A stretch of DNA of 64,000 bases, taken from Bifidobacterium asteroides DSM 20089. GTDB taxonomy: Bacteria > Actinomycetota > Actinomycetes > Actinomycetales > Bifidobacteriaceae. The translations under genes were made by a program, and so were the position numbers. A model generated the notes under the pieces. That model ran no database searches. It was given only the letters and a program-made list of their open reading frames with translations, and was not told the origin of the DNA. This document shows positions 1 to 64,000 of this stretch, piece after piece; within the stretch, counting starts at the first letter, position 1; the number at the start of each line of letters is the position of its first letter. Location: NCBI RefSeq assembly GCF_002715865.1, contig NZ_CP017696.1, positions 1,860,001-1,924,000 on the forward strand, written 5' to 3'.

Positions 1-99
1 GCAGAGATTCCAGCCCACCCAAGGAACCAGAATTGTGGTCAGCAGAAGACAAAACATGTGCCATACAGCGATTCTATTCTCCAGCGGTCTTCCTTCGCG

Positions 100-1242
100 T
101 CAACGGGGCCATCGATCACGCGCCGAGGGAAGAGCAGGAAAATCGCCATGAGGTTCCAACTGGTACCAATAGGCGACTGTGGACACGTCATCGCTTCGTT
201 CAAAAGCGCCTTGGAACCCGGACCCAATTTGTTGCCAAGTGACGCGTAGATCTTGTTCGAATCGGATCGGATCTGGTATATGCCACCGATACAACCCCCG
301 CATTGGAGGGCAATCATCATTGTGATAGCGATTGCGAATCGAGTAATCATGGTTGCTATAGAAGGGATATCCACAGAAGGGCGCACAGTATGTCTGCTCA
401 ATGGTCCCTTCAGCACTTGGAACGGCAAAACTCCAAGCTCCTCCAAAATAATCCTCGGTACCAGTGCTGCATATCGTTGGATACGCCTCGTCCCCATCGA
501 TATAAAATTTGAATTCACCTTCTCCCCACCAGTAGCGCTCAAGCACACTCAAGGCCAGATATGTTCCAATATACTGGCCTCTGCCCCGGACCCCGTCCAA
601 AACGACGTAGTCCTGCCCAGGAACAGTTGCCTTTTGCCTACGCCACTGGGCATGGAAATACCCCGTATCCGCTGGCAACGGATCGTCCTGCAACGAGTAA
701 TCGATCTGATAGAACAGGGCCGGCACAACATTCACGTGCTGGTTTTCCAAAACAAGACGGGCGCGTCTGCCAAACGGCATGGGGAAATAGGCGTTCAGCC
801 CTCCTGTCGGCGCCACTTGTATGGGTAGGGAGTTAACTCGACAGACCTGCCCAAAACCACAGCAGAAAAAATCACCCAGGGGGCACTCAACCGAGGGAGT
901 CTGCTCATCATCCCAGTAAATCCTGAGCACAAGATCACGCAGAACATATCGATCCGCATCACTGGTTCTATCCGTCACCGTGAACCAAAGGTGATTAATG
1001 ACGCCAGTACCTTCGATATCAGCCAATACCACAGACGAACCCGGCTCCAGATTCCTGATGCAGGGGCTGCCCTTCCTGCCTGGTCCAAGCTCTCCTGCCG
1101 ATATGGCTCCCCGACCTTTCTCGCCGCGGGGATTCTCAGCATTGATCGACCTGCTTACGCTGGATTTGACGAGCGTCAGACCCAACGGATCTCCTGCCAG
1201 CTGCGAACGCATACCCATCCTTTCTATGCCGACATCCGTCAT
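100..1242 (-). CDS. GH172 (DUF2961) glycoside hydrolase
   Basis: The protein matches the DUF2961 family, now glycoside hydrolase family 172, whose studied members act on alpha-fructofuranosides (difructose dianhydride) or arabinofuranosides. Family landmarks visible are an ENPRGEKGRG stretch near the N-terminus, the IYWDDEQTPSVECPLGDFF segment, YFPMPF, and the acidic YIDGDEAYPTICSTGTEDYFGG region. There is no signal peptide, so it should act in the cytoplasm. A longer reading from 1332 overlaps the upstream alpha-glucosidase by 80 bp; I prefer the ATG at 1242, just after that gene's stop, giving 380 residues. It is the last gene of the ABC transporter and GH13 operon, so it probably processes an imported oligosaccharide. 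The substrate is not readable from sequence. Confidence 0.82.
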   Translation of the reverse strand: MTDVGIERMGMRSQLAGDPLGLTLVKSSVSRSINAENPRGEKGRGAISAGELGPGRKGSPCIRNLEPGSSVVLADIEGTGVINHLWFTVTDRTSDADRYVLRDLVLRIYWDDEQTPSVECPLGDFFCCGFGQVCRVNSLPIQVAPTGGLNAYFPMPFGRRARLVLENQHVNVVPALFYQIDYSLQDDPLPADTGYFHAQWRRQKATVPGQDYVVLDGVRGRGQYIGTYLALSVLERYWWGEGEFKFYIDGDEAYPTICSTGTEDYFGGAWSFAVPSAEGTIEQTYCAPFCGYPFYSNHDYSIRNRYHNDDCPPMRGLYRWHIPDPIRFEQDLRVTWQQIGSGFQGAFERSDDVSTVAYWYQLEPHGDFPALPSARDRWPR

Positions 1243-1252
1243 TGCGTATCTG

Positions 1253-2932
1253 TCACTCACATATCTTTGTCGTATACCAGACCGTGGCATCAGGCGCGAG
1301 CCAAACCGCTCCATTTGCTGATTCAACGACATTGCTATTCAACAAGCACTTGGCCGAGACCGGCAACCTCACCGACGATCTACCAAAATTGGTCATGCTT
1401 CTCAAACCGGAAGCCAAGACTAGTTCTAAGGTGTGGGTCAGCCCATCATCGACAACGTTAACCTTCACATTCATATCATTTTCGACCCACTTGCTGCGCA
1501 AAGCCAGAGCCGTTTTCATCAGGGAACGAGCCGACTTGTCTGATCGCATTTCAGACTCTATGGAGTAGTGATCGAACCAGGCAGGCTGCGGCAGCCATGG
1601 AGTAGCGCCCTTATTGAAGCCGAAGGATTTGTCACGCTCGCTCGTCCATGGAATCGGCACACGACATCCATCCCTCCCTTTGACTCGGTGCCCGGATCGT
1701 TCCCACTGAGGATCGCGGATATCTGTCGACTTAAGTTCGGTGACTTCCGGCAGCCCCAACTCATCGCCTTGATAGATGTATGCGGTTCCCGGCAGAGCCA
1801 GCATGATCATAGCGGCAGACCGGGCTCTCCGTAACCCGGTCTGGCGATCAACGACGGGAACAGTTCCATCCGAAGCCACCCAGGCGAGTTCATCGACACC
1901 CTTGGGCAGAGCTAACCGCGAAGCCAGCCGCGGAACGTCATGATTGCCAAGGACCCAGCTGGGCGTAGCTCCGACTTTCTTGAAACCTCGGCATGTCCTG
2001 GTTATGGCTGACGCATACTCATCCAAATTCCAAGAAGCCTTTGCCAATGAGAAATCGAAGACCGATCCAAGCTCATCCGGGCGGGCATAGGCAAAGACCC
2101 GGTCAGTGATAGGAGTCCAGGACTCCCCCACAGCCATGCGGGGAGGATCGTACTGGTTCAAGACCGTCCGCCACGATCTGTAAATCTCATGGACTTCGTC
2201 TCTGTCAAACAATGGATCGCTACCGTCGTCACACATGGGCGCCATGACTTCCGGATCCGGTCTGTCACGAAGAGGATCATGAAGGTCCTTGGCCAACCCA
2301 TGCGATACGTCCACACGGAAACCATCGACTCCTCTGTCGCTCCAGAATCGAAGAACCGAAAGGAATTCCTCCCGCACGTTTGGATTGTCCCAGTTGAAAT
2401 CAGGCTGTTCCTTGGAGAACAAATGAAGGTAATACCAGCCGGATCCGCAGGGCTCCCAAGCGCTGCCGCCGAATTCAGAACGCCAATTGGTCGGCGGCAA
2501 CTCGGCATGTCTCCCACGTCCTCGCCGAAAGACGAACCTGGACCCCATGGACGATTCAGGTCCTTCTTCCAAGGCCTGCCTGAACCAGGGATGCTGATCC
2601 GAGCAATGATTAGGCACAATATCGATGATGACCTTGATGCCAAGGGAATGGGCATGCTCCAGCATCGAATCAAAATCCGCCAGCGTGCCCAGCTTGGGAT
2701 CCACATCCCTATAGTCGGCTACATCATAACCACCGTCGACCATGGGAGAGGGGTAAAAGGGACTCAGCCAGATAGCATCCACACCAAGATCAGCCAGATA
2801 TTCCAGCCCACTCTCAATGCCTCGCAGGTCCCCTATGCCGTCGTTATCGGAATCCCGAAAGGACCGAGGATAAATCTGGTAGACGACGGCAGACCTCCAC
2901 CAGTCCGGATCATGCATGTTATCTATTGTCAC
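1253..2932 (-). CDS. GH13 alpha-glucosidase
   Basis: This is a cytoplasmic GH13 hydrolase of 559 residues, normal for bacterial alpha-glucosidases and oligo-1,6-glucosidases. The (beta/alpha)8 motifs are all present: VYQIYPRSF near residue 18, DIVPNH at 104-109, GFRVDVSHG with the nucleophile Asp208, VGESW with the acid/base Glu270, and LGNHDVPR with the third carboxylate Asp332. No signal peptide is seen. It follows the permease gene by only 5 bp and is followed at 11 bp by the GH172 gene, so it belongs to the same transcript. It likely releases glucose from an alpha-linked oligosaccharide taken up by the ABC system; sucrose- or trehalulose-like substrates are possible, but linkage preference cannot be assigned. 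Confidence 0.9.
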   Translation of the reverse strand: MTIDNMHDPDWWRSAVVYQIYPRSFRDSDNDGIGDLRGIESGLEYLADLGVDAIWLSPFYPSPMVDGGYDVADYRDVDPKLGTLADFDSMLEHAHSLGIKVIIDIVPNHCSDQHPWFRQALEEGPESSMGSRFVFRRGRGRHAELPPTNWRSEFGGSAWEPCGSGWYYLHLFSKEQPDFNWDNPNVREEFLSVLRFWSDRGVDGFRVDVSHGLAKDLHDPLRDRPDPEVMAPMCDDGSDPLFDRDEVHEIYRSWRTVLNQYDPPRMAVGESWTPITDRVFAYARPDELGSVFDFSLAKASWNLDEYASAITRTCRGFKKVGATPSWVLGNHDVPRLASRLALPKGVDELAWVASDGTVPVVDRQTGLRRARSAAMIMLALPGTAYIYQGDELGLPEVTELKSTDIRDPQWERSGHRVKGRDGCRVPIPWTSERDKSFGFNKGATPWLPQPAWFDHYSIESEMRSDKSARSLMKTALALRSKWVENDMNVKVNVVDDGLTHTLELVLASGLRSMTNFGRSSVRLPVSAKCLLNSNVVESANGAVWLAPDATVWYTTKICE

Positions 2933-2937
2933 GACTT

Positions 2938-3762
2938 TCAGCCCTTTACCGATCCATCAAGCATGGCCTTGATGAAGTATCTTTGCAGGAAAATGAACAG
3001 TATCATCGTCGGCGCCATGATCAACAGAGAGCCCGCATTCAAAAGGACCACATCAGTGGAATACTGACCAACGAAAGACTGTAACGCACCGGCCATAGTC
3101 CGCTTGGTTGGGTCGTCAATGAGGACGACGGCAAGAAGGAATTGATTCCACGTGGCGAGGAAAGTCAGTATGCCTAATGAAGACAGGGCAGGAACGACCA
3201 AAGGTAATTGAATGCTGCGGAAGATCCTGAAATGGTTGGCACCGTCGATGCTTGCCGCCTCAATCAGATCTTTGGGCATCTGCGAGAAATAGGCTTGCAT
3301 CCAGACCATGCCAAATGGCATATTGAGCCCGATCATCGGCAGGATGAGCGCCCATCTGGTATTGAGCAGCCCCATGGATTGGATTTCATAGTAAAGGGGG
3401 GTAACGAGCACTTCGAAGGGCAGGGTCAGGCCGACAAAGAGCAGGCCATAGGCGATCCATCCACCCTTCACATGAAGAGAGCCCATAGCGTAACCGCCCA
3501 TTGCTGAGCAAATGAGCACAACCGGCACTACAACGAGGACAAGGATTGCACTGGATATCAGCAAAGGGGTGATATTCGCCACCTTCCAGGCGGCTGCAAA
3601 GTTCTCCCAATGAGGGTGTGCCGTGAATTGGATCCCATGCGGCATGGAACCCTGCGGCTGTACGGCTGCCGAAAACATGCTGACAAAGGGCAGTATCGAA
3701 AAGATGATAGTCACGGCCAGGGTGAGGTTCCCCAGCACACGCACAGAGAGTGACTGTTTCAT
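2938..3762 (-). CDS. sugar ABC transporter permease, MalG type
   Basis: A 274-residue membrane protein with about six hydrophobic segments and the EAA loop (EAASIDGANHFRIFRSIQLPLVVP) that docks the ATPase in binding-protein-dependent sugar importers. It resembles the MalG/LacG/AraQ family. Its start overlaps the stop of the upstream permease gene by 4 bp (ATGA arrangement), which implies translational coupling. With the next two genes it forms the membrane and capture parts of a carbohydrate importer. No ATPase gene lies in this cluster, so a shared MsmK-type ATPase is needed. Confidence 0.9.
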   Translation of the reverse strand: MKQSLSVRVLGNLTLAVTIIFSILPFVSMFSAAVQPQGSMPHGIQFTAHPHWENFAAAWKVANITPLLISSAILVLVVVPVVLICSAMGGYAMGSLHVKGGWIAYGLLFVGLTLPFEVLVTPLYYEIQSMGLLNTRWALILPMIGLNMPFGMVWMQAYFSQMPKDLIEAASIDGANHFRIFRSIQLPLVVPALSSLGILTFLATWNQFLLAVVLIDDPTKRTMAGALQSFVGQYSTDVVLLNAGSLLIMAPTMILFIFLQRYFIKAMLDGSVKG

Positions 3763-4715
3763 GCTTCCTCCTTCCCCTGCACCAGTCGCTGGAGCGGGCC
3801 CACCACAAGTAACACGAGCACCATAAGCACCAGTGCGAGCGCCGAAGCCAGACCGACCCGGTTCTGCGTAAAGGCCAGTCGATATACCATGACGCCAGGT
3901 ACCATCGTGCTGTAGCCAGGACCTCCTTGGGTGGCCATGAAGACCACGTCAAAGCTGGCCAGAGCTGCCACAACCGTCATAGTCAGGCAGACAGCGATCT
4001 GCCCGCGCAACCCAGGCAGCGTGATATGCCAGAGCTGGCTCCACCAACCTGCTCCATCAATGCTGGCCGCTTCATATAAGGATTTATCGATGCCTCCGAT
4101 GCCAGCCGATAGCAACACGATGCAGAAGCCCAGCTGCAACCAGAAACCGATGATGCCGACTGATGTCAACGCAGTGTGCTGGTTGCCCAGCCATGAGGTG
4201 GCGTGCTCCCCCAGACCCATTGCGCTGAGCATCTGATTGACAATGCCGTCCTGTGCCAACATCCAGGTCCAAGCCACGGCCGCCGCCGCTCCAGGGATGA
4301 CACGAGGCAAAAACAGACAGACCTGAGCAAAAGTGCTGACCGCTTTGGCACGAATATCACGGATCAACGATGCGATGATCATTCCCAAAACGATGGGTAT
4401 CAACGAGAAGAAGATAACCAGGTAGAACGAGTGCCCTATGCTTCCCAGCAGCACAGGATCGGTGAAGACCTTGACGAAATTCTTCACGCCCACCCAAGTG
4501 CTGGCATCAATGCCGTTCCAGTCATAGAAGGAATACCAGGCAGTCTGAATGATCGGCCAGAACACAAAGACCAGGTAGAAGGCCAGCCCGGGAAGCAGAA
4601 ACAACCAACCTACCAGGGTGGAGCTCAGACTCCTGCTGCGAGCCGGGAGGGCATCGGCAGCCCGCGAGGCCGATGCCGACCTCGCGCGCCGCCGATTTGC
4701 GAGATACGTGCTCAA
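3759..4715 (-). CDS. sugar ABC transporter permease, MalF type
   Basis: A 318-residue permease with a basic, Ser/Arg-rich cytoplasmic N-terminus of about 35 residues and then a run of hydrophobic helices. The EAA loop reads EAASIDGAGWWSQLWHITLP. It is the MalF/LacF-like partner of the permease encoded next. Both its start and its stop overlap the neighbours by 4 bp, so lipoprotein and two permeases are probably translated as a coupled set. Substrate specificity resides mostly in the binding protein. Confidence 0.9.
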   Translation of the reverse strand: MSTYLANRRRARSASASRAADALPARSRSLSSTLVGWLFLLPGLAFYLVFVFWPIIQTAWYSFYDWNGIDASTWVGVKNFVKVFTDPVLLGSIGHSFYLVIFFSLIPIVLGMIIASLIRDIRAKAVSTFAQVCLFLPRVIPGAAAAVAWTWMLAQDGIVNQMLSAMGLGEHATSWLGNQHTALTSVGIIGFWLQLGFCIVLLSAGIGGIDKSLYEAASIDGAGWWSQLWHITLPGLRGQIAVCLTMTVVAALASFDVVFMATQGGPGYSTMVPGVMVYRLAFTQNRVGLASALALVLMVLVLLVVGPLQRLVQGKEEA

Positions 4716-6052
4716 TGCCGCACCTCTTGGCTGTACTCCTGCTGAATCTTTTCCGTAAACTGTTGAGCGGTAAGACTGTTGTCGAGCAAGAGCTGGAAGT
4801 TGGGGATGAACCCGCTTGACTGGATTCCGGCTGTGGCGTTGTTGATGAAGTCAGTCGATCTGCCCGAATCGAAGACATCCTTGTAGTAGTCAAACATGCT
4901 GCGCTGAAGAGCACTCTGCGCCTTTGGCAGGGACTGGCCCTCGACTGTCTTCGGATAGTACCCGCTGACGTCCGCTATGATCTGCCGGGCTTCATCGCTC
5001 TGCGTGTAATTGAGGAAGCAAGCTGCTGCGTCTTTGTTTCGGGAGTTCTTAGGAATTCCGAAGAAGCTTCCCGCATTGGCTGCAATGCTTGGCTGCTCAT
5101 TGGCAGAATTCGCCGGGAAGGGAATGAATTGCACATCGTCACCCAGGGCTTTGGCCACTGTTGCCAAATTCCAGTTTCCACTGGGGAAGAACACACCCTC
5201 GCCAGCGGTGAATCTGCTTAAGGCGGTGGAAGCATCGATGGCATTGACCCCTTGCGGCAAGTACCCCTCTTTGTTCCAATCCTGGAGTTTTTGCGCCGCC
5301 TCCTTTGAACCCTTGGTCCTGAAATCAGCTTTTGGCTTTTGCAATATCCAGTCCTGCACAGACTGCACCGAGTCAGTGTTGGTCATCATCGCTTGGAAAG
5401 CGAATGATGTCCCGCCGTCCTTCGCATAGGTCATCATAGGAATGAGGCCTGCATCCTTAGCCTTGCCCATATCCGATTCAAATTCATCCACGGTACGGGG
5501 AAGATCGGCAATTCCTGCCTTGGCTGTCAGTTTGGTATTGACATACACGCCTGAAACCGAATAGGAATTGGGCAACGCATATAAGTCGCCATCACCCAGT
5601 CTGCCTTTGGCATCAGCCCTATACAGTTGCGTTTGGGACTTGGGGACCTTCCATCCGTATGCTTTTACATACGGTTCGAGGGATATCACATGGTGACCGC
5701 TGACCGCAGTGTTGACATCCGTCAGGCGCGCTATATCCGGAGCATCGGTGGAAGAAATGACACGCGGCCCATTTTGAGCCGAAACATTGTCCGGATCATA
5801 GTTGGCCTTGATATGGATATTAGGGTATTTGCTCTGGAACCCCTTGATGAGCGCATCGTCTACTGTCTTGAGCCCTGCGCCGTCCCAGAGCTTAAGCTCA
5901 TACGACTTCGAGCCCAAATTCGTGCTGACTGAAGAAGGCTCATCGCTGCTCTCGGACGAGCCAGTGGAACCTGGCCCACACGCTGCCAGCGAAAGAATCA
6001 TGCCTGTTGCAAGCAGGGCCACGCCACCGTGCTTAATCATTGATTTCATCAT
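4712..6052 (-). CDS. sugar ABC transporter substrate-binding lipoprotein
   Basis: A 446-residue extracellular solute-binding protein of the carbohydrate type (SBP family 1). The N-terminus is a lipoprotein signal peptide: basic start, hydrophobic stretch, and lipobox LAAC with Cys25 as the lipidated residue, followed by a Ser/Gly-rich linker. The mature part shows the family pattern KLWDGAG...FQSKYPNI and a FFPSGNWNL-like binding-cleft region. It is the first gene of the five-gene minus-strand sugar cluster and is preceded by a GAGGAG ribosome site. Its promoter region is shared with the divergent LacI gene and carries repeated motifs that are likely operators. Confidence 0.9.
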   Translation of the reverse strand: MMKSMIKHGGVALLATGMILSLAACGPGSTGSSESSDEPSSVSTNLGSKSYELKLWDGAGLKTVDDALIKGFQSKYPNIHIKANYDPDNVSAQNGPRVISSTDAPDIARLTDVNTAVSGHHVISLEPYVKAYGWKVPKSQTQLYRADAKGRLGDGDLYALPNSYSVSGVYVNTKLTAKAGIADLPRTVDEFESDMGKAKDAGLIPMMTYAKDGGTSFAFQAMMTNTDSVQSVQDWILQKPKADFRTKGSKEAAQKLQDWNKEGYLPQGVNAIDASTALSRFTAGEGVFFPSGNWNLATVAKALGDDVQFIPFPANSANEQPSIAANAGSFFGIPKNSRNKDAAACFLNYTQSDEARQIIADVSGYYPKTVEGQSLPKAQSALQRSMFDYYKDVFDSGRSTDFINNATAGIQSSGFIPNFQLLLDNSLTAQQFTEKIQQEYSQEVRH

Positions 6053-6367
6053 TGTTTCTGCTCCTCAAATGTTCACAACATTGATGAACATGTAAAACCG
6101 ATTTTATTCTTGTTAAATAAACAATAAACTGTGACCTATCCTCCTAAAATTGATAGATTTGTAATATCGGTTGCACACAGTGTATAAAACACTTCCTCAC
6201 ATGTCAAATCGGTCCTCCTGGATGCCTGCGGTGACTCCCCAACCACAACAATGACTGATCGCCGCATTGGCCGGTTCTAATCGCCTCCATTCATCAGAAG
6301 TTACCGTTGTAAAATCGGTTGTACTAATACTGCGAAACACTGTGACACCAACCAAGGGGCGTAAGAG
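6053..6367. promoter_or_regulatory. divergent promoter region with four LacI-type operator-like motifs
   Basis: This 315-bp AT-rich gap separates the sugar-transport operon from the LacI gene. A CG-centred motif recurs four times: AAAACCGATTTT at 6094-6105, AATATCGGTTGC at 6163-6174, CAAATCGGTCC at 6205-6215 and AAAATCGGTTGT at 6311-6322. The first is a 10-of-12 palindrome, the form usual for LacI-family operators. The outer copies sit close to the two divergent start codons, so one regulator could repress both directions and itself. Assignment of the sites to the adjacent regulator is inference. Confidence 0.6.
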
Positions 6368-7408
6368 ATGAGAGAGCCGACTATTTATGATGTAGCCAAA
6401 GAAGCTGGGGTGTCTGCGTCAACGGTTTCCAGAGCGCTCCAAGGCAAGAACCGTGTTTCGGACAACACCAGAGCCAAAGTGTTCGAAGCGAGCGCAAGGC
6501 TCGGATTCACCGCTTCAAAGGAGGCATCAAGGCTCCGCAGCGGTAAGACAGGAAGAATAGCGCTGATTGTCGGTAATCATCTTTCAGGATGGTACAGTTC
6601 CGAACTTGCTGAAGGAGTCTATTCAGCACTCTGCGAAGAAGGGTATGACCTGCTGTCTTATCGGGTAGCGGATAAGAAACAACGCGCTGAATTCTTTTCC
6701 TCGATGCCAGTCAAGCGCAACGCCGATGCCATGATCATCTCGTCCTTCGCCCTTACCGACCAAGAGGGGCAGACCTTGCGCAGCACCGGCATGCCCATCG
6801 TGAGTGTCAACACCATGCATTTGGATGACCGCTACAGCAATGCATCAATCGGAGTCGATGAAGTCACCACTACCAAGGACCTAATTCGCCGCCTGATCGC
6901 CATCGGTCATACCAACATCGCATATCTCAAACGGACACAATTCAATAAGGACTTCGTCTGGGATGCTGACCAGCGCATAACCGGCTACCACCTTGGACTT
7001 GAAGAGGGAGCCATTCCGAGAAGAGACGACTACGAGATTGCCATCCCCTACCAAGGAGACATCGGCAAGCTGGCAGCCAGTGCAATTCTGGCACTGACCC
7101 CACGCCCGACAGCAGTATGCTGCATCAGCGACGAAGTGGCCATATGTCTGGTCCATGAACTCCGCCGTTTGGGAATTCGGGTACCGGATGACATATCAGT
7201 GGTGGGGTTTGACGACAGAGAACTGGCCGGACCCCTAGGCATTTCAACAGTGCATCACGAGCCAAACGCCTACGGCCGGACAGCTGCACAAATGGCTATT
7301 CGCTTGGCCAATGGAAATAAACTGCCCCACCGCCGTATTACTGCCAAAGCCACATTCATGCTGAGAGAGACCATGGGCCCCGCACCTAAATTCCGCGGCC
7401 GACAGTGA
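6368..7408 (+). CDS. LacI-family transcriptional regulator of the sugar cluster
   Basis: A 346-residue LacI/GalR repressor. The N-terminal helix-turn-helix reads TIYDVAKEAGVSASTVSRALQ (residues 5-25), followed by the hinge and a periplasmic-binding-protein-like effector domain ending in the usual HHEPNAYGRTAAQMAIRLANG segment. It is divergent from the binding-protein gene, with repeated CG-centred motifs between them, so it probably controls the ABC/GH13/GH172 operon and its own gene in response to a sugar. The inducer is unknown. GC content is similar to the sugar genes and lower than that of purA next door. Confidence 0.9.
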   Translation: MREPTIYDVAKEAGVSASTVSRALQGKNRVSDNTRAKVFEASARLGFTASKEASRLRSGKTGRIALIVGNHLSGWYSSELAEGVYSALCEEGYDLLSYRVADKKQRAEFFSSMPVKRNADAMIISSFALTDQEGQTLRSTGMPIVSVNTMHLDDRYSNASIGVDEVTTTKDLIRRLIAIGHTNIAYLKRTQFNKDFVWDADQRITGYHLGLEEGAIPRRDDYEIAIPYQGDIGKLAASAILALTPRPTAVCCISDEVAICLVHELRRLGIRVPDDISVVGFDDRELAGPLGISTVHHEPNAYGRTAAQMAIRLANGNKLPHRRITAKATFMLRETMGPAPKFRGRQ

Positions 7409-7480
7409 CCCGCGCCGCTGAAGCCGACTCTTGACCGCCCCGGGAAGGCGGCCAGGCAGGGCCAGACCCATGGAACTTCC

Positions 7481-8782
7481 TCAGTCGATAAGGGAGTGAA
7501 TCTGCACGATCTGGTCGCGGCCCGGGCCCGAGCCCACGGCCGAGATGCGGCAGCCGGAAAGGTCTTCCAGGCGGTGGATGTAGTCCTTGGCCTTGGTCGG
7601 GAATTCCTCGAAGCTCCTGGCGCCGGAGATGTCCTCGCGCCAGCCCGGCAGCTCCTCGTATACCGGCTGGGCCGATTGGAACTCGGCCTGGTCCACGGGC
7701 ATCTGGTCCACCCTGACCCGGGAGCCATCGGACCGGGTGATGTCGTAGCCCACGCAGACCGGGATGGTCTCCAGACCAGAGAGGACATCCAGCTTGGTCA
7801 GCACGATGTCGGTCAGGCCGTTGATCTGTACTGCATAGCGGCTGACCAGCGCATCGAACCAGCCGCAGCGGCGGGAGCGGCCAGTGGTCACCCCGTACTC
7901 ATGGCCCTGACGGCGCAGCCATTCGCCCTGCTCGTTGTCCAGCTCCGTGGGGAAGGGGCCCTCCCCCACACGGGTCACATAAGCCTTGGCTACGCCGACC
8001 ACACGGTCGATCTTGGTCGGGCCCACGCCAGTACCGGTGCAGGCGCCCCCGGCTGTGCAGTTGGATGAGGTGACAAAGGGGTAGGTGCCATGATCCACGT
8101 CCAGCATGGTGGCCTGTCCCCCCTCGAAGAGGACGTTCTTGCCCTGCTCCAGAGCCTGGTTGAGCATCAATGAGGTATTGGCCACGTAAGGCTTGAGCCG
8201 CTCGGCGTATCCCGCCAGCTCTTCAACGGTGGCCTCCACCTCGATGGCCCGGCGGTTGTAGAGCTTGACCAGCATCTGGTTCTTCTGGTGTAGGCTTGCC
8301 TCCACCTTGTCGCGCAGGTGGTCGACGTTGAACAGGTCGTGCACACGGATGCCCACACGGTTGATCTTGTCGGCATAGGCCGGGCCGATTCCGCGGCCTG
8401 TCGTGCCGATCTTATGCTTGCCCAGGAAGCGCTCGGTCACCTTGTCCAGCGTACGATGGTAAGGGGCGATTACGTGCGCGGATTCGCTGATCCTAAGCCG
8501 GCTGCAATCAACGCCACGGGACTGGAGTCCATCGATCTCCTCGAAGAGGGCGGCCGGGTCCACCACGACACCGTTGCCGATGACCGGGGTAATGGCCGGA
8601 TGAATGATCCCCGAAGGCAGAAGGTGGAGGGCATACTCCTGGTCACCCACGACGACGGTATGGCCGGCGTTGTTGCCCCCGTTGAACCTGGCGACGTAGT
8701 CCATGTGCTCGCCGATCAGATCCGTTGCCTTGCCCTTGCCCTCGTCGCCCCACTGGGCCCCGACGATCACGATTCCCGGCAT
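7481..8782 (-). CDS. purA: adenylosuccinate synthetase
   Basis: PurA converts IMP and aspartate, with GTP, into adenylosuccinate on the way to AMP. The N-terminal phosphate-binding signature [11 protein letters not shown], the NGGNNAGHT segment, [11 protein letters not shown] and the late [11 protein letters not shown] motif are all present. A longer reading starts at 8800, but the ribosome site AAGGAG lies inside that extension, directly before the ATG at 8782; that start gives 433 residues, the usual length. The gene is convergent with the LacI regulator and lies downstream of fba on the same strand, 194 bp away. Confidence 0.97.
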
Positions 8783-8976
8783 ACGATGCTCCTTATCCAC
8801 TGGTCGCCATTCAAGGAAAACAAAGGCAGACCATCCATAGACGAGCCTAACCCCATGTATGGAGCGGAAGACCGACCGACCCAGGAACCAACCCTGGCAT
8901 CAAAAGGCCAAATAGGCTCAGCAGCCGATCATGACTGTCCCGCCCACAGGACCATGTTCGAACTGGAAATCACAAA

Positions 8977-10041
8977 TCATCTCATAGCCCGCCCTGCGCT
9001 GCCCAGCTGATGGCAGGCCTGGACTACTCGGGCAGCCATCCCGTCCTCGGCCTGGCGTCCCCAGGAACGGGGGTCGTACTCGCTCTTGTCGCCGACCTCC
9101 CCATCCACCTTGAGGACCTTGTCGTAATTGGCGAACATGTGCCCTGCCACAGCCCTGGTGAAGGCGTACTGGGTGTCGGTATCCACGTTCATCTTGACCA
9201 CGCCATGAGCAACTGCCGAGGCAATCTCCTCCGGCTGCGAGCCGGAGCCCCCGTGGAAGACCAAGAGGAAGGGCTTGTCGGCAGGGGCCCCCGGGGAAGG
9301 GATGCCGCCAATCTCCCCATCGGATATGGCTCGGGCGGTCCTGGCCTGGATCTGCCCCAGCAGGTCGGGCCGTAGCTTGACCACACCTGGCTTATATGAC
9401 CCATGCACATTGCCGAAGGTGAAAGCCACCATGTAGCGGCCGCGCTCGCCCAGACCCAGGGCATCAACCACCCTGGGGCCGTCCTCGGGCGAGGAATAGA
9501 GCCGCTTGTCGATGGCAGCCGAGTGACCGTCCTCCTCGCCGCCGACTGTGCCCACCTCAATCTCCAGGATGGTGCGGGCGGCACGAGACAGCTCCAGCAG
9601 CTCCGCCGCCGTGGCCAGGTTTTTCCCCAGAGGCAGGCCGGAACCGTCCCACATGTGCGACTGGAAAAGCGGCTCCTGACCGTGAGCCACCTGGTCCCTC
9701 TCATAGGCCAGCAGGGGACGAACCCACTCGCCCAGGTATTGCGGGGCACAGTGGTCCGTATGCAGGGCCACGGTGATGCTTGGGTAACGGGCGATCACCT
9801 CGTGGGCGAACTTGGCGAAGGCGATGGAGCCAGCCACCCGGTCGGCCAGGCGCTGTCCGGACAGGTAGGCGGCACCTCCCACGGAGACCTGGATGATTCC
9901 GTCGGACTGGGCCTCGTCCAGCCCCTGCAGGGCCGCGTTCAGAGTCTGGGTGCTGGTCACATTGATGGCGGGGTAGGCATAGGACCCCCGTCTGGCTGCA
10001 TCAAGCATCGCCACATACTGTTCAGGAGTCGCTAAAGTCAT
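8977..10041 (-). CDS. fba: class II fructose-bisphosphate aldolase
   Basis: A zinc-dependent class II aldolase, which splits fructose 1,6-bisphosphate into the two triose phosphates. Seen are the zinc ligand region ALHTDHCAP, the HMWDGSGLPL segment, EIEVGTVGGEEDGH, FGNVHGSYKPG, the phosphate-binding FHGGSGS and MNVDTDTQYAF. Length is 354 residues from the ATG at 10041; ATGs at 10050 and 10083 are also in frame, but the family sequence begins close to MTLATPEQY. Bifidobacteria ferment hexose mainly by the phosphoketolase shunt, so here the enzyme probably serves gluconeogenic flow and triose recycling. Confidence 0.95.
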   Translation of the reverse strand: MTLATPEQYVAMLDAARRGSYAYPAINVTSTQTLNAALQGLDEAQSDGIIQVSVGGAAYLSGQRLADRVAGSIAFAKFAHEVIARYPSITVALHTDHCAPQYLGEWVRPLLAYERDQVAHGQEPLFQSHMWDGSGLPLGKNLATAAELLELSRAARTILEIEVGTVGGEEDGHSAAIDKRLYSSPEDGPRVVDALGLGERGRYMVAFTFGNVHGSYKPGVVKLRPDLLGQIQARTARAISDGEIGGIPSPGAPADKPFLLVFHGGSGSQPEEIASAVAHGVVKMNVDTDTQYAFTRAVAGHMFANYDKVLKVDGEVGDKSEYDPRSWGRQAEDGMAARVVQACHQLGSAGRAMR

Positions 10042-10152
10042 ACCCCTCATTATCGTCGAGTGCGAGGAAAAGCGGCCTACCACACGCAGCTACAGACATC
10101 ACCGATAGATTTGCGGGTCTCTGCCCTGATGGCGAACACCCCCCAACGCGCT

Positions 10153-10215
10153 TTGACAAGCCTCCAAGCCGCAGGTAGTTTAGCTCCGTACAGTTTGATG
10201 AAACGTTACATCAAA
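10153..10215 (+). promoter_or_regulatory. promoter and LacI-type operator candidate for the nucleoside operon
   Basis: A perfect -35 hexamer TTGACA at 10153-10158 is followed after 17 bp by TAGTTT at 10176-10181, a weak -10. Just downstream, at 10194-10215, is an inverted repeat: TTTGATG and CATCAAA flank a centre with ACGT, a near-perfect 22-bp palindrome with a central CG. Such a site at the expected transcription start would let a LacI-family repressor block the hydrolase and transporter genes. The regulator itself is not encoded nearby. Confidence 0.5.
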
Positions 10216-10316
10216 CAGGTTGTTTGTTTCACGGCAGTAACGAATCAGCCTAGGGAAGGCACGACATAGGTAAGCAGAAGGTTGGGGCTGCCCATCCTTC
10301 TGGGAAGGAGACCAAC

Positions 10317-11309
10317 GTGTCAGCAAGCAAGGAAACCGTCCGCAAGATCATCCTGGATCTGGACACTGGCATCGACGACACGCTGGCTCTGTCCTACGTC
10401 CTGGGCTCCCCGGATGCCGAACTGATCGGAATCACCGGCACCTACGGCAACGTGGTGCTCGACCAAGGCATCGACAACGATCTGCGGCTGCTGGCCATGT
10501 ATGGCAGGGAGGACATCCCGGTCTTCAAGGGGATCGACCACCCCAGCACGGCCGACTCCTTCAGCGTTCCGCCGGACTCCGAGATCTTCCACGGGGCCAA
10601 CGGCACCGGCAACGTCGAAATCCCTGCACAGACCGACCGGCAGGCCAGCCAGCAGAGCTCGGTGGACTTCATCATCGACACTGTCCGCCGTTACCCCAAG
10701 GGCGAGCTGGTCGTGGTGCCCACCGGCGCCCTGACCACCATCGCCGCCGCCCTGGAAAAGGCTCCCGACATCGTCGACCGCATCAGCATCGTCATGATGG
10801 GCGGCACACTGACCCAGCCGGGCAACGTGGGACCCTTCGCGGAGGCCAATATCAACCAGGATCCCGAGGCCGCCAATCGGGTCTTCGCCACCACGGCGGA
10901 CATCACCATGGTTGGTCTGGACGTGACCACCCAGGCTCTGATGAGCCGCGAGGACACCGAGGCCCTGCGCGCAACAGGCACCAGCGCCGGCCGCTTCCTG
11001 GCAGACATGACCGACTACTACATCGACATCAGCGAAAAGGAGAGCGGGGTCTACCTGGGCGGCTGCAACCTGCACGACCCCCTGGCCGCCGCCGTGGCCA
11101 TCGACCCCAGCCTGGTCACCACCTTCGCCACCAACCTGATGGTCGAGACCGAGGGACCACAGCGGGCCCGTACCATCGGCGACCCCAGCAGGCTCCTGGA
11201 CACGGTCAAGAACACCAAGGTGGCCCTGTCGGTCGACACCGAGCGGTTCACCCGGCGCTTCATGGACAGGCTCCTGACCCTGGTGCGCAAGACCGAGAGC
11301 GAACGATAA
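10317..11309 (+). CDS. inosine-uridine type nucleoside hydrolase
   Basis: A 330-residue nucleoside hydrolase, which cleaves the N-glycosidic bond of ribonucleosides to free base and ribose. The calcium-binding signature DLDTGIDDTLAL near residue 14, the GNV motif, the VMMGGT segment and the late HDPLAAAVAIDPSL motif identify the family. Translation starts at GTG 10317, seven bases after GGGAAGGAG. It is followed at 13 bp by an MFS transporter gene, so the pair likely imports and cleaves nucleosides. Which nucleosides are preferred cannot be told. Confidence 0.92.
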   Translation: MSASKETVRKIILDLDTGIDDTLALSYVLGSPDAELIGITGTYGNVVLDQGIDNDLRLLAMYGREDIPVFKGIDHPSTADSFSVPPDSEIFHGANGTGNVEIPAQTDRQASQQSSVDFIIDTVRRYPKGELVVVPTGALTTIAAALEKAPDIVDRISIVMMGGTLTQPGNVGPFAEANINQDPEAANRVFATTADITMVGLDVTTQALMSREDTEALRATGTSAGRFLADMTDYYIDISEKESGVYLGGCNLHDPLAAAVAIDPSLVTTFATNLMVETEGPQRARTIGDPSRLLDTVKNTKVALSVDTERFTRRFMDRLLTLVRKTESER

Positions 11310-11322
11310 AAGGACGGCAGTC

Positions 11323-12726
11323 ATGAGCGAATCCATCACCACAACGGCTACCGAAACGACCGTGGACGAAAACCGCCGCAGCACCAAGCGGGCCCTGCCG
11401 GCCCTGCTGACCATCTTCCTGCTGGGCACACTGATGATCCAGGCCTTCAACCTGGTCTTCCAGAACGTGGGCGACTCCCTGGGGATGTCCGCCAACGCCT
11501 CGCTGATCAGCACCCTGCCCGGCATTGTCCTGGGCGTGGTCTGCATGCTCTACGGCACCCTCTGCGACTACATCTCCCCCCGGAAGATGACCCTGTTCGG
11601 CGTGGGCGCCCTGATCATCGGCAGCCTCCTGGGCTTCTTCGGCGCATCGAACTTCTGGGCCGTGGTCCTGGCCCGCATGATCCAGACCGCGGGCGGTCAG
11701 GTGGCCGGCTCGGTCTTCCTGGTCATGGCCATGAAGTACCTGAGCGACAAGGAGCGTGCCTTCTATCTGGGCATCTTCAACGCCGTCTACTACGCCTCCT
11801 CCGCCGTGGGCATCTTCGCCGGCGGACTGATCACCTCCATCGACTGGCGCTACCTCTTCCTGGTGCCCCTGGTCTCCATCCTGCTGATCCCCCCGGTGCT
11901 CAAGTACACACCTGACACCGGCATCAAGGGTGAGCGCATCGATGTCTTCGGCATCGCCCTGTTCGCGTTGATCGCCGGATTCGTAGCCGTCTACTTCTCC
12001 TTCCCGGCCACCTGGATGCTGGGGGTGCTGGCCGTCCTGATCCTGATCTTCGCCGCCTATGTCTGGAAGGGCGCCAACCCCTTCCTGAGCCGCGGGTTCG
12101 TGACCAACGGCGCCTACATGGCTGTCCTGTTGGCCCTCTTCGTCTTCTACTTCTTCAACTTCGCCTGCGTGCCCATCTACAACGTGATCGGCGACCGCAT
12201 CTACGGAATCTCCCTGAGCCAGGTCTCCCTCTGCCTGACCATCGTCTACATCGTGGCCACCCTGGTGGGCTGCCTGTCCGGAGTCATCATGAACACCATG
12301 GGACGCCTGCCCATGCTGATCCTGTCCGCCCTGCTTATGATCGCCGGAGCTGCCGGTTCGGCCCTGATGCTCACCTCGGGCTTCTGGGTCCTGACCGCGC
12401 TGGCCTCGGTCTTCATTGCTGGCATCACCATGTCCTACACGCCCCTCTACGACTCCTTCTCGGCCACCCTGCCAGTGGACCAGAACGGACGCGGCATCGG
12501 CATCGGGGATTTGATGATGAACACCTCGGCATCCATCGGCATGGCTGTCTACAGCGGACTCATGGCCAATCCCCGATTCGGGTCACATGCCCTGGCAGGT
12601 GTCAAGACCGGCGTCCAGGCCCAGGTAGCCAACATGTTCTGGGTCATGGCACTGGCCGCCCTACTGGCCCTGATCATCGTGGCCATCTTCCACAAGGCCA
12701 TGTCAGCCAAGGCTCCCCAGGAGTAA
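11323..12726 (+). CDS. MFS transporter, probable nucleoside uptake
   Basis: A 467-residue major facilitator protein with about 12-14 hydrophobic helices and a hydrophilic Thr/Glu-rich N-terminus of 25 residues. The loop between helices 2 and 3 (LCDYISPRKMTLFG) has the position and charge of the MFS signature. Overall it resembles the drug-resistance-like DHA2 group, but its place 13 bp behind a nucleoside hydrolase gene argues for uptake of nucleosides or export of a product. The ribosome site is AAAGGACGG. The substrate is an inference from context. Confidence 0.85.
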   Translation: MSESITTTATETTVDENRRSTKRALPALLTIFLLGTLMIQAFNLVFQNVGDSLGMSANASLISTLPGIVLGVVCMLYGTLCDYISPRKMTLFGVGALIIGSLLGFFGASNFWAVVLARMIQTAGGQVAGSVFLVMAMKYLSDKERAFYLGIFNAVYYASSAVGIFAGGLITSIDWRYLFLVPLVSILLIPPVLKYTPDTGIKGERIDVFGIALFALIAGFVAVYFSFPATWMLGVLAVLILIFAAYVWKGANPFLSRGFVTNGAYMAVLLALFVFYFFNFACVPIYNVIGDRIYGISLSQVSLCLTIVYIVATLVGCLSGVIMNTMGRLPMLILSALLMIAGAAGSALMLTSGFWVLTALASVFIAGITMSYTPLYDSFSATLPVDQNGRGIGIGDLMMNTSASIGMAVYSGLMANPRFGSHALAGVKTGVQAQVANMFWVMALAALLALIIVAIFHKAMSAKAPQE

Positions 12727-12934
12727 GGCTGATGTGACCCACACACACTTGGTCGGATAGCCGCACTGCTTGGTCCACTCTTCCTGGCCTCGGGAATGAG
12801 TCGGGCCCAGCACCGGCACCCGGCCGCTCGAACCGGGGAGGGAGCGGAGTTCGGACTGCTTTCGGCAATGTGATAGTCCCCCTCTTCCCTCAGCCGCCGA
12901 AGGCAAGAAGATCGCCGCCCCTCCCCCCGGTGGA

Positions 12935-12968
12935 GAACCCCCGTCATAGCCATAACTGACGGGGGTTC
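12935..12968. terminator. 12-bp perfect hairpin, probable terminator
   Basis: GAACCCCCGTCA at 12935-12946 pairs perfectly with TGACGGGGGTTC at 12957-12968 across a 10-base loop. It stands about 210 bp behind the MFS transporter stop. The trailing sequence is only partly T-rich (TTCC ATATCTTC), so termination strength is uncertain. Confidence 0.55.
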
Positions 12969-13119
12969 TTCCATATCTTCGACCGCTACCTTTAATCCTG
13001 TGCCCATGGTTCGGACCGCGCATCGGAGCACAACTTATATAGATGCTAGAAGGCGGCTGTGCGGAACTTTCAATCCCATCTTGGAGATCTGCCAGTCTCG
13101 AGTCTCGAATACAGGGGGA

Positions 13120-13131
13120 GGGGGGGGGGGG
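13120..13131. repeat. homopolymer run of 12 G
   Basis: Twelve consecutive G, preceded by a GGGGGA stretch, lie in the gap between the MFS transporter and dcd. Runs of this length are prone to slipped-strand changes, and also to sequencing error. No gene is clearly phase-controlled by it. Confidence 0.85.
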
Positions 13132-13266
13132 CAGAAGCTCAAGGAACAAAGGTCCGGCCCGGACAAACACTGGACGACTCATGGATTTGCCAACGCTCAT
13201 GGATTTGCCAACGCCCGACCGTACTGTAATAGACCTTAACGAACTCAATCGAGCCATTGTCTACGT

Positions 13267-13282
13267 GGTTTCACGTGAAACC
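13267..13282. other. parS-like ParB binding site candidate
   Basis: The 16-bp perfect palindrome GGTTTCACGTGAAACC contains the 14-base core GTTTCACGTGAAAC of the bacterial parS consensus; only the outermost bases differ from the common T...A form. ParB spreads from such sites to organise the origin region for segregation. The right end of this window has gene order usual near oriC in Actinobacteria, which fits a parS site within tens of kilobases. I saw no second copy in the window. Confidence 0.7.
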
Positions 13283-13316
13283 TCGGCGCACCGATACTCC
13301 CCCAAAATGAAGAGAA

Positions 13317-13342
13317 CCCGGCGGTGCGTGAACACCGCCGGG
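13317..13342 (-). terminator. 10-bp GC hairpin, possible terminator on the minus strand
   Basis: CCCGGCGGTG at 13317-13326 pairs with CACCGCCGGG at 13333-13342 around a six-base loop. On the minus strand the stem is followed by TTCTCTTCATTTT, a moderately T-rich tail, and a TACTATAAA sequence resembling a -10 box lies about 70 bp upstream on that strand, so a short minus-strand RNA is possible. No protein gene is seen for it to terminate. Confidence 0.4.
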
Positions 13343-13578
13343 CGAGAGAGAAGAAAGGGAAATCAGTTGTCGGACGGAGGTCAACCGCCCGTTCGGTTTT
13401 TGAGCCGATGTTTATAGTAAACAACAGCTACCTTATGGTGACGATAGTGTTATCTGAAAATTCTCTGTGAATCCAGCCGGATCAGAAGGCGGGCATAGGG
13501 CCGGTTAGACTGGATTTCGGATGGTTTCCCGCCCGACGAGAGAACCTCGATTAACGAACCTAAAGGAGATACCTCGGC

Positions 13579-14160
13579 ATGTTGCTCAGCGACCATGACA
13601 TCCTGGATGCCCATCAGGCAGGACACCTGAATCTGGACCCGTGGACACCGGCCATGGTCCAGCCCTCCAGCGTGGATGTACGCCTGGACCGCTACTTCCG
13701 GGTCTTCAACAATCACCAGTACACCTACGTAGATCCGGCGGAGGACCAGGGTGCACTGACCGAGCAGTTCGAGGTGCCCAAAGACGAACCCTGGATCCTG
13801 CACCCCGGCGAGTTCGTTCTGGGATCCACCTGGGAGTATGTCAAGCTGGACTCCACCCTGGCCGCCCGGCTGGAGGGCAAGAGCTCCCTGGGCCGTCTGG
13901 GCATTCTGACCCACTCCACCGCCGGATTCGTCGATCCCGGCTTTGAGGGGCACATCACCCTGGAGCTGTCCAACGTGAGCACCCTTCCGGTCAAGCTCTG
14001 GCCCGGCATGAAGATTGGCCAGATGTGCTTCTTCCAGCTCTCTTCGCCCGCCCAGTACCCTTACGGCTCCAAGCACAATGGATCCCATTACCAGGGCCAG
14101 CGCGGGCCAACCCCTTCCCGCTCCTACATCAACTTCTACAAGGCCGACGTCTCAGACTGA
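13579..14160 (+). CDS. dcd: dCTP deaminase
   Basis: A 193-residue nucleotide deaminase that makes dUTP from dCTP (or dUMP in bifunctional relatives), supplying thymidylate synthesis. Family motifs are [11 protein letters not shown] near residue 30, the catalytic segment [35 protein letters not shown] with its Glu, and the C-terminal [16 protein letters not shown] nucleotide-closing tail. The start ATG at 13579 is preceded by AAAGGAG. It stands alone, with a gap of 200 bp before the GH2 operon. Confidence 0.95.
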
Positions 14161-14360
14161 TCAGCCTCAGGCCTGGCCCATAAGGCCTGGCATCTGCATG
14201 CTTGTGCTTGTATATTCACCGACCTTCCCGGAACGCTCAGGCCAGAAGCCTGCCTTCAACCGCCATGTTTGAAGCAAGCCTTGCCCCCACTACCCGGGTC
14301 CGGATTGGCAATAAATGGCAATGCCTTAATTCGATGTACTCTGCCTGTTGACCGGCCATA

Positions 14361-17300
14361 ATGACCGGTCGGGAACTGACACAGCAGCAGGCAGCGAGGC
14401 GAAGCGGCGTGAAACTCAATCTCAACGGCATCTGGGACTTCCACCCCGACGACGGAGACCGGGGATACCCCGTCATGGTGCCCACCTGGTGGGACAGCCT
14501 GCCGGAGACCACCGGCTATCCGGACTCCTGGAGCCGGGACCTGCACCATGGCGTCTACCTCAGGGAATTCTTCCTGGACACCCTTGACCCGAATGAGGAT
14601 ATAATCCTGCATCTGGATGCCCTAGCCACCTTGGGCAAGGTGTCAATCAACGCAATACCGGTGGGGCCGTCATCCACCAGGGGCTATCTGATGACGCTGC
14701 TCCCCTATGACCTGGATGTCACGAGGGCGGTTCATGCCGGACGCAACCAGATAAAAATCGAAATCTGGAGCGTCAAATTCCTTCCCACCGATGCCCTGAC
14801 TTCTAAAGAGGGCCCTGACCGGCTGCTCTTCCCCTTTGGCACAGAGAACCTCGTCGGGCGGCTCGGGTTGGGCGGCGACGTCTGGCTCAGCAGCAAGCCC
14901 AAGATCCGCATCGAAGATCTACAGATCATCCCCGATCTGGGCGGCGACGCCGACCCCTCCAACGACCGGCTGGAGCTCAACGCGACCCTGACCAACACCA
15001 GCGAACACCCATGCAATCTGCGATTCAAGGCCGAGGTCCGTCCCTGGAGGCCTTCGATGCCCAAGGGCCGGACCGTGCTGGCCTTCAACCCGGTGTCCTG
15101 CTCCCTGAATCCCCGCTCCTCCAAGGTCGTCCGTCTGCAGATCGCCTGGCCGGACGCCCACTACTGGTCCCGGACCGATCCCTTCCTGTATGTCATGCAT
15201 GCTGTTCTCGAGATCGGTGGCCATGTGATCGACCGCTCCCAGGAGCGATTCGGCTTCCGGCAATTCCAGCGCCAAGGAGACCGGTACCTGCTCAATGGCA
15301 TCCCCATCCGGCTGCGCGGCGACTCCCTCTGCCTGCTCAACCAGGGCAGCCGCGACCTGATCAACGAGGCCGGCGATGCCTATGGGCTGATCCTTGACGA
15401 CAACCAATCCGGTCAGGACATGACCAAGGCCTGGGTGGATGCCTATCGACATGCCAACTTCAATATTCTGCGCAACCACATCCGCTCAGTCCCCTCTCAA
15501 GCCCTGGCCGACCGCGCCGACGAGACCGGTATGCTCCTTGAGGAGGAGACGGCCTTCTGGAATCCAGGCTCTCCAGCCAATGTGCAACTGGATCCGCCCC
15601 TCCACATGAGCTACGGCCCTGAAGCCATTGGCCACTATGTCGAGTGGACGCGGCGATGGGTACGGGCCTATCGGAACCACCCCAGCATCGTCCTCTGGTC
15701 CACCACCAACGAGGCATGGAACCCCAAGGACGGCGACCTTCTCATCCCAGCCCTGCAGGCGGCCGTGCATGAACAGGACGGCACCCGGCCAGTGGTCAAT
15801 GACGGCTTTAATGCCCCCATTACCGACGAGGATTCCCGCCACTATTACGGGGGGTATCCCTCTGGCATGACCTCGGCTCCAGACATCTATGCCCTCTACG
15901 ACATCAAATCGCCCCTACCCCTGGCCGCCGGCGAGGAATTCTCGGTCTCCACCGCAGGCATCCCCCGCTACGATGGGCAGGGACGGATTGCCGACATTTA
16001 TCACGGCCGGCTCAACGGAGATCCGGACACCATCTCCAGGGCGGACTTCGGCCGGGAGGTCGGACGGGTGACCAGGGGCATACGAACCACGCGAGTGGTC
16101 GATTGGAAGCCCTTCTGTATTTCCGCTTTCATCTACGACAACGTCGAGGCCTGCCTGGAACCGGACCGGCGCAGAATCCGCAGGGGGCTCAACCCTAAAA
16201 GGCTGCTGCGCCCCCAGTTCGATCCCTGGCGGGATGAGGATGACCCCTGGCAGGAGGGGCCGGCCTTTGGATATATAGCTGCCTCCTTCGCAGATGTCGC
16301 CGCCTACGACAAGGAATTCGACCGTGAACCGCGCCTGGGTCAGCCCCACAGGATCTACCCGCGCGGAACGACCAGCCGACGCACCATCATTGTCCACAAT
16401 GACGAGGAACGCCGGGGAACCGACCTTGAGTTGGTCTGGCAAGTGGCCTGGCAGGATGGCCCAGGGGGCAGACGGGTGGTTGTCGACCGAGGTCGCCGAC
16501 GGGTGCAGGTCCCACATGCATCCTGGCGGACCGTACCCGTGACCATCACCGTGCCCAGGGATCAGGCCAGCCAGGGATCCCGACTCCTTCTGGTCCTGTG
16601 CGTGCGCAAGCAGGGTAGACAGGTCTTCCGGGAGGAGAACTTCCTGGGGTGGATCGACCATGCCGCTCCGCCACGGCTGGGGACCGCACACCCCCGCATC
16701 GACCTGGGCCGGGTGGAATGGGTATCACGGGAGGTCAAACACTGCATCCATCTGCGCCAGGAGGGAGGCGCAATGAGCGAGCACTGGAGCGCCCAGGTCC
16801 TGGAGGATGCCGAGGGCGCCTTCAGCTTGGAAAGGATGAAGGGGAACCTGCGTCACGAGCAGGATATCTACTACACTGTCGATCCCTCCGGCCTGGAACC
16901 TGGGCACCTCTACCGGGCCCGCGTGCGCTTCCAAGGGGCGTTGCAGGAGACGGCCACGGTAACGGTCACCTTCACCGCTGGACGCCGGCCTCCCCGACAG
17001 GCCCGGGCCAATCTTGCCGCTGGTGCCCGGGTTCAGGTCTCATCCCAGTCTGATCTGCCAGGATGGACAAGGGCCGCCCTGGTCGACGGTCGTCTCGGAG
17101 CCGCCTACAACCGATTCGGATGGTCCAGCTTCGTCAGCAACCGGAATCGCCCGGAGTGGATTCTCCTGGAGATGCGGAAGGCGGCCACCCTGTCCCAGGT
17201 GGTTCTGGCACCCCGGGGCCGCAATCCATCCGGAGGCGCGGACCAGTCCAGCCAGTGGTCAGGCACCGATTCCTTCGGCGTGGTGGAGTACGCAACCAGC

Positions 17301-18467
17301 AACAGATTGACTGACCCCAACCAGGGTCAGGGTTTTCCGCTGGACTTCTCCATCAGCCTTTCATCGGACGGCCGCAGCTGGACTCGGGTCTGCAGCCGCC
17401 ACAACTATCCGCTGCCGGTGGACGGTCGGCCGCAGGCCTTCGATTTTGCTCCAATGAGCAATATCAGGTTCATCAGAATCGAGGCAACGCGGCTGCGCGC
17501 CAATCCTTATCAAGGAGGACGGTACGCCTTGCAGCTGAGCCAGATCATGGCCTTCGCCCGCCATCGTCTGCCAGCCATACCTGCAGCTCCCAAGAGCATT
17601 GACGCCCAGCCTCACGGACACTGTCTGCGGCTGACTTGGCGGCACGGACCAATCCGACACCAGGCCGACGCGCCGAGCACCACCCAGGTCCTTCTGCGCG
17701 ACCGAAACGGCAGATCCATGACCTTCTACCTGGACCGGTCCCAAGGACGGGCCGACCTGGACGGAATCCCCTTCGGCTCCTGGCGGATGATCCTGCAGGA
17801 GTGCAACTCCACGGGCATCGGCGAACCTGCAGACCCGCTTGAACTGCACATGGGCCCTCCCAAAGCCGGAAGGACTGACCCGGCGCTGCCCTGCCCCGGC
17901 GACCCTCAGGCCAGCATCGATCTGGCAGACATGACCGTCCGTCTGACTGTTGACCAGGTCCCTCAGGGGTTTTCAGGATACGAACTGACCTTGAAACCAA
18001 CCGACGATCATGAGCCCGAGCCGACCGTCTGGCTGCCCGCCGGCAGGCAGACCCACAGTTTCCGACAGGTTCCTCCAGGCATCTATCGCGTCATGGCAGC
18101 CTTCACCACCGAGGATGGTCGAGTCTCGTCCCCCTCTCCCCCAGGCGATTCCTTGATTCTGGGACATGCGCCCGGGCGTCCAGGCAAGCCCAGGCTGACC
18201 TCTTCCGGTAAAACCATGCAGGCATCCTGGTCGGCCCCGAGCGACGGAGGCATCCCTCTACAGGCCTATCAGGTCACCCTACGCGAAATGGCCCGTGGGC
18301 AGAGTACAGGACTGCGTTTGGCTGCCAAACAGACCACCCTGACCCTCAGTGACCTGGAGCCCGGCAAGTATACAGTCAGCGTCAGCGCCATCAACGCGGC
18401 AGGACCCGGACCGGAATCCCCCGCCTCCCTTCCCTGCCTCATCGCCGAGGACCACCATGAACGCTGA
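14361..18467 (+). CDS. large multidomain GH2 glycoside hydrolase
   Basis: A 1368-residue glycoside hydrolase of family 2. The N-terminus has the sugar-binding domain (NLNGIWDFHPDD, VPTWWDS), then the TIM barrel with the acid/base motif TTNEAW (Glu451); a candidate nucleophile lies in GEEFSV (Glu525 or Glu526). After the barrel come a discoidin-like F5/8 type C domain (about 882-1065) and a C-terminal region with two or three fibronectin III-like repeats (about 1072-1365). Despite these surface-type modules there is no signal peptide or anchor, so it is predicted cytoplasmic. It overlaps the transporter gene that follows by 11 bp. Beta-galactosidase, beta-glucuronidase or arabinosidase activity are all possible. 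Confidence 0.85.
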   Translation: MTGRELTQQQAARRSGVKLNLNGIWDFHPDDGDRGYPVMVPTWWDSLPETTGYPDSWSRDLHHGVYLREFFLDTLDPNEDIILHLDALATLGKVSINAIPVGPSSTRGYLMTLLPYDLDVTRAVHAGRNQIKIEIWSVKFLPTDALTSKEGPDRLLFPFGTENLVGRLGLGGDVWLSSKPKIRIEDLQIIPDLGGDADPSNDRLELNATLTNTSEHPCNLRFKAEVRPWRPSMPKGRTVLAFNPVSCSLNPRSSKVVRLQIAWPDAHYWSRTDPFLYVMHAVLEIGGHVIDRSQERFGFRQFQRQGDRYLLNGIPIRLRGDSLCLLNQGSRDLINEAGDAYGLILDDNQSGQDMTKAWVDAYRHANFNILRNHIRSVPSQALADRADETGMLLEEETAFWNPGSPANVQLDPPLHMSYGPEAIGHYVEWTRRWVRAYRNHPSIVLWSTTNEAWNPKDGDLLIPALQAAVHEQDGTRPVVNDGFNAPITDEDSRHYYGGYPSGMTSAPDIYALYDIKSPLPLAAGEEFSVSTAGIPRYDGQGRIADIYHGRLNGDPDTISRADFGREVGRVTRGIRTTRVVDWKPFCISAFIYDNVEACLEPDRRRIRRGLNPKRLLRPQFDPWRDEDDPWQEGPAFGYIAASFADVAAYDKEFDREPRLGQPHRIYPRGTTSRRTIIVHNDEERRGTDLELVWQVAWQDGPGGRRVVVDRGRRRVQVPHASWRTVPVTITVPRDQASQGSRLLLVLCVRKQGRQVFREENFLGWIDHAAPPRLGTAHPRIDLGRVEWVSREVKHCIHLRQEGGAMSEHWSAQVLEDAEGAFSLERMKGNLRHEQDIYYTVDPSGLEPGHLYRARVRFQGALQETATVTVTFTAGRRPPRQARANLAAGARVQVSSQSDLPGWTRAALVDGRLGAAYNRFGWSSFVSNRNRPEWILLEMRKAATLSQVVLAPRGRNPSGGADQSSQWSGTDSFGVVEYATSNRLTDPNQGQGFPLDFSISLSSDGRSWTRVCSRHNYPLPVDGRPQAFDFAPMSNIRFIRIEATRLRANPYQGGRYALQLSQIMAFARHRLPAIPAAPKSIDAQPHGHCLRLTWRHGPIRHQADAPSTTQVLLRDRNGRSMTFYLDRSQGRADLDGIPFGSWRMILQECNSTGIGEPADPLELHMGPPKAGRTDPALPCPGDPQASIDLADMTVRLTVDQVPQGFSGYELTLKPTDDHEPEPTVWLPAGRQTHSFRQVPPGIYRVMAAFTTEDGRVSSPSPPGDSLILGHAPGRPGKPRLTSSGKTMQASWSAPSDGGIPLQAYQVTLREMARGQSTGLRLAAKQTTLTLSDLEPGKYTVSVSAINAAGPGPESPASLPCLIAEDHHER

Positions 18468-19905
18468 GTCCTTGCCCAGGTCCGCCATTCTGGGCTACGG
18501 CCTAGGCGATGCCGCCAACAACATCGGCTGGCAGATGACCAACCTCTTTCTGACCACCTATTACCTCTACTTGGGCATGGATCCCATGCTGGTGGCCGAC
18601 ATCTTCCTTGGAGCCCACCTCTTCCAGGCCCTGGTCTACCTGGTCGCCGGACGAATCACCGACGGCCGCGCCAAGGACAAGGAAGGCGGTCTGCGGCGAC
18701 TGGTGGTCGTCTTCGGCCTGCCGATGATGATCTCAGTCACCCTGATGTACACCATCCCGGCGGGCGCGCCCATGCCGGTACGCATCGGCTGGGCCATCGC
18801 CACCTACCTGCTTTATCAGCTCCTTGGAGCCTTGGGCGGCGTGCCCTACGGGGCCCTGCTTGGAGCCATGACCCGGGACTCCGATGACCGTCAGCGCCTG
18901 GCGGCTTCCCGCACCTTCGGCGGAGCGGCGGCAGGGGTCGTCCTGACCTTTACCCTGGCTCCGCGGGTCAACGACATGGACCCCTCCCGACTCTTTCTTC
19001 CGGTGGTCGCCGCCTGCTGTCTGCTGGGCTCCCTGGGTTATCTGATCATGGCCCGGACCACCAGGGAGCGCTACCTGCCTCCGGCAGCCCCTCCTTCCTC
19101 CCTGAAAGAGGATCTGCGACTCCTGGCCGACAATCGTCCTCTATTGGTAGTCTGTCTGGCCACCCTGTTCATGACCAACCCGGTGGCCTCGTTGGCCCCG
19201 ATCGTCGCCAAGGAGGTCCTGACCGTCGGCAACCCTGGGCTGACCGGACGAGTCACCTTCGCCCTGACCCTGGTGGGCGTCCTTGCCGGGGTGGTCGTAG
19301 CCCCCTGCTCGCCCTGGCTGGTGCAGCGTCTGGGTAAGCGGGGCACCTGGACCTTGGGCGGGCTGATGGTCATCGGATCCTCGCTGGCCTTCATCCTGGT
19401 CCGATCCGCCTGGCCTGCCGTTGCCTGCATAGCCTTGAACGGCATCGGTGTGCAGGTCATCACCCCTTGCATCTGGTCCATGCAGGCGGATTCGGTCCAG
19501 TACGAGCAGTGGCGGACCGGCAATGGAAACACCGCAGGAGCCTCCATGGCCGCCCTCAGCATCACCCGCCAGGTCGGAGCGGCCATCAATGGATGGGCGG
19601 GGCCGGCCATCCTGTCTTTCCTCGGTTACAGGCCTGGTATGAATGTTGCCCAGGATCCAGCCCTGGGCGCCAATATGCGACTGGCTGTGGGCCTGGTACC
19701 TGCCGTCATGTTCACCATCTCTGTCCTGCTCATCCGCTGCTATCCGCTGACCGAGGAGGTCTTCGGACGCATCAGCGCCGACCTGCAGGCAGGCCGTATA
19801 CAATGCCAGTGCAGCCATATCAGGCAAGGAACGGAGCATCAGGCTTGTCCAGGAGATCCCCGGAGCCCACACAGGGGCGGGAAGGGCACCGACGCGTGCG
19901 CATGA
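18457..19905 (+). CDS. GPH-family sugar:cation symporter
   Basis: A 482-residue transporter of the glycoside-pentoside-hexuronide family (MelB/XylP-like). The N-terminal GYGLGDAANNIGWQMTNLFLTTYYL and the GRITDGRAKDKEGGLRR loop are family hallmarks, with about 12 helices. The ATG at 18457 follows a GAGGA site and lies inside the end of the GH2 gene, so translation is probably coupled. The C-terminal ~50 residues after the last helix are hydrophilic and low-complexity. Together with GH2 it likely imports a small glycoside that the enzyme then hydrolyses inside the cell. Confidence 0.9.
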   Translation: MNAESLPRSAILGYGLGDAANNIGWQMTNLFLTTYYLYLGMDPMLVADIFLGAHLFQALVYLVAGRITDGRAKDKEGGLRRLVVVFGLPMMISVTLMYTIPAGAPMPVRIGWAIATYLLYQLLGALGGVPYGALLGAMTRDSDDRQRLAASRTFGGAAAGVVLTFTLAPRVNDMDPSRLFLPVVAACCLLGSLGYLIMARTTRERYLPPAAPPSSLKEDLRLLADNRPLLVVCLATLFMTNPVASLAPIVAKEVLTVGNPGLTGRVTFALTLVGVLAGVVVAPCSPWLVQRLGKRGTWTLGGLMVIGSSLAFILVRSAWPAVACIALNGIGVQVITPCIWSMQADSVQYEQWRTGNGNTAGASMAALSITRQVGAAINGWAGPAILSFLGYRPGMNVAQDPALGANMRLAVGLVPAVMFTISVLLIRCYPLTEEVFGRISADLQAGRIQCQCSHIRQGTEHQACPGDPRSPHRGGKGTDACA

Positions 19906-20984
19906 TCGACGTGGCCGCAAGGGCCGGAGTGTCCCCGTCCACGGTCTCCCGCGCACTCAACAATCCCGGTCGACTGAACTCGCAGACTGCCGCCCGGATC
20001 CGCTCCCTGGCCCAATCCATGGGCTACCCCCTGCCTGTCAATCCCCCCAACAGGGATGCGACCGGGCCGGTCCTGATAACCTTTCTGGTCCAGGATGCCT
20101 CCAACGGCATCTCCTCCCAGATTCTTGCCGGCGCTCAAGAGGCTTTGCCTGAGCAAGGTGCAGTCGGCATCATCGAGGCCGGAGCCGAGCTGGGGCGGAC
20201 GGAAAACCTGCTGGAAAGCCTGGTCGACCATACCCGTGGGATCATTCTGGCCACTGATCAGGTCCGAACGCCTACGGCCCGGCGCCTGGCACGACGCCTG
20301 CCTCTTGTGGTAATCAACCGCCCCATGGAGGGCCTTCCCTCCATCCTGCCCGATGCCTCCACCGGTCTGGCCCAAGCCCTGGAACTGCTACGGCGGCAGG
20401 GACGACGGTCCGTAGTCTACATAGCCAGCCGGGTGGGAGCCTGGTCCGACCGATCCCGCTGGGAGAGCATACAATCACTCAGCCGGGCCATGGGGTTGGA
20501 ATGCCGGCGAATGGGGCCAGTGGATCCTACTGTCCAAGGCGGCCGGCAGGCTGCCGCCGCTCTGGAGCAGGAACCTCCCGACGCTGTGGTCGCTTACAAT
20601 GATCTGATCGCCGCCGGAGTCATTCTGGGACTGCAATCCAAAGGAGTCACCGTGCCCGACAGGGTCGGCGTCATCGGATTTGACAACACCATGGTCGCCC
20701 CTGTCGTCAAGCCGGCCGTTGCTACGATTCGTATCCCCCGCCGAGCCATAGGACATGCCGCAGCGGATATTCTGCTGGGTCGGAAGCCCGAGACCGGGCA
20801 GTCCCGCCAACAGTCCGCCCTGATCGCACGGCTGCGCAAAGCCGGCATCCCGCCTGTCACCGAGGATCCCGGAGCCCTCGCCCTGCCTACCTCGCTGATC
20901 ATCCGGGACAGCCTGGGCATCCTTGACTTCGAGCGCACTCGAAGGGGTATAGCTGAATCTGCCGGAATGACACGGCCAAGATGA
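19896..20984 (+). CDS. LacI-family transcriptional regulator
   Basis: A LacI/GalR-type repressor with helix-turn-helix IDVAARAGVSPSTVSRALNN at the N-terminus and a sugar-binding domain (DAVVAYNDLIAAGVILGLQSKG, VIGFDNTMVAP). The reading frame is open far upstream. GTG 19896 is best spaced from GGGAAGGG (19880-19887) and gives 362 residues; ATG 19902, which overlaps the transporter stop as ATGA, is an alternative. A stretch of about 35 residues between the effector domain and the end (ETGQSRQQSALIARLRKAGIPP) is longer than usual. Being third in the operon, it probably regulates GH2 and the symporter. Confidence 0.88.
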   Translation: MRMIDVAARAGVSPSTVSRALNNPGRLNSQTAARIRSLAQSMGYPLPVNPPNRDATGPVLITFLVQDASNGISSQILAGAQEALPEQGAVGIIEAGAELGRTENLLESLVDHTRGIILATDQVRTPTARRLARRLPLVVINRPMEGLPSILPDASTGLAQALELLRRQGRRSVVYIASRVGAWSDRSRWESIQSLSRAMGLECRRMGPVDPTVQGGRQAAAALEQEPPDAVVAYNDLIAAGVILGLQSKGVTVPDRVGVIGFDNTMVAPVVKPAVATIRIPRRAIGHAAADILLGRKPETGQSRQQSALIARLRKAGIPPVTEDPGALALPTSLIIRDSLGILDFERTRRGIAESAGMTRPR

Positions 20985-21002
20985 TGGCAAGGAGATCAAC
21001 CC

Positions 21003-21767
21003 ATGGCAATCAAACAGACGGCGGGCCACGACCAGCTCGGTCGGTTCGCACCACAATTCGCCCACCTCAACGATGATGTGCTCTTCGGCCAGGTCTGGTC
21101 CCGCGAGGATGAGCTTTCTGCCAGGGACCGCAGCATGATCACCTGCGCAGGTCTGATGAGCATGGGGCTCTTCCCCCAGCTAAAGAGCCATATGACCATG
21201 GCCAAGAACAATGGCGTTACCCGCACTGAAATGGTGGCGCTGATCACCCACCTGGCCTTCTATGCAGGCTGGCCCAAGGCATGGTCGGCTTTCGGCCTGG
21301 CCAAGGAGGTCTACGGTGAGGGCGACAGTGACGACAAGAGCCAGGACACCACCGCAACTGCAACCGGAACCGGGCCGGATTCAGGGCCTTACCCCTTGGG
21401 GGATTCGGCAGACGGACCCAACTTCACCGGGCATGTCTGGTTGCATCGGCTGACTGATCCGGACGCGGAATGCTCAGCCAGCAATGTGACCTTCGCACCC
21501 GGGTGCGTCAACCGTTGGCACACCCACCCGCATGGCCAGCTCCTGATTATCACCGCCGGGCAGGGGTGGGAGCAGGAGGAGGGCCATCGGCCCCGCAGGC
21601 TGGAACCCGGTAATGTGGTCTTCTGCCCGGCGGGCATCAGACACTGGCATGGCGCCTCAGGCCGGTCGTCCATGGCCCACATCGCCGTCACACCTGCATC
21701 GAAGGGACAGTCCCCGGTCGAGTGGATGGAGTTCCCAGATCCTGACCAGGTAGCCGCTCTGAGATGA
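21003..21767 (+). CDS. carboxymuconolactone decarboxylase-cupin fusion protein
   Basis: A 254-residue two-domain protein. Residues 1-105 are a carboxymuconolactone decarboxylase (CMD/AhpD-like) domain, with the family pattern LSARDRSMITCAGLMSMG and the HLAFYAGWPKAWSAF helix; the AhpD CXXC pair is absent. After a Thr/Gly-rich linker of about 30 residues, residues 140-254 form a cupin_2 beta-barrel with metal-ligand candidates in NRWHTHPHGQLLIITAGQG and HWHG. Such fusions are common beside oxidoreductases and are of unknown activity. It follows the LacI gene by 18 bp and may be in the same transcript. Confidence 0.8.
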   Translation: MAIKQTAGHDQLGRFAPQFAHLNDDVLFGQVWSREDELSARDRSMITCAGLMSMGLFPQLKSHMTMAKNNGVTRTEMVALITHLAFYAGWPKAWSAFGLAKEVYGEGDSDDKSQDTTATATGTGPDSGPYPLGDSADGPNFTGHVWLHRLTDPDAECSASNVTFAPGCVNRWHTHPHGQLLIITAGQGWEQEEGHRPRRLEPGNVVFCPAGIRHWHGASGRSSMAHIAVTPASKGQSPVEWMEFPDPDQVAALR

Positions 21768-21842
21768 CTCGCAGGAACAATCCGCGCGGCCTGATCTACA
21801 ACGGTACGGCGTGCTTTCACCCGGCAGATATTGAGACCGACA

Positions 21843-23079
21843 GATGTTTTGCTGGTTCTTGCCTGCTTTTACACTGGAGGCATGGCTGACAAGAAGGGCC
21901 CGACCAAGGGTTCGGGCGGCAAGCACCGCAACAAGCTGCGCGGCAGGGGGCCCACCCCCAGGGCCGAGGACCGCGTCTACCACAAGGCCTACAAGGCCCG
22001 GCAGGCGGCCCAGCGCAGGCAGGCGGCCGACCCACGGCTGGCGGCCCGCCGCCGGGCCGACCGGTTCACCTCCGACTCCGACGACCTGGTCATCGGCCGC
22101 AACGCGGTCCTGGAGGCCCTGCGCGCGGGCGTGCCGGCCAGCCAGCTCTACCTGGCCGCCCGGATGGAACACGACGACAGGACCAGGGAGATCGTACGCC
22201 TGGCCGGGCAGGAGGGGCTCAACCTGCTGGAGGCCGACCGCCTGGAGATGAACCGCATCGCCCGGTCCGGCAGCCACCAGGGCGTGGCCCTCAAGGTGCG
22301 GCCCTACCAGTACGCCTCCCTGCAGAGCCTGGCCGACCGGGCCGAGAAGCACGCGGCCGCCCTGGAAGGGGCCGACCAGGCGACCAGGGTCGCCGCCCGC
22401 CCCCTGTTCATCGCCCTGGACGGGGTCACCGACCCGCAGAACCTCGGGGCCGTGATCCGATCCGCTGCGGCCTTCGGCGCCTCGGGGGTGATCCTGCCCG
22501 AACGGCGCAGCGCCTCCGTCACAGCCGCGGCCTGGAAGGTCTCCGCCGGAGCCGCCGCCCACCTGCCCGTGGCCCGCGTGGTCAACCTGACCAAGGCCAT
22601 CCAGGGACTCAAGGAACGCGGCTACTACACGGTCGGCCTGGACGGCGCGGGCAACACCACCGTGGGCGAGACGGGCTTCGAGACCGACCCGCTGGTGGTG
22701 GTCCTGGGCTCCGAAGGCAAGGGGCTGAGCCGCCTGGTCCGCGAGAACTGCGACGCCCTGGCCTCCATCCCCATCTCCAGCTCGGTGGAATCCCTGAACG
22801 CCTCGGTCGCGGCCGGCATCAGCCTCTACGCCATAGCCACGGCACGCCGACGACCCGCCAGCCACACCCAATAACCCCAGACAGGCACCGGCAACCTGAA
22901 GACAGACAAGCCAGGAGGACGCCCAGACCGCACACGGCATCCAGCCCGCAGCAGACCGGATGCCGCACAGACCAACCAGTCAGCTGGACGCCCAGACCGC
23001 ATCATCCTGATCATCCTGATCGGCAGCCGCATCCAGACTGCCAGGAGCATAGACCGACCTCAACGAACCCCGACCACCA
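21843..23079 (+). repeat. direct repeat copy A (rlmB block), left flank of EPS locus
   Basis: This ~1.24-kb block matches 42100-43336 base for base at a constant offset of 20,257 bp, with about eight substitutions seen by eye and no indels. It starts 39 bp before the rlmB start codon and ends in what is, in copy B, the last ~100 bp of the DUF4032 gene. Outside these limits the flanks are unrelated. Because copy B continues into an intact DUF4032 gene, copy A is the derived one. Confidence 0.95.
21882..22874 (+). CDS. rlmB: SpoU-family 23S rRNA 2'-O-methyltransferase, copy A
   Basis: A 330-residue TrmH/SpoU methyltransferase, most like RlmB, which methylates the ribose of G2251 in 23S rRNA. 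The N-terminus is basic and low-complexity (about 60 residues, typical of actinobacterial members), then comes the substrate-binding domain (VIGRNAVLEALRAG) and the knotted SPOUT domain with DGVTDPQNLGAVIRSAAAFGASGV, LGSEGKGLSRL and SVESLNASVAAGISLY. The ATG at 21882 has GGAGG upstream. It differs from copy B at only two residues (SAS versus SAT; REN versus REH). Both copies look functional, which is unusual for this core gene. Confidence 0.93.
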   Translation: MADKKGPTKGSGGKHRNKLRGRGPTPRAEDRVYHKAYKARQAAQRRQAADPRLAARRRADRFTSDSDDLVIGRNAVLEALRAGVPASQLYLAARMEHDDRTREIVRLAGQEGLNLLEADRLEMNRIARSGSHQGVALKVRPYQYASLQSLADRAEKHAAALEGADQATRVAARPLFIALDGVTDPQNLGAVIRSAAAFGASGVILPERRSASVTAAAWKVSAGAAAHLPVARVVNLTKAIQGLKERGYYTVGLDGAGNTTVGETGFETDPLVVVLGSEGKGLSRLVRENCDALASIPISSSVESLNASVAAGISLYAIATARRRPASHTQ

Positions 23080-23119
23080 TTCGCGTCCGATTCACCACAG
23101 CCGACTCGCCCACCAGAGC

Positions 23120-23459
23120 AGCCCACACATGGGCGTTCGCTGGTGTTGGTCAGGGTCGCATTGAGCTCCAGCCGTCCGACGATGTTCTCGGTGCCGAAGG
23201 GGAAGAGCAGCCGGCCGGGGCCCTCAGCAGGAGCCAGGGCATCGGCGGGAAGGGATTTGACGCCCCAGATCTCGATCCTCATCCGGTTACGTCCGGCATG
23301 AACCGCCCTGGTGACGTCCAGGTCGTAGGGCAGCAGCGTCATCAGATAGCCGCCGGTGGATGGCGGCCCCACTTGGATTGCGTTGATCGACGCCCTGCCC
23401 AGGGTGGCCAGGGCGTCCAGGTGCAGGATCACGTCCTCGTTCGGGTCAAGGGCACCCAG
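23120..23459 (-). pseudogene. fragment of a GH2 hydrolase gene
   Basis: Read on the minus strand, this stretch encodes a piece closely similar to the N-terminal domain of the GH2 enzyme at 14361 (LDPNEDVILHLDALATLG, then GYLMTLLPYDLDVTRAVHAGRN, then LELNATLTNTSERPC). About 30 residues are missing between FGTENIVGR and LELNATL. It is open in frame with the DUF4032 tail left by repeat copy A, making a chimeric frame of 196 codons (22980-23570) that has no likely function. Differences from the intact gene show it is a diverged paralogue, not a fresh copy. Confidence 0.85.
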
Positions 23460-23529
23460 GCTATGTTGGCGGCCAATCAGAGCACACACCGACAACTTAC
23501 TGACCTCAAAGCCCTGCCAACGCCGAAAA

Positions 23530-24690
23530 TCGGCATTGTGCGCAGAACTTATAACCAGAACATTTCGCAATTCGAGAATTTCTCGACGAGAATATCCAGG
23601 GTTAGCAATGGGCTACAAATTCTTCCCCGGTTTCTAGGAAGCCAGGGGCATAAGACACCGGCCGAGGCACGCTCCAGCAGCGGACTAATCGGGGTCCCTC
23701 GGACCCATGGATGCCGAAAACGGTAAGGGGGTCATCAATGACTTCCACCCCCAACACTGAGTTCTACGGCATCAATACAGGTGGAACGCCCGAAGAGGAA
23801 GCGCTCTTTTCCTCGCCTATCAAATTCGGGTTCAATATATGCTGGACAGCCCGACAGCGTCATCATGATAAATCCCGTGTTTATCCAGGAAATCGTCAAA
23901 CTCAACGGTGGTGTAAATCCGCCAAGCGGCCGGCTCCGACTGGCGACAACACCGACAAATACTTCATGAACACCATATACAGGACGATTCCCATCGGCCA
24001 GCAGGACGGTGTCTTCTCCGCGGTCGCCAAGCAGACCATGAATGATGTATTGAAAAATCTGAACTCACAGAAATTGTTCGCTCTCGTTAGACTTATACCA
24101 AACATGGCCGAAGGCAGGCATCTCTATGCATATTCCTTCAATGATGGCGAAGCCGAGGACTTCCAAGGAGCCGGTCTTGCCAAGGACACTCCGAACAGTT
24201 AGGAGAATCCCGAAATCGGCATCTATCTGAACCAGAACGATTCGACGAAACTGGATTGGTACTTTCACCGTCAAACCATCATCACAAGAACCTCCTGCAA
24301 TGCGAGCAGCGGTGAGCAATCAGCTCAACCGTGATGAAATGCATACCGGCAACCGGGACCGGGATCAGTACCTCTTTGGCGGATCACCCACCTTGAACTT
24401 CAACTTCAAGCAGGGTAGTCAAGTGGAGCGAATGCTCTTCTATGCGCCGGCAGGTGGCTCCATAAGTAACTTCGCCATCAATGGTAATGCCACCGAAGTG
24501 GCCCCAGCGACCTTAAACGGCAAACAGTTCTATCACAGCCTCGCAACCATCGATATCGGCAAAAATGCGACATATGAATACGATGCGAACCGTCAGAATA
24601 GCGGAGTACTAGACTCCATACATTGCAAGGTTGTGGAAACCATCGGACAAGCGGATCGCGCCAGTCTGCTTTTTGTCTCCATCAGCTAAT
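23530..24690 (+). pseudogene. decayed DUF4012 gene
   Basis: Several frames together match the DUF4012 protein encoded at 39623: QFENFSTRISRVSNGLQILPRFLGSQG, then NDFHPNTEF, MNTIYRTIPIGQQDGVFSAVAKQTMNDV, EGRHLYAYSFNDGEAEDFQGAGLAKD, and ERMLFYAPAGGSISNF. The frame is broken by frameshifts and a stop at about 24200, and the N-terminal half is missing. Identity is moderate, so this is a remnant of a different DUF4012 allele, presumably from an earlier EPS locus in the same place. Confidence 0.88.
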
Positions 24691-24741
24691 TACTGGTTTA
24701 TGCTCATAACGACCCCGAAAATCACCAGAAAAGAGAAAGAC

Positions 24742-25881
24742 ATGACAAAGTCCGCGTTGCAAAGAGAGCCTCGATCATCAGGATTTGAGCTCCTACGAAT
24801 CATAGCTATGCTAATGATTGTCTTGCACCATCACATACTGCATAATCAATTCAATCCGGTTGGTACCGGTTGGTCTCTGAAGCAGTTGGCATACGTTTTC
24901 ATGGTTCCTGGCGGAAAAATCGGGGTCGTTATTTTTTTTGGCATTTCCGCGTGGTTCCTTTGCGAATCAAGGTCACCCACTGTCAAGTCATCTCTTAAAC
25001 GTATCTGGATACTCGAGCGAGAAGTCCTCTTTTACAGTATTGGCCTCATGACTTTTTATTGTATTTACAATCGAGAGAAAATCAGTTTACACGGCGTTAT
25101 TGTCACGCTATTCCCGGTTACTCGTGACACGTGGTGGTATATCACTAGCTACGTCTTGTTCTTATTGTTTTATCCATTCATCAATGAGAGCCTGCACAAG
25201 CTTGGCCGTTCAATGCATGGCAAATTGTGCTTGGTCATTGCAGTAATCTGGCTTGTTGTATATGGTCTTCTTCCAGGTCCCTACTTTGATTTCGAATATA
25301 CTAACTTCCTGGCTTTTATTTATCTCTATATACTGATTGCCTACTATCGATGGTACATGACTGAATTCTCCAGCGCCGTTGGATGGCTTCTCATCGCATT
25401 AGGGACACTCATATTCGGAGCAGCTTCAATAGCTTGCGATTTCCTCTACTACAAGACAGGCGCGTCATTCAACCAATCGCGAATCGGATATCTGGGCGGC
25501 GACTGCAAACTGCCGACAATCATAATCGGATTCGGAGCATTGATTATCGCCTCACATCAGCATTTTGTCAGTGCGGCAATCAACTATATAGCAGGAAGCA
25601 CCCTTGCGGTATATCTCATACATGATTATCCCACGACAAGAACACTGCTGGCATCTGTTTTTAATATTGCCAAGTTCTATGACAGCGGTTGGGCTGTTCT
25701 CTTGTCTGTCGGCATCGCCCTTTTGATATTCCTGGCCTGCATTTGCATTGACATTCCCAGGCGCGCAATTTGGAGGGTCCGACTCGATAAACAACCAGGA
25801 AAGCTCTTTGAAGTGGCTTACACGCAGCTGGAGAAGGTCGGACGGCGCTTAAACCCTGCCTTCACAAGGTTTATCAGGTAA
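24742..25881 (+). CDS. acyltransferase 3 family membrane protein
   Basis: A 379-residue integral membrane acyltransferase (family 3, OafA/WecH-like) with about ten helices. The N-terminal SGFELLRIIAMLMIVLHHHI carries the catalytic His region of the family, and FFGISAWFL follows. Such enzymes add acetyl or other acyl groups to surface sugars. An open frame extends upstream, but it runs into the DUF4012 remnant; ATG 24742 is the likely start, ATG 24700 an alternative. It is the first intact gene of the EPS locus. The GC content is clearly below that of the flanking core genes. Confidence 0.85.
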   Translation: MTKSALQREPRSSGFELLRIIAMLMIVLHHHILHNQFNPVGTGWSLKQLAYVFMVPGGKIGVVIFFGISAWFLCESRSPTVKSSLKRIWILEREVLFYSIGLMTFYCIYNREKISLHGVIVTLFPVTRDTWWYITSYVLFLLFYPFINESLHKLGRSMHGKLCLVIAVIWLVVYGLLPGPYFDFEYTNFLAFIYLYILIAYYRWYMTEFSSAVGWLLIALGTLIFGAASIACDFLYYKTGASFNQSRIGYLGGDCKLPTIIIGFGALIIASHQHFVSAAINYIAGSTLAVYLIHDYPTTRTLLASVFNIAKFYDSGWAVLLSVGIALLIFLACICIDIPRRAIWRVRLDKQPGKLFEVAYTQLEKVGRRLNPAFTRFIR

Positions 25882-25990
25882 CCCGGTCAAAGCCATATGA
25901 TGCGCGTATCCGGCGACACTTCGAAGGTTCGCTGTGAAAGGCGACGCAAGCAATTCTCTCCATCATGACAAAGGTATAGGATTTACTATT

Positions 25991-27172
25991 ATGTACAGAG
26001 TCTGCTTGATCCTTCCCGGATTGCTGCCAGTACCGGCCACCCAGGGAGGGGCCATAGAAACTCTCGTGACCACCCTCATCAAACAGAATGAGGTCTTCAG
26101 AGAACTTGACCTGTACGTCGTCACCAGTTTCGACGATAAGTCAAAACGTCTTGCCGCCTCCTTCCACAACACGCACTTCATCTTCGTGCCGACACCCAGC
26201 CGCACCCTCTCCAAAATGTTCCATCGTGCCGAAGTGTTGGGGAAGCTGACCAATACACTCCCACAGAAGTATCAGATCAGTGATCTATTCCATATGCGCG
26301 CCTTGCGGATGATCAAAGACATAGCTTTCGATGCAGTGGTATTCGAAGGCGGGACCCCCTGGGGATATCCAGCATTTCGATTCCTTTACAAGGACCGCTT
26401 GTACCTGCATGTCCATTTTTGTGCCGACCATATCATCGAAGGTTCACAATACAAGCGCATTATAGCTGTCAGCAATTACGCGGCTCAGGCTTGGAAGCAC
26501 TACTCGACCCGCCCCGACCAGGATGTCCGTGTGGTCCTGAACGGAATTGAGACCAAGACGCTTGACAGTTGCGAAGCACGCGATGCCAGCTCTGCCGTAA
26601 GGGCGAAACTGGGTTTCGCACCAACGGATTTCGTCGTTCTCTACAGCGGACGAATCATACCGGTCAAGGGCCTTCTGGAATTGACCCGTGCAGTTTCCTT
26701 GACCGACGACAGGAGCATCAAACTGCTGATCATCGGCAGTCCCGATTTCGGTCCTTCGTCCGACACTGAATATTCTCATCAGGTTCAGTCGGCAGTCGAA
26801 CACCTGGGGAGGCGCGCAAAGTACCTGGGTTATGTCCCCCACGATAAGGTCGCAGATTATCAGTATGCCGCTGACGTACAGGTGGTTCCATCGCTTTGGG
26901 AAGATGCGGCTCCACTGTCTTGTGTTGAAGCGATGGCGGCGGGCTTGCCGCTCATCGTCACGAAATCCGGAGGCATGCAGGAATATACGCAACCTGAATG
27001 TGCAATCACGGTGGAGAAAAACGGCGACTTGCCAAAGTCCCTTGCACACGCCATCGCTAACCTTAAGCGACACCCTGAAATGCTAGTTTCTATGAGTAAG
27101 GCAGGCCGGCTCTTATCTAGAAGATATACACCTGAGAACTTTTATCGCAACTTCGTCAAAGCCGTGAAATGA
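25991..27172 (+). CDS. family 4 glycosyltransferase
   Basis: A 393-residue GT-B retaining glycosyltransferase. The donor-binding half has VLYSGRIIPVKGLLELTRAV, then VPSLWEDAAPLSCVEAMAAGLPLIVTKSGGMQEY, the GT4 E-X7-E region; the N-terminal half starts CLILPGLLPVPATQGGAIETLV. The start at ATG 25991 removes a short upstream extension that opens at GTG 25934. It probably adds one sugar to the lipid-linked EPS repeat unit on the inner face of the membrane. The sugar cannot be predicted. Confidence 0.88.
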   Translation: MYRVCLILPGLLPVPATQGGAIETLVTTLIKQNEVFRELDLYVVTSFDDKSKRLAASFHNTHFIFVPTPSRTLSKMFHRAEVLGKLTNTLPQKYQISDLFHMRALRMIKDIAFDAVVFEGGTPWGYPAFRFLYKDRLYLHVHFCADHIIEGSQYKRIIAVSNYAAQAWKHYSTRPDQDVRVVLNGIETKTLDSCEARDASSAVRAKLGFAPTDFVVLYSGRIIPVKGLLELTRAVSLTDDRSIKLLIIGSPDFGPSSDTEYSHQVQSAVEHLGRRAKYLGYVPHDKVADYQYAADVQVVPSLWEDAAPLSCVEAMAAGLPLIVTKSGGMQEYTQPECAITVEKNGDLPKSLAHAIANLKRHPEMLVSMSKAGRLLSRRYTPENFYRNFVKAVK

Positions 27173-27214
27173 CGAATTTCGCTCCTCTCGTCCTGATTAT
27201 GATTGCGGCCTCCA

Positions 27215-28747
27215 ATGAAGGATAAACAGCTTTTAATTAATCTGATCTCCAGTCTCATCAACTTCGCCATTAACATCGGGATTGGATTTATACTCACCAG
27301 TTATATAGTTTCTCATGTAGGAGCTGAAGCCTATGGTTTTATAGGTCTCGCCAACAATATGATCAACTATGCTTCTTTCTTGACCATAGCTCTGAATTCC
27401 GTTGCGGGACGGTTCATTACCGTCGCCTACCACCAGGGGCATAGGAAGGAAGCCGACAAATACTTTTCCTCAACATTAGCGGCCAACTTCATACTCTCAG
27501 CAATATTAAGTGCAGTTGCAATACCTCTCATATGGAAGCTGGAAGTGCTGGTGAACATTTCCCCTGCACTGGTGAAAGACGTCAAGCTGCTATTCGGATT
27601 CATATTCTTGAATTTCATAATAACAACGATGACAACTGTATTGAACGTAGCTACATTTGTGAAGAATCAACTTTATCTTTCAAGTTTAGCCAATATTGCT
27701 TATTCCCTCATGAGAGTCATCACCTTGTTCCTGTTGTACTCACTGCTTCCGGCCAGGGTCTTCTATGTCGGAGTGGCTACCTGTCTAGGCACAGTGGCGC
27801 TATCTTGGCTGAATTATCGATACACCAAACTACTCACCCCTGAATTACGATTCCGAACCAAGGAAGTATCTGTCGAAGCGACCAGACATATGCTCAGCTC
27901 CGGGATATGGAACAGCATCATCAAGCTGCAGCAGATACTATCGGACGGCCTTAGCTTACTCATCGCAAACTTGATGGTCAGCGCCAATTCAATGGGACTA
28001 CTGTCTATCGCCCAAGTTATCCCAAATGCTCTTTCAGGCATCATCAATACGGTATCCAGCTTGTTCTACCCGGAACAGACCCGGTTCTTCGCCCAAAAGA
28101 ACAAGGATGCGATGATATCACAGATAAGGGCGGGTATGAGAGTCAGTGGGCTCTTCACCAACATAATCGTCGTGGTACTGGTCACAAGCGGTTACAGGCT
28201 GATCCAGTTATGGCAACCCAATCAAGACGATAAAACCATATACATACTTATGGTGCTGACCCTGAGTGGCTTTTTTCTTTCTGGTGTCGCCACAACGCTG
28301 CAGAACATACCCCTCATCACCAATCATTTACGCGCTTATTCCCTTTACTGGCTGCTATGCGGTGTTGTTTCCTCCCTGGGCTCGATCGCATTGGCCGCTT
28401 GGACCTCTTTAGGCGTCTACGCAATCGCCGCTGTCCCGCAGGCAACCGGGTTCTTGATGAACCTCCTGTTTGTCCCTATATATGCGTCGAAACAGCTTGG
28501 GATAAAATGGACCGCCTTCTATCCCGTATATCTGCAGTACATCGTCGCCAGCATCATAGCGTGCTGCTGTTGTTCGGGCCTTCAGATCATATTGGGAAAA
28601 CACGAGATGGGGTGGGCCTCGTATCTTGCCGCCTGCTTCCTTTATGCGTTCATTACCGCAGGCATTGACCTTTTCGTCCTTCTGGGGAAACAGGAACGTT
28701 CAAGGATGGCGGATATCATCAAACACTACACGGCAAAACTGCTGTAG
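27215..28747 (+). CDS. Wzx-like polysaccharide flippase
   Basis: A 510-residue membrane protein with about 12-14 helices and the pattern of the polysaccharide transport (PST/MOP) superfamily: NLISSLINFAINIGIGFILTSYIVSHVGAEAYGFIGLANNMINYASFLTIALNSVAGRF. It would flip the undecaprenyl-linked repeat unit across the membrane. The frame could begin at TTG 27203; ATG 27215 is the simplest start, though neither has a strong ribosome site. It lies 42 bp after the GT4 gene. Confidence 0.88.
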   Translation: MKDKQLLINLISSLINFAINIGIGFILTSYIVSHVGAEAYGFIGLANNMINYASFLTIALNSVAGRFITVAYHQGHRKEADKYFSSTLAANFILSAILSAVAIPLIWKLEVLVNISPALVKDVKLLFGFIFLNFIITTMTTVLNVATFVKNQLYLSSLANIAYSLMRVITLFLLYSLLPARVFYVGVATCLGTVALSWLNYRYTKLLTPELRFRTKEVSVEATRHMLSSGIWNSIIKLQQILSDGLSLLIANLMVSANSMGLLSIAQVIPNALSGIINTVSSLFYPEQTRFFAQKNKDAMISQIRAGMRVSGLFTNIIVVVLVTSGYRLIQLWQPNQDDKTIYILMVLTLSGFFLSGVATTLQNIPLITNHLRAYSLYWLLCGVVSSLGSIALAAWTSLGVYAIAAVPQATGFLMNLLFVPIYASKQLGIKWTAFYPVYLQYIVASIIACCCCSGLQIILGKHEMGWASYLAACFLYAFITAGIDLFVLLGKQERSRMADIIKHYTAKLL

Positions 28748-28783
28748 ATCCATACTACGGGCAACAAGCATGAAGGAAGAGGC

Positions 28784-29689
28784 ATGAAAGACGGAATCAC
28801 TCTGGTAACCGCTTTCTTTCCGATAGGCAGGGGTCAATGGGGCCAAAGTGCACGCACCAATGACCAATACATGTATTACTTCTCCCGATGGGCAAAGCTC
28901 CAAAATGACTTGATTGTATTCACCACTCCGATGTTGGCTGAGCGCATCTGCTCTCTTCGCCAAACCCTTTCCCCATCCAGCACAAGAGTGATAGCAATCG
29001 AAGATCCGCGAGAGTTCGACCCCGACATGTTGGATTTGATGGAACAAACAGGGAAGGCCTATTTGCCTTATGCTTTCTACCCGGAGAAGGCCGAATTCAA
29101 TAATGCTTTATACGACTACATCATGTACTGCAAGTTCTCCTGCCTTGAACGAGCCGCCACTTTGGCGAGTACAGAGCGGCTCGCATGGATTGATTTCGGA
29201 TTCGACCATGGCGGCACATTCTACCAGGACGAATCATTCTTCGAGTCCACATGGTCATACTCAGGTTTTAAGAAGCCGGTTTCTCTCTTCAGCCTCAGGG
29301 AGCTTGATGACAGACCGATTTTCCAACTACTGCAGACCTCCGACACCTATATTCAGGGAGATTGTTTTGCCTGCAAAACCTCCTTCGCTTCTCAGTTGAA
29401 GCAGGATGCGACCCAGCAATATCTGCATATTCTGAACTGCGGCTACATAGATGACGACCAAGTCGTATTGCTCATGTGCCTGCGCAATGATCCTGAGCAT
29501 TATGAAGCCTTGCCAAGTGACTGGTTCTCACAATTATTGGATTATAACGATGCGCAACAACCCAGGAAGGGGACTCTATACACCGACATTCCAGCACCAG
29601 GGTTTGCCGACAGGATGAGATGGAGGAAATCCTGTATCAGATATCTGTCTCAGGAATTCAAAAGGCTATCACGCCAAGTACCGCAATAA
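28784..29689 (+). CDS. HtrL/YibB-like glycosyltransferase-type protein
   Basis: A 301-residue protein resembling the HtrL_YibB/WlaTC family found in polysaccharide loci, with the opening ITLVTAFFPIGRG, the mid segment LAWIDFGFDHGG (a D-F-D-like motif), and a late FACKTSF/GYIDDDQVVLLMC region. These proteins are presumed glycosyltransferases. There is no membrane segment. It is convergent with the GT2 gene that follows, with only 4 bp between the stops. Family assignment is by pattern memory and the exact activity is unknown. Confidence 0.65.
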   Translation: MKDGITLVTAFFPIGRGQWGQSARTNDQYMYYFSRWAKLQNDLIVFTTPMLAERICSLRQTLSPSSTRVIAIEDPREFDPDMLDLMEQTGKAYLPYAFYPEKAEFNNALYDYIMYCKFSCLERAATLASTERLAWIDFGFDHGGTFYQDESFFESTWSYSGFKKPVSLFSLRELDDRPIFQLLQTSDTYIQGDCFACKTSFASQLKQDATQQYLHILNCGYIDDDQVVLLMCLRNDPEHYEALPSDWFSQLLDYNDAQQPRKGTLYTDIPAPGFADRMRWRKSCIRYLSQEFKRLSRQVPQ

Positions 29690-29693
29690 TCAA

Positions 29694-30764
29694 TCATCTT
29701 CCGTCACAGGGTTTACAGTAGCGAAGAGCGGCAACCATCCTTGCATATCTGCGAGGGGAGAAAACAAGGCAGAAAGCCCTTTTCAGCTTCTGCCTCCACC
29801 CCATGCCGCAGGTGCCGATCCTCGCCATCACCGCTTTCGCTTGGTTTGAAACCATCCGAATAACCTCGGCCTGGGGCTGCTCAAGATCTTTGTTTTCTTT
29901 CTCCAGCAAGCAGATGGCAATGAATTGACTTATCAACGAGTCAAAGGTGCCGGCAATCGCTGCATCAATGTGTTCAGAATGATAGAAATCAAGACGTTCA
30001 GATAGCGCCACGGCAGCATCTGCAGTGCTTCGAAGAGTCATCTGCTTCATGATGCTGCCCGCTCTTTGGACATAGTGATAGAGAATATCATTAGATACAG
30101 CGACTTTTTTACATTCAGAAGCTATCGCATGAAACACAAACTCATCTTCATGGAGCCTTCCTTCCGGGTAGGCGATGCCGTCCCACTTTTCCCTCCTATA
30201 CAGTTTGTTCCAGGCAACGATGTCGCCCCAGTGATCTGGCCTCGCTGCGTCAATCATCAATTGGGTTCCTGTGACGACCCCGCTGCGGGGGAAAATCGGC
30301 CCCTCCGACAGCGCGTGACCTTCATCGTCTTCCTCCAAGAAAGCGCACATCGACATATCGGCTTCACCATGCGCAAGGGCACGATAAAGACACTCTATAA
30401 ACGTCGGTTCAACATAGTCATCACTATCAACAAATGCTACATAATCGGTCTCGCAAGAAGCCAGTCCACGGTTACGTGCAGCCGATAACCCCTTATTCAC
30501 CTGATGAATTACCTGTATACGGGTGTCTGTGTCACCCCACTGATCGCATAATTCGCCGGAACCGTCAGTTGAACCATCATCTACCAGAATGATGCTCAAC
30601 TCCCTGTATGTTTGCGTTACAAGACTCTGTACACAACGGTCTAGGTAACTGCTTACCTGGTATACGGGTACGACAATCGTAATCACCGGCCGTCCTACCA
30701 TATGAAAAGCGCCAGACTCGCCAGCTCGTTCAATTCTCAACCGTGCCGCCTCTTGCCTCATCAT
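29694..30764 (-). CDS. family 2 glycosyltransferase
   Basis: A GT-A inverting glycosyltransferase with the GT2 start ITIVVPVYQVSSYLDRCVQSL, the SIILVDDGSTDGSGELCDQ nucleotide-binding segment and the FVDSDDYVEP metal-binding DxD. The open frame reaches back to 30830; ATG 30764 has a GGAG at a usable distance and gives 356 residues, while ATG 30701 gives a minimal 335-residue form. The frame overlaps or abuts the upstream GT2 gene, so the two are cotranscribed against the direction of the rest of the locus. Confidence 0.85.
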   Translation of the reverse strand: MMRQEAARLRIERAGESGAFHMVGRPVITIVVPVYQVSSYLDRCVQSLVTQTYRELSIILVDDGSTDGSGELCDQWGDTDTRIQVIHQVNKGLSAARNRGLASCETDYVAFVDSDDYVEPTFIECLYRALAHGEADMSMCAFLEEDDEGHALSEGPIFPRSGVVTGTQLMIDAARPDHWGDIVAWNKLYRREKWDGIAYPEGRLHEDEFVFHAIASECKKVAVSNDILYHYVQRAGSIMKQMTLRSTADAAVALSERLDFYHSEHIDAAIAGTFDSLISQFIAICLLEKENKDLEQPQAEVIRMVSNQAKAVMARIGTCGMGWRQKLKRAFCLVFSPRRYARMVAALRYCKPCDGR

Positions 30765-30814
30765 TGTGCACACGCTCCGATATCCGTGCTCCCGTCGCCA
30801 GCCACATGCATAGC

Positions 30815-31795
30815 TTATCCAAAACGCCAAAGATGATGTACCAAAAGGTCGTAAAGACGGTATCTGATCAGTAGCAGCTGAATCTTTCGTTTCAAAGTCG
30901 GTTTTATTTTCATCTGCCCGTGTGAAAGTGAAAACAAGCTGGTACGGATATGCGCCAACAGTTTCTCCGTTTCGTCATCTGTCCCGTCTCCGGCAAGGTT
31001 GTAGACGAACAGCAGCAAATCAATTCCATGCAATCTAAATTCCTGGTACAAACCCAGCCGCTTGGCATTCTCGGAGATCCGGCAGATCGCCCGATATCCG
31101 CCCTTTGCCTTTTCCAGGTTTTTACCCTGCCCAAGAGAATCATTCTGCCTTATGTTATATACATACAACTTGGCCTGGCAATATCGAACTACATTTGCTT
31201 TCGGAAGGAGCTCATTCAAGAATACTGCGTCTTCGAGAACATTAATATTTACAGGATACTTAACCCCTGCTTGGAGAAGGAATTCTCTATTATAGAGGAA
31301 CAGCATCGAGTAATTGCCTAGTCTCCCCTCATATATGTAACGCAGACACTGGATGCCGCTTGTTTCCTTGACCGTGGGGAAAGCAGCAGGGATCACAACT
31401 GTCCTACTTGATTCGCCCTTCCCCTTTCGGACAATGAAATCGTAGCAGACCAAATCCGTTTTACCGGTGTCCGCTATTGCGACCAGCCGCTCCACTGCTT
31501 TCGGCAGTAGGACATCGTCGCTGTCGACAAAAAGCAGGTAACGTCCCTTGGCCGCGACGATACCGGCATTCCTTGCATACCCGGGACCGCTGTTTTCTTC
31601 ATGGATGACGGAGATTTTGTCGAATGTCCCGGCATAGTCATCACATAACTCACCCGAGCCGTCAGTCGATCCATCATCGACCATCAGAATCTCGATGTCC
31701 TGGTAAGTCTGATTCATCAGACTCCTGACACAGGCATCCAAATATCCGACTACGTTATAGACCGGCACGATAATCGAGACCGCGGGAGTATCCAT
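30815..31795 (-). CDS. family 2 glycosyltransferase
   Basis: A 326-residue GT2 enzyme: VSIIVPVYNVVGYLDACVRSLMNQTYQDIEILMVDDGSTDGSGELCDDY followed by ENSGPGYARNAGI and the DxD motif LLFVDSDDVLLP. The C-terminal part has the long helical region usual for EpsJ-like enzymes. It is divergent from the DUF4422 gene across a 258-bp gap that must hold promoters for both directions. Its N-terminal third is similar to that of the GT2 gene downstream, suggesting an old duplication. Confidence 0.88.
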   Translation of the reverse strand: MDTPAVSIIVPVYNVVGYLDACVRSLMNQTYQDIEILMVDDGSTDGSGELCDDYAGTFDKISVIHEENSGPGYARNAGIVAAKGRYLLFVDSDDVLLPKAVERLVAIADTGKTDLVCYDFIVRKGKGESSRTVVIPAAFPTVKETSGIQCLRYIYEGRLGNYSMLFLYNREFLLQAGVKYPVNINVLEDAVFLNELLPKANVVRYCQAKLYVYNIRQNDSLGQGKNLEKAKGGYRAICRISENAKRLGLYQEFRLHGIDLLLFVYNLAGDGTDDETEKLLAHIRTSLFSLSHGQMKIKPTLKRKIQLLLIRYRLYDLLVHHLWRFG

Positions 31796-32053
31796 AGTTC
31801 TTCTTGCCTCACAAATCCATGGGACGTCAGCAATGCGCGATGGTCAGTATATATCCCTACCGTTGAAAGCAGCGACCCAGCTGCACAGCGTCATGAGATA
31901 TGCCGCAGCCAGAATCCACCCGGTAAACCGAATTTTTGCTGTGATTGCAGAGACCTTCATTCTGAACCGAATCCCGTGGCATAGTATCTGGAAGTATATA
32001 ATTCTATCCTTAGACCATGAGTGCGCTCGCCGCCGGTAAAGGAAAGAGGATTC

Positions 32054-32884
32054 ATGAACAGGCATCCGGGGAGGGATACATCGCCTGCAAACGACATCAC
32101 GGTGGCGGTTGTTTCACACAAATCCTATCCCGCACCCAACAAAAGCCCCTACCTCCCGCTTCACCTGGGTGCCGCCCTTCACCCTGATATTTTGGAAGAT
32201 TGGGCGCAGGACAATACTGGCGCCAACATCTCCGAAAAGAACGGCGAATACTCGGAACTAACCGGATTATACTGGCTCTGGAAGAACTGCGGCTCACAAT
32301 ATCAAGGACTGGTTCATTACCGTAGATACCTTGGCAGCAAGAGCCTTGCCGGCAGGATGCCCACCAATCACTGGCAATCTCGAGTCGTGCAGGAAGACGA
32401 GTTGAGGGAATTATTCCAGTCGGTCGACATCATCCTCCCTCGAAAGCGGAATTACTTCATTGAAACCATATACTCGCACTATGCTCATACTTTTCCTGCC
32501 ATACAACTCGATAAAACAAGGGAGATCATCGATTCGACATGGCATGGCTACCTTCCTGCCTTCGACCACGTGATGGCTTCGACTACGGCACATATGTTCA
32601 ACATCTTCATTATGGAAAAGAAGAAACTCGATGATTACTGCTCCTGGCTGTTCCCCATCCTGGCCGAACTGGAAAATCACATCGATGACACTGGATATGA
32701 CGCATTCAATCTCCGGTACCCCGGCAGAATCAGCGAAATGCTGCTTGACGTCTGGCTTTACACAAATGGCTATGGGTTTACTGAACTACCGATAATAAAC
32801 TCTGAGCCTGTTAATTGGGTCAAAAAGGGAAGCAGCTTTCTACGGGCAAAATTCACCGGCAAAAAGTATGCATCGAGTTTCTAG
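32054..32884 (+). CDS. DUF4422 family glycosyltransferase
   Basis: A 276-residue protein of the DUF4422 group, which is found in capsule and EPS loci and is thought to transfer galactofuranose or similar sugars. Visible hallmarks are VAVVSHKSYPAP, LHLGAAL, DNTGANISEKNGEYSELTGLYWLWKN and GLVHYRRYLG. The ATG at 32054 is preceded by GGAAAGAGG; an extension to GTG 32021 is possible. No signal peptide or membrane helix is seen. Confidence 0.85.
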   Translation: MNRHPGRDTSPANDITVAVVSHKSYPAPNKSPYLPLHLGAALHPDILEDWAQDNTGANISEKNGEYSELTGLYWLWKNCGSQYQGLVHYRRYLGSKSLAGRMPTNHWQSRVVQEDELRELFQSVDIILPRKRNYFIETIYSHYAHTFPAIQLDKTREIIDSTWHGYLPAFDHVMASTTAHMFNIFIMEKKKLDDYCSWLFPILAELENHIDDTGYDAFNLRYPGRISEMLLDVWLYTNGYGFTELPIINSEPVNWVKKGSSFLRAKFTGKKYASSF

Positions 32885-32902
32885 GAAATCCGGGGATAAA
32901 TC

Positions 32903-34051
32903 ATGAGTCTTACAGGGCATGAAGACAGGGGATCCAAGCGAAAGAAAATCCTATATTATTCTGAAGGTTGGGGTGTCGGTGGCATCGAACGATTCATCAT
33001 GAACACAGTCACCGCCTTGGACCCGGAACAATACGGATTTGATATTTTCTGCACGCATGACTGGAGTAGGCAATTCGATCGTCAGATCCGAGAGCATGGC
33101 GGTCATCGTTATGTCGTCTTTGAAGGGGAAAAGCCGGATCTCGTGACCAGACTGCGCCGAAGCTGCCAGGATTGGGCCAAACTACTGGACCGGAATCACT
33201 ATGACATTGTGCATATCAACACCATGAATGGCATGGGCTTTGCCTATGCCCACATCGCGAGGAAGGCCGGCGTACCGGTCCGCATTGTACATTCGCACAA
33301 CACCTCTCTCAGCTCAGGGCACACCATCGCGAAAAGAGCCGCACACGATTTGGGTTACCGCTTGTTTTCCGACGACGCAACCACGAACCTCGCCTGTTCC
33401 GAACCCGCTGGTGCATTCCTCTTCAGAAACAAACCATTCAAAGTCATCCACAACGGAGTCGACTCGGCCACATTCCGTTATGACAGTGAAATCAGGAGTG
33501 CAGCACGCAAGCAGCTCGGCGTAAATGACGGTACGATCCTATTCGGCTCCCACGGGCGTCTAAGCGAAGCGAAGAATCCGCTTTTCCAAGTAGCAGTACT
33601 GCAAGAGCTCAAGCGCCAAGGCCGGGATGCCTGTCTACTGCTCATCGGGGACGGCGAACTCCGCGAGAAGACGTTGGAAAACCTGAACAGCCTGGGGTTA
33701 CAGGATTCTGCCATCATTCGCAAGAGCACGAGCCATCCGGAAATCTATCTCAACGCTCTAGACATATTCACGATACCCAGCAAATTTGAAGGATTCCCCA
33801 CCAACAGCGTGGTCGAGGCCACGGCAACAGGCCTGCCGTGCCTCATTCCTGACAGCTTCAGGAATGAAGATACGATTCCCTTCACCAATTTCAAATATCT
33901 CCCACTGGATCCTCAGACATGGGCAACCGCAATTAACACGCTTACCCACATACAGAAGAACCGCCTGGACGGAACGGAACTGATTTATCGAATTGGATAT
34001 GACAGAGGTCAAATAGTCCGGGAACTGGAAAAGCTGTATCACGGTGAATGA
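32903..34051 (+). CDS. family 4 glycosyltransferase, EpsF-like
   Basis: A 382-residue GT-B enzyme with ILYYSEGWGVGGIERFIMNTVTAL at the N-terminus, HSHNTSLS in the middle and a GT4 donor site ending IFTIPSKFEGFPTNSVVEATATGLPCLIP. This arrangement is typical of EpsF-like glycosyltransferases. It lies 18 bp behind the DUF4422 gene and shares its transcript. Confidence 0.88.
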   Translation: MSLTGHEDRGSKRKKILYYSEGWGVGGIERFIMNTVTALDPEQYGFDIFCTHDWSRQFDRQIREHGGHRYVVFEGEKPDLVTRLRRSCQDWAKLLDRNHYDIVHINTMNGMGFAYAHIARKAGVPVRIVHSHNTSLSSGHTIAKRAAHDLGYRLFSDDATTNLACSEPAGAFLFRNKPFKVIHNGVDSATFRYDSEIRSAARKQLGVNDGTILFGSHGRLSEAKNPLFQVAVLQELKRQGRDACLLLIGDGELREKTLENLNSLGLQDSAIIRKSTSHPEIYLNALDIFTIPSKFEGFPTNSVVEATATGLPCLIPDSFRNEDTIPFTNFKYLPLDPQTWATAINTLTHIQKNRLDGTELIYRIGYDRGQIVRELEKLYHGE

Positions 34052-34288
34052 GAGCCCAAACAACAGAACACCGGAGTGGCTGGGACAACAGCCAAGAACC
34101 GTCTCCGAACAGTCTCGATTCACCGGTTGCCGGTGTGACGTATCACTAAAATCAGCGATCTTCTGGTCAGCTTCCAGCAATTCCCTATTGGGCGCATTAT
34201 CCCTCACTCGTGGTCATGCAGTACCCAGATGCCTTGGGCCATCTACTGAGTAAGATGGCACCAGATAGTCAATCAGGAGGGAGGAGGA

Positions 34289-35338
34289 ATGATGCCTCGA
34301 CTAATTAAACTGTTTGTGTCTCACGCCAAGACCTTCTCCCCAGGGTATGCGATTCTTGAAGTCCGCATATACATCGATATCCGTCTATCCGGTATGACGG
34401 GAAAAACCATCTCATCCCGCTTGCTCAGGAAAAAAACAGCCTATATCATGGCTTGGCTAGACAAGCAATTCAGTACTACCCTGAAGCGATATCAGGCCGT
34501 TAAACCCGCATCCAAAACCGCCCAGCCGAATGCTCCAATTTGGACCTGCTGGTGGCAAGGAGAAAAAAATGCACCGCCCACGGTCCAGGACTGCTGGGAT
34601 AGCATAAGACGCCAAGCCCCCGACCATCCATTAATCATCCTGAATAGGCAAAATTATACGCAATATTGCACGTTTCCAGAAGAAATCCGTCACAAGTTCG
34701 ATCTTGATCTGATTTCCCCACAGCTCATGAGTGATTACGTCAGGACGACCCTCCTAGCCCAACACGGTGGTCTCTGGGTGGATGCGACTATTTTTGCCGA
34801 TAAACCCATTCCTGAACTCGTATTCAATCTTCCGATATTTAATGTCAAAGGAATCCGTGATGATTATCCTCTAGCCAACCGCGTAGCCGATGCCAAGGAT
34901 TGGCAGGTTTATTTCATTGCCTCTCATCCACACTCAGCCACATATTCTTTCATTTCTGCTTGTCTTACACAATACTGGCTCCGATTCAGCACCCCCATAG
35001 ATTATTACCTCACCTATTATCTGGCCAAACTTGCCCGGGAGAAACTGGCAGGGGCCCAAGCAGAATACAAAGAAATCCCGAATAACAACATGCAGGTGGA
35101 GATGCTCGAACCATACCTCCGGGACTGCGACTCAGAAATGAGGATAAGGTCAAGCGAATGGAGAGCAGATGACACATTCATTTACAAACTCTCTTGGAGG
35201 ACAACATATCCGGCACGCAACTCCCAGGGCGCTGAATCATTATCAGCACAACTGCTAAGAGGAGAGTGTAGTTTATGCGATATCCAAGGCCAGCCATCAT
35301 CCGGCAGCACGACGACTCAGCCAAGATCCAGTGACTGA
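34289..35338 (+). CDS. capsular polysaccharide synthesis glycosyltransferase (Gly_transf_sug type)
   Basis: A 349-residue protein of the Caps_synth / DXD-sugar group. The signature is PIWTCWWQGEKNAPPTVQDCWDSIRRQAPDHPLIILN, then SDYVRTTLLAQHGGLWVDATIF, where the Asp in GGLWVD belongs to the conserved DxD-type site. The start ATG at 34289 follows a strong AGGAGG. A 237-bp gap without a recognisable gene separates it from the GT4 gene upstream. It is followed at 14 bp by the polymerase candidate. Confidence 0.83.
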   Translation: MMPRLIKLFVSHAKTFSPGYAILEVRIYIDIRLSGMTGKTISSRLLRKKTAYIMAWLDKQFSTTLKRYQAVKPASKTAQPNAPIWTCWWQGEKNAPPTVQDCWDSIRRQAPDHPLIILNRQNYTQYCTFPEEIRHKFDLDLISPQLMSDYVRTTLLAQHGGLWVDATIFADKPIPELVFNLPIFNVKGIRDDYPLANRVADAKDWQVYFIASHPHSATYSFISACLTQYWLRFSTPIDYYLTYYLAKLAREKLAGAQAEYKEIPNNNMQVEMLEPYLRDCDSEMRIRSSEWRADDTFIYKLSWRTTYPARNSQGAESLSAQLLRGECSLCDIQGQPSSGSTTTQPRSSD

Positions 35339-35352
35339 TCGTCCTAAAAGAC

Positions 35353-36654
35353 ATGAAACCGATCTTCCCACACAGGAATACTACATTGTTCCAACGAGTC
35401 CGAGGCAAGGGCGAAAGCCAAAAAGGCGTTTCTTCCGTGACGGCTGTCTCAGCAGGCACCCTTGCAAGCGTCCTTGTGATTGTTTCCGCAATGATATTTG
35501 CCTATACGAAAATATGGGCACATCGAATCGGGTTTCAATCCTCTCATGATCCTTCATTAAATATGCTTGTAGAAATCTCTTTGGGGATTGTCGCTCTCTG
35601 CTCGCTTCTGAAATTCGCCATTTCATTCCATGACATCATGGATATCGGTGTCGTCAACATAGCAATTTATGTCATGCTGCTTTGCGTGGCTTTCCTTTTC
35701 TATAAAACAAAGAGTATCGGGACAGATTTTATTTTGGCAGGATTAATAGGATTTGTCTTGCACAAGGAAAAGCCCCGTCTGATTATCGAATCAACCTTCT
35801 ATAGCTGCCTTGTACTATTTTCTTTCCAGCTGCTTGGATATGCCCTCGGTTTATTCCACGATAACGGTGTATGGACAAGTGCGGCACAGCCCTCTGCTCC
35901 CAGGCTTGCCTTCGGCTTCGGCTATCCTACTTACGTCTTTGCCTACTTCTTGCCCATTCTGATGGGAATTTACTATCTTGATAAAATCAAATTCCGAAAA
36001 ATCACTGCTGCTTACTGCTTGGCCCTTCTTGTTATTGTCTTTTTGAAAACAGCCAGCAAGGCCCTTCTCATCCTGACCGCCTTGATGCTCTTCAACCCGA
36101 TAGTGAAAGTCGGGCTGGAGAAAAGCAGGCTGGTCCGCCAACTCATGGTCCTGGCATACCCTCTCTTTGCCCTGCTGAGCATCTGTTCTGCCATATTCAT
36201 GAGCAGAATACCGCCGCCAATAAGAGATTTGTTTTCCGGACGTTTCTGGTACTGGAATCAGTACTGGAAGGGCGGAGTGCAGATTTGGGGACCAACGCCA
36301 TCCAACAATGACTTATTCTTCGTCCAACGATATCCCCTCGACAACGCCATATTGCATGCTCTCTTTATCGGCGGCATCATCGTCACCATCACAATAGGCG
36401 TGATGTACACAAAACTGATATACTCAGCCATCAAGGCATCGGATTATAAGCTTGCTGTACTTGTCCTCAACACCCTGGAGTTCGGCTTTACCGAAGCACT
36501 ATTTTCCTTGGGCATCACCGTCATCATGCCCCTTCTTTACAGTGTGTTCTTGCAGAGAACGCCCGCATCACATCAGAACGGATCTACCGACATTGCTTTA
36601 ACGCCAAGACATAGCACCTCTATATATAAGAGCGTCGGGAAGCCCAAGACATAG
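35353..36654 (+). CDS. Wzy-like EPS polymerase candidate
   Basis: A 433-residue membrane protein with about 10-12 helices and a long central loop (SRIPPPIRDLFSGRFWYWNQYWKGGVQIWGPTP), the layout expected for Wzy/O-antigen ligase-type polymerases. No catalytic motif is diagnostic in this family, so the call rests on topology and on the fact that the locus has a flippase and a priming transferase but no other polymerase candidate. Base composition is the AT-rich style of the locus. Confidence 0.7.
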   Translation: MKPIFPHRNTTLFQRVRGKGESQKGVSSVTAVSAGTLASVLVIVSAMIFAYTKIWAHRIGFQSSHDPSLNMLVEISLGIVALCSLLKFAISFHDIMDIGVVNIAIYVMLLCVAFLFYKTKSIGTDFILAGLIGFVLHKEKPRLIIESTFYSCLVLFSFQLLGYALGLFHDNGVWTSAAQPSAPRLAFGFGYPTYVFAYFLPILMGIYYLDKIKFRKITAAYCLALLVIVFLKTASKALLILTALMLFNPIVKVGLEKSRLVRQLMVLAYPLFALLSICSAIFMSRIPPPIRDLFSGRFWYWNQYWKGGVQIWGPTPSNNDLFFVQRYPLDNAILHALFIGGIIVTITIGVMYTKLIYSAIKASDYKLAVLVLNTLEFGFTEALFSLGITVIMPLLYSVFLQRTPASHQNGSTDIALTPRHSTSIYKSVGKPKT

Positions 36655-36806
36655 TACCTGTCGGCCACTGACATCGAGCCGCTGGAAACCCTCACTTTCA
36701 CATGCAAAGCAGGGGTAGGGATGTTATACCAATGTCCGCTGAATCAGTAGTGACGGCATTGGGGCGCTAATCGTCGTTTCGCTTCTAGGACAGCCGAGGA
36801 GGCTAC
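36655..36806. other. intergenic stretch before the sugar transferase remnant
   Basis: About 150 bp behind the polymerase gene with no gene or clear terminator. It leads directly into the decayed transferase at 36807. Confidence 0.5.
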
Positions 36807-37440
36807 ATGGTTGAAAGGGGCGAGCCGAAGACGGAAGGTGCGACTTCTCAGGCACGCCGCGTTTCCTATCCCTCTTCGTCCATCCCTGTGGTCAAAAAGC
36901 CTCAGTGGAAGCACCAGCGCGCTGAGACCGGTGCACCATCCATCCTTGACGGAGCGAACGCTGCTCCTCCAAAGAGGCAACACTCCAACAACAGGACCAG
37001 CAAACCCCTGACCTTCAACAATTCTCCGTTCGATGATGGCATAGGACCCCATCCCTAACTACGGTAGCTGAACCGAACACCCACATGGCAGTACCTGTAC
37101 ATCGCTCTGCTCCTCAGCGTTGACGTCGCTGTCATGGTTTGCTCCCTGCTCATCTGTGGGTCTTACCATCGACACGTCATGTCGGAGGGATACGGCCCTA
37201 AGCACCCTCATCTTCAACGCAGCCCTGATGATGGTCATTTTCACCTCCTGCGTGGTCTGCATGCTGGATCTCCGACTGCCTCGGACATCAGTCATAGCCG
37301 CTACGTGCTCGCCTGCGTCTTCGAGGCGGGCGCCCGCTGGCTTATGAGACTGCTGCTGCATGCCTTGTTGAACGTCTGAGCGCACAGATCCTCATCGTCG
37401 CGGATGTCATCAGCAGAGAAGCCGACCTCGGGAGAACTAC
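36807..37440 (+). pseudogene. remnant of a second polyprenyl-phosphate sugar transferase
   Basis: The stretch first encodes a Pro/Ser-rich N-terminus, then after a stop reads TWQYLYIALLLSVDVAVM, SLLICGSYHRHVMSEGYG, NAALMMVIFTSCVVCMLDLRLPRTS and, in another frame, ERLSAQILIVADVISREADL. Each piece matches the intact sugar transferase at 37732 in the same order, but several membrane helices are lost, frames shift, and the catalytic C-terminal domain is absent. It is thus a collapsed paralogue, lying directly beside its intact counterpart. Confidence 0.88.
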
Positions 37441-37731
37441 GAAGTTCCTGTCCATTAATTCGACAGGGGCGCTTGTAAAATGGAACGAAATACTAACAGC
37501 CTATATGCGGATGCTCCAATATAATCGTGAATGCAACCTTTCTAAGATTAAAGAAAAGGCTATGATGCAAGACTGAACGCCGCTTGAATGACGGATTTCT
37601 ACTGCAGCTTAGTGAACTAAGATAGTTATTTTCCAACTTGTGGTTAATTAAACACAAGTTGCTGTAAACTAATGACGTACATATATCAGCAACTGGTATA
37701 TCATTTGTCTATGTTTGGGAAGGTGTAGCGA
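37441..37731 (+). promoter_or_regulatory. leader of the sugar transferase gene with alternative hairpins
   Basis: This AT-rich 291-bp gap contains CAACTTGTG (37634-37642) paired perfectly with CACAAGTTG (37653-37661), and GTTGCTG (37658-37664) paired perfectly with CAGCAAC (37687-37693). The two pairings share GTTG and exclude each other, as in attenuator leaders, but no T-run terminator follows. The region ends with GGAAGGTG, the ribosome site of the TTG start at 37732. Confidence 0.45.
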
Positions 37732-39444
37732 TTGAAATGCGTTGCTCAAGATCCCGGCAATGATGCAGTCCAAGCGGGATCCGACAGTAGTGTAGCTTAT
37801 AGCTATGGTCGTAGTCCCATATCCAATCCCGAAGTAGCTCCCGATTCTTTGCCATTAGAAACGGCACCTACACAGGCACTTCGTTTCATCAACCAGCGGT
37901 TCGACTCAACAGACAATACCAATTCCATTATCCAGCAACTTCGCCTAACCCCGCATTGGCGATATTGGTTCGTGGCTTCCCTCATTGCGGTAGACGTAGC
38001 TGTCATGTCAGTTTCACTTATGGTCAGTTTTCTAGTTAAGCCACTATCTTTGAAGACCATAGAAAACTATATACCTGCCTTCTACTTTGGACTAATCCAA
38101 TGCCTGATATGGTTATTCAGCCTGTTGATTTGCGGAACCTACCACCGACATGTCATGTCAGAAGGTTACGGCCTTTACACCAAAATTTTTAACGCCGCTC
38201 TATTGGACATGGTAATAACCAGTTGCCTGGTATATATGCTCCATATGAATCTGCCAAGAACTACTGCGATTATCGTGCCCGTCATAGCGGGTGTTTTAGA
38301 GGTACTCGCCCGCTGGATGGCGCGCCGCGCTTTACATCAATACCGTCAGCAGGGCAAGTGCAAATATGACGCAATAATAGTGGGTTCTCAAGCTGGAATA
38401 GATAATATGCTCAACACCCTTGAAACCAGCGATGCTAGCGGATATACACCTATAGCGGTATGCCCGATCGCTCTTGATCCGAATTCGCCACACGGTGACG
38501 TTATAGCTACTCCATACCACCAGCCAGACTTAGATACCAACTCTCAAGTAAAAACGATTCCTAATAAGGGCATGCAAGATTGTACACATGTGCATGTTGT
38601 CGCTTTCAACTCTCACTTTCCACGTACAGCAGAACGACTAGGTGCACAAATAGTCATTGTTACGGACGTCATTACCCGCGATAATCAAATCATGCATGCC
38701 CTATCCTTAGCCGTGGAATCATTAGGCATAGAATTGGGGGTATCCATATCGGTCGCGGATTTGAGTAGTCACCGCATTGATCTGGACTATTCAGGCATGC
38801 AACCCATCCTCATTGCCAGTCTTCCTCAATATTCATCACTCACACGCTTCGTTAAACGGACCATGGACATCATAGGGTCCTTCCTCGCTCTCATCGTTTT
38901 CACGCCCTTTATAATCCTCCCCGCTGCCATTGCCATCAAGCTTGAGGATCATGGGCCGGCATTCTACAAACAAATACGCATTGGTCGCAACGGTAAGCCA
39001 TTCCATTGTTATAAACTGCGTTCCATGTTTGTTAACGCAGACAGGTTTGATGCCCAGCTTGCTGAGGTAGCCGGAAAAAAATATGGTGCTCTTTTCAAAG
39101 TCGAGAATGATCCAAGGATAACCAAAGTAGGACACTTCATACGGAAGTACTCTATTGATGAATTCCCCCAGTTCTTCAACGTCCTGAAAGGTGATATGTC
39201 ATTGGTCGGTCCTCGACCTCAGCGAGAATATGAAGTGGCCGAATACGGGACACTTTACTCCACTCGACTTTTAGTACGTCCAGGGATCACCGGACCTTGG
39301 CAGGTTTCCGGTCGTTCCGACCTTTCTCAAGAAGAAGCCGAACGTCTCGATGTTTCTTACATACAGCAATGGAGCGTTACGGGTGATTTGGCAATTCTTG
39401 CTAAGACAATTATGGCCGTATTTCGTCACACCGGTTCTTACTAA
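37732..39444 (+). CDS. polyprenyl-phosphate sugar phosphotransferase (EPS priming enzyme)
   Basis: A 570-residue bacterial sugar transferase (WbaP/CpsE type) that loads the first sugar phosphate onto undecaprenyl phosphate. It has a variable N-terminus, four membrane helices (about 80-200), a nucleotide-fold domain, a fifth helix, and the catalytic C-terminal domain with VKRTMDIIGS, KLEDHGPAFYKQIRIGRNGKPFHCYKLRSM, DPRITKVGHFIRKYSIDEFPQFFNVLKGDMSLVGPRP and RPGITGPWQVSGRS. Start is TTG 37732 with GGAAGG at the right spacing. It is immediately downstream of a collapsed paralogue and upstream of the DUF4012 gene. The sugar (galactose or glucose most often) is not defined. Confidence 0.92.
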   Translation: MKCVAQDPGNDAVQAGSDSSVAYSYGRSPISNPEVAPDSLPLETAPTQALRFINQRFDSTDNTNSIIQQLRLTPHWRYWFVASLIAVDVAVMSVSLMVSFLVKPLSLKTIENYIPAFYFGLIQCLIWLFSLLICGTYHRHVMSEGYGLYTKIFNAALLDMVITSCLVYMLHMNLPRTTAIIVPVIAGVLEVLARWMARRALHQYRQQGKCKYDAIIVGSQAGIDNMLNTLETSDASGYTPIAVCPIALDPNSPHGDVIATPYHQPDLDTNSQVKTIPNKGMQDCTHVHVVAFNSHFPRTAERLGAQIVIVTDVITRDNQIMHALSLAVESLGIELGVSISVADLSSHRIDLDYSGMQPILIASLPQYSSLTRFVKRTMDIIGSFLALIVFTPFIILPAAIAIKLEDHGPAFYKQIRIGRNGKPFHCYKLRSMFVNADRFDAQLAEVAGKKYGALFKVENDPRITKVGHFIRKYSIDEFPQFFNVLKGDMSLVGPRPQREYEVAEYGTLYSTRLLVRPGITGPWQVSGRSDLSQEEAERLDVSYIQQWSVTGDLAILAKTIMAVFRHTGSY

Positions 39445-39622
39445 TCAGTCCAAATTACGTATAAGCCTCAATACCGGATTCTGCACGCACTCTTAGAAGA
39501 GTGTGGATAAAAGCACAAATCACAAAAACTACATACCTACAAACCAAATCAAATTCTATGAACTATATGATGTTAGAAGCCTGAAGAGAAACAGCAAACA
39601 GTGGCAACTAGCAGGAGTGCAC

Positions 39623-41494
39623 ATGCCTACAACAGACGTCTCGGGAAACCATTCCAGGACAAATAACAAACCACCCGAGCATATGTGCAACGAATTGAAT
39701 ACTCGTAAACACAAATCTCACCGCTTGCGCAATACGTTACTCATCACTTTCATAGTGTTCGCGGCGTTTCTACTACTAGCAGCAGGCTTCGGCTTCAAAT
39801 TTTATCGTGACGCCATGCAGATCAAAAACCACGAAGAAGTCGCCCTTTCCTATATTTCCGGATTGAGTGCCGACAATATAACCCAGGATCCAGATACAGC
39901 TATTAGAGTCATACCTAAAGTACAAGCCGAAACTTCGGCTGCCAATCGTCTAGCTCACAGCAGAGTTTGGGACACAGCCTCTGTGATCCCTGGAATCGGC
40001 GATGATGTAAAGAATCTTCAGGGTATGGTCGAGATTGTAAATAGCACCTCACATGATTCACTCCCTGTTTTATCAGATACCATTCGTCAACTCGTAAATA
40101 CTGCATATTACCAGGGAAATGGACAAATCAATCTGAGACCACTTACGGCAGCAGGGGCTGGATTCGCACAGGCTGATAAAAGCATACAAATGCAATCTGA
40201 AAAGCTCAAATCACTTCCTTATCCACGAATCAGACAAGTACAGAACGTATACACCGAGGCAGAAAAGCAGTTCTCCTACTTGGCCGACACTACAAGCAAC
40301 CTCAACCGGGCTGTTCACGTTCTCCCGCAGTTACTTGGAATTCAAGGCCCACGCTCCTACATTATCGTAGCTCAAACACCTTCAGAATCTCGTTCAGGTG
40401 GAGGCCTTATAGGCTCTTTGGGCTCAATGCACGCTGATAATGGGATGGTTAAAGTTAACGACTTTCACCCCAATACAGAGTTTATCCGCCTAGGAGTCAT
40501 AAATACTGACGACCCAGATGGGATTTTTTCAGCGCCTCTGCATTTTGGCTTCGATATTCGGGATTTAACAGCGTATCCTGACTTTTCACAAACTGCAAAG
40601 GCTGTTAATACTTGCTGGCAACGCTCTTCCTATGCCGGACAGATTGATGGCGTCATCATGATTGACCCAGTATTCATACAAGAAGTAATCAAAATCAGCG
40701 GCAACATCAGGACTTCCAACGGTCACATTCTCACCGGAGAAAATACTGCACAATTCTTTATGAATGACATATATAAAACAATTCCCGTGTATGAGCAGGA
40801 TGCAGTATTTGCCGGTGTTGCGAAACAAGCCATGAACGGTGTCTTCGCGAAGATGAGTACGAAAAAAATCATGGCACTGTCAAAGCTATTTAAGCCAATG
40901 GCAGAGCAACGACATCTATACATGTATACGTTCCATGCGGATGAGGCCGCGTACTTCCAAGGCTCAGGATTAGCCAAGGAGGCCCCTGATAACGAAGAGA
41001 AACCGGAAATTGGAATCTACCTTAATCAGAACAATCCTTCCAAGCTGGACTGGTACCTTCACCGCAAAACCGACATCACACACACCTCAACTGCAACGGA
41101 CGGAAGCAGAACTTATCATGTCAAATTCTCGATGACCAATGTCCTCACCCAGAGTGAAATGAGCGGTTTGACCAGTTACGTACTGGGCCAATCGAGCAAC
41201 TTTACCTCAAGGGGCACTGCTTTGGAGAAAATGCTCTTCTACCCACCCGCAGGAGGATCCATCTCAAACATCCGGTATAGGGGTGGGGGCTGGCAGCCTA
41301 AACGTGCCGTATTCAATGGTAAACACCTTTATACCAGTCTGGCCTCCATACCTCCAGGCCAAACTGTCGTTTATGAGTACGATGTCACCACCTCACCAAA
41401 AGCCAAGACGGACCTGAACGTGGATCAGACTCCGATGGGTTGGGCCGACCCAGGTGTCACTTTCAATGACCTTACCGGCAACAATAAGCAGTAA
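39623..41494 (+). CDS. DUF4012 membrane-anchored EPS-locus protein
   Basis: A 623-residue DUF4012 protein. After a basic cytoplasmic segment (HKSHRLRNT) a single helix at about 35-57 anchors it, and the rest faces outside. The family core is visible: YIIVAQTPSESRSGGGLIGSLGSM, DDPDGIFSAPLHFGFDIRDLTAYPDF, GQIDGVIMIDPVFIQEVI. A reading from GTG 39503 adds 40 residues, but ATG 39623 has AGGAG five bases upstream. Function is unknown; members are common in actinobacterial polysaccharide loci. Both it and the transferase exist here as an intact copy and a decayed one. Confidence 0.85.
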   Translation: MPTTDVSGNHSRTNNKPPEHMCNELNTRKHKSHRLRNTLLITFIVFAAFLLLAAGFGFKFYRDAMQIKNHEEVALSYISGLSADNITQDPDTAIRVIPKVQAETSAANRLAHSRVWDTASVIPGIGDDVKNLQGMVEIVNSTSHDSLPVLSDTIRQLVNTAYYQGNGQINLRPLTAAGAGFAQADKSIQMQSEKLKSLPYPRIRQVQNVYTEAEKQFSYLADTTSNLNRAVHVLPQLLGIQGPRSYIIVAQTPSESRSGGGLIGSLGSMHADNGMVKVNDFHPNTEFIRLGVINTDDPDGIFSAPLHFGFDIRDLTAYPDFSQTAKAVNTCWQRSSYAGQIDGVIMIDPVFIQEVIKISGNIRTSNGHILTGENTAQFFMNDIYKTIPVYEQDAVFAGVAKQAMNGVFAKMSTKKIMALSKLFKPMAEQRHLYMYTFHADEAAYFQGSGLAKEAPDNEEKPEIGIYLNQNNPSKLDWYLHRKTDITHTSTATDGSRTYHVKFSMTNVLTQSEMSGLTSYVLGQSSNFTSRGTALEKMLFYPPAGGSISNIRYRGGGWQPKRAVFNGKHLYTSLASIPPGQTVVYEYDVTTSPKAKTDLNVDQTPMGWADPGVTFNDLTGNNKQ

Positions 41495-42099
41495 GAACAT
41501 GGTATAATTCCACAGTTCCACAGGCCTGCAGAGCAGGAGGATTTTGAACCATCGGATTCATCTGTTTGACTTCAAATTCACTTAAAGGCATATACATGCG
41601 GTGACCATGCACTCGTTTTTCAACGAACACAAATAACCGATCGGCCCGGCCTGGGATTTCACATCTGGATAACCCGCATTGTCCACAACTTTCTGTACGA
41701 ATCGGGGCTTTGATTGATCATCTGCCGGGCACGGCAAACATCAACCAATCGCAACCCTGATTCCTCGCCGCCTTCTGAATCACACACCGTGGATCTCTTC
41801 GGGGGGAGGAGGTTTAGAGTAGTTATTTTGTTTTTCCAAAGACTCATCGCCTAGGTGGCATAACCATATCAAGTTAGTGTTCGGCCACAATCCACATTTC
41901 AAAGGTGCGTGTATCAACCAAACCAGTCGCAAAAATACCGTTTGTGTAGGAATAGGAACCCAGCATAGCTCTTCGCCATATGTGATGACCAAGGAACTAC
42001 AAAACAGAAGCTGCCATGCATTACTCAGCACATGGATGCTGCACCCACCTCGAAATCTCTGATTGTCAGACGCAACGTCAATCAGCATAAATGAGAAAG
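41495..42099. other. gene-free junction between EPS locus and repeat copy B
   Basis: About 600 bp in which I see no gene with family resemblance, no tRNA, and no transposase remnant I can name. Short open frames on both strands lack ribosome sites. Base composition is intermediate between the EPS genes and the GC-rich repeat that starts at 42100. Confidence 0.5.
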
Positions 42100-43336
42100 G
42101 ATGTTTTGCTGGTTCTTGCCTGCTTTTACACTGGAGGCATGGCTGACAAGAAGGGCCCGACCAAGGGTTCGGGCGGCAAGCACCGCAACAAGCTGCGCGG
42201 CAGGGGGCCCACCCCCAGGGCCGAGGACCGCGTCTACCACAAGGCCTACAAGGCCCGGCAGGCGGCCCAGCGCAGGCAGGCGGCCGACCCACGGCTGGCG
42301 GCCCGCCGCCGGGCCGACCGGTTCACCTCCGACTCCGACGACCTGGTCATCGGCCGCAACGCGGTCCTGGAGGCCCTGCGCGCGGGCGTGCCGGCCAGCC
42401 AGCTCTACCTGGCCGCCCGGATGGAACACGACGACAGGACCAGGGAGATCGTACGCCTGGCCGGGCAGGAGGGGCTCAACCTGCTGGAGGCCGACCGCCT
42501 GGAGATGAACCGCATCGCCCGGTCCGGCAGCCACCAGGGCGTGGCCCTCAAGGTGCGGCCCTACCAGTACGCCTCCCTGCAGAGCCTGGCCGACCGGGCC
42601 GAGAAGCACGCGGCCGCCCTGGAAGGGGCCGACCAGGCGACCAGGGTCGCCGCCCGCCCCCTGTTCATCGCCCTGGACGGGGTCACCGACCCGCAGAACC
42701 TCGGGGCCGTGATCCGATCCGCTGCGGCCTTCGGCGCCTCGGGGGTGATCCTGCCCGAACGGCGCAGCGCCACGGTCACAGCCGCGGCCTGGAAGGTCTC
42801 CGCCGGAGCCGCCGCCCACCTGCCCGTGGCCCGCGTGGTCAACCTGACCAAGGCCATCCAGGGACTCAAGGAACGCGGCTACTACACGGTCGGCCTGGAC
42901 GGCGCGGGCAACACCACCGTGGGCGAGACGGGCTTCGAGACCGACCCGCTGGTGGTGGTCCTGGGCTCCGAAGGCAAGGGGCTGAGCCGCCTGGTCCGCG
43001 AGCACTGCGACGCCCTGGCCTCCATCCCCATCTCCAGCTCGGTGGAATCCCTGAACGCCTCGGTCGCGGCCGGCATCAGCCTCTACGCCATAGCCACGGC
43101 ACGCCGACGACCCGCCAGCCACACCCAATAACCCCAGACAGGCACCGGCAACCTGAAGACAGACAAGCCAGGCGGACGCCCAGACCGCATACGGCATCCA
43201 GCCTGCAGCAGACCGGATGCCGCACAGACCAACCAGTCAGCTGGAAGCCCAGACCGCATCATCCTGATCATCCTGATCGGCAGCCGCATCCAGACTGCCA
43301 GGAGCATAGACCGACCTCAACGAACCCCGGCCACCA
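42100..43336 (+). repeat. direct repeat copy B (rlmB block), right flank of EPS locus
   Basis: Partner of 21843-23079, in the same orientation. It begins 39 bp before the rlmB ATG and runs past the convergent stop of the DUF4032 gene at 43237 into its last ~100 bp, after which the sequences part. As the DUF4032 gene is whole here, this is probably the ancestral copy. Confidence 0.95.
42139..43131 (+). CDS. rlmB: SpoU-family 23S rRNA 2'-O-methyltransferase, copy B
   Basis: Second, nearly identical copy of the 330-residue RlmB-like methyltransferase, with the same basic N-terminus, substrate-binding domain and SPOUT knot motifs (NLGAVIRSAAAFGASG, LGSEGKGLSRLV, SVESLNASVAAG). Only two residues differ from copy A. 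It is convergent with the DUF4032 gene, 105 bp away. This copy sits in what appears to be the original chromosomal setting. Confidence 0.93.
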   Translation: MADKKGPTKGSGGKHRNKLRGRGPTPRAEDRVYHKAYKARQAAQRRQAADPRLAARRRADRFTSDSDDLVIGRNAVLEALRAGVPASQLYLAARMEHDDRTREIVRLAGQEGLNLLEADRLEMNRIARSGSHQGVALKVRPYQYASLQSLADRAEKHAAALEGADQATRVAARPLFIALDGVTDPQNLGAVIRSAAAFGASGVILPERRSATVTAAAWKVSAGAAAHLPVARVVNLTKAIQGLKERGYYTVGLDGAGNTTVGETGFETDPLVVVLGSEGKGLSRLVREHCDALASIPISSSVESLNASVAAGISLYAIATARRRPASHTQ

Positions 43337-44913
43337 CCCGCATCCTCAAAGGCCGGCTGCGACGACACCTCCTCGACAGCCCGGTCACGGTCCGTCTGGG
43401 TGCCTGCTCCGTTCTGGCCTCCAGCGTTGGTTCGGCCATTCACCCCACTGCCAGCTGCGTCTTGGCCTTCCACTTCATGGCCATTCGCATCCTTGTCAGT
43501 CCGATCGCGGCCGGCCTGCTCACCTTGACCAGCCTGGGCATGGCTGCCCTGCCAATTCATCTCATCGTCGACCACCCCGGCATCGGCCTCTTCGTTGATG
43601 GTCTTCATGTCCTCGGAATCCAGCCGGTACTCGGGCAGGGACTCGCTGATGTAGCTCTGCACGGCCTCGGCCATGGGCACATCGTGGCCGGCCTTCTCGG
43701 CCATCAGCCAGCGGTGGGTCAGCACCTCATGGAAGAACTGGGCCGGTTCGATCTGCGAGCGATATTCCGGCGGAATCATGCGCACGGTGGGCTCGAAGAC
43801 CTCGCGCATCCAGTCGGTGGCCACGATCTCCAGGTCCTCGCCCTGACGCCAGGTGGAGGCCCGGTAGGCATCCAAATCGTTGAGCAACCGCCGGGCCTGA
43901 TTCTCCTGCACATCCAGACCGGTCAGCCTGAGCAACTTGCGGGAGGCATAGCCGGCATCGACCACCCTTGGGCGCACCAGCACCCGGTTGCCGTCCTCCT
44001 CGGTCTTCATCTCCAGCTCGTCCACGTCGAAGCCCAGATCGTTGAGCCTGTTGACGCGGCGCTCAATCTTCCACATCTCATCAGGATCGAAGCTGTCCAC
44101 GTCCGTCAGAGCGCTCCAGAGGGAGTGATAGCGGTCCACCAGCCGGTTGCCAACGCCGACCTCGTCCACCTCGCCAGCCAGGAGGTTGCCGGAATCCAAA
44201 TCCATGAGCTCGCCGATGATGTTGGTCCTGGCCAGGTCAATGTCGTACTCCCGCTGGCCATCCGTCAGGCTGGGGTGCAAATCACCGGTCTCGGCATCGA
44301 CCAGGAAGGCCGAGAAAGCATCGGCATCACGCAGGAAAAGCACGTTGGACAGGGAGACATCGCCCCAGTAGAACCCGGCAAGATGGAGCCTTACCAGAAG
44401 GACCGCCAGGGCATCGATCAGCCGCTCTGCTGTATCCGGGCGCAGATTGCGGGCGAAGAGGGCACGGTAGGGCAGTGAGAACTTCAGGTGCTGGGTGACC
44501 AGCATGGCCTCAAGAGGCTCGCCCTCACGGGTGTGCCGTCCTGTGACCACGGCGATGGGGTTGACCGTGGGCAGCTCCAGTTTTTGCAGCTTGCGCAGGA
44601 GCTCGTACTCACGCTCAGCCACCCGCTGTGTGATTTCCTTCATGGCGTAGACATCGTCGCCCACGTGGACGAAGCGAACCACGTGTCGGGAGATGCCTCT
44701 GGGCAGGTTGGCCAGCAGATCCCGAGGCCAGGTGGCCAGCGGCCGCTCCCAAGGCAGGGTGAACATCCTGGGATTGGAGCTTGTGGCCGTGATGTGCAGG
44801 GCAGCCGGTTCCTGCTCGGAAGAGGGGTCGGCCGTCGTCTTTATCGAGGTGGCTTTCATGGCGCGAGGGTCCAGAGAGGAGGCCGTCGCCCGGTTGATGT
44901 TCACGCTAGTCAT
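43237..44913 (-). CDS. DUF4032 domain protein with kinase-like N-terminus
   Basis: A 558-residue protein common in Actinobacteria. An N-terminal lipopolysaccharide-kinase-like fold is suggested by DDVYAMKEI (Lys in beta 3), then AVLLVRLHLAGFYWGDVSLSNVLF (a D-V-S-L-S-N catalytic-loop equivalent) and FLVDAETGDLHPSL (a DxE metal site). The DUF4032 domain follows (about 240-420), with RVVDAGYASRKLLRLTGL and VLTHRWLMAEKAGHDVPM. The C-terminal ~110 residues are low-complexity (Gly/Asp/Gln). The last ~33 codons lie inside repeat copy B. The substrate is unknown. Confidence 0.8.
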   Translation of the reverse strand: MTSVNINRATASSLDPRAMKATSIKTTADPSSEQEPAALHITATSSNPRMFTLPWERPLATWPRDLLANLPRGISRHVVRFVHVGDDVYAMKEITQRVAEREYELLRKLQKLELPTVNPIAVVTGRHTREGEPLEAMLVTQHLKFSLPYRALFARNLRPDTAERLIDALAVLLVRLHLAGFYWGDVSLSNVLFLRDADAFSAFLVDAETGDLHPSLTDGQREYDIDLARTNIIGELMDLDSGNLLAGEVDEVGVGNRLVDRYHSLWSALTDVDSFDPDEMWKIERRVNRLNDLGFDVDELEMKTEEDGNRVLVRPRVVDAGYASRKLLRLTGLDVQENQARRLLNDLDAYRASTWRQGEDLEIVATDWMREVFEPTVRMIPPEYRSQIEPAQFFHEVLTHRWLMAEKAGHDVPMAEAVQSYISESLPEYRLDSEDMKTINEEADAGVVDDEMNWQGSHAQAGQGEQAGRDRTDKDANGHEVEGQDAAGSGVNGRTNAGGQNGAGTQTDRDRAVEEVSSQPAFEDAGGGRGSLRSVYAPGSLDAAADQDDQDDAVWASS

Positions 44914-45084
44914 GCTTCATCCATCCCATCGCCGCCCATCCTATACGGGAAGAGCCCCGCACGGATGCGCCGCGCGGGGCCTCTGGTCACCCGGTCAAAA
45001 AGGAAAGGAAATGATATCAATGATTGATACAGGCCCTGTGGATCGGCGGGAAACCGTGGCCGAACCACAGGGTCACAGAAACGC

Positions 45085-46212
45085 TCAGTTCAGCCGCAGC
45101 TCACTGGCCGGGGAGAACAGGTGCATCTTTTCAGGATCGATGTGAATCTTGACCACATCGCCAACCTTGGGCAGGTCGCGCGGGTTGACGCGGATGGTGG
45201 TCAGCTTGTTCTGGTCGGACATGACGATGGCCTGCTCGGCCACGCTGTTGTCGGTCAGAATGTTGCCGTAGATGTAGCCGTCGGAACCCAGATCCTCCAC
45301 GTTGGCCACCTTCAGGGAGAAGGCATCCGGATCGGAGGGGCTGGCCAGACCGGCATTCTCGGGACGGAAGCCCACGACGATCTTGCCCTGGTCCTCCGGG
45401 GTCAGCTTGTCGACGGCCTCGCGCGGCAGGCTGATGGTGTCCTCGCCAATCTTGGCCTGGCCGTTGACCACGGGGTGGATGTTGATGTTCATGGAGGGCG
45501 AGCCGATGAAGCCGGCCACGAAGACGTTCTCAGGCCGATCGTAGAGCTCGGTGGGCGCGCCCACCTGCTGCAGGACGCCCAGCTTGATGACGGCAATCCT
45601 GTCACCCATGGTCAGAGCCTCAGTCTGATCGTGGGTCACATACAGGGTCGTGACGTTGAGCTGACGCTGCAGGGCGGCGATCTGGGTACGGGTCTGGACA
45701 CGCAGCTTGGCGTCCAGGTTGGACAGAGGCTCATCCATCAGGAAGACCTTGGGCTGACGCACAATAGCGCGTCCCATGGCCACACGCTGACGCTGACCGC
45801 CGGACAGAGCCTTGGGCTTGCGGTCCAGGTACTCGGTCAAATCCAGCACCTCGGCGGCCTTCTCCACCCGCTGACGAATCTCGTCCTTGGGGGTGCCGGC
45901 GATCTTCAGGGCGAAGCCCATGTTGTCGGCCACGGTCATGTGAGGGTAAAGGGCGTAGTTCTGGAAGACCATGGCGATGTCGCGGTCCTTGGGCTGCATG
46001 GTCGTCACGTCCTTGTCGCCGATCATGATACGGCCCTTGTTGACCTCTTCCAGGCCGGCCAGCATGCGCAGGGTGGTGGACTTTCCGCAGCCGGAAGGCC
46101 CTACCAGAACAAGGAATTCACCGTCTCTGATGTCCAGACTGAGGTCACTGACCGAGGGCTCATCGTTGCCCGGGTAGATACGAGTGACGTGGTCGAATAC
46201 GACTTCTGCCAT
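45085..46212 (-). CDS. MsmK/UgpC-type ABC transporter ATPase
   Basis: A 375-residue ATPase of carbohydrate importers, with Walker A GPSGCGKS (38-45), signature LSGGQ (136-140), Walker B VFLMDE (156-161), and the C-terminal MalK-like regulatory barrel ([17 protein letters not shown]). It stands alone rather than beside permeases, as expected of the general ATPase that serves several sugar importers in Gram-positives. The importer at 2938-6052, which lacks an ATPase, is a natural client. Upstream on its strand a TTGACA at 46370-46365 may be the -35 box. Confidence 0.93.
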
Positions 46213-46413
46213 TGTTCATCCTTTCATCGGCAGGTACGTGCCGAACGATCCGTAGTGAAGGGTTGATTTTCACTGTGGTTCCGTCCCGGGGTCAACACCG
46301 ACATCGGCATGGCCATGCGACGGTTTTCTATTTTGTGGTTAAGAGAAACTCTCCCTTGAGCCAGTGTCAACTATACACCAGGGTCTGAATTCGACGTGCG
46401 AACCCTTGCCGAC

Positions 46414-46812
46414 TCAGTCCTTGGGCTTGTCGGAATCTTCGACATCGCGCTCAAAGACCGTCCTGGCCACGTTGATCGCGTTGATGACCCTGGGGAATCC
46501 CACGTAGGGAGCACATTGGAGTATGGCTTCGACCACGGCCTGCTTGCTCAGGCCCACATTCAGGGCTCCCTGGATGTGAACGGCCAGCTGTGGAGCCGTG
46601 TCTCCCTGCGTCACCAGACTGCCTATGGTGACCAACTCGCGCTGCTGAAGATCGAGTCCTTTCCGGGTGTATATGTCGCCAAAGGCGAATTCGACAATCC
46701 AGCGACCCAGGTCCGGCGCTATGTCCTGAAGGGAGTCGATGACAGCCTGGCCTCCCTTGCCGTCAATAGCTGCCAAGGCCTCGGATCCCTTTTCAAAGCG
46801 CGAAGCTTCCAT
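46414..46812 (-). CDS. carboxymuconolactone decarboxylase family protein
   Basis: A 132-residue single-domain CMD protein. The core reads REELVTIG-like QQRELVTIGSLVTQGDTAPQLAVHIQGALNVGLSKQAVVEAILQCAPYVGFPRVINAINVARTVF, with the conserved Glu and His of the decarboxylase branch and without the AhpD CXXC pair. The biochemical role is unknown. It is separated from the MsmK gene by about 200 bp and is divergent from the kinase gene. Confidence 0.85.
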   Translation of the reverse strand: MEASRFEKGSEALAAIDGKGGQAVIDSLQDIAPDLGRWIVEFAFGDIYTRKGLDLQQRELVTIGSLVTQGDTAPQLAVHIQGALNVGLSKQAVVEAILQCAPYVGFPRVINAINVARTVFERDVEDSDKPKD

Positions 46813-46977
46813 GAAGCCCCTTCTTTCTGTTGTTTTGCATATTGCCCAGCCGAGAATATTGTATCAGCGCCTGTTTTATGCCGTCGACTGTCTAGCCATT
46901 TGCGGCAATCTCGGACGCGGCGAAACAGCAGGAACCGCAATCAGGTGCTTTTCAACCTGTCGGGGCACAATGGAGAT

Positions 46978-48993
46978 ATGAGCGATCTTGAGGGTTTGGA
47001 CCTAAGGCCGGGACGGCTGGTCGGGGGCTACACCCTGATCGAGCCCCTGGGCGGCGGCGCAATGGGGTCCGTCTGGCGTGCACGTGATGGCGGAGGCCAG
47101 GACTACGCCATGAAGATTCTGCGGGAATCCCTGGAGGAGGACCAGGCCTCGTCAGACAGCCCTGATGAGCGTGACCGAGCCTCGGCCCGCGAGCGCCTGC
47201 GACGCGAGGCTCTGGCCCTGCAACGGATCCGTCATCCAGGCGTCTGCCGGATCGTGGATATGGAACTTGATGATGCCCTGGCCTTCATCGTGACCGAACT
47301 GATCGAGGGGCGCAACCTTCGCGACGACGTGGCTGTCAATGGCCCCTATCGGGGCGACGATCTGGAGCGGCTGGCACGGAAGCTGATCGATGCCGTCGCT
47401 GCCGTCCACCAGGCGGGCATCGTCCACCGGGACATCAAACCCACCAATGTCATGATTTCGGCCTCGGGTCCGGTGCTGGTGGACTTCGGCATCGCCATGG
47501 GCCAAGGGCAGAGCCATGTGACCCGGACCGGGCTGGTCATGGGAACCCCTGGCTTCATCGCCCCGGAGATCATCGACGGAGCCGAGGCCGACCAGGGAAC
47601 CGACTGGTGGAGCACAGCCGCAGTTCTGGCCTATGCAGCCACCGGGCGGGCGGTCTTCGGCGACAAACCCATGATGGCGGTCCTGGAACGGGAGGCCTCG
47701 GGCAATGCTGACCTGTCCGGACTGCCCATCGGCACCATGAAAGCCCTGCGCTCGGCCCTCTCCCCCGAACGGGGTGCGCGTTGCACACCCCAGGAGCTCC
47801 TGGAGGCCATCAGCCGGGATGCCATGGATCCGCAGGCCTGGCAAGGGGAGCAAGACGACCAGAGCGTGGAAGGGCAGCAGAACGGCAAGGGCAGTCAGGA
47901 GACGATGCGCCCTTTTGGCGGCGGCTCTTCGGAGGCTGAGGAGCAGACCGACTCGCCCACCATGGTCGTTGAGCCGGCCACCATGCCCATGCCGCCTATT
48001 ACGCAGGCTAATCCAGACAGTCCACGGACAGCCTGGTCACAGCCTCCGACAAACGGCAGAGCCGATGAACAGACGACCCTCCTGCCCGACTTGGAGCAAC
48101 CCACCACCCTCTTGAATCCCCTTCCCGCAGCCCAGGAGCAGCAGGAGCAGACGCAGACCTGGCAGGACCGCCAGCCCCTGGCCGACCGCCAAGATCTTCA
48201 AGCCACCACCGTCCAGGATCCTCTTCCACCGGCACAGCCCCTGCCCAGCGGATACCGCAACGAGGCGAACACCCGCTGGCTGGGAGACCAACCCCCCGCC
48301 CAGATGCGACGCCTGTGCTACCTGAAAGCCGGAACCTCCTGCCTGGTAATGCTGGGAATCCTCCCCGCACTGCTGACAGCTCTGGCCCCGGTCTCCGCAC
48401 TGGCCACCGCCGGAATCCTCCTCTGGGCCCTGAGCACCGCAGGATGGAGCATAAAAGCCCAAATCGAACGGGAACTGCGTCGCGACGGCCCTAGGCGGGG
48501 CACCGATCGTCTGTTGAACGCAGCCGCCCTCCCCTGGCACCTGCTCAAGGGCCTGGCAGCCGCCCTACTCCGTCTGCCGGGCATGATCCTCGTCCAAGTT
48601 CTGGTCGCTCTGCCGCTGACCTGGGCGGGCGCCCTCACCACCGTTCGTGCCGGTCTGACCTTGGGCGAGCGCCTTCTGACCGTCCCCCTGCCAGCGGCCA
48701 GGCCCCTGTCCGCCGGCGGACTGGCCATGGCCCTGGCGACGCTTGCCGGCTGGATGTTGACGACTCTGCCGACGCAGGACCGCTCAGCCCCCAAGGCCAA
48801 CAGCGGCAACATGGTCCTGCGCCTGGCGGCGGGCCGAATCCCTATGGGCCGCCAGGATCCCGAGGCACCGGGCAACCCCCGCCGCAGGTGGATTCTGCTC
48901 CTGATCTGGCTGCTGATTGTGGCCGTTCTCCTGGCCGGGCTGATTGTCCAGCCCTCCATGGACTGGGCCCCTATCCACCTGCTGCGTGCCTAA
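46978..48993 (+). CDS. membrane Ser/Thr protein kinase
   Basis: A 671-residue Hanks-type kinase. The kinase domain occupies about 14-275: glycine loop LGGGAMGSVW, Lys46 in YAMKI, catalytic HRDIKPTNVM with Asp152, metal-binding DFG in VDFGIAMG, and GTPGFIAPE. A Pro/Gln/Thr-rich linker of about 165 residues follows, then three or four hydrophobic segments in the C-terminal third, in place of the PASTA repeats of PknB. The ATG at 46978 has GGAG close upstream; the frame is open further back but overlaps the divergent CMD gene. Targets are unknown. Confidence 0.88.
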   Translation: MSDLEGLDLRPGRLVGGYTLIEPLGGGAMGSVWRARDGGGQDYAMKILRESLEEDQASSDSPDERDRASARERLRREALALQRIRHPGVCRIVDMELDDALAFIVTELIEGRNLRDDVAVNGPYRGDDLERLARKLIDAVAAVHQAGIVHRDIKPTNVMISASGPVLVDFGIAMGQGQSHVTRTGLVMGTPGFIAPEIIDGAEADQGTDWWSTAAVLAYAATGRAVFGDKPMMAVLEREASGNADLSGLPIGTMKALRSALSPERGARCTPQELLEAISRDAMDPQAWQGEQDDQSVEGQQNGKGSQETMRPFGGGSSEAEEQTDSPTMVVEPATMPMPPITQANPDSPRTAWSQPPTNGRADEQTTLLPDLEQPTTLLNPLPAAQEQQEQTQTWQDRQPLADRQDLQATTVQDPLPPAQPLPSGYRNEANTRWLGDQPPAQMRRLCYLKAGTSCLVMLGILPALLTALAPVSALATAGILLWALSTAGWSIKAQIERELRRDGPRRGTDRLLNAAALPWHLLKGLAAALLRLPGMILVQVLVALPLTWAGALTTVRAGLTLGERLLTVPLPAARPLSAGGLAMALATLAGWMLTTLPTQDRSAPKANSGNMVLRLAAGRIPMGRQDPEAPGNPRRRWILLLIWLLIVAVLLAGLIVQPSMDWAPIHLLRA

Positions 48994-49054
48994 GGTCGTG
49001 CTCCACCCCTGATGGCTACACTGTGCTCAGTACGCCAAGGAAAGGATCCAGGTC

Positions 49055-49978
49055 ATGTCCAAGGGCAAGCAGAACCGCAAGGCCGCGCTCAAGGCCCAGG
49101 AAGAGGCCCGTCGGCTCCAGGAGGCCAAGGAACGCCGCCAGCAGACCACAATCGGCGTCATCGTCACCGTGGCGCTCATCATCCTGATCGCTCTGGGCGG
49201 ATTCCTCTACTGGCGCAGCCATCGCCCGGTCAAGACCCAGGACCTGGGGCAGGCCCATCAGGCCGTCGCAAAGGTCAAGGAAAAGCCCTCGGCCGCCAAT
49301 GACCAGGGCGGCTTCCTGATCAGCTCCCAGGGACTCAACAAGCCGGTGGCCAAGGCTCCGACCGTGGAGATCTACATGGACTTCATGTGCCCAGGCTGCG
49401 GCGCCCTGCATCGCGGGTTGGACTCCACACTGACCGGTCTGGTGGATGCCGGCCAAATCAACCTGGTCATCTACCCCATGAGCTTCATGGACCGGCTCTC
49501 CACGGACAACTACTCGACCAGGACGGGCACGGCAACCATCTACGTGGCACAGCACGATCCGGACCACCTACTGCCCTTCATCGCCAACCTCTACGCCAAG
49601 GACTTCCAACCGGACGAATCCGACTACCACCCCGTCAGCAACGACAAAATCCGTCAGCAGGCCATCAAGGCCGGGGTTGATCCCAAGGTTGCCGACCAGG
49701 CGCTCAAGGGCCACTACCGGGACTGGATCAAGGCCATGGACGCCTATACCCCCCTGCGCAAGGAACTCTGGAATCCCTCCGGTTCCAATAAGGGACAGAT
49801 GACCACGCCCACGGTTCGCATCAACGGCAATTACTGGGAGCTGGGCAACCTGTCCCGGGCGGGCTTGGACTACAGTTCGGGCCTGCTCAAGGCTCTGGGT
49901 CTGGACCAGTCCAAGGTGGGCGTCAAGGGAGCCATGCCGGCCATCGGCGCCTCCGGCCATCCGCGCTCACTGGACTGA
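49055..49978 (+). CDS. membrane-anchored DsbA-like thiol oxidoreductase
   Basis: A 307-residue protein with a highly charged, helical N-terminus of about 30 residues, one membrane helix (about 33-52), and an extracellular thioredoxin-fold DsbA domain. The active site is C112-P-G-C115 in IYMDFMCPGCGALH, and the cis-proline loop reads TTPTVRING. It would make or shuffle disulfides in exported proteins. It lies 61 bp behind the kinase gene and may share its transcript; a Ser/Thr kinase beside a DsbA-like gene is a recurring actinobacterial arrangement. Confidence 0.9.
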   Translation: MSKGKQNRKAALKAQEEARRLQEAKERRQQTTIGVIVTVALIILIALGGFLYWRSHRPVKTQDLGQAHQAVAKVKEKPSAANDQGGFLISSQGLNKPVAKAPTVEIYMDFMCPGCGALHRGLDSTLTGLVDAGQINLVIYPMSFMDRLSTDNYSTRTGTATIYVAQHDPDHLLPFIANLYAKDFQPDESDYHPVSNDKIRQQAIKAGVDPKVADQALKGHYRDWIKAMDAYTPLRKELWNPSGSNKGQMTTPTVRINGNYWELGNLSRAGLDYSSGLLKALGLDQSKVGVKGAMPAIGASGHPRSLD

Positions 49979-50088
49979 GCTGGGCACGGCGAGAGAAATT
50001 TCGCGTCCAGCGTCCCCTTGGGGGCACGGTGATGGTACGATATCATTCCGTACCGCGGCCCGGAATGCTGTAATGGACCACCGGGACC

Positions 50089-50162
50089 GCCTCCTTAGCT
50101 CAGTTGGCCAGAGCAGCCGCCTTGTAAGCGGCAGGTCGTCAGTTCGACTCTGACAGGAGGCT
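50089..50162 (+). tRNA. tRNA-Thr (anticodon TGT)
   Basis: All parts of the cloverleaf can be folded: acceptor GCCTCCT (50089-50095) with AGGAGGC (50155-50161), D arm GCTC/GAGC, anticodon stem GCCGC/GCGGC around the loop CTTGTAA, and T arm GTCAG/CTGAC around TTCGACT. The discriminator base is T at 50162, and CCA is not encoded. Length is 74 nt. No repeat of the tRNA 3' end was seen nearby, so there is no sign of an integrated element. Confidence 0.96.
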
Positions 50163-50216
50163 CTACGCCAGGAACGAACCATAAATCCTACTGTTCGGCT
50201 TTGTCTCCGGGCAGGT

Positions 50217-50222
50217 TATAAT
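50217..50222 (+). promoter_or_regulatory. consensus -10 box before the structured RNA
   Basis: A perfect TATAAT, with TTCGGC 17 bp upstream as a poor -35. It lies about 55 bp after the tRNA and about 50 bp before the first of a series of hairpins, so transcription would begin near 50229. Confidence 0.55.
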
Positions 50223-50228
50223 AGTGGA

Positions 50229-50441
50229 TATTACCTGGATAATTGCAAATACTTCCCTCGAGTAAGTCATTTCGGAGGCTCGTTCTCCGAAGTACGAACG
50301 GAGCTTTTCCCCAACCATCTCCGTTCGTATTCGAGGACGGGATCATTCCCCTTCATTCCCGTCCTCTTGACGTTGATCCGCCGGCCCAGGGCCCGGGTCT
50401 TGAAAAGCCGACTGACCGATGACGGTCAAGTCGGCTTTTTT
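50229..50441 (+). ncRNA. predicted structured small RNA of about 210 nt
   Basis: Between the -10 box at 50217 and a Rho-independent terminator there are three perfect stem-loops in tandem: TTCGGAG/CTCCGAA (50271-50277 with 50285-50291), ACGAACGGAG/CTCCGTTCGT (50294-50303 with 50319-50328) and GAGGACGGGA/TCCCGTCCTC (50333-50342 with 50357-50366). No protein frame with a ribosome site fits. It does not resemble tmRNA, RNase P RNA or SRP RNA. It may be an independent small RNA or a leader acting on the cell-wall gene at 50565. The ends are estimates. Confidence 0.6.
50403..50441 (+). terminator. Rho-independent terminator
   Basis: GCCGACT with GACC (50407-50417) pairs with GGTC, one bulged A, and AGTCGGC (50424-50435), followed by six T at 50436-50441; the run of A before the stem makes it bidirectional. 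It ends the predicted small RNA, about 125 bp before the start of the DUF348/G5 gene. Confidence 0.85.
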
Positions 50442-50564
50442 GTTGCCACCCCCTCTGCGACAAATGTGGATATTTGCCCGACCTTGCGGATTGTGCGGCC
50501 TCGTTCCATGCCCGCGCCGTTAGAATTGCCGGGTACGGACAAGGCAGGAACGGGAGGCGAGCAC

Positions 50565-51995
50565 ATGGCCAGACGCTGGACACCGCGGCGTTTCATCGTG
50601 CTCAGAAGGATTCGCGTGGTCTCCTGCGCCCTCCTGGTCGTTCTGGCAATGATCCTGACCTTCGGCGTTACTGCGCGCAAGAGCGTAGCGCTAAGCGTCA
50701 ATGGGCAGACCAAGATGGTGACCACCTACGCCTACAGCGTGGACGGTCTGCTGCGCCAGCAGGGAATCAAGGTCAAGACCCACGACTTGGTTGATTCCAC
50801 CTCCGGAGGCCAGCTGCGCAACCATGCGGCGGTCACCGTGCGCTCCGCCTACCAGACCACCATCGTCATCCAGGGCCAGCGGGTGCCCTTCTGGACCACG
50901 GCCACCAGCATGGACCAGCTGCTGGGATTCTTTGAGGAGAACCGCAGGCAGGCCATGAAGGTCACCGTGGATGTAGGCAACATCTATAACCAGCTGACCG
51001 GCGGTCTGGTCATCAACCAGGCAGGGCCGGTCACGGTCATAGCTGACGGGAAGACCTCGGTGGCCCCTGACGGCAAGCTCCCAGCCGCCTCCATCCTGGA
51101 CTCCAAGGGCATCGTGCTGGGCAAGGAGGACCGGGTCAGCGTGGAGCATGACCAGGGCGCCACTGTGCTGCGGGTCCAACGGGTCACCCACGGAAACACT
51201 CAAAGAACAATCCCCATACCCTTCGCTACAAGGACCGTGGTCGACCCGAGCCTGGCGCCCGGTCAGACCCAGGTGCGACAGGCGGGCGTAGTCGGTCAAC
51301 GGCTGCAGACCATACAGGTCACCTACGTGGACGGACAGGCCGAATCAGAGCAGGTGGTCAAAGAGGAGACCGTAGCCATGCCGGTGGATCAGGTGGTGGC
51401 CGTCGGTCCCGACAAGCCGAAAGAGGAACAGAACAGCGGGCAGCAGTCCAAGGAGGACACAGGCAAGGACTCCCAGCAGACGCAGAAGACGCCCTCTCCG
51501 AGCCCCTCGCCCAGCCAGGATTCGCAGTCGGCAACGACACCGACCCCTACGCCAACACAGACCAAGCCTCCGCAGACGACGCAGACAACCAAGCCGAAAC
51601 AACCAAGCACACCGTCTCCACCTAAGCCCGAGAACAAACCAGCCCCGTCCCCAGCGCCGAGTCCATCTCCTGGCGGTCTTTGGCACGCCAGTCCTGAACT
51701 GGCCCAAGCCTATGCCGGGGGTGCAGCAGCCCAACGTGGATGGACGGGTTCGCAATTCAATGACCTGGTGACACTCTGGAACAAGGAGTCAAGCTGGCTC
51801 TGGTATGCCCAGAACCCCAGTTCACCCGCCTATGGCATTCCCCAGGCTAACCCTGGCTTCAAGATGGCGCAATTCGGAGCCAATTGGCGTGACGATGCTG
51901 CTGTCCAGATTGATTGGGGCCTCTACTACATCGCACAACGGTACGGCAGTCCTAGTGCGGCCATGAGCTACTGGAACGTACATCATAACTACTGA
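50565..51995 (+). CDS. DUF348/G5 domain cell-wall protein with transglycosylase-like C-terminus
   Basis: A 476-residue exported protein. An N-terminal signal anchor (RRIRVVSCALLVVLAMILTFG) precedes DUF348 (ubiquitin-like) repeats, where VNGQTKMVTTYAYSVDGLLRQQGI is typical, a G5 domain (about 195-275), a long Pro/Thr/Gln-rich wall-spanning linker, and a C-terminal domain (about 370-476) with FNDLVTLWNKESSWLWYAQNPSSPAYGIPQ resembling soluble lytic transglycosylases. The Glu in NKES is the likely acid. This is the bifidobacterial counterpart of resuscitation-promoting factors. The ATG follows GGGAGG; a TAGAAT at 50521 may be its own -10 box. Confidence 0.87.
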   Translation: MARRWTPRRFIVLRRIRVVSCALLVVLAMILTFGVTARKSVALSVNGQTKMVTTYAYSVDGLLRQQGIKVKTHDLVDSTSGGQLRNHAAVTVRSAYQTTIVIQGQRVPFWTTATSMDQLLGFFEENRRQAMKVTVDVGNIYNQLTGGLVINQAGPVTVIADGKTSVAPDGKLPAASILDSKGIVLGKEDRVSVEHDQGATVLRVQRVTHGNTQRTIPIPFATRTVVDPSLAPGQTQVRQAGVVGQRLQTIQVTYVDGQAESEQVVKEETVAMPVDQVVAVGPDKPKEEQNSGQQSKEDTGKDSQQTQKTPSPSPSPSQDSQSATTPTPTPTQTKPPQTTQTTKPKQPSTPSPPKPENKPAPSPAPSPSPGGLWHASPELAQAYAGGAAAQRGWTGSQFNDLVTLWNKESSWLWYAQNPSSPAYGIPQANPGFKMAQFGANWRDDAAVQIDWGLYYIAQRYGSPSAAMSYWNVHHNY

Positions 51996-52028
51996 TCCCC
52001 TAACCACATCCACGAGCAACGAACCGAC

Positions 52029-52910
52029 ATGAACACTAAAACCGAGAGTGACCGCCTCCTGGGAGCAGCCGACATCCGACGCCTCGCTGACCAGATCGGC
52101 ATCCACCCCACCAAACGATTGGGACAGAACTTCGTCATCGATCCGGGAACCGTCCGCAGGATCGTCCGTCTGGCCGGGGTGGAATCTGGACAGACCGTTC
52201 TGGAGGTGGGTCCTGGTCTGGGATCCCTGACTCTCGGTCTGCTGGAGGCGGGCTGTCTGATGACCGCCGATGAAATCGATCCCGCCCTGGCCCGGCAGCT
52301 GCCGCAGACCGTCCGCGAGCGCATGCCGGAGAGCCTGGACCGGCTGACTGTAATCAACCGGGATGCCCTGACCCTGACCCCTCAACTGGCAGGCGATGCG
52401 GGCACCGCCACCGACCTGGCCATGGTGGCCAACCTGCCCTACAACGTAGCCACTCCGATCATTCTGACCCTCCTGGCCCGGTTCGCAAATCTAAGCCGGT
52501 TCCTGGTCATGGTCCAGAAGGAGGTGGCGGACAGGCTGACGGCCGCCCCGGGCTCCAAGGTCTACGGCGCTCCCAGTCTGAAGCTGGCCTGGTATGGGCA
52601 TGCCGCCCAGGCGGGCAGGATCGGGCGCCATGTCTTCTGGCCAGCCCCCAACGTGGACTCGGCACTGGTCTCCTTCGCTCGGGACAAGGACGGACGCGGA
52701 CGCACGGACGAGGGAACGAGGACCCGAGTCTTCTCCCTGATTGATGCCGCCTTCGGACAGCGCCGCAAAACCCTACACGCCGCCCTGAAGGGCCTGGTGA
52801 CCGCTGAAGTCTTCCAGGCCGCAGGCATCGACCCTGCACGCCGGGGGGAAACCATGACCATCGAGGAGTTCGTCGCCCTGGAGCAAGCCCGCCGCGAGGT
52901 GGCCGCGTGA
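52029..52910 (+). CDS. rsmA: 16S rRNA dimethyladenosine transferase
   Basis: A 293-residue KsgA/RsmA enzyme, which dimethylates A1518 and A1519 of 16S rRNA. Motifs: KRLGQNFVIDPGTVRRIV, SAM-binding VLEVGPGLGSLTLGLLEAG, ADEIDPAL, and the catalytic NLPYNVATPI. The C-terminal part (FGQRRKTLHAALKGL) is also typical. It overlaps ispE by 4 bp, an actinobacterial arrangement linking ribosome modification and isoprenoid synthesis. Confidence 0.96.
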   Translation: MNTKTESDRLLGAADIRRLADQIGIHPTKRLGQNFVIDPGTVRRIVRLAGVESGQTVLEVGPGLGSLTLGLLEAGCLMTADEIDPALARQLPQTVRERMPESLDRLTVINRDALTLTPQLAGDAGTATDLAMVANLPYNVATPIILTLLARFANLSRFLVMVQKEVADRLTAAPGSKVYGAPSLKLAWYGHAAQAGRIGRHVFWPAPNVDSALVSFARDKDGRGRTDEGTRTRVFSLIDAAFGQRRKTLHAALKGLVTAEVFQAAGIDPARRGETMTIEEFVALEQARREVAA

Positions 52911-53827
52911 GTCCGGCAGCCGGAGGGGACGGCATTGCCCTCTACTGTCCCGCCAAGATCAATCTGAGGCTTCGTGTCGGTCCGGCCCAAGCCGAACTTG
53001 GAGGGCGACACCGCCTGGACACCATTTACAGCGCTGTGGGAATCTGGGATCGGGTGGAACTACGTCGGACAGAACCCGGCAACGGCTTCCGCTTGAGCCT
53101 GGAGGGCGACCACTTGGGCGACCTGAACCGCCGGGATGCCAATCCACGCGCCAACCTGGCCGTCAAGGCCCTTCTGGCCATGGCACAGGCCACCGGGCAC
53201 CAGCCTGATGTGGCTATCCACATCCTCAAACGGATACCGGTGGGCGCTGGGCTGGCCGGTGGATCCGCGGATGCTGCCGGAACCATGCTGGGGTTGAACC
53301 GGCTCTGGAATCTTGGAATGGCTGCCGCCGAGCTGGACCGCATCGCCGCCAGGCTGGGCGCGGACCTGCCCTTCTGCCTGCATGGAGGGCTCAGCAGAGG
53401 TACAGGTTTCGGCCAAATTCTTGAGCCCCTGGATCCGGATGGCCTGCAGGCCCAGCGGCTGTCCCGTGCTGGGCTGACCGGACACCTCCTGATCGGTGCC
53501 TACGAAGATCAGCTGAGCACAGCCCATGTCTACAAGGCCTTCGATCTGATCGGACCCGGCCCCAACGACCCGAACGACCTGCAGGAGACCGCCTGCACCC
53601 TGCACCCGCGCTCGCGCCAGGCTCTGGACCTTGCCCGGCAGGCAGGCATCGGACCGGCCTTCGTCTCTGGATCGGGCCCCTCCGTGGTGGTCATGGCCCC
53701 TCACCCCGAGCAGGCAATCGCATTGATAAGGCTCTGGCGGGAGCAAAATGCCGTGGACAGGATAATCGAGGCTGACTCGCCAGTCCTGCCCAGGATGGTC
53801 CCCCTGAGAGTCACCCATGGACAGTAG
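52907..53827 (+). CDS. ispE: 4-diphosphocytidyl-2-C-methyl-D-erythritol kinase
   Basis: A 306-residue GHMP kinase of the MEP isoprenoid pathway. Seen are CPAKINLRLRVG at the N-terminus, the ATP loop IPVGAGLAGGSADAAGTMLGLN, LGADLPFCLHGG and FVSGSGPSVVVMAP. Translation begins at GTG 52907, which overlaps the rsmA stop (GTGA), so the pair is probably coupled. It feeds undecaprenyl phosphate synthesis, which the EPS locus also draws on. Confidence 0.95.
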   Translation: MSPAAGGDGIALYCPAKINLRLRVGPAQAELGGRHRLDTIYSAVGIWDRVELRRTEPGNGFRLSLEGDHLGDLNRRDANPRANLAVKALLAMAQATGHQPDVAIHILKRIPVGAGLAGGSADAAGTMLGLNRLWNLGMAAAELDRIAARLGADLPFCLHGGLSRGTGFGQILEPLDPDGLQAQRLSRAGLTGHLLIGAYEDQLSTAHVYKAFDLIGPGPNDPNDLQETACTLHPRSRQALDLARQAGIGPAFVSGSGPSVVVMAPHPEQAIALIRLWREQNAVDRIIEADSPVLPRMVPLRVTHGQ

Positions 53828-53837
53828 AGTAGGCAGC

Positions 53838-54449
53838 ATGACGAATCCCGAACCACTCGACGAACGCGAGGCCCGCAGGCAGTTCGTACGACGGCGGCAG
53901 AAGATGGTTTTCACCATAGTCGTCAGCGCTCTGGTTGTTATCCTTATCATCTGCGGTCTGATTATCTTCGAGTCCATCGGGCATACCGCCAAACATGCCA
54001 GCATCACCAAGCCCAACTATGGTGTCGCCGTGCCCTGCCCGCCTGACAAGTCCAAGCTGGTCAACCACCCCGACATCCGTGTGCGGGTGCTCAACGGAAC
54101 CAACAAGTCAGGTTTGGCCACTGCCCTGGCCTCTGCCCTGCGTAATCGGGGATTCAATATGCAGGATGTGGCGGACTATCCGGGCAAGACCGAGACAGCC
54201 CGTACCGAGATACGTTTCGGAGCTTCGGCCATTGACCGTGGCTACACAGTGGGATCCCAATTCAATGATGCCATTCTGATCATGGACGACCGCAGTGACG
54301 ATCTGATTGACGTAGTCGTCGGGGCCACTTTTACCGATCTTAACGACGAGGACAGCACCCCTGTCGTAGGACGTAGAATCGAAGCCATCAAGGGCTGCCA
54401 GGCCGACCCCTCCTCCATGAAGAACCTGCCCAAGGCTCCCAAGGCCTGA
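53838..54449 (+). CDS. LytR C-terminal domain membrane protein
   Basis: A protein of about 203 residues with a charged N-terminus, one membrane helix (MVFTIVVSALVVILIICGLIIF) and an extracellular LytR_C domain, seen in IRVRVLNGTNKSGLATALASALRNRGFNMQDVADYP. ATG 53838 has a weak AG-rich site; ATG 53817, inside ispE, is also in frame. LytR_C proteins without the catalytic LCP domain are common in Actinobacteria; the function is unknown. It likely ends the rsmA-ispE operon. Confidence 0.82.
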   Translation: MTNPEPLDEREARRQFVRRRQKMVFTIVVSALVVILIICGLIIFESIGHTAKHASITKPNYGVAVPCPPDKSKLVNHPDIRVRVLNGTNKSGLATALASALRNRGFNMQDVADYPGKTETARTEIRFGASAIDRGYTVGSQFNDAILIMDDRSDDLIDVVVGATFTDLNDEDSTPVVGRRIEAIKGCQADPSSMKNLPKAPKA

Positions 54450-54457
54450 CGCCGCAG

Positions 54458-54476
54458 ATCCGGCGTACCGCCGGAT
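54458..54476. terminator. hairpin between convergent genes
   Basis: ATCCGGC (54458-54464) pairs with GCCGGAT (54470-54476) around a five-base loop in the 112-bp gap between the LytR_C gene and the convergent CCA-adding enzyme gene. A T-run is lacking, so its efficiency is uncertain. Confidence 0.4.
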
Positions 54477-54561
54477 TCAACATCGCGTCGCCACAATATT
54501 CGCCACCAATATCCACAGTCTCCTGACCAAGAGCGCCCGCCCGGAAGGGTACCGACCTGGG

Positions 54562-55986
54562 TCAGGCTTGGTCAGCGCCTTCTCTTTGCCACCAGTCCCG
54601 CAACTCCTGCTCGGCCGTCTGCCGGTCGACCGGGCCCTGATCCAGACGGTATTCCAGCATGTGCTGATAGGCACGTCCCACCTGCGGTCCGGGCTTGAGG
54701 TCCAAAATCTGCATGATCTGTCGTCCATCCAAGTCAGGCCGGATGGCATCCAAATCTTCCTGACGACGCAATTGAGCCACTCTGTCCTCCAACTCATCCA
54801 TGGCGGAGGAGAAGACCTGGGCCTTGCGCTTGTTGCGAGTGGTTGCATCGGCCCGGGTAAGGCGATTGAGCCGTTCATAAAGAGGACCGGTCTCCCGGGC
54901 ATAGCGGCGTACGGCCGCATCGGTCCACCGCTCATCCACGTAGCCGTGGAAACGCAGGTGCATGGAGATCAGGTCGCAGACGTCGGCGATCAGGTGGCGG
55001 TCGAAGCGCAAGGCCTTCAAGCGCTTGCGGGCCAGCCGGGCTCCGACTGCATCATGATGATGGAAGCTGACCTTGCCACCGGGCTCAAAGCGTCTGGTGG
55101 CGGGCTTGCCGATGTCGTGCAGCAGGGCGGCCAGGCGCAGGGTAAGGTCCGGGGCGGGCACAGGACCGTCAGGTCCGGTCTCCAGGGCGATGGCCCGGTC
55201 CACCACCATCAGGGTGTGTTCAAAGACATCCTTGTGCCGGTGGTGCTCGTCTATCTCCAGCTGCAGAGCCGGCACCTCGGGCAGAACGATGTCAGCCAAG
55301 CCGGACTGCACCAGGGCCTCGATGCCCTGCACAGGGTGATCGGACAGCATGAGCTTGGTCAGCTCGTCGCGAATCCGTTCTGCCGAGACGATGCTGATTC
55401 GATCGGTCATGCGGGTGATGGCCTCTGCGGTCTCCGGGGCTATGGTGAATCCCAGCTGTGCCACGAACCGCACAGCCCGCATCATCCGCAGAGGGTCGTC
55501 GTCGAAAGACTGGCGGGGATCCACCGGGGTCCGCAACACCTGCTTGGCCAGGTCGTTGGCCCCCCGGTAGGGGTCCACGAAGACCAGGTCAGGCACCCGC
55601 AGGGCCATGGCATTGACAGTGAAATCGCGCCTTGAAAGATCGCCCTCAAGGCTGTCCCCATAGTCCACCTCGGGCTTGCGGGAGTCGGGATCGTAGGTGT
55701 CTCGCCGGTAGGTGGTCACCTCCACCTTGACCTCGGTGCCGTCAGGACGCCGCCGAAGCGCGCCAAGGGTGCCGAATTTGCGCCCCATGTCCCAGAAGCC
55801 CGACCCCCAATGGCGCAGGATGGGCTCGAACTGCTCGGGTCTGGCCGAGGTGCAGAAGTCCAGGTCGTGGGAGGGCCGGTGCAGGAGCAAATCGCGTACA
55901 GGGCCCCCTACCAACGCCAGTTCATATCCCTGCTCAGCGAAGAGGCGCCCGAGCTCGATGGCCTCCGGCCAGACTTGGAAATCCAC
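54562..55986 (-). CDS. CCA-adding tRNA nucleotidyltransferase
   Basis: A 474-residue class II nucleotidyltransferase with HD domain, which finishes or repairs the CCA end of tRNA; the tRNA-Thr gene of this window does not encode CCA and needs it. Motifs: LVGGPVRDLLLHRPSHDLDFCTS, RRDFTVNAMAL, DDPLRMMRAVRFVAQLG, and the HD segment LLHDIGKPATR. Of two near GTG codons, 55986 is better spaced from GGAAAGG than 55992. It is divergent from the NUDIX gene, the conserved start of the actinobacterial origin-proximal block. Confidence 0.94.
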   Translation of the reverse strand: MDFQVWPEAIELGRLFAEQGYELALVGGPVRDLLLHRPSHDLDFCTSARPEQFEPILRHWGSGFWDMGRKFGTLGALRRRPDGTEVKVEVTTYRRDTYDPDSRKPEVDYGDSLEGDLSRRDFTVNAMALRVPDLVFVDPYRGANDLAKQVLRTPVDPRQSFDDDPLRMMRAVRFVAQLGFTIAPETAEAITRMTDRISIVSAERIRDELTKLMLSDHPVQGIEALVQSGLADIVLPEVPALQLEIDEHHRHKDVFEHTLMVVDRAIALETGPDGPVPAPDLTLRLAALLHDIGKPATRRFEPGGKVSFHHHDAVGARLARKRLKALRFDRHLIADVCDLISMHLRFHGYVDERWTDAAVRRYARETGPLYERLNRLTRADATTRNKRKAQVFSSAMDELEDRVAQLRRQEDLDAIRPDLDGRQIMQILDLKPGPQVGRAYQHMLEYRLDQGPVDRQTAEQELRDWWQREGADQA

Positions 55987-56067
55987 GCTCACCCTTTCCT
56001 ATGGAGTTGATGCGCCTACTAGCATACCGTTACCCCACCTGCACATTACCTTACGTAGAGTTGGAGT

Positions 56068-56736
56068 ATGATTACGCCCGCGGACATGGCGCGCATGCTT
56101 GCGCAAAGCGCCGACTCTGCGGACATTCATGCCCGCGGCCAGCAGAAGCGGGGCCATCTTGTGGAAACCGTAAGCGAACGTCTGGATCCGCAGGTCCGCG
56201 AGCGCATACAGACCGAGGATGACGCTCCCACACCTGCCCTCATGCCCCGGCATAAGCATGCCTCAGGACCTTCAACCTTCGCCTCCCTGGATGCCCAGGA
56301 GCTGCCCGTGGTCCGCGAGTATTCGGCGGGCGGACTGATCTTCGACCGGCATGACCGGGTGGCCATCATCGCCCGGCACTCCCGCTCGGGCCATCTGGAA
56401 TGGTGCCTGCCCAAGGGGCATATCGAGAAGGGGGAAACACCCGAACAGACGGCGGTGCGCGAGGTCCATGAGGAGACGGGGATACTGGGTAGGGTGACCG
56501 ACTCCATCGCCACCATCGACTACTGGTTCACCGGAACCAACCAGCGGGTCCACAAGCTGGTCCATCATTTCGTCCTGCGGATGATCGGAGGATCCCTGAG
56601 CGTGGAAGGCGACCCCGATCATGAGGCCGAAGATGCCATCTGGGTGGACTTCTCCGACCTGACCTCGGTGCTCAGTTACCCCAATGAGCGTAAAATAGCC
56701 TGGCTCTACGCGAGGAAGTACAAAAAACAGCCATGA
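56068..56736 (+). CDS. NUDIX hydrolase
   Basis: A 222-residue NUDIX protein. The box reads G-H-I-E-K-G-E-T-P-E-Q-T-A-V-R-E-V-H-E-E-T-G, complete with the catalytic REVHEE glutamates. About 85 residues of polar sequence precede the domain. It would hydrolyse a nucleoside diphosphate derivative; the substrate is unknown. The next gene starts within its stop codon (ATGA overlap), so NUDIX, DUF6049 and murJ form one coupled unit. Confidence 0.92.
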   Translation: MITPADMARMLAQSADSADIHARGQQKRGHLVETVSERLDPQVRERIQTEDDAPTPALMPRHKHASGPSTFASLDAQELPVVREYSAGGLIFDRHDRVAIIARHSRSGHLEWCLPKGHIEKGETPEQTAVREVHEETGILGRVTDSIATIDYWFTGTNQRVHKLVHHFVLRMIGGSLSVEGDPDHEAEDAIWVDFSDLTSVLSYPNERKIAWLYARKYKKQP

Positions 56737-58946
56737 TCCAGACCCCCCTGCGCCCGGTCGGGCGCACCAGCCAGCGCACCCATGCCTTTAATCGATGGGC
56801 TCGGTGGGCTCGAATCCTGCTAGCGATTGTCCTTCTGCTGGCCCTGGTCATAACCCCCTGGCACCCGACACCAGCCCTGGCTGCCACCAGTCATCAGAGC
56901 TCAGCCGAGGTGGCCCTGCGCTGGTCGACGCCGGTGGTGACCGACAAGTCCGGCTACGCCCTGCGCGCTGCTGTGACCAACACCGCGAGCCAGCCCATGA
57001 AGCATGCGCATCTGAGCGTGTCCACCAGCGCCTTCTACTCCTTCAGCTCCCGGGTTGACATGCAGGCCTGGTCCGAAGGCCACGCCCGCATCCCCACCCC
57101 GGACGTGCTGGGTACGCAGACCGTACCGACAATCCCGGCCGGGCAGAGCATCGAGGTTGCAGTCAACGTGCCGACTGATCAAGACGCGATCAAGAAGATG
57201 ACCAGCTGGGGGCCCAAACCTGTCCGGCTCTCCCTGAGCGACGATCAGGACCGGGTCCTGGGCGATGTGTTCACCTTTCTTACCAGGACCTGGGATGGCC
57301 TGCCCACCGCAGGCACCCCCGCCCTGTCCCTGACCATGGTCCTTCCGCTGACCTCCTCGGACTGGAATATTGACGACAGGGCCATGACGGCGTTGATGAC
57401 CCAGTCCAGTGCCAAATCCGAGTCAGGCCCAGGCAACGATAAAAACCGGAATGTGACACTGACCCGCCAGGGTGCCCGCCGCCAGGAGGATCAGAGCCAG
57501 CTGCTGTCCAAGCACAAATCCCTGCAGGCCCTGGGCGATCCGGTCTACCTGTCCGCCTTCGCCAACCGTCCCCAGATCCAGGGGCTGATTCAGCCGGCCG
57601 ACTTCGACATCACCAGGTATGCATCCCAGAGTCAGGACCGTTATGTCCAGGCTGGAGTCACCCCCGAGTCCTGGAGCGCCCAGACTGCAGCCAAGCTCTA
57701 TGCTGACGCAACGCCTGGCATATACGCTTGGCAGGGCCGACAGGAGTGGACCATGGACTCCATCACCGCCGCCCGACGTGCCGGCTATCAGACGGTCATC
57801 GCCCCCCAAGGCTTCGAGGTCGACGCCGGCACCTCCGCCCACACTGGCAAGTACACCTTCGAAACCAAGGCCGGAAAGGTAACCGTCCTGTCGGCCCAGC
57901 GAGAGCTCAGCAACCTGGCCAGGGGCCATCCCAGCTCCACACGCGCCACCGGTGAGCAGACTCAGGCTGGGCAGACGGCCCGCTTCATAGCCCAGAGTGC
58001 CTTCTACCAGATGGAACAGCCTTACGCCGAACGCTCCCTCCTGGTCTGCTTCGACGCCGATGAGGACACCCAGCAGGCAAACCAGATCATGACCGAACTG
58101 GAGCATGCTCCGTGGATCAACCTGATCTCCATGGACAATCTGATGAAGGCGCCCGACTTCACCGGCGGGTCGTCGGGTCTGCTCAAGGCCATGGAGCTCG
58201 GCAGCACCAAGAGCGGCACCAAGCACGGCGATGGCTCGACAGGCACTCTGGACTCTCTGATTGCCAGCCGGGCCGACATCGACCGATTTGCCACCTCCAT
58301 TCTGGCTGACAACAAGCAGGATTCCCAACCCACCGCCAGTGCCACAGCAGGCAAGACCGACAGTCAGGCCCTGGCCCGCCAAGATGCCGACACCACCGCC
58401 CGCCAGCCCAAGGACCCGCATCAGTGGCTGAACCAATTGACCGCAACCCACGACGACCTGGCTCTGAAGTCCTTGGGGGGAACCGCAACCGCCGCTGGTC
58501 TGGCCGATCAGGCCGAGGCCATATCCCACCGGCTCCTTGACGGAATCAGCATCACGCCCAGCGAGTCCCTGAACGTGGTCAGCGAGACGGCTTCTATGCC
58601 CGTCACCGTCAGCAACAGCCACCCCTACCCTGTATACGCTCGCATCAGCGCTCGAACCGACTCCATGGAGATTGTCACCTCGCGTATGGCGGAGGTGGTT
58701 ATTCCCGCCCGCTCCGAGGCTCAAGTGACCTTTAAGGTCAGGGTGGCGGCAGCCGGCAGGGCCAACGTGGACATCGGCCTGCTGGACAGCCAGGGCCGCC
58801 CCTTCGGCCAGGTACGCCGGGCTCAGATCACCAGCAATCTGCGACTGAGCGACATGAGCGGCCTAATCATCATCGTCATCGCCGTACTCCTAGGACTCCT
58901 GGGGCTCTGGCGGCAGTTCCACCGTACGAAGGACCCGGACGAATGA
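56733..58946 (+). CDS. DUF6049 family exported membrane protein
   Basis: A 737-residue protein with an N-terminal signal sequence (ARILLAIVLLLALVITPWHPTPALA), a large extracytoplasmic region and a C-terminal helix (SGLIIIVIAVLLGLLGLW) followed by a short basic tail. The extracytoplasmic part begins with a CARDB-like beta domain and ends with an Ig-like domain (about 620-690). It sits immediately before murJ in Actinobacteria, overlapping it here by 4 bp, so a role in cell-wall precursor export or polar growth is likely, but no function is established to my knowledge. Confidence 0.85.
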   Translation: MIQTPLRPVGRTSQRTHAFNRWARWARILLAIVLLLALVITPWHPTPALAATSHQSSAEVALRWSTPVVTDKSGYALRAAVTNTASQPMKHAHLSVSTSAFYSFSSRVDMQAWSEGHARIPTPDVLGTQTVPTIPAGQSIEVAVNVPTDQDAIKKMTSWGPKPVRLSLSDDQDRVLGDVFTFLTRTWDGLPTAGTPALSLTMVLPLTSSDWNIDDRAMTALMTQSSAKSESGPGNDKNRNVTLTRQGARRQEDQSQLLSKHKSLQALGDPVYLSAFANRPQIQGLIQPADFDITRYASQSQDRYVQAGVTPESWSAQTAAKLYADATPGIYAWQGRQEWTMDSITAARRAGYQTVIAPQGFEVDAGTSAHTGKYTFETKAGKVTVLSAQRELSNLARGHPSSTRATGEQTQAGQTARFIAQSAFYQMEQPYAERSLLVCFDADEDTQQANQIMTELEHAPWINLISMDNLMKAPDFTGGSSGLLKAMELGSTKSGTKHGDGSTGTLDSLIASRADIDRFATSILADNKQDSQPTASATAGKTDSQALARQDADTTARQPKDPHQWLNQLTATHDDLALKSLGGTATAAGLADQAEAISHRLLDGISITPSESLNVVSETASMPVTVSNSHPYPVYARISARTDSMEIVTSRMAEVVIPARSEAQVTFKVRVAAAGRANVDIGLLDSQGRPFGQVRRAQITSNLRLSDMSGLIIIVIAVLLGLLGLWRQFHRTKDPDE

Positions 58947-61900
58947 GTTCCGTAGGGCGCAATTCCGCCATCATGGCCACGGGGACCGCAGCCTCCCGCG
59001 TGACCGGGCAGATTCGCACCATCCTGCTGGCAGCCGCCATAGGCACCACCGGGATCGCGGCCGACGCCTACCAGACCGGCGCCATGATCCCTCAGGTCAT
59101 GTTCACCCTGATCTCAGGCGGCATCTTCAACGCCATCCTGGTCCCGCAGATCGTGCGCACCCTCAAGGAACGGGATGCAGCAGACCGGCTGAACAAGCTG
59201 ATCACGGTCGCCATGGTCCTCCTGGCCCTGCTGACCCTGCTGCTGATGCTGGGCACCCCGGTGCTGACCACCATCTATCTGAACTCCAAGTGGAACCCGG
59301 CCCAGCGGGCCCTGGCCAACTCCTTTACCCTCTGGTGCATGCCCCAGGTCTTCTTCTACGGGCTCTACACGGTCCTCGGTCAGATCCTGGCCGCCAAGGG
59401 CCGGTTCACCGCATACGCCTGGAGCTCGGTAGGCGCCAACGTCATCAGCTGCCTGGGGTTCCTGGCCTTCATCCTCCTGTTCGGCAACGCCCGCAATCAG
59501 CCGGTCGGCTTCTGGGACAACGGTAAGGTGGCCCTGACCGCTGGAGCCTGGACCCTGGGCGTGGCCTTCCAGGCACTGGTCCTCTTCATCCCCCTGATCA
59601 TGAGCGGCTTCCGCTATCGTCCTCGCTGGGGTCTGCGTGGAATCGGCCTGCGGTCCATGGGCTCGGTAGCGGCATGGAGCATGTGCGTGGTCATCATCGA
59701 CCAGCTGGCCAACGTGGTCAATGCCCGCATCAACAACGGTGCACCCCTTGAAGGCAACCCGTTCGACATCGCTGGTAACGGGTCCTATCAGAACGCCTAC
59801 ACGCTCTTCATCCTCCCCTATTCCCTGGTAGCCGTCTCGGTCAGCACGGCCCTCTTTCCCAAGCTGTCCAAAGCGGTTTCGGACGGCCGCATCGGGGATG
59901 CCCGCAATGATCTGAGCCAAGCCCTGCGCAACGTCGGACTGGCCATGTTCTTCTTCGCTGCAGTCCTGTTGGCAATTCCAGTGCCCATCACACGAGCACT
60001 GCTGCCTTCGGTAAGTGTCCATGAGTCTGTCCTTATCTCAGGGCCGCTGATAACCCTGTCCCTGGGGCTGGTCCCCTCAAGCGCCTTCCTGCTCATTCAG
60101 CGCACCTTCTACGCCTTCGAGGATGGGCGGCATCCTTTCATTTTCGCTGCTGTCTCCAACACCATCCAAGTAGCACTGGTTCTGGTATCCATACGCTTGT
60201 TCCCTCCCCGCTACTGGGCAGCGCTGGTGGGTCTGAGCCTGTCCCTGAGCAGCATCCTCAGCTTCCCTGTCCTGACCCACATGCTGCGCAGCCCCTTCCA
60301 GGGGAATCTGGACGAGCGGCGGATTCTGACCACTTACGCCAAGGCTTTCCTGGCTGCGGGATTGGCCCTGGCAGCCGCCCTGACGGTCAAGACCCCGGTG
60401 ACCCACCTAGTCGGCGCATGGGTTCAGGGCCGACAGGGCCATATGAGCTGGGTGCAGGCACTCTTCATCTGCGTGGTCATCACCCTGCTGACGGCGGTCA
60501 TCTATGTCGTGACCCTGGTAGCCTTGCGCACTGAGGAATTCACCCAGCTCCTGATCGACCTGGCCCGTCGACTGGGCAGGGCAACCCGGCACCCCGTCCG
60601 CAGCATGGACACTCTGCAGGGACGACCCTCCCGGCTGGCCGACCGCTCGGTCAGGGTGGTGCACTCCTCCTCCCCTGACTCCGCTCTGCCCGGCATGGAC
60701 GCAGCCCTGGAGAACTTCGAAGAGGCCCATGAGTCCGATACTGATGGAGAATCCGCGATAGCCGGGCCCCCGCCGGCCCCTCCGACCCCGCAACCCGTTA
60801 GGATTGTACCTAGGAACAGCAAGGTCCACCACGGTGTCGCCGACTACAGGCGACGCCCCACTTCTGATGAGAGCTCGGCAACCATGAACGCGCATATCGG
60901 AGACACCATCCTCGGCAGATATACCCTGGTCACCCTGCTCCGCCGCGCAAACGGTCTGAGCGCCTGGCGGGCCAAGGACAAGGTCCTGGACAGGGACTGC
61001 CAGCTCTTCATCGCCGGGGATTCAACCTGCATGGACCGGATCAACGTCAACGCCTCCAGCCTGGCGCTGAGCAAGGATCGCCGCTTCACCCCGGTCTACC
61101 AGCTGCACACCCGTGACAAGGTCTCCCTGATCGTCACCGCCCCCGATGCCGGTATGTCCCTGAGGGACTACATGCACGGACCCGCCGGGGAAACGCTCAG
61201 CAACCGGGCCATCGGCACCATCATGGGAGAGGTCACCGAGGCCATGCGCACCCTGCATGCCGCCGGCATGGTCGACTATGCAGTCTCCACGAGCACCATC
61301 AGGCTGGCGCCAGCCTCGATCACCCTGGCCGATGCACCCATATCGCCTATGCTCGAGCACCCGTCGGCCTCAACTGAAATGGGACTGACGGACGAGGAGT
61401 ATGCCATACACGGGCTGGCCGGCGTGCTCTATGCCATGCTGACCAGACGGGCCGATCAGGACGGACGACAGCCAAGTCTGCAGGAGCTGCCCGAGCAGAC
61501 CCCGGAAGAGTTCAAAATCATCTGCATGCGTGGACTGGGCCTAGCTAATGAGCAGGGAGCCATGCCGGTTCCACTGGTCACCCTGGCGGAGCTCTCGGCC
61601 CTGCTCAGCCCCTGGGTCCCGCCCGAGGAGCTGACCGACAGCGATCTGATTTGGCCCGAGCTGGACGGCCGTGCCTCCATCGAGGCCGTGGCCCTGCGCC
61701 CGGTGGACCCCAGGAACGTACTCCCGCTTCCCGCGGGATTGACCTCCTCAGCCCTGCCTGCCGCGCAGACCGTATCCCACCATGAGCCGCACTGGAAGAC
61801 CAACCAACTGCTCTTCCCCGGCCGCAGTGAGATTGAGATGCTCAATCCAGAAGACACGGATACGGATCTCTTCTCGCTCTTTGACGAGCGTCAGCGGCTA

Positions 61901-63166
61901 CGCTCGCTGAACAGCTCCTCCCGCAAGACCGCAGCCATGGATGTGAGCGCACTCAGGGCGACAATGCCCAGGCCCGCGGCCAATGAGGAAGAGTCCAAGG
62001 CTGTGACCGGACGGATGCCGACCATCAAAGACGATCAGCGTAAATCCTCCGAGGCTCTCAGCGGCAACGGCGTAACTGCCGACAATCCCGTGGAGCGAGG
62101 CTTCTCCCAGTGGGACTTCCACAAGTCCGGCAGTGCGCAGGACGATGCGACGGCCGGCAGTCGCCAGACCACAGCAATATCCAACCGGACCGCTTCACAG
62201 GACGACGTGGATTCGCATGCGCGTCAAACAGGAGCTGCCGCCGCTGAATCTCATATCGCAGGCGGTGGAGAACCTGCAGCTCGCAGTGGACATTCGCCTT
62301 CTGCCGCATCTTCTGAAAAGACCGTGGCCCCTGCCCAGGGGGCCCGTTCCTCTAAGAACCCTGATTTCGATGAGGAGGAGCAAGAGACCACAGTCATGGA
62401 GCCGCTGCCCCCCAGCTTCACACCTGAAATCCACTCCATGCCCGTGCCGGTGACATACTCGGTACTTTCCGACGATGAGCAGGATAAGGATCTGGATGAC
62501 GAAGCCGATATGGCTGACACCCGTCTGTTCGGACGCTTCACGACTCGCTCAGTGGTCATCGCCATAGCGGCTGTAATCGTTGTGGTGGCCCTGGTCTGGG
62601 CCCTCTCAACCATTACCGGATCCCGATCCGAGGTCAGTAAAAGTGAGGGCGGCTGGCCGGTCATGTCCAACGTGCCCTTCCCCGGCAAGACCAATGAGAG
62701 CGACGAAGCGGCTCCCTCCAGCAATGGCATTGGTGACGACCAGGCTCAGGCCGGCACCAATGCTGGGAACGACAAGGTCAGCCACGCTGACAAGAAGGCG
62801 GGCAAGGTTCCCGATCCGCCCAAGCCCAAGAACACCACAGCCTATCAGACCAGTCGCCAGCTCTTCCTCAACAAGCCTGCCGGCCTGCAGGGCTATGGAT
62901 GGTATATGCATCTAACCAAGCCGGAAGAGGTCTCCCGCCTGACCATCGTCGCACCTCAGAGCGGTGGCCATGCCCAGATCTATGCGAATTCCACAGCGGC
63001 TCAGCCCAACCAGGGACAGCCTCTGGCCGACTTCAGCTTCGATGCCTCGGGCACAACCCAGGTCACCCTGCGCGAGCCGGTAACGACTCAGGACCTGGTC
63101 ATCTGGGTACCCATGGATGGTATGCCGGGAAATACCCTGCGCTTCACTTCCGTCCAAGTCTTCTGA
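58943..63166 (+). CDS. murJ: MurJ lipid II flippase fused to a pseudokinase
   Basis: A 1407-residue fusion. Residues 1-540 are the MurJ/MviN core with 14-15 helices (GTAASRVTGQIRTILLAAAIG). A basic linker leads to a kinase-like domain (about 657-890) with LGRYTLVTLLRRANGLSAWRAKD, but the catalytic loop is replaced (VDYAVSTSTIRL) and DFG is absent, so it is a pseudokinase. A long acidic low-complexity stretch follows, then a helix at about 1200-1220 and an extracellular beta-rich domain (1265-1407). The same design in mycobacterial MviN lets phosphorylated pseudokinase recruit an FHA protein. The kinase at 46978 is one possible regulator. Confidence 0.93.
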   Translation: MSSVGRNSAIMATGTAASRVTGQIRTILLAAAIGTTGIAADAYQTGAMIPQVMFTLISGGIFNAILVPQIVRTLKERDAADRLNKLITVAMVLLALLTLLLMLGTPVLTTIYLNSKWNPAQRALANSFTLWCMPQVFFYGLYTVLGQILAAKGRFTAYAWSSVGANVISCLGFLAFILLFGNARNQPVGFWDNGKVALTAGAWTLGVAFQALVLFIPLIMSGFRYRPRWGLRGIGLRSMGSVAAWSMCVVIIDQLANVVNARINNGAPLEGNPFDIAGNGSYQNAYTLFILPYSLVAVSVSTALFPKLSKAVSDGRIGDARNDLSQALRNVGLAMFFFAAVLLAIPVPITRALLPSVSVHESVLISGPLITLSLGLVPSSAFLLIQRTFYAFEDGRHPFIFAAVSNTIQVALVLVSIRLFPPRYWAALVGLSLSLSSILSFPVLTHMLRSPFQGNLDERRILTTYAKAFLAAGLALAAALTVKTPVTHLVGAWVQGRQGHMSWVQALFICVVITLLTAVIYVVTLVALRTEEFTQLLIDLARRLGRATRHPVRSMDTLQGRPSRLADRSVRVVHSSSPDSALPGMDAALENFEEAHESDTDGESAIAGPPPAPPTPQPVRIVPRNSKVHHGVADYRRRPTSDESSATMNAHIGDTILGRYTLVTLLRRANGLSAWRAKDKVLDRDCQLFIAGDSTCMDRINVNASSLALSKDRRFTPVYQLHTRDKVSLIVTAPDAGMSLRDYMHGPAGETLSNRAIGTIMGEVTEAMRTLHAAGMVDYAVSTSTIRLAPASITLADAPISPMLEHPSASTEMGLTDEEYAIHGLAGVLYAMLTRRADQDGRQPSLQELPEQTPEEFKIICMRGLGLANEQGAMPVPLVTLAELSALLSPWVPPEELTDSDLIWPELDGRASIEAVALRPVDPRNVLPLPAGLTSSALPAAQTVSHHEPHWKTNQLLFPGRSEIEMLNPEDTDTDLFSLFDERQRLRSLNSSSRKTAAMDVSALRATMPRPAANEEESKAVTGRMPTIKDDQRKSSEALSGNGVTADNPVERGFSQWDFHKSGSAQDDATAGSRQTTAISNRTASQDDVDSHARQTGAAAAESHIAGGGEPAARSGHSPSAASSEKTVAPAQGARSSKNPDFDEEEQETTVMEPLPPSFTPEIHSMPVPVTYSVLSDDEQDKDLDDEADMADTRLFGRFTTRSVVIAIAAVIVVVALVWALSTITGSRSEVSKSEGGWPVMSNVPFPGKTNESDEAAPSSNGIGDDQAQAGTNAGNDKVSHADKKAGKVPDPPKPKNTTAYQTSRQLFLNKPAGLQGYGWYMHLTKPEEVSRLTIVAPQSGGHAQIYANSTAAQPNQGQPLADFSFDASGTTQVTLREPVTTQDLVIWVPMDGMPGNTLRFTSVQVF

Positions 63167-63409
63167 GCATGACTATGGGTCGACGGCAACAAAGGCGAAT
63201 CATCCCGACGTCGGCCCACGGGCCACTTGTCGACCGCAATTGCCTGCAGGCCCCATGGGCCCCGTCAACCGGACATGACTGCCCATCCATCCGTATGCCG
63301 ATACTATGGGTGTACCGAAATGGTAATGTGTTGGATTTTTCCTCCTACATAGCGCCCACAGGTAATACAGTTTCCTTAGACAACGGCGGCAGGAAGGCGG
63401 AAGTCAGTT
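63167..63409. other. intergenic region after murJ
   Basis: A 243-bp gap with no gene seen. It must hold the murJ terminator and the promoter of the aminotransferase; TACTAT at 63302-63307 could be a -10 box, and AGGAAGG at 63390-63396 is a plausible ribosome site for the next gene. Confidence 0.4.
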
Positions 63410-64000
63410 ATGGCGGATGATCCCAATATCGCGTCCAAGGTCATCAAGAACGATCCTTGGTATAGCTCCTATGCAACACGAGCCGAGCAGATGCGGGCCT
63501 CCGAGATTCGTGCCCTCTTCGCCGTGGCCAATCGGCCTGAGGTGGTCTCCCTGGCCGGCGGCATGCCCTATCTGGGCCGGATGCCTTTCGACAAGTTGGC
63601 CGACCAGCTTGGCGATATGCTGCGGAGCAAGGGCCAGGTGGCCTGGCAGTATGGGTCAGCACAGGGCGATCCCCACCTGCGTGAAGACGTGCTGCCCATC
63701 ATGGAGCTGGAAGGCATCAAGGACGTCCAGCCGGATGATGTGGTCATAGTCAACGGTTCCCAGTCGGGACTGGACCTGATCACCAGGATTATGTGCGACC
63801 CCGGCGATGTGGTTCTGGCCGAGGCACCCAACTATGTGGGCGCCTTGGGCGTCTTCCAATCCTTCCAGGTCGATGTGGTCAACGTGGCCATGGACGGAGA
63901 CGGACTGATCCCTGAGGCTCTGGAGGAGACCATTCTGGAGCAGCGCCGCCAGGGCAAGTCGGTCAAATTCCTCTACACTGTGCCCAACTTCCACAATCCT
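63410..64000 (+). CDS. PLP-dependent aminotransferase, partial
   Basis: The first 197 codons of a fold-type I aminotransferase, cut by the window end. MRASEIRALFAVANRPEVVSLAGGMP, WQYGSAQGDPHLREDVL and VNGSQSGLDLITRIMCDPGDVVLAEAPNYVGAL match the MocR-like/2-aminoadipate aminotransferase (class I/II) group. No regulatory helix-turn-helix precedes the domain. The catalytic Lys lies beyond the window, so specificity cannot be assessed. Confidence 0.88.
   Translation, partial: MADDPNIASKVIKNDPWYSSYATRAEQMRASEIRALFAVANRPEVVSLAGGMPYLGRMPFDKLADQLGDMLRSKGQVAWQYGSAQGDPHLREDVLPIMELEGIKDVQPDDVVIVNGSQSGLDLITRIMCDPGDVVLAEAPNYVGALGVFQSFQVDVVNVAMDGDGLIPEALEETILEQRRQGKSVKFLYTVPNFHNP

Follow-up and report, generated by a model that had tools for sequence, protein, structure and literature searches.

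An EPS island between direct rlmB repeats in Bifidobacterium asteroides DSM 20089: a probable tandem merodiploid of a variable slot upstream of rlmB

The chromosome of Bifidobacterium asteroides DSM 20089 carries an EPS locus bracketed by two near-identical direct copies of the housekeeping gene rlmB, which raises the question of whether the locus is a cassette kept for loss and regain or the trace of a single event. We addressed it in a window of 64,000 nucleotides, the whole stretch of DNA analysed here, and in related genomes. Most likely, the structure records a single insertion, made by DNA recombination beside an older island. It looks unlike a widespread, evolved switch, and the island could, judging from its repeats, delete itself.

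Self-BLAST of the window places the direct pair at 21843-23079 and 42100-43336 on the forward strand (1,237 bp, 99.35% identity, exactly 8 mismatches, 0 gaps, offset 20,257 bp), in agreement with the preliminary description, which had put the differences at about eight without indels at this spacing. Each copy contains an intact rlmB and about 100 bp of the adjacent DUF4032 gene: copy 1 consists of a 39-bp leader, rlmB1 (ATG at 21882, end at 22874), a spacer and a truncated ~100-bp 3' end of DUF4032, and copy 2 of the leader, rlmB2 (ATG at 42139, end at 43131), the spacer and the 3' end of an intact DUF4032. The mismatches fall at repeat positions 673, 675, 904, 1074, 1091, 1105, 1147, and 1231, so that bp 1-672 are identical; a difference-free run of 672 bp has P = 0.014 when eight differences are placed at random. 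Both edges are sharp: identity beyond the left one is 20-27% at all distances up to 60 bp, and beyond the right one it falls from 60% over 10 bp to 40% over 15 bp, reaching 25-29% from 25 bp onward. A longer duplication, with the repeat as its gene-conversion tract, was considered and rejected, since local alignments of the flanks are no better than those of shuffled sequence except for ~10 bases at the right edge. A tRNA-type integration site at the repeats was dismissed as well, the sole tRNA in the window lying at 50089.

A whole-genome search finds exactly two rlmB copies in DSM 20089, both in the window. Their reading frames are intact, differ by two amino acids and both match the SpoU methylase Pfam families, as expected from the earlier claim of a complete gene in each block. 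The NCBIfam RlmB equivalog TIGR00186 was scanned with copy 2, which passes it (221 bits against a cut-off of 160); the rlmB frame of copy 1 departs from that of copy 2 at two residues. This match assigns the product to RlmB, the 23S rRNA G2251 2'-O-methyltransferase. Both copies share the rlmB sequence of the DSM 20089 lineage, and each carries private mutations; therefore, either the double state has lasted for a while or the copies came from different strains.

The DNA between the repeats has a GC content of 48.9%, against 59.7% and 62.6% outside. Pfam and NCBIfam matches identify it as an EPS locus. The EPS genes (24631..39444) encode an acyltransferase, a GT4, a MatE-like protein, an HtrL/YibB-like protein, two GT2 enzymes (reverse strand), a DUF4422 protein, a second GT4, Caps_synth, a 9-TM protein and, at their end, a priming glycosyltransferase (37732-39444). 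The weakly MatE-like product has 10 TM segments and is a putative flippase, and the 9-TM protein is a putative polymerase, TM segments being counted by hydropathy. An intact DUF4012 protein (PF13196; 39503..41494, forward strand) follows. None of the insert ORFs scanned with Pfam, some small overlapping ones lying outside the scan, matches an integrase or transposase family, which bears out the reported absence of a transposase; among these ORFs, the enzyme that marks a transposon or integrative element was found neither within the unit nor at its ends. The Caps_synth protein has no close source in the 189 family genomes (best match 43% identical), megablast against plasmid and phage collections gave no match that would place the EPS genes on a plasmid or phage, and no dTDP-rhamnose (PF00908) EPS cluster was matched elsewhere in the genome.

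The variable slot upstream of rlmB is bounded on the left by a conserved ORF of 212 aa, here called “13450” (13450..14088, reverse strand), which has no Pfam match and is present in 27/27 genus genomes; its distance to rlmB ranges from 0.29 to 28 kb in the 25 genomes with both on one contig, which marks the interval as a variable slot. In DSM 20089 the slot holds a resident island (14361..21767, forward strand), assigned by Pfam, of GH2 (14361-18467), an MFS transporter (18349-19905) and a LacI regulator (19467-20984), followed by the CMD-cupin gene (21003-21767), a gene order common to L003, L007, L008, and G001. The 143 bp left of copy 1, comprising the CMD end and a spacer, are matched at 73-87% over 138-143 bp in nine close genomes and over just 63-69 bp in three further ones. 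To the right of copy 2 stands the intact DUF4032 gene (PF13224; 43237..44913, reverse strand), in the order rlmB-DUF4032-MalK-STK known from L003-L012, and in all ten of these close relatives CMD, rlmB and DUF4032 are contiguous, with nothing inserted. The outer flanks, left of copy 1 and right of copy 2, are therefore native sequence.

EPS-type genes occur in the 13450-rlmB interval of five of the 26 other genus genomes (G002, G012, G017, G021, G026). In G002, G021, and G012 the order is 13450, DUF4012, EPS genes, priming GT, CMD, rlmB, DUF4032, with DUF4012 at the left, 13450-side end of the locus; G026 has a priming GT upstream of CMD-rlmB, and in G017 DUF4012 adjoins 13450. In the EPS-bearing outgroups G002, G021, and G026, which have a single rlmB, CMD lies 70-96 bp upstream of it; in G012, likewise single-copy, the distance is about 2.1 kb. 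Across the family, EPS genes are not typical of this slot: of 80 named loci, each covered by up to 10 kb of upstream sequence, just two show EPS-type homologues.

The left margin of the insert is a patchwork of three broken gene fragments. DUF4032 homology stops at ~23090 and GH2 homology starts at 23127, so the presumed illegitimate junction lies within 23080..23127. The GH2 fragment (23127..23471, reverse strand) is inverted relative to the resident GH2, has an internal deletion and shows 61% amino-acid identity to residues 68-218 of the latter; its DNA is 87-89% identical to GH2 of three relatives and 85% to the strain's own. A relative of DUF4012 without its N-terminal part follows in separate frames (23711..24587, forward strand; ~40% amino-acid identity), with residues 323-530 at 23750-24298 and residues 540-628 at 24300-24587. 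A weak, 30% DUF4012-like piece begins at 23472. Within the right margin (41495..42099), a stretch of 53 bp (41564-41615) is 81% identical to part of the spacer that separates 13450 from rlmB in G014.

Taken together, these features suggest that the structure is probably a tandem merodiploid of the variable slot. The ancestral order would be 13450, variable island, CMD, rlmB, DUF4032, and the recipient slot would already have held the GH2-MFS-LacI island. In this reading, DNA of an EPS allele would have been added at rlmB, running from a GH2 fragment and a DUF4012 fragment through the EPS genes and DUF4012 to rlmB and the end of DUF4032. It may have entered as a circle by one crossover of the Campbell type or, equally well, as linear DNA that paired with rlmB at one end and was joined illegitimately at the other. 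The outcome would be the present series of resident island, rlmB1, DUF4032 fragment, EPS, rlmB2 and DUF4032, in which the left limit of the repeat would be the end of homology between the alleles and the right limit the illegitimate join. As in Campbell-type integrants and merodiploids, the repeats correspond to the single native locus of the relatives, where the outer flanks are native and contiguous. Several points weigh against the model. The 99.35% identity of the rlmB copies requires that the donor belonged to the same species or that gene conversion followed; neither the plasmid and phage collections nor, for Caps_synth, the family genomes yielded a donor; EPS genes are not typical of this slot in the family; and none of the outgroup loci read shows the order of the insert, in which DUF4012 is intact at the right end and CMD is missing.

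Alternatively, the EPS genes might have been retained vertically near their ancestral place and lost by the close relatives, the rlmB segment being copied leftward by unequal recombination. EPS genes upstream of rlmB in outgroups and the lineage-specific rlmB sequence of both copies speak for this, but loss would be required in all 12 closest genomes, none of which has a match to the priming GT (E <= 1e-30) or to the DUF4012 region. In addition, the slot from 13450 to CMD is already taken up by GH2-MFS-LacI, an occupancy shared with L003, L007, and L008, CMD stands next to copy 1 rather than on the EPS side, and DUF4032 and GH2 fragments occupy the insert's left edge; we regard this history as rather unlikely. 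That an assembler merged EPS-allele and GH2-allele haplotypes is very improbable: a 1.24-kb repeat is able to mislead short-read assembly, but the genome is one 2.19-Mb contig (99.99% complete, 0.12% contamination), the copies differ at eight sites, and the DUF4032, GH2 and DUF4012 fragments are joined in continuous sequence.

The idea of an evolved excisable cassette, in which direct rlmB repeats are kept so that a population can lose and regain EPS, draws on the long near-identical repeats with two intact rlmB frames, on a deletion product that reproduces the relatives' gene order, and on the 672-bp run, which hints at recombination between the copies. Deleted in silico, the locus yields CMD-rlmB-DUF4032, which aligns as a single 3,654-bp block at 89.4-90.8% in 4/4 relatives tested (of 12 close ones), so this gene order is viable and the excision route mechanically sound, a RecA-type deletion recreating the relatives' arrangement. 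Yet all 26 other genus genomes examined have one rlmB (two copies: 1/27). Within the family (189 genomes searched, 181 matched at E <= 1e-60), the only other two-copy genome is G086, where the two copies lie in a 9.7-kb near-perfect palindrome (99.66%). The arrangement is thus restricted to DSM 20089 among the genomes examined, and the general, reversible “cassette flanked by a housekeeping gene” of the preliminary description, which would recur in related genomes, is not borne out. Relatives with one rlmB and no EPS do exist, as the cassette would predict, but the EPS-bearing outgroups are single-copy too, so the one-copy state is most simply ancestral and not a product of excision; private mutations in both copies also argue against recent turnover of the 3' half. 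We consider an evolved cassette improbable.

Excision or amplification by homologous recombination, also proposed earlier, is allowed by the geometry, but the ancestral look of the one-copy relatives gives no sign of its occurrence. Under the merodiploid reading, homologous exchange between the two rlmB copies is expected either to amplify the 20.3-kb EPS unit or to remove it, with one intact rlmB left behind, and a clean deletion to an EPS-negative form is predicted in this probable bee gut symbiont. The 39-bp leader has 9-13 differences from ten relatives (the divergent L012 was left out), which differ among themselves by 3.1 on average and 7 at most. For rlmB the focal/relative distance ratio is 1.28-1.30, the largest among 10 genes (0.88-1.16 in the others). 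The elevation of this ratio is modest, and the relative L011 reaches 1.32. The odd leader and high ratio would be consistent with rlmB having been imported together with the EPS allele and homogenised afterwards. A bolder suggestion, which we hold to be quite improbable, is that the unit is a recombinase-free transferable cassette: recombination would release a 20.3-kb circle with one rlmB, and homology would let this circle integrate at the lone rlmB of whichever strain in the group receives it. If so, a core housekeeping gene would serve as a portable attachment site, and surface polysaccharides could be exchanged, or a further one placed alongside the island already resident in that slot. 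The locus may be viewed as a snapshot of a surface-polysaccharide island gained with no evident mobile-element enzyme, beside rather than in place of the hotspot's resident island.

Published work reportedly deals with EPS loci in B. longum and B. breve (PMC5412050, PMC6045613). No description of rlmB repeats around a Bifidobacterium EPS locus was found among the matches listed (titles and abstract openings, subscription journals being thinly covered); rlmB and Bifidobacterium as whole words matched solely other subjects, and the available parts of PMC11684986, PMC3447821, and PMC8950671 contain nothing bearing on an rlmB-EPS structure. A comparable setting is the hypervariable eps region of honeybee bifidobacteria, described in the accessible text as strain-specific sets of lower-GC EPS genes at one chromosomal position (PMC4449606). 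Our locus shares the strain-specific low-GC EPS set, and that region may or may not be the 13450-rlmB slot; it differs in having dTDP-rhamnose and ABC-2 transporter genes, and “rRNA methyl” is absent from its main text as far as available (PMC4449606).

In Campbell-type single-crossover integrants, the insert is flanked on either side by a direct copy of the gene that served as homologous target, and loss of the insert leaves one copy. Here, in contrast, the insert is an EPS allele of chromosomal type, with no plasmid backbone or integrase in the ORFs scanned. According to the portion available, the cap-b locus of Haemophilus influenzae is an IS1016-flanked duplication prone to deletion with capsule loss, for which a frequency of 0.1-0.3% is quoted (PMC6535587); both are polysaccharide loci with direct repeats, but there IS repeats flank a duplicated locus and here rlmB repeats a single one. 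In transformation merodiploids of Streptococcus pneumoniae, as the consulted part reports, partly homologous incoming DNA gives a partly diploid chromosome with both alleles bordered by repeats, the duplications of ~100-900 kb arising by interchromatid unequal crossing-over at repeats, in the first case incomplete IS861 copies (PMC3784515). Both alleles are likewise kept and repeat-bordered in DSM 20089, but the unit measures 20 kb, a housekeeping gene serves as the repeat, and the two sides hold unlike islands.

Self-comparison of the window revealed one long direct repeat (21843-23079, copy 1, and 42100-43336, copy 2), whose copies span 1,237 bp, lie 20,257 bp apart and differ by 8 substitutions with no gaps, which bears out the preliminary description of two near-identical rlmB blocks. 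In each copy, a 39-bp leader precedes a complete rlmB, which is followed by a spacer and by the 3'-terminal ~100 bp of a DUF4032 gene; of the two, copy 2 alone extends into the intact DUF4032 gene. The genome (one contig, 2,190,368 bp) has exactly these two rlmB copies. We favour the reading of this structure as a tandem merodiploid formed at rlmB.

The 19,020-bp insert between the copies is low in GC (48.9%) compared with the DNA on the left (59.7%) and right (62.6%) of the repeats. Its priming glycosyltransferase scores above the NCBIfam EPS cut-off, and the other products include GT2 and GT4 enzymes, an acyltransferase, DUF4422, HtrL/YibB-like, Caps_synth and DUF4012 proteins, as well as a 10-TM, weakly MatE-like protein and a 9-TM protein, presumably the flippase and polymerase. 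As noted earlier for this unit, no transposase was found: neither transposase nor integrase families matched the insert ORFs scanned (small overlapping ORFs in part).

Both outer flanks of the structure are native, since the left flank of copy 1 matches the end of the CMD-cupin gene (CMD, 21003-21767) of relatives and the intact DUF4032 lies directly right of copy 2. Of the 143 bp preceding copy 1, which comprise the CMD end and spacer, 138-143 bp align with 9 close genomes at 73-87% and no more than 63-69 bp with 3 others; CMD, rlmB and DUF4032 are consecutive in 10/10 close named relatives (L003-L012), with CMD 74-346 bp before rlmB. Upstream of rlmB lies a variable slot, whose edge in all 27 genus genomes is a rapidly evolving ORF that matches no Pfam family (13450-14088, minus strand; hereafter 13450). 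Where 13450 and rlmB share a contig (25 genomes), the interval between them ranges from 0.29 to 28 kb; in G017 and G026 the two are on separate contigs. The GH2-MFS-LacI island, resident in the window at 14361-21767, occupies the slot in G000, G001, G003, G009 and G011; a sixth GH2 match, in G021, sits outside it.

The outgroups G002, G021 and G012 share the order 13450 - DUF4012 - EPS genes - priming glycosyltransferase - CMD - rlmB - DUF4032, the CMD-rlmB distance being ~70 bp in the first two and ~2.1 kb in G012. The priming glycosyltransferase is upstream of CMD-rlmB in G026, and DUF4012 adjoins 13450 in G017. Among the 12 genomes with the most similar rlmB (92-94%), none has the priming glycosyltransferase (E <= 1e-30) or the DUF4012 region. 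EPS relatives are uncommon in the slot outside the genus: among the best 80 of 378 named loci, examined up to 10 kb upstream of rlmB, 2 have an EPS-type homologue there, and one of these two is taken to belong to the species of G026. EPS genes are also found at the opposite border of the slot: G024 has a priming glycosyltransferase relative immediately beyond 13450 as seen from rlmB (G024:C1:248367-254271).

A double rlmB is rare. The gene is single in all 26 other genomes of the genus (27 in all), and in the family search (E <= 1e-60, one genome per species) 181 of 189 genomes matched rlmB, 8 had no match, and two copies occurred in DSM 20089 and G086. The G086 pair is inverted within a 9.7-kb palindrome with arms 99.66% identical and ~200 bp apart (G086:C10:22000-41900), probably an assembly artefact and possibly a real inverted duplication. 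Among the best 80 of 378 matching named loci, 79 have one rlmB and one has two, the latter probably being L074 and this palindrome; the closest named relatives among them comprise strains of Bifidobacterium asteroides together with sister species, e.g., B. polysaccharolyticum and B. apousia. The rlmB contig of G017 (L185, G017:C60:1-4441) begins 22 bp before the start codon, near the position at which the repeat of DSM 20089 has its edge; a collapsed repeat or strain mixture is possible in this genome, where DUF4012 adjoins 13450 (L179, G017:C39).

When private states were scored against 13 relatives (positions within the repeat), copy 1 had four (675, silent, 1074, 1105 and 1231) and copy 2 had two (673, Ser to Thr, and 904, Asn to His), so both have changed since they parted; positions 1091 and 1147 vary among the relatives. 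Both amino-acid changes belong to copy 2, and one serine codon (22515-22517/42772-42774) mutated differently, silently in copy 1 and to Thr in copy 2. No difference falls within the first 672 bp, and a run of this length has P = 0.014 if 8 differences are placed at random, a hint of gene conversion between the copies. Taken together, the copies look slightly foreign: their 39-bp leader has 9-13 differences from ten relatives (the divergent L012 left out), whereas these relatives differ from one another at 3.1 sites on average and 7 at most, and the focal-to-relative distance ratio of rlmB is the highest of 10 genes (1.28-1.30; others 0.88-1.16; 7-10 relatives per gene). This is supporting rather than decisive, because the relative L011 attains 1.32 in rlmB.

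The merodiploid could have arisen from a circle entering at rlmB by one crossover, or from a linear piece with one homologous end and the other joined illegitimately. Alternatively, the EPS genes were retained vertically and rlmB was duplicated later. Parsimony speaks against this less favoured scenario, and so does the joint just inside copy 1, where DUF4032 homology ends at ~23090 and is followed by a GH2 fragment (23127-23471, minus strand) and pieces of a DUF4012 gene (23750-24587 at ~40% amino acid identity; from 23472 weakly). All three are genes of the rlmB slot or its border, and the GH2 fragment shares 87-89% identity with the GH2 of three relatives but 85% with the resident GH2 of the window. 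Such a series would be expected from end-to-end joining of DUF4032 to an EPS allele worn at its left edge. We therefore prefer, short of proof, insertion into the DSM 20089 lineage. No donor was found in the family genomes, where Caps_synth matches reach 43% at most, and the insert has no megablast match in plasmids or phages. At its right margin, a 53-bp stretch (41564-41615) is 81% similar to the short spacer between 13450 and rlmB in G014, which hints at an EPS allele from a lineage without CMD.

The proposal that recombination between the repeats could delete or amplify the EPS unit holds as far as it follows from geometry, and the in-silico deletion product restores the gene order of the relatives, aligning as a single 3,654-bp block to 4/4 tested. 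The one-rlmB relatives themselves are no sign of excision. Relatives with one rlmB and without EPS, proposed as support for a cassette, do exist; they are most simply ancestral, because EPS-bearing outgroups also have one rlmB. The H. influenzae cap-b locus (PMC6535587) provides a precedent for duplication driven by repeats and for the loss of a capsule locus. As to merodiploids, Johnston et al. (PMC3784515) show that transformation yields them in another genus.
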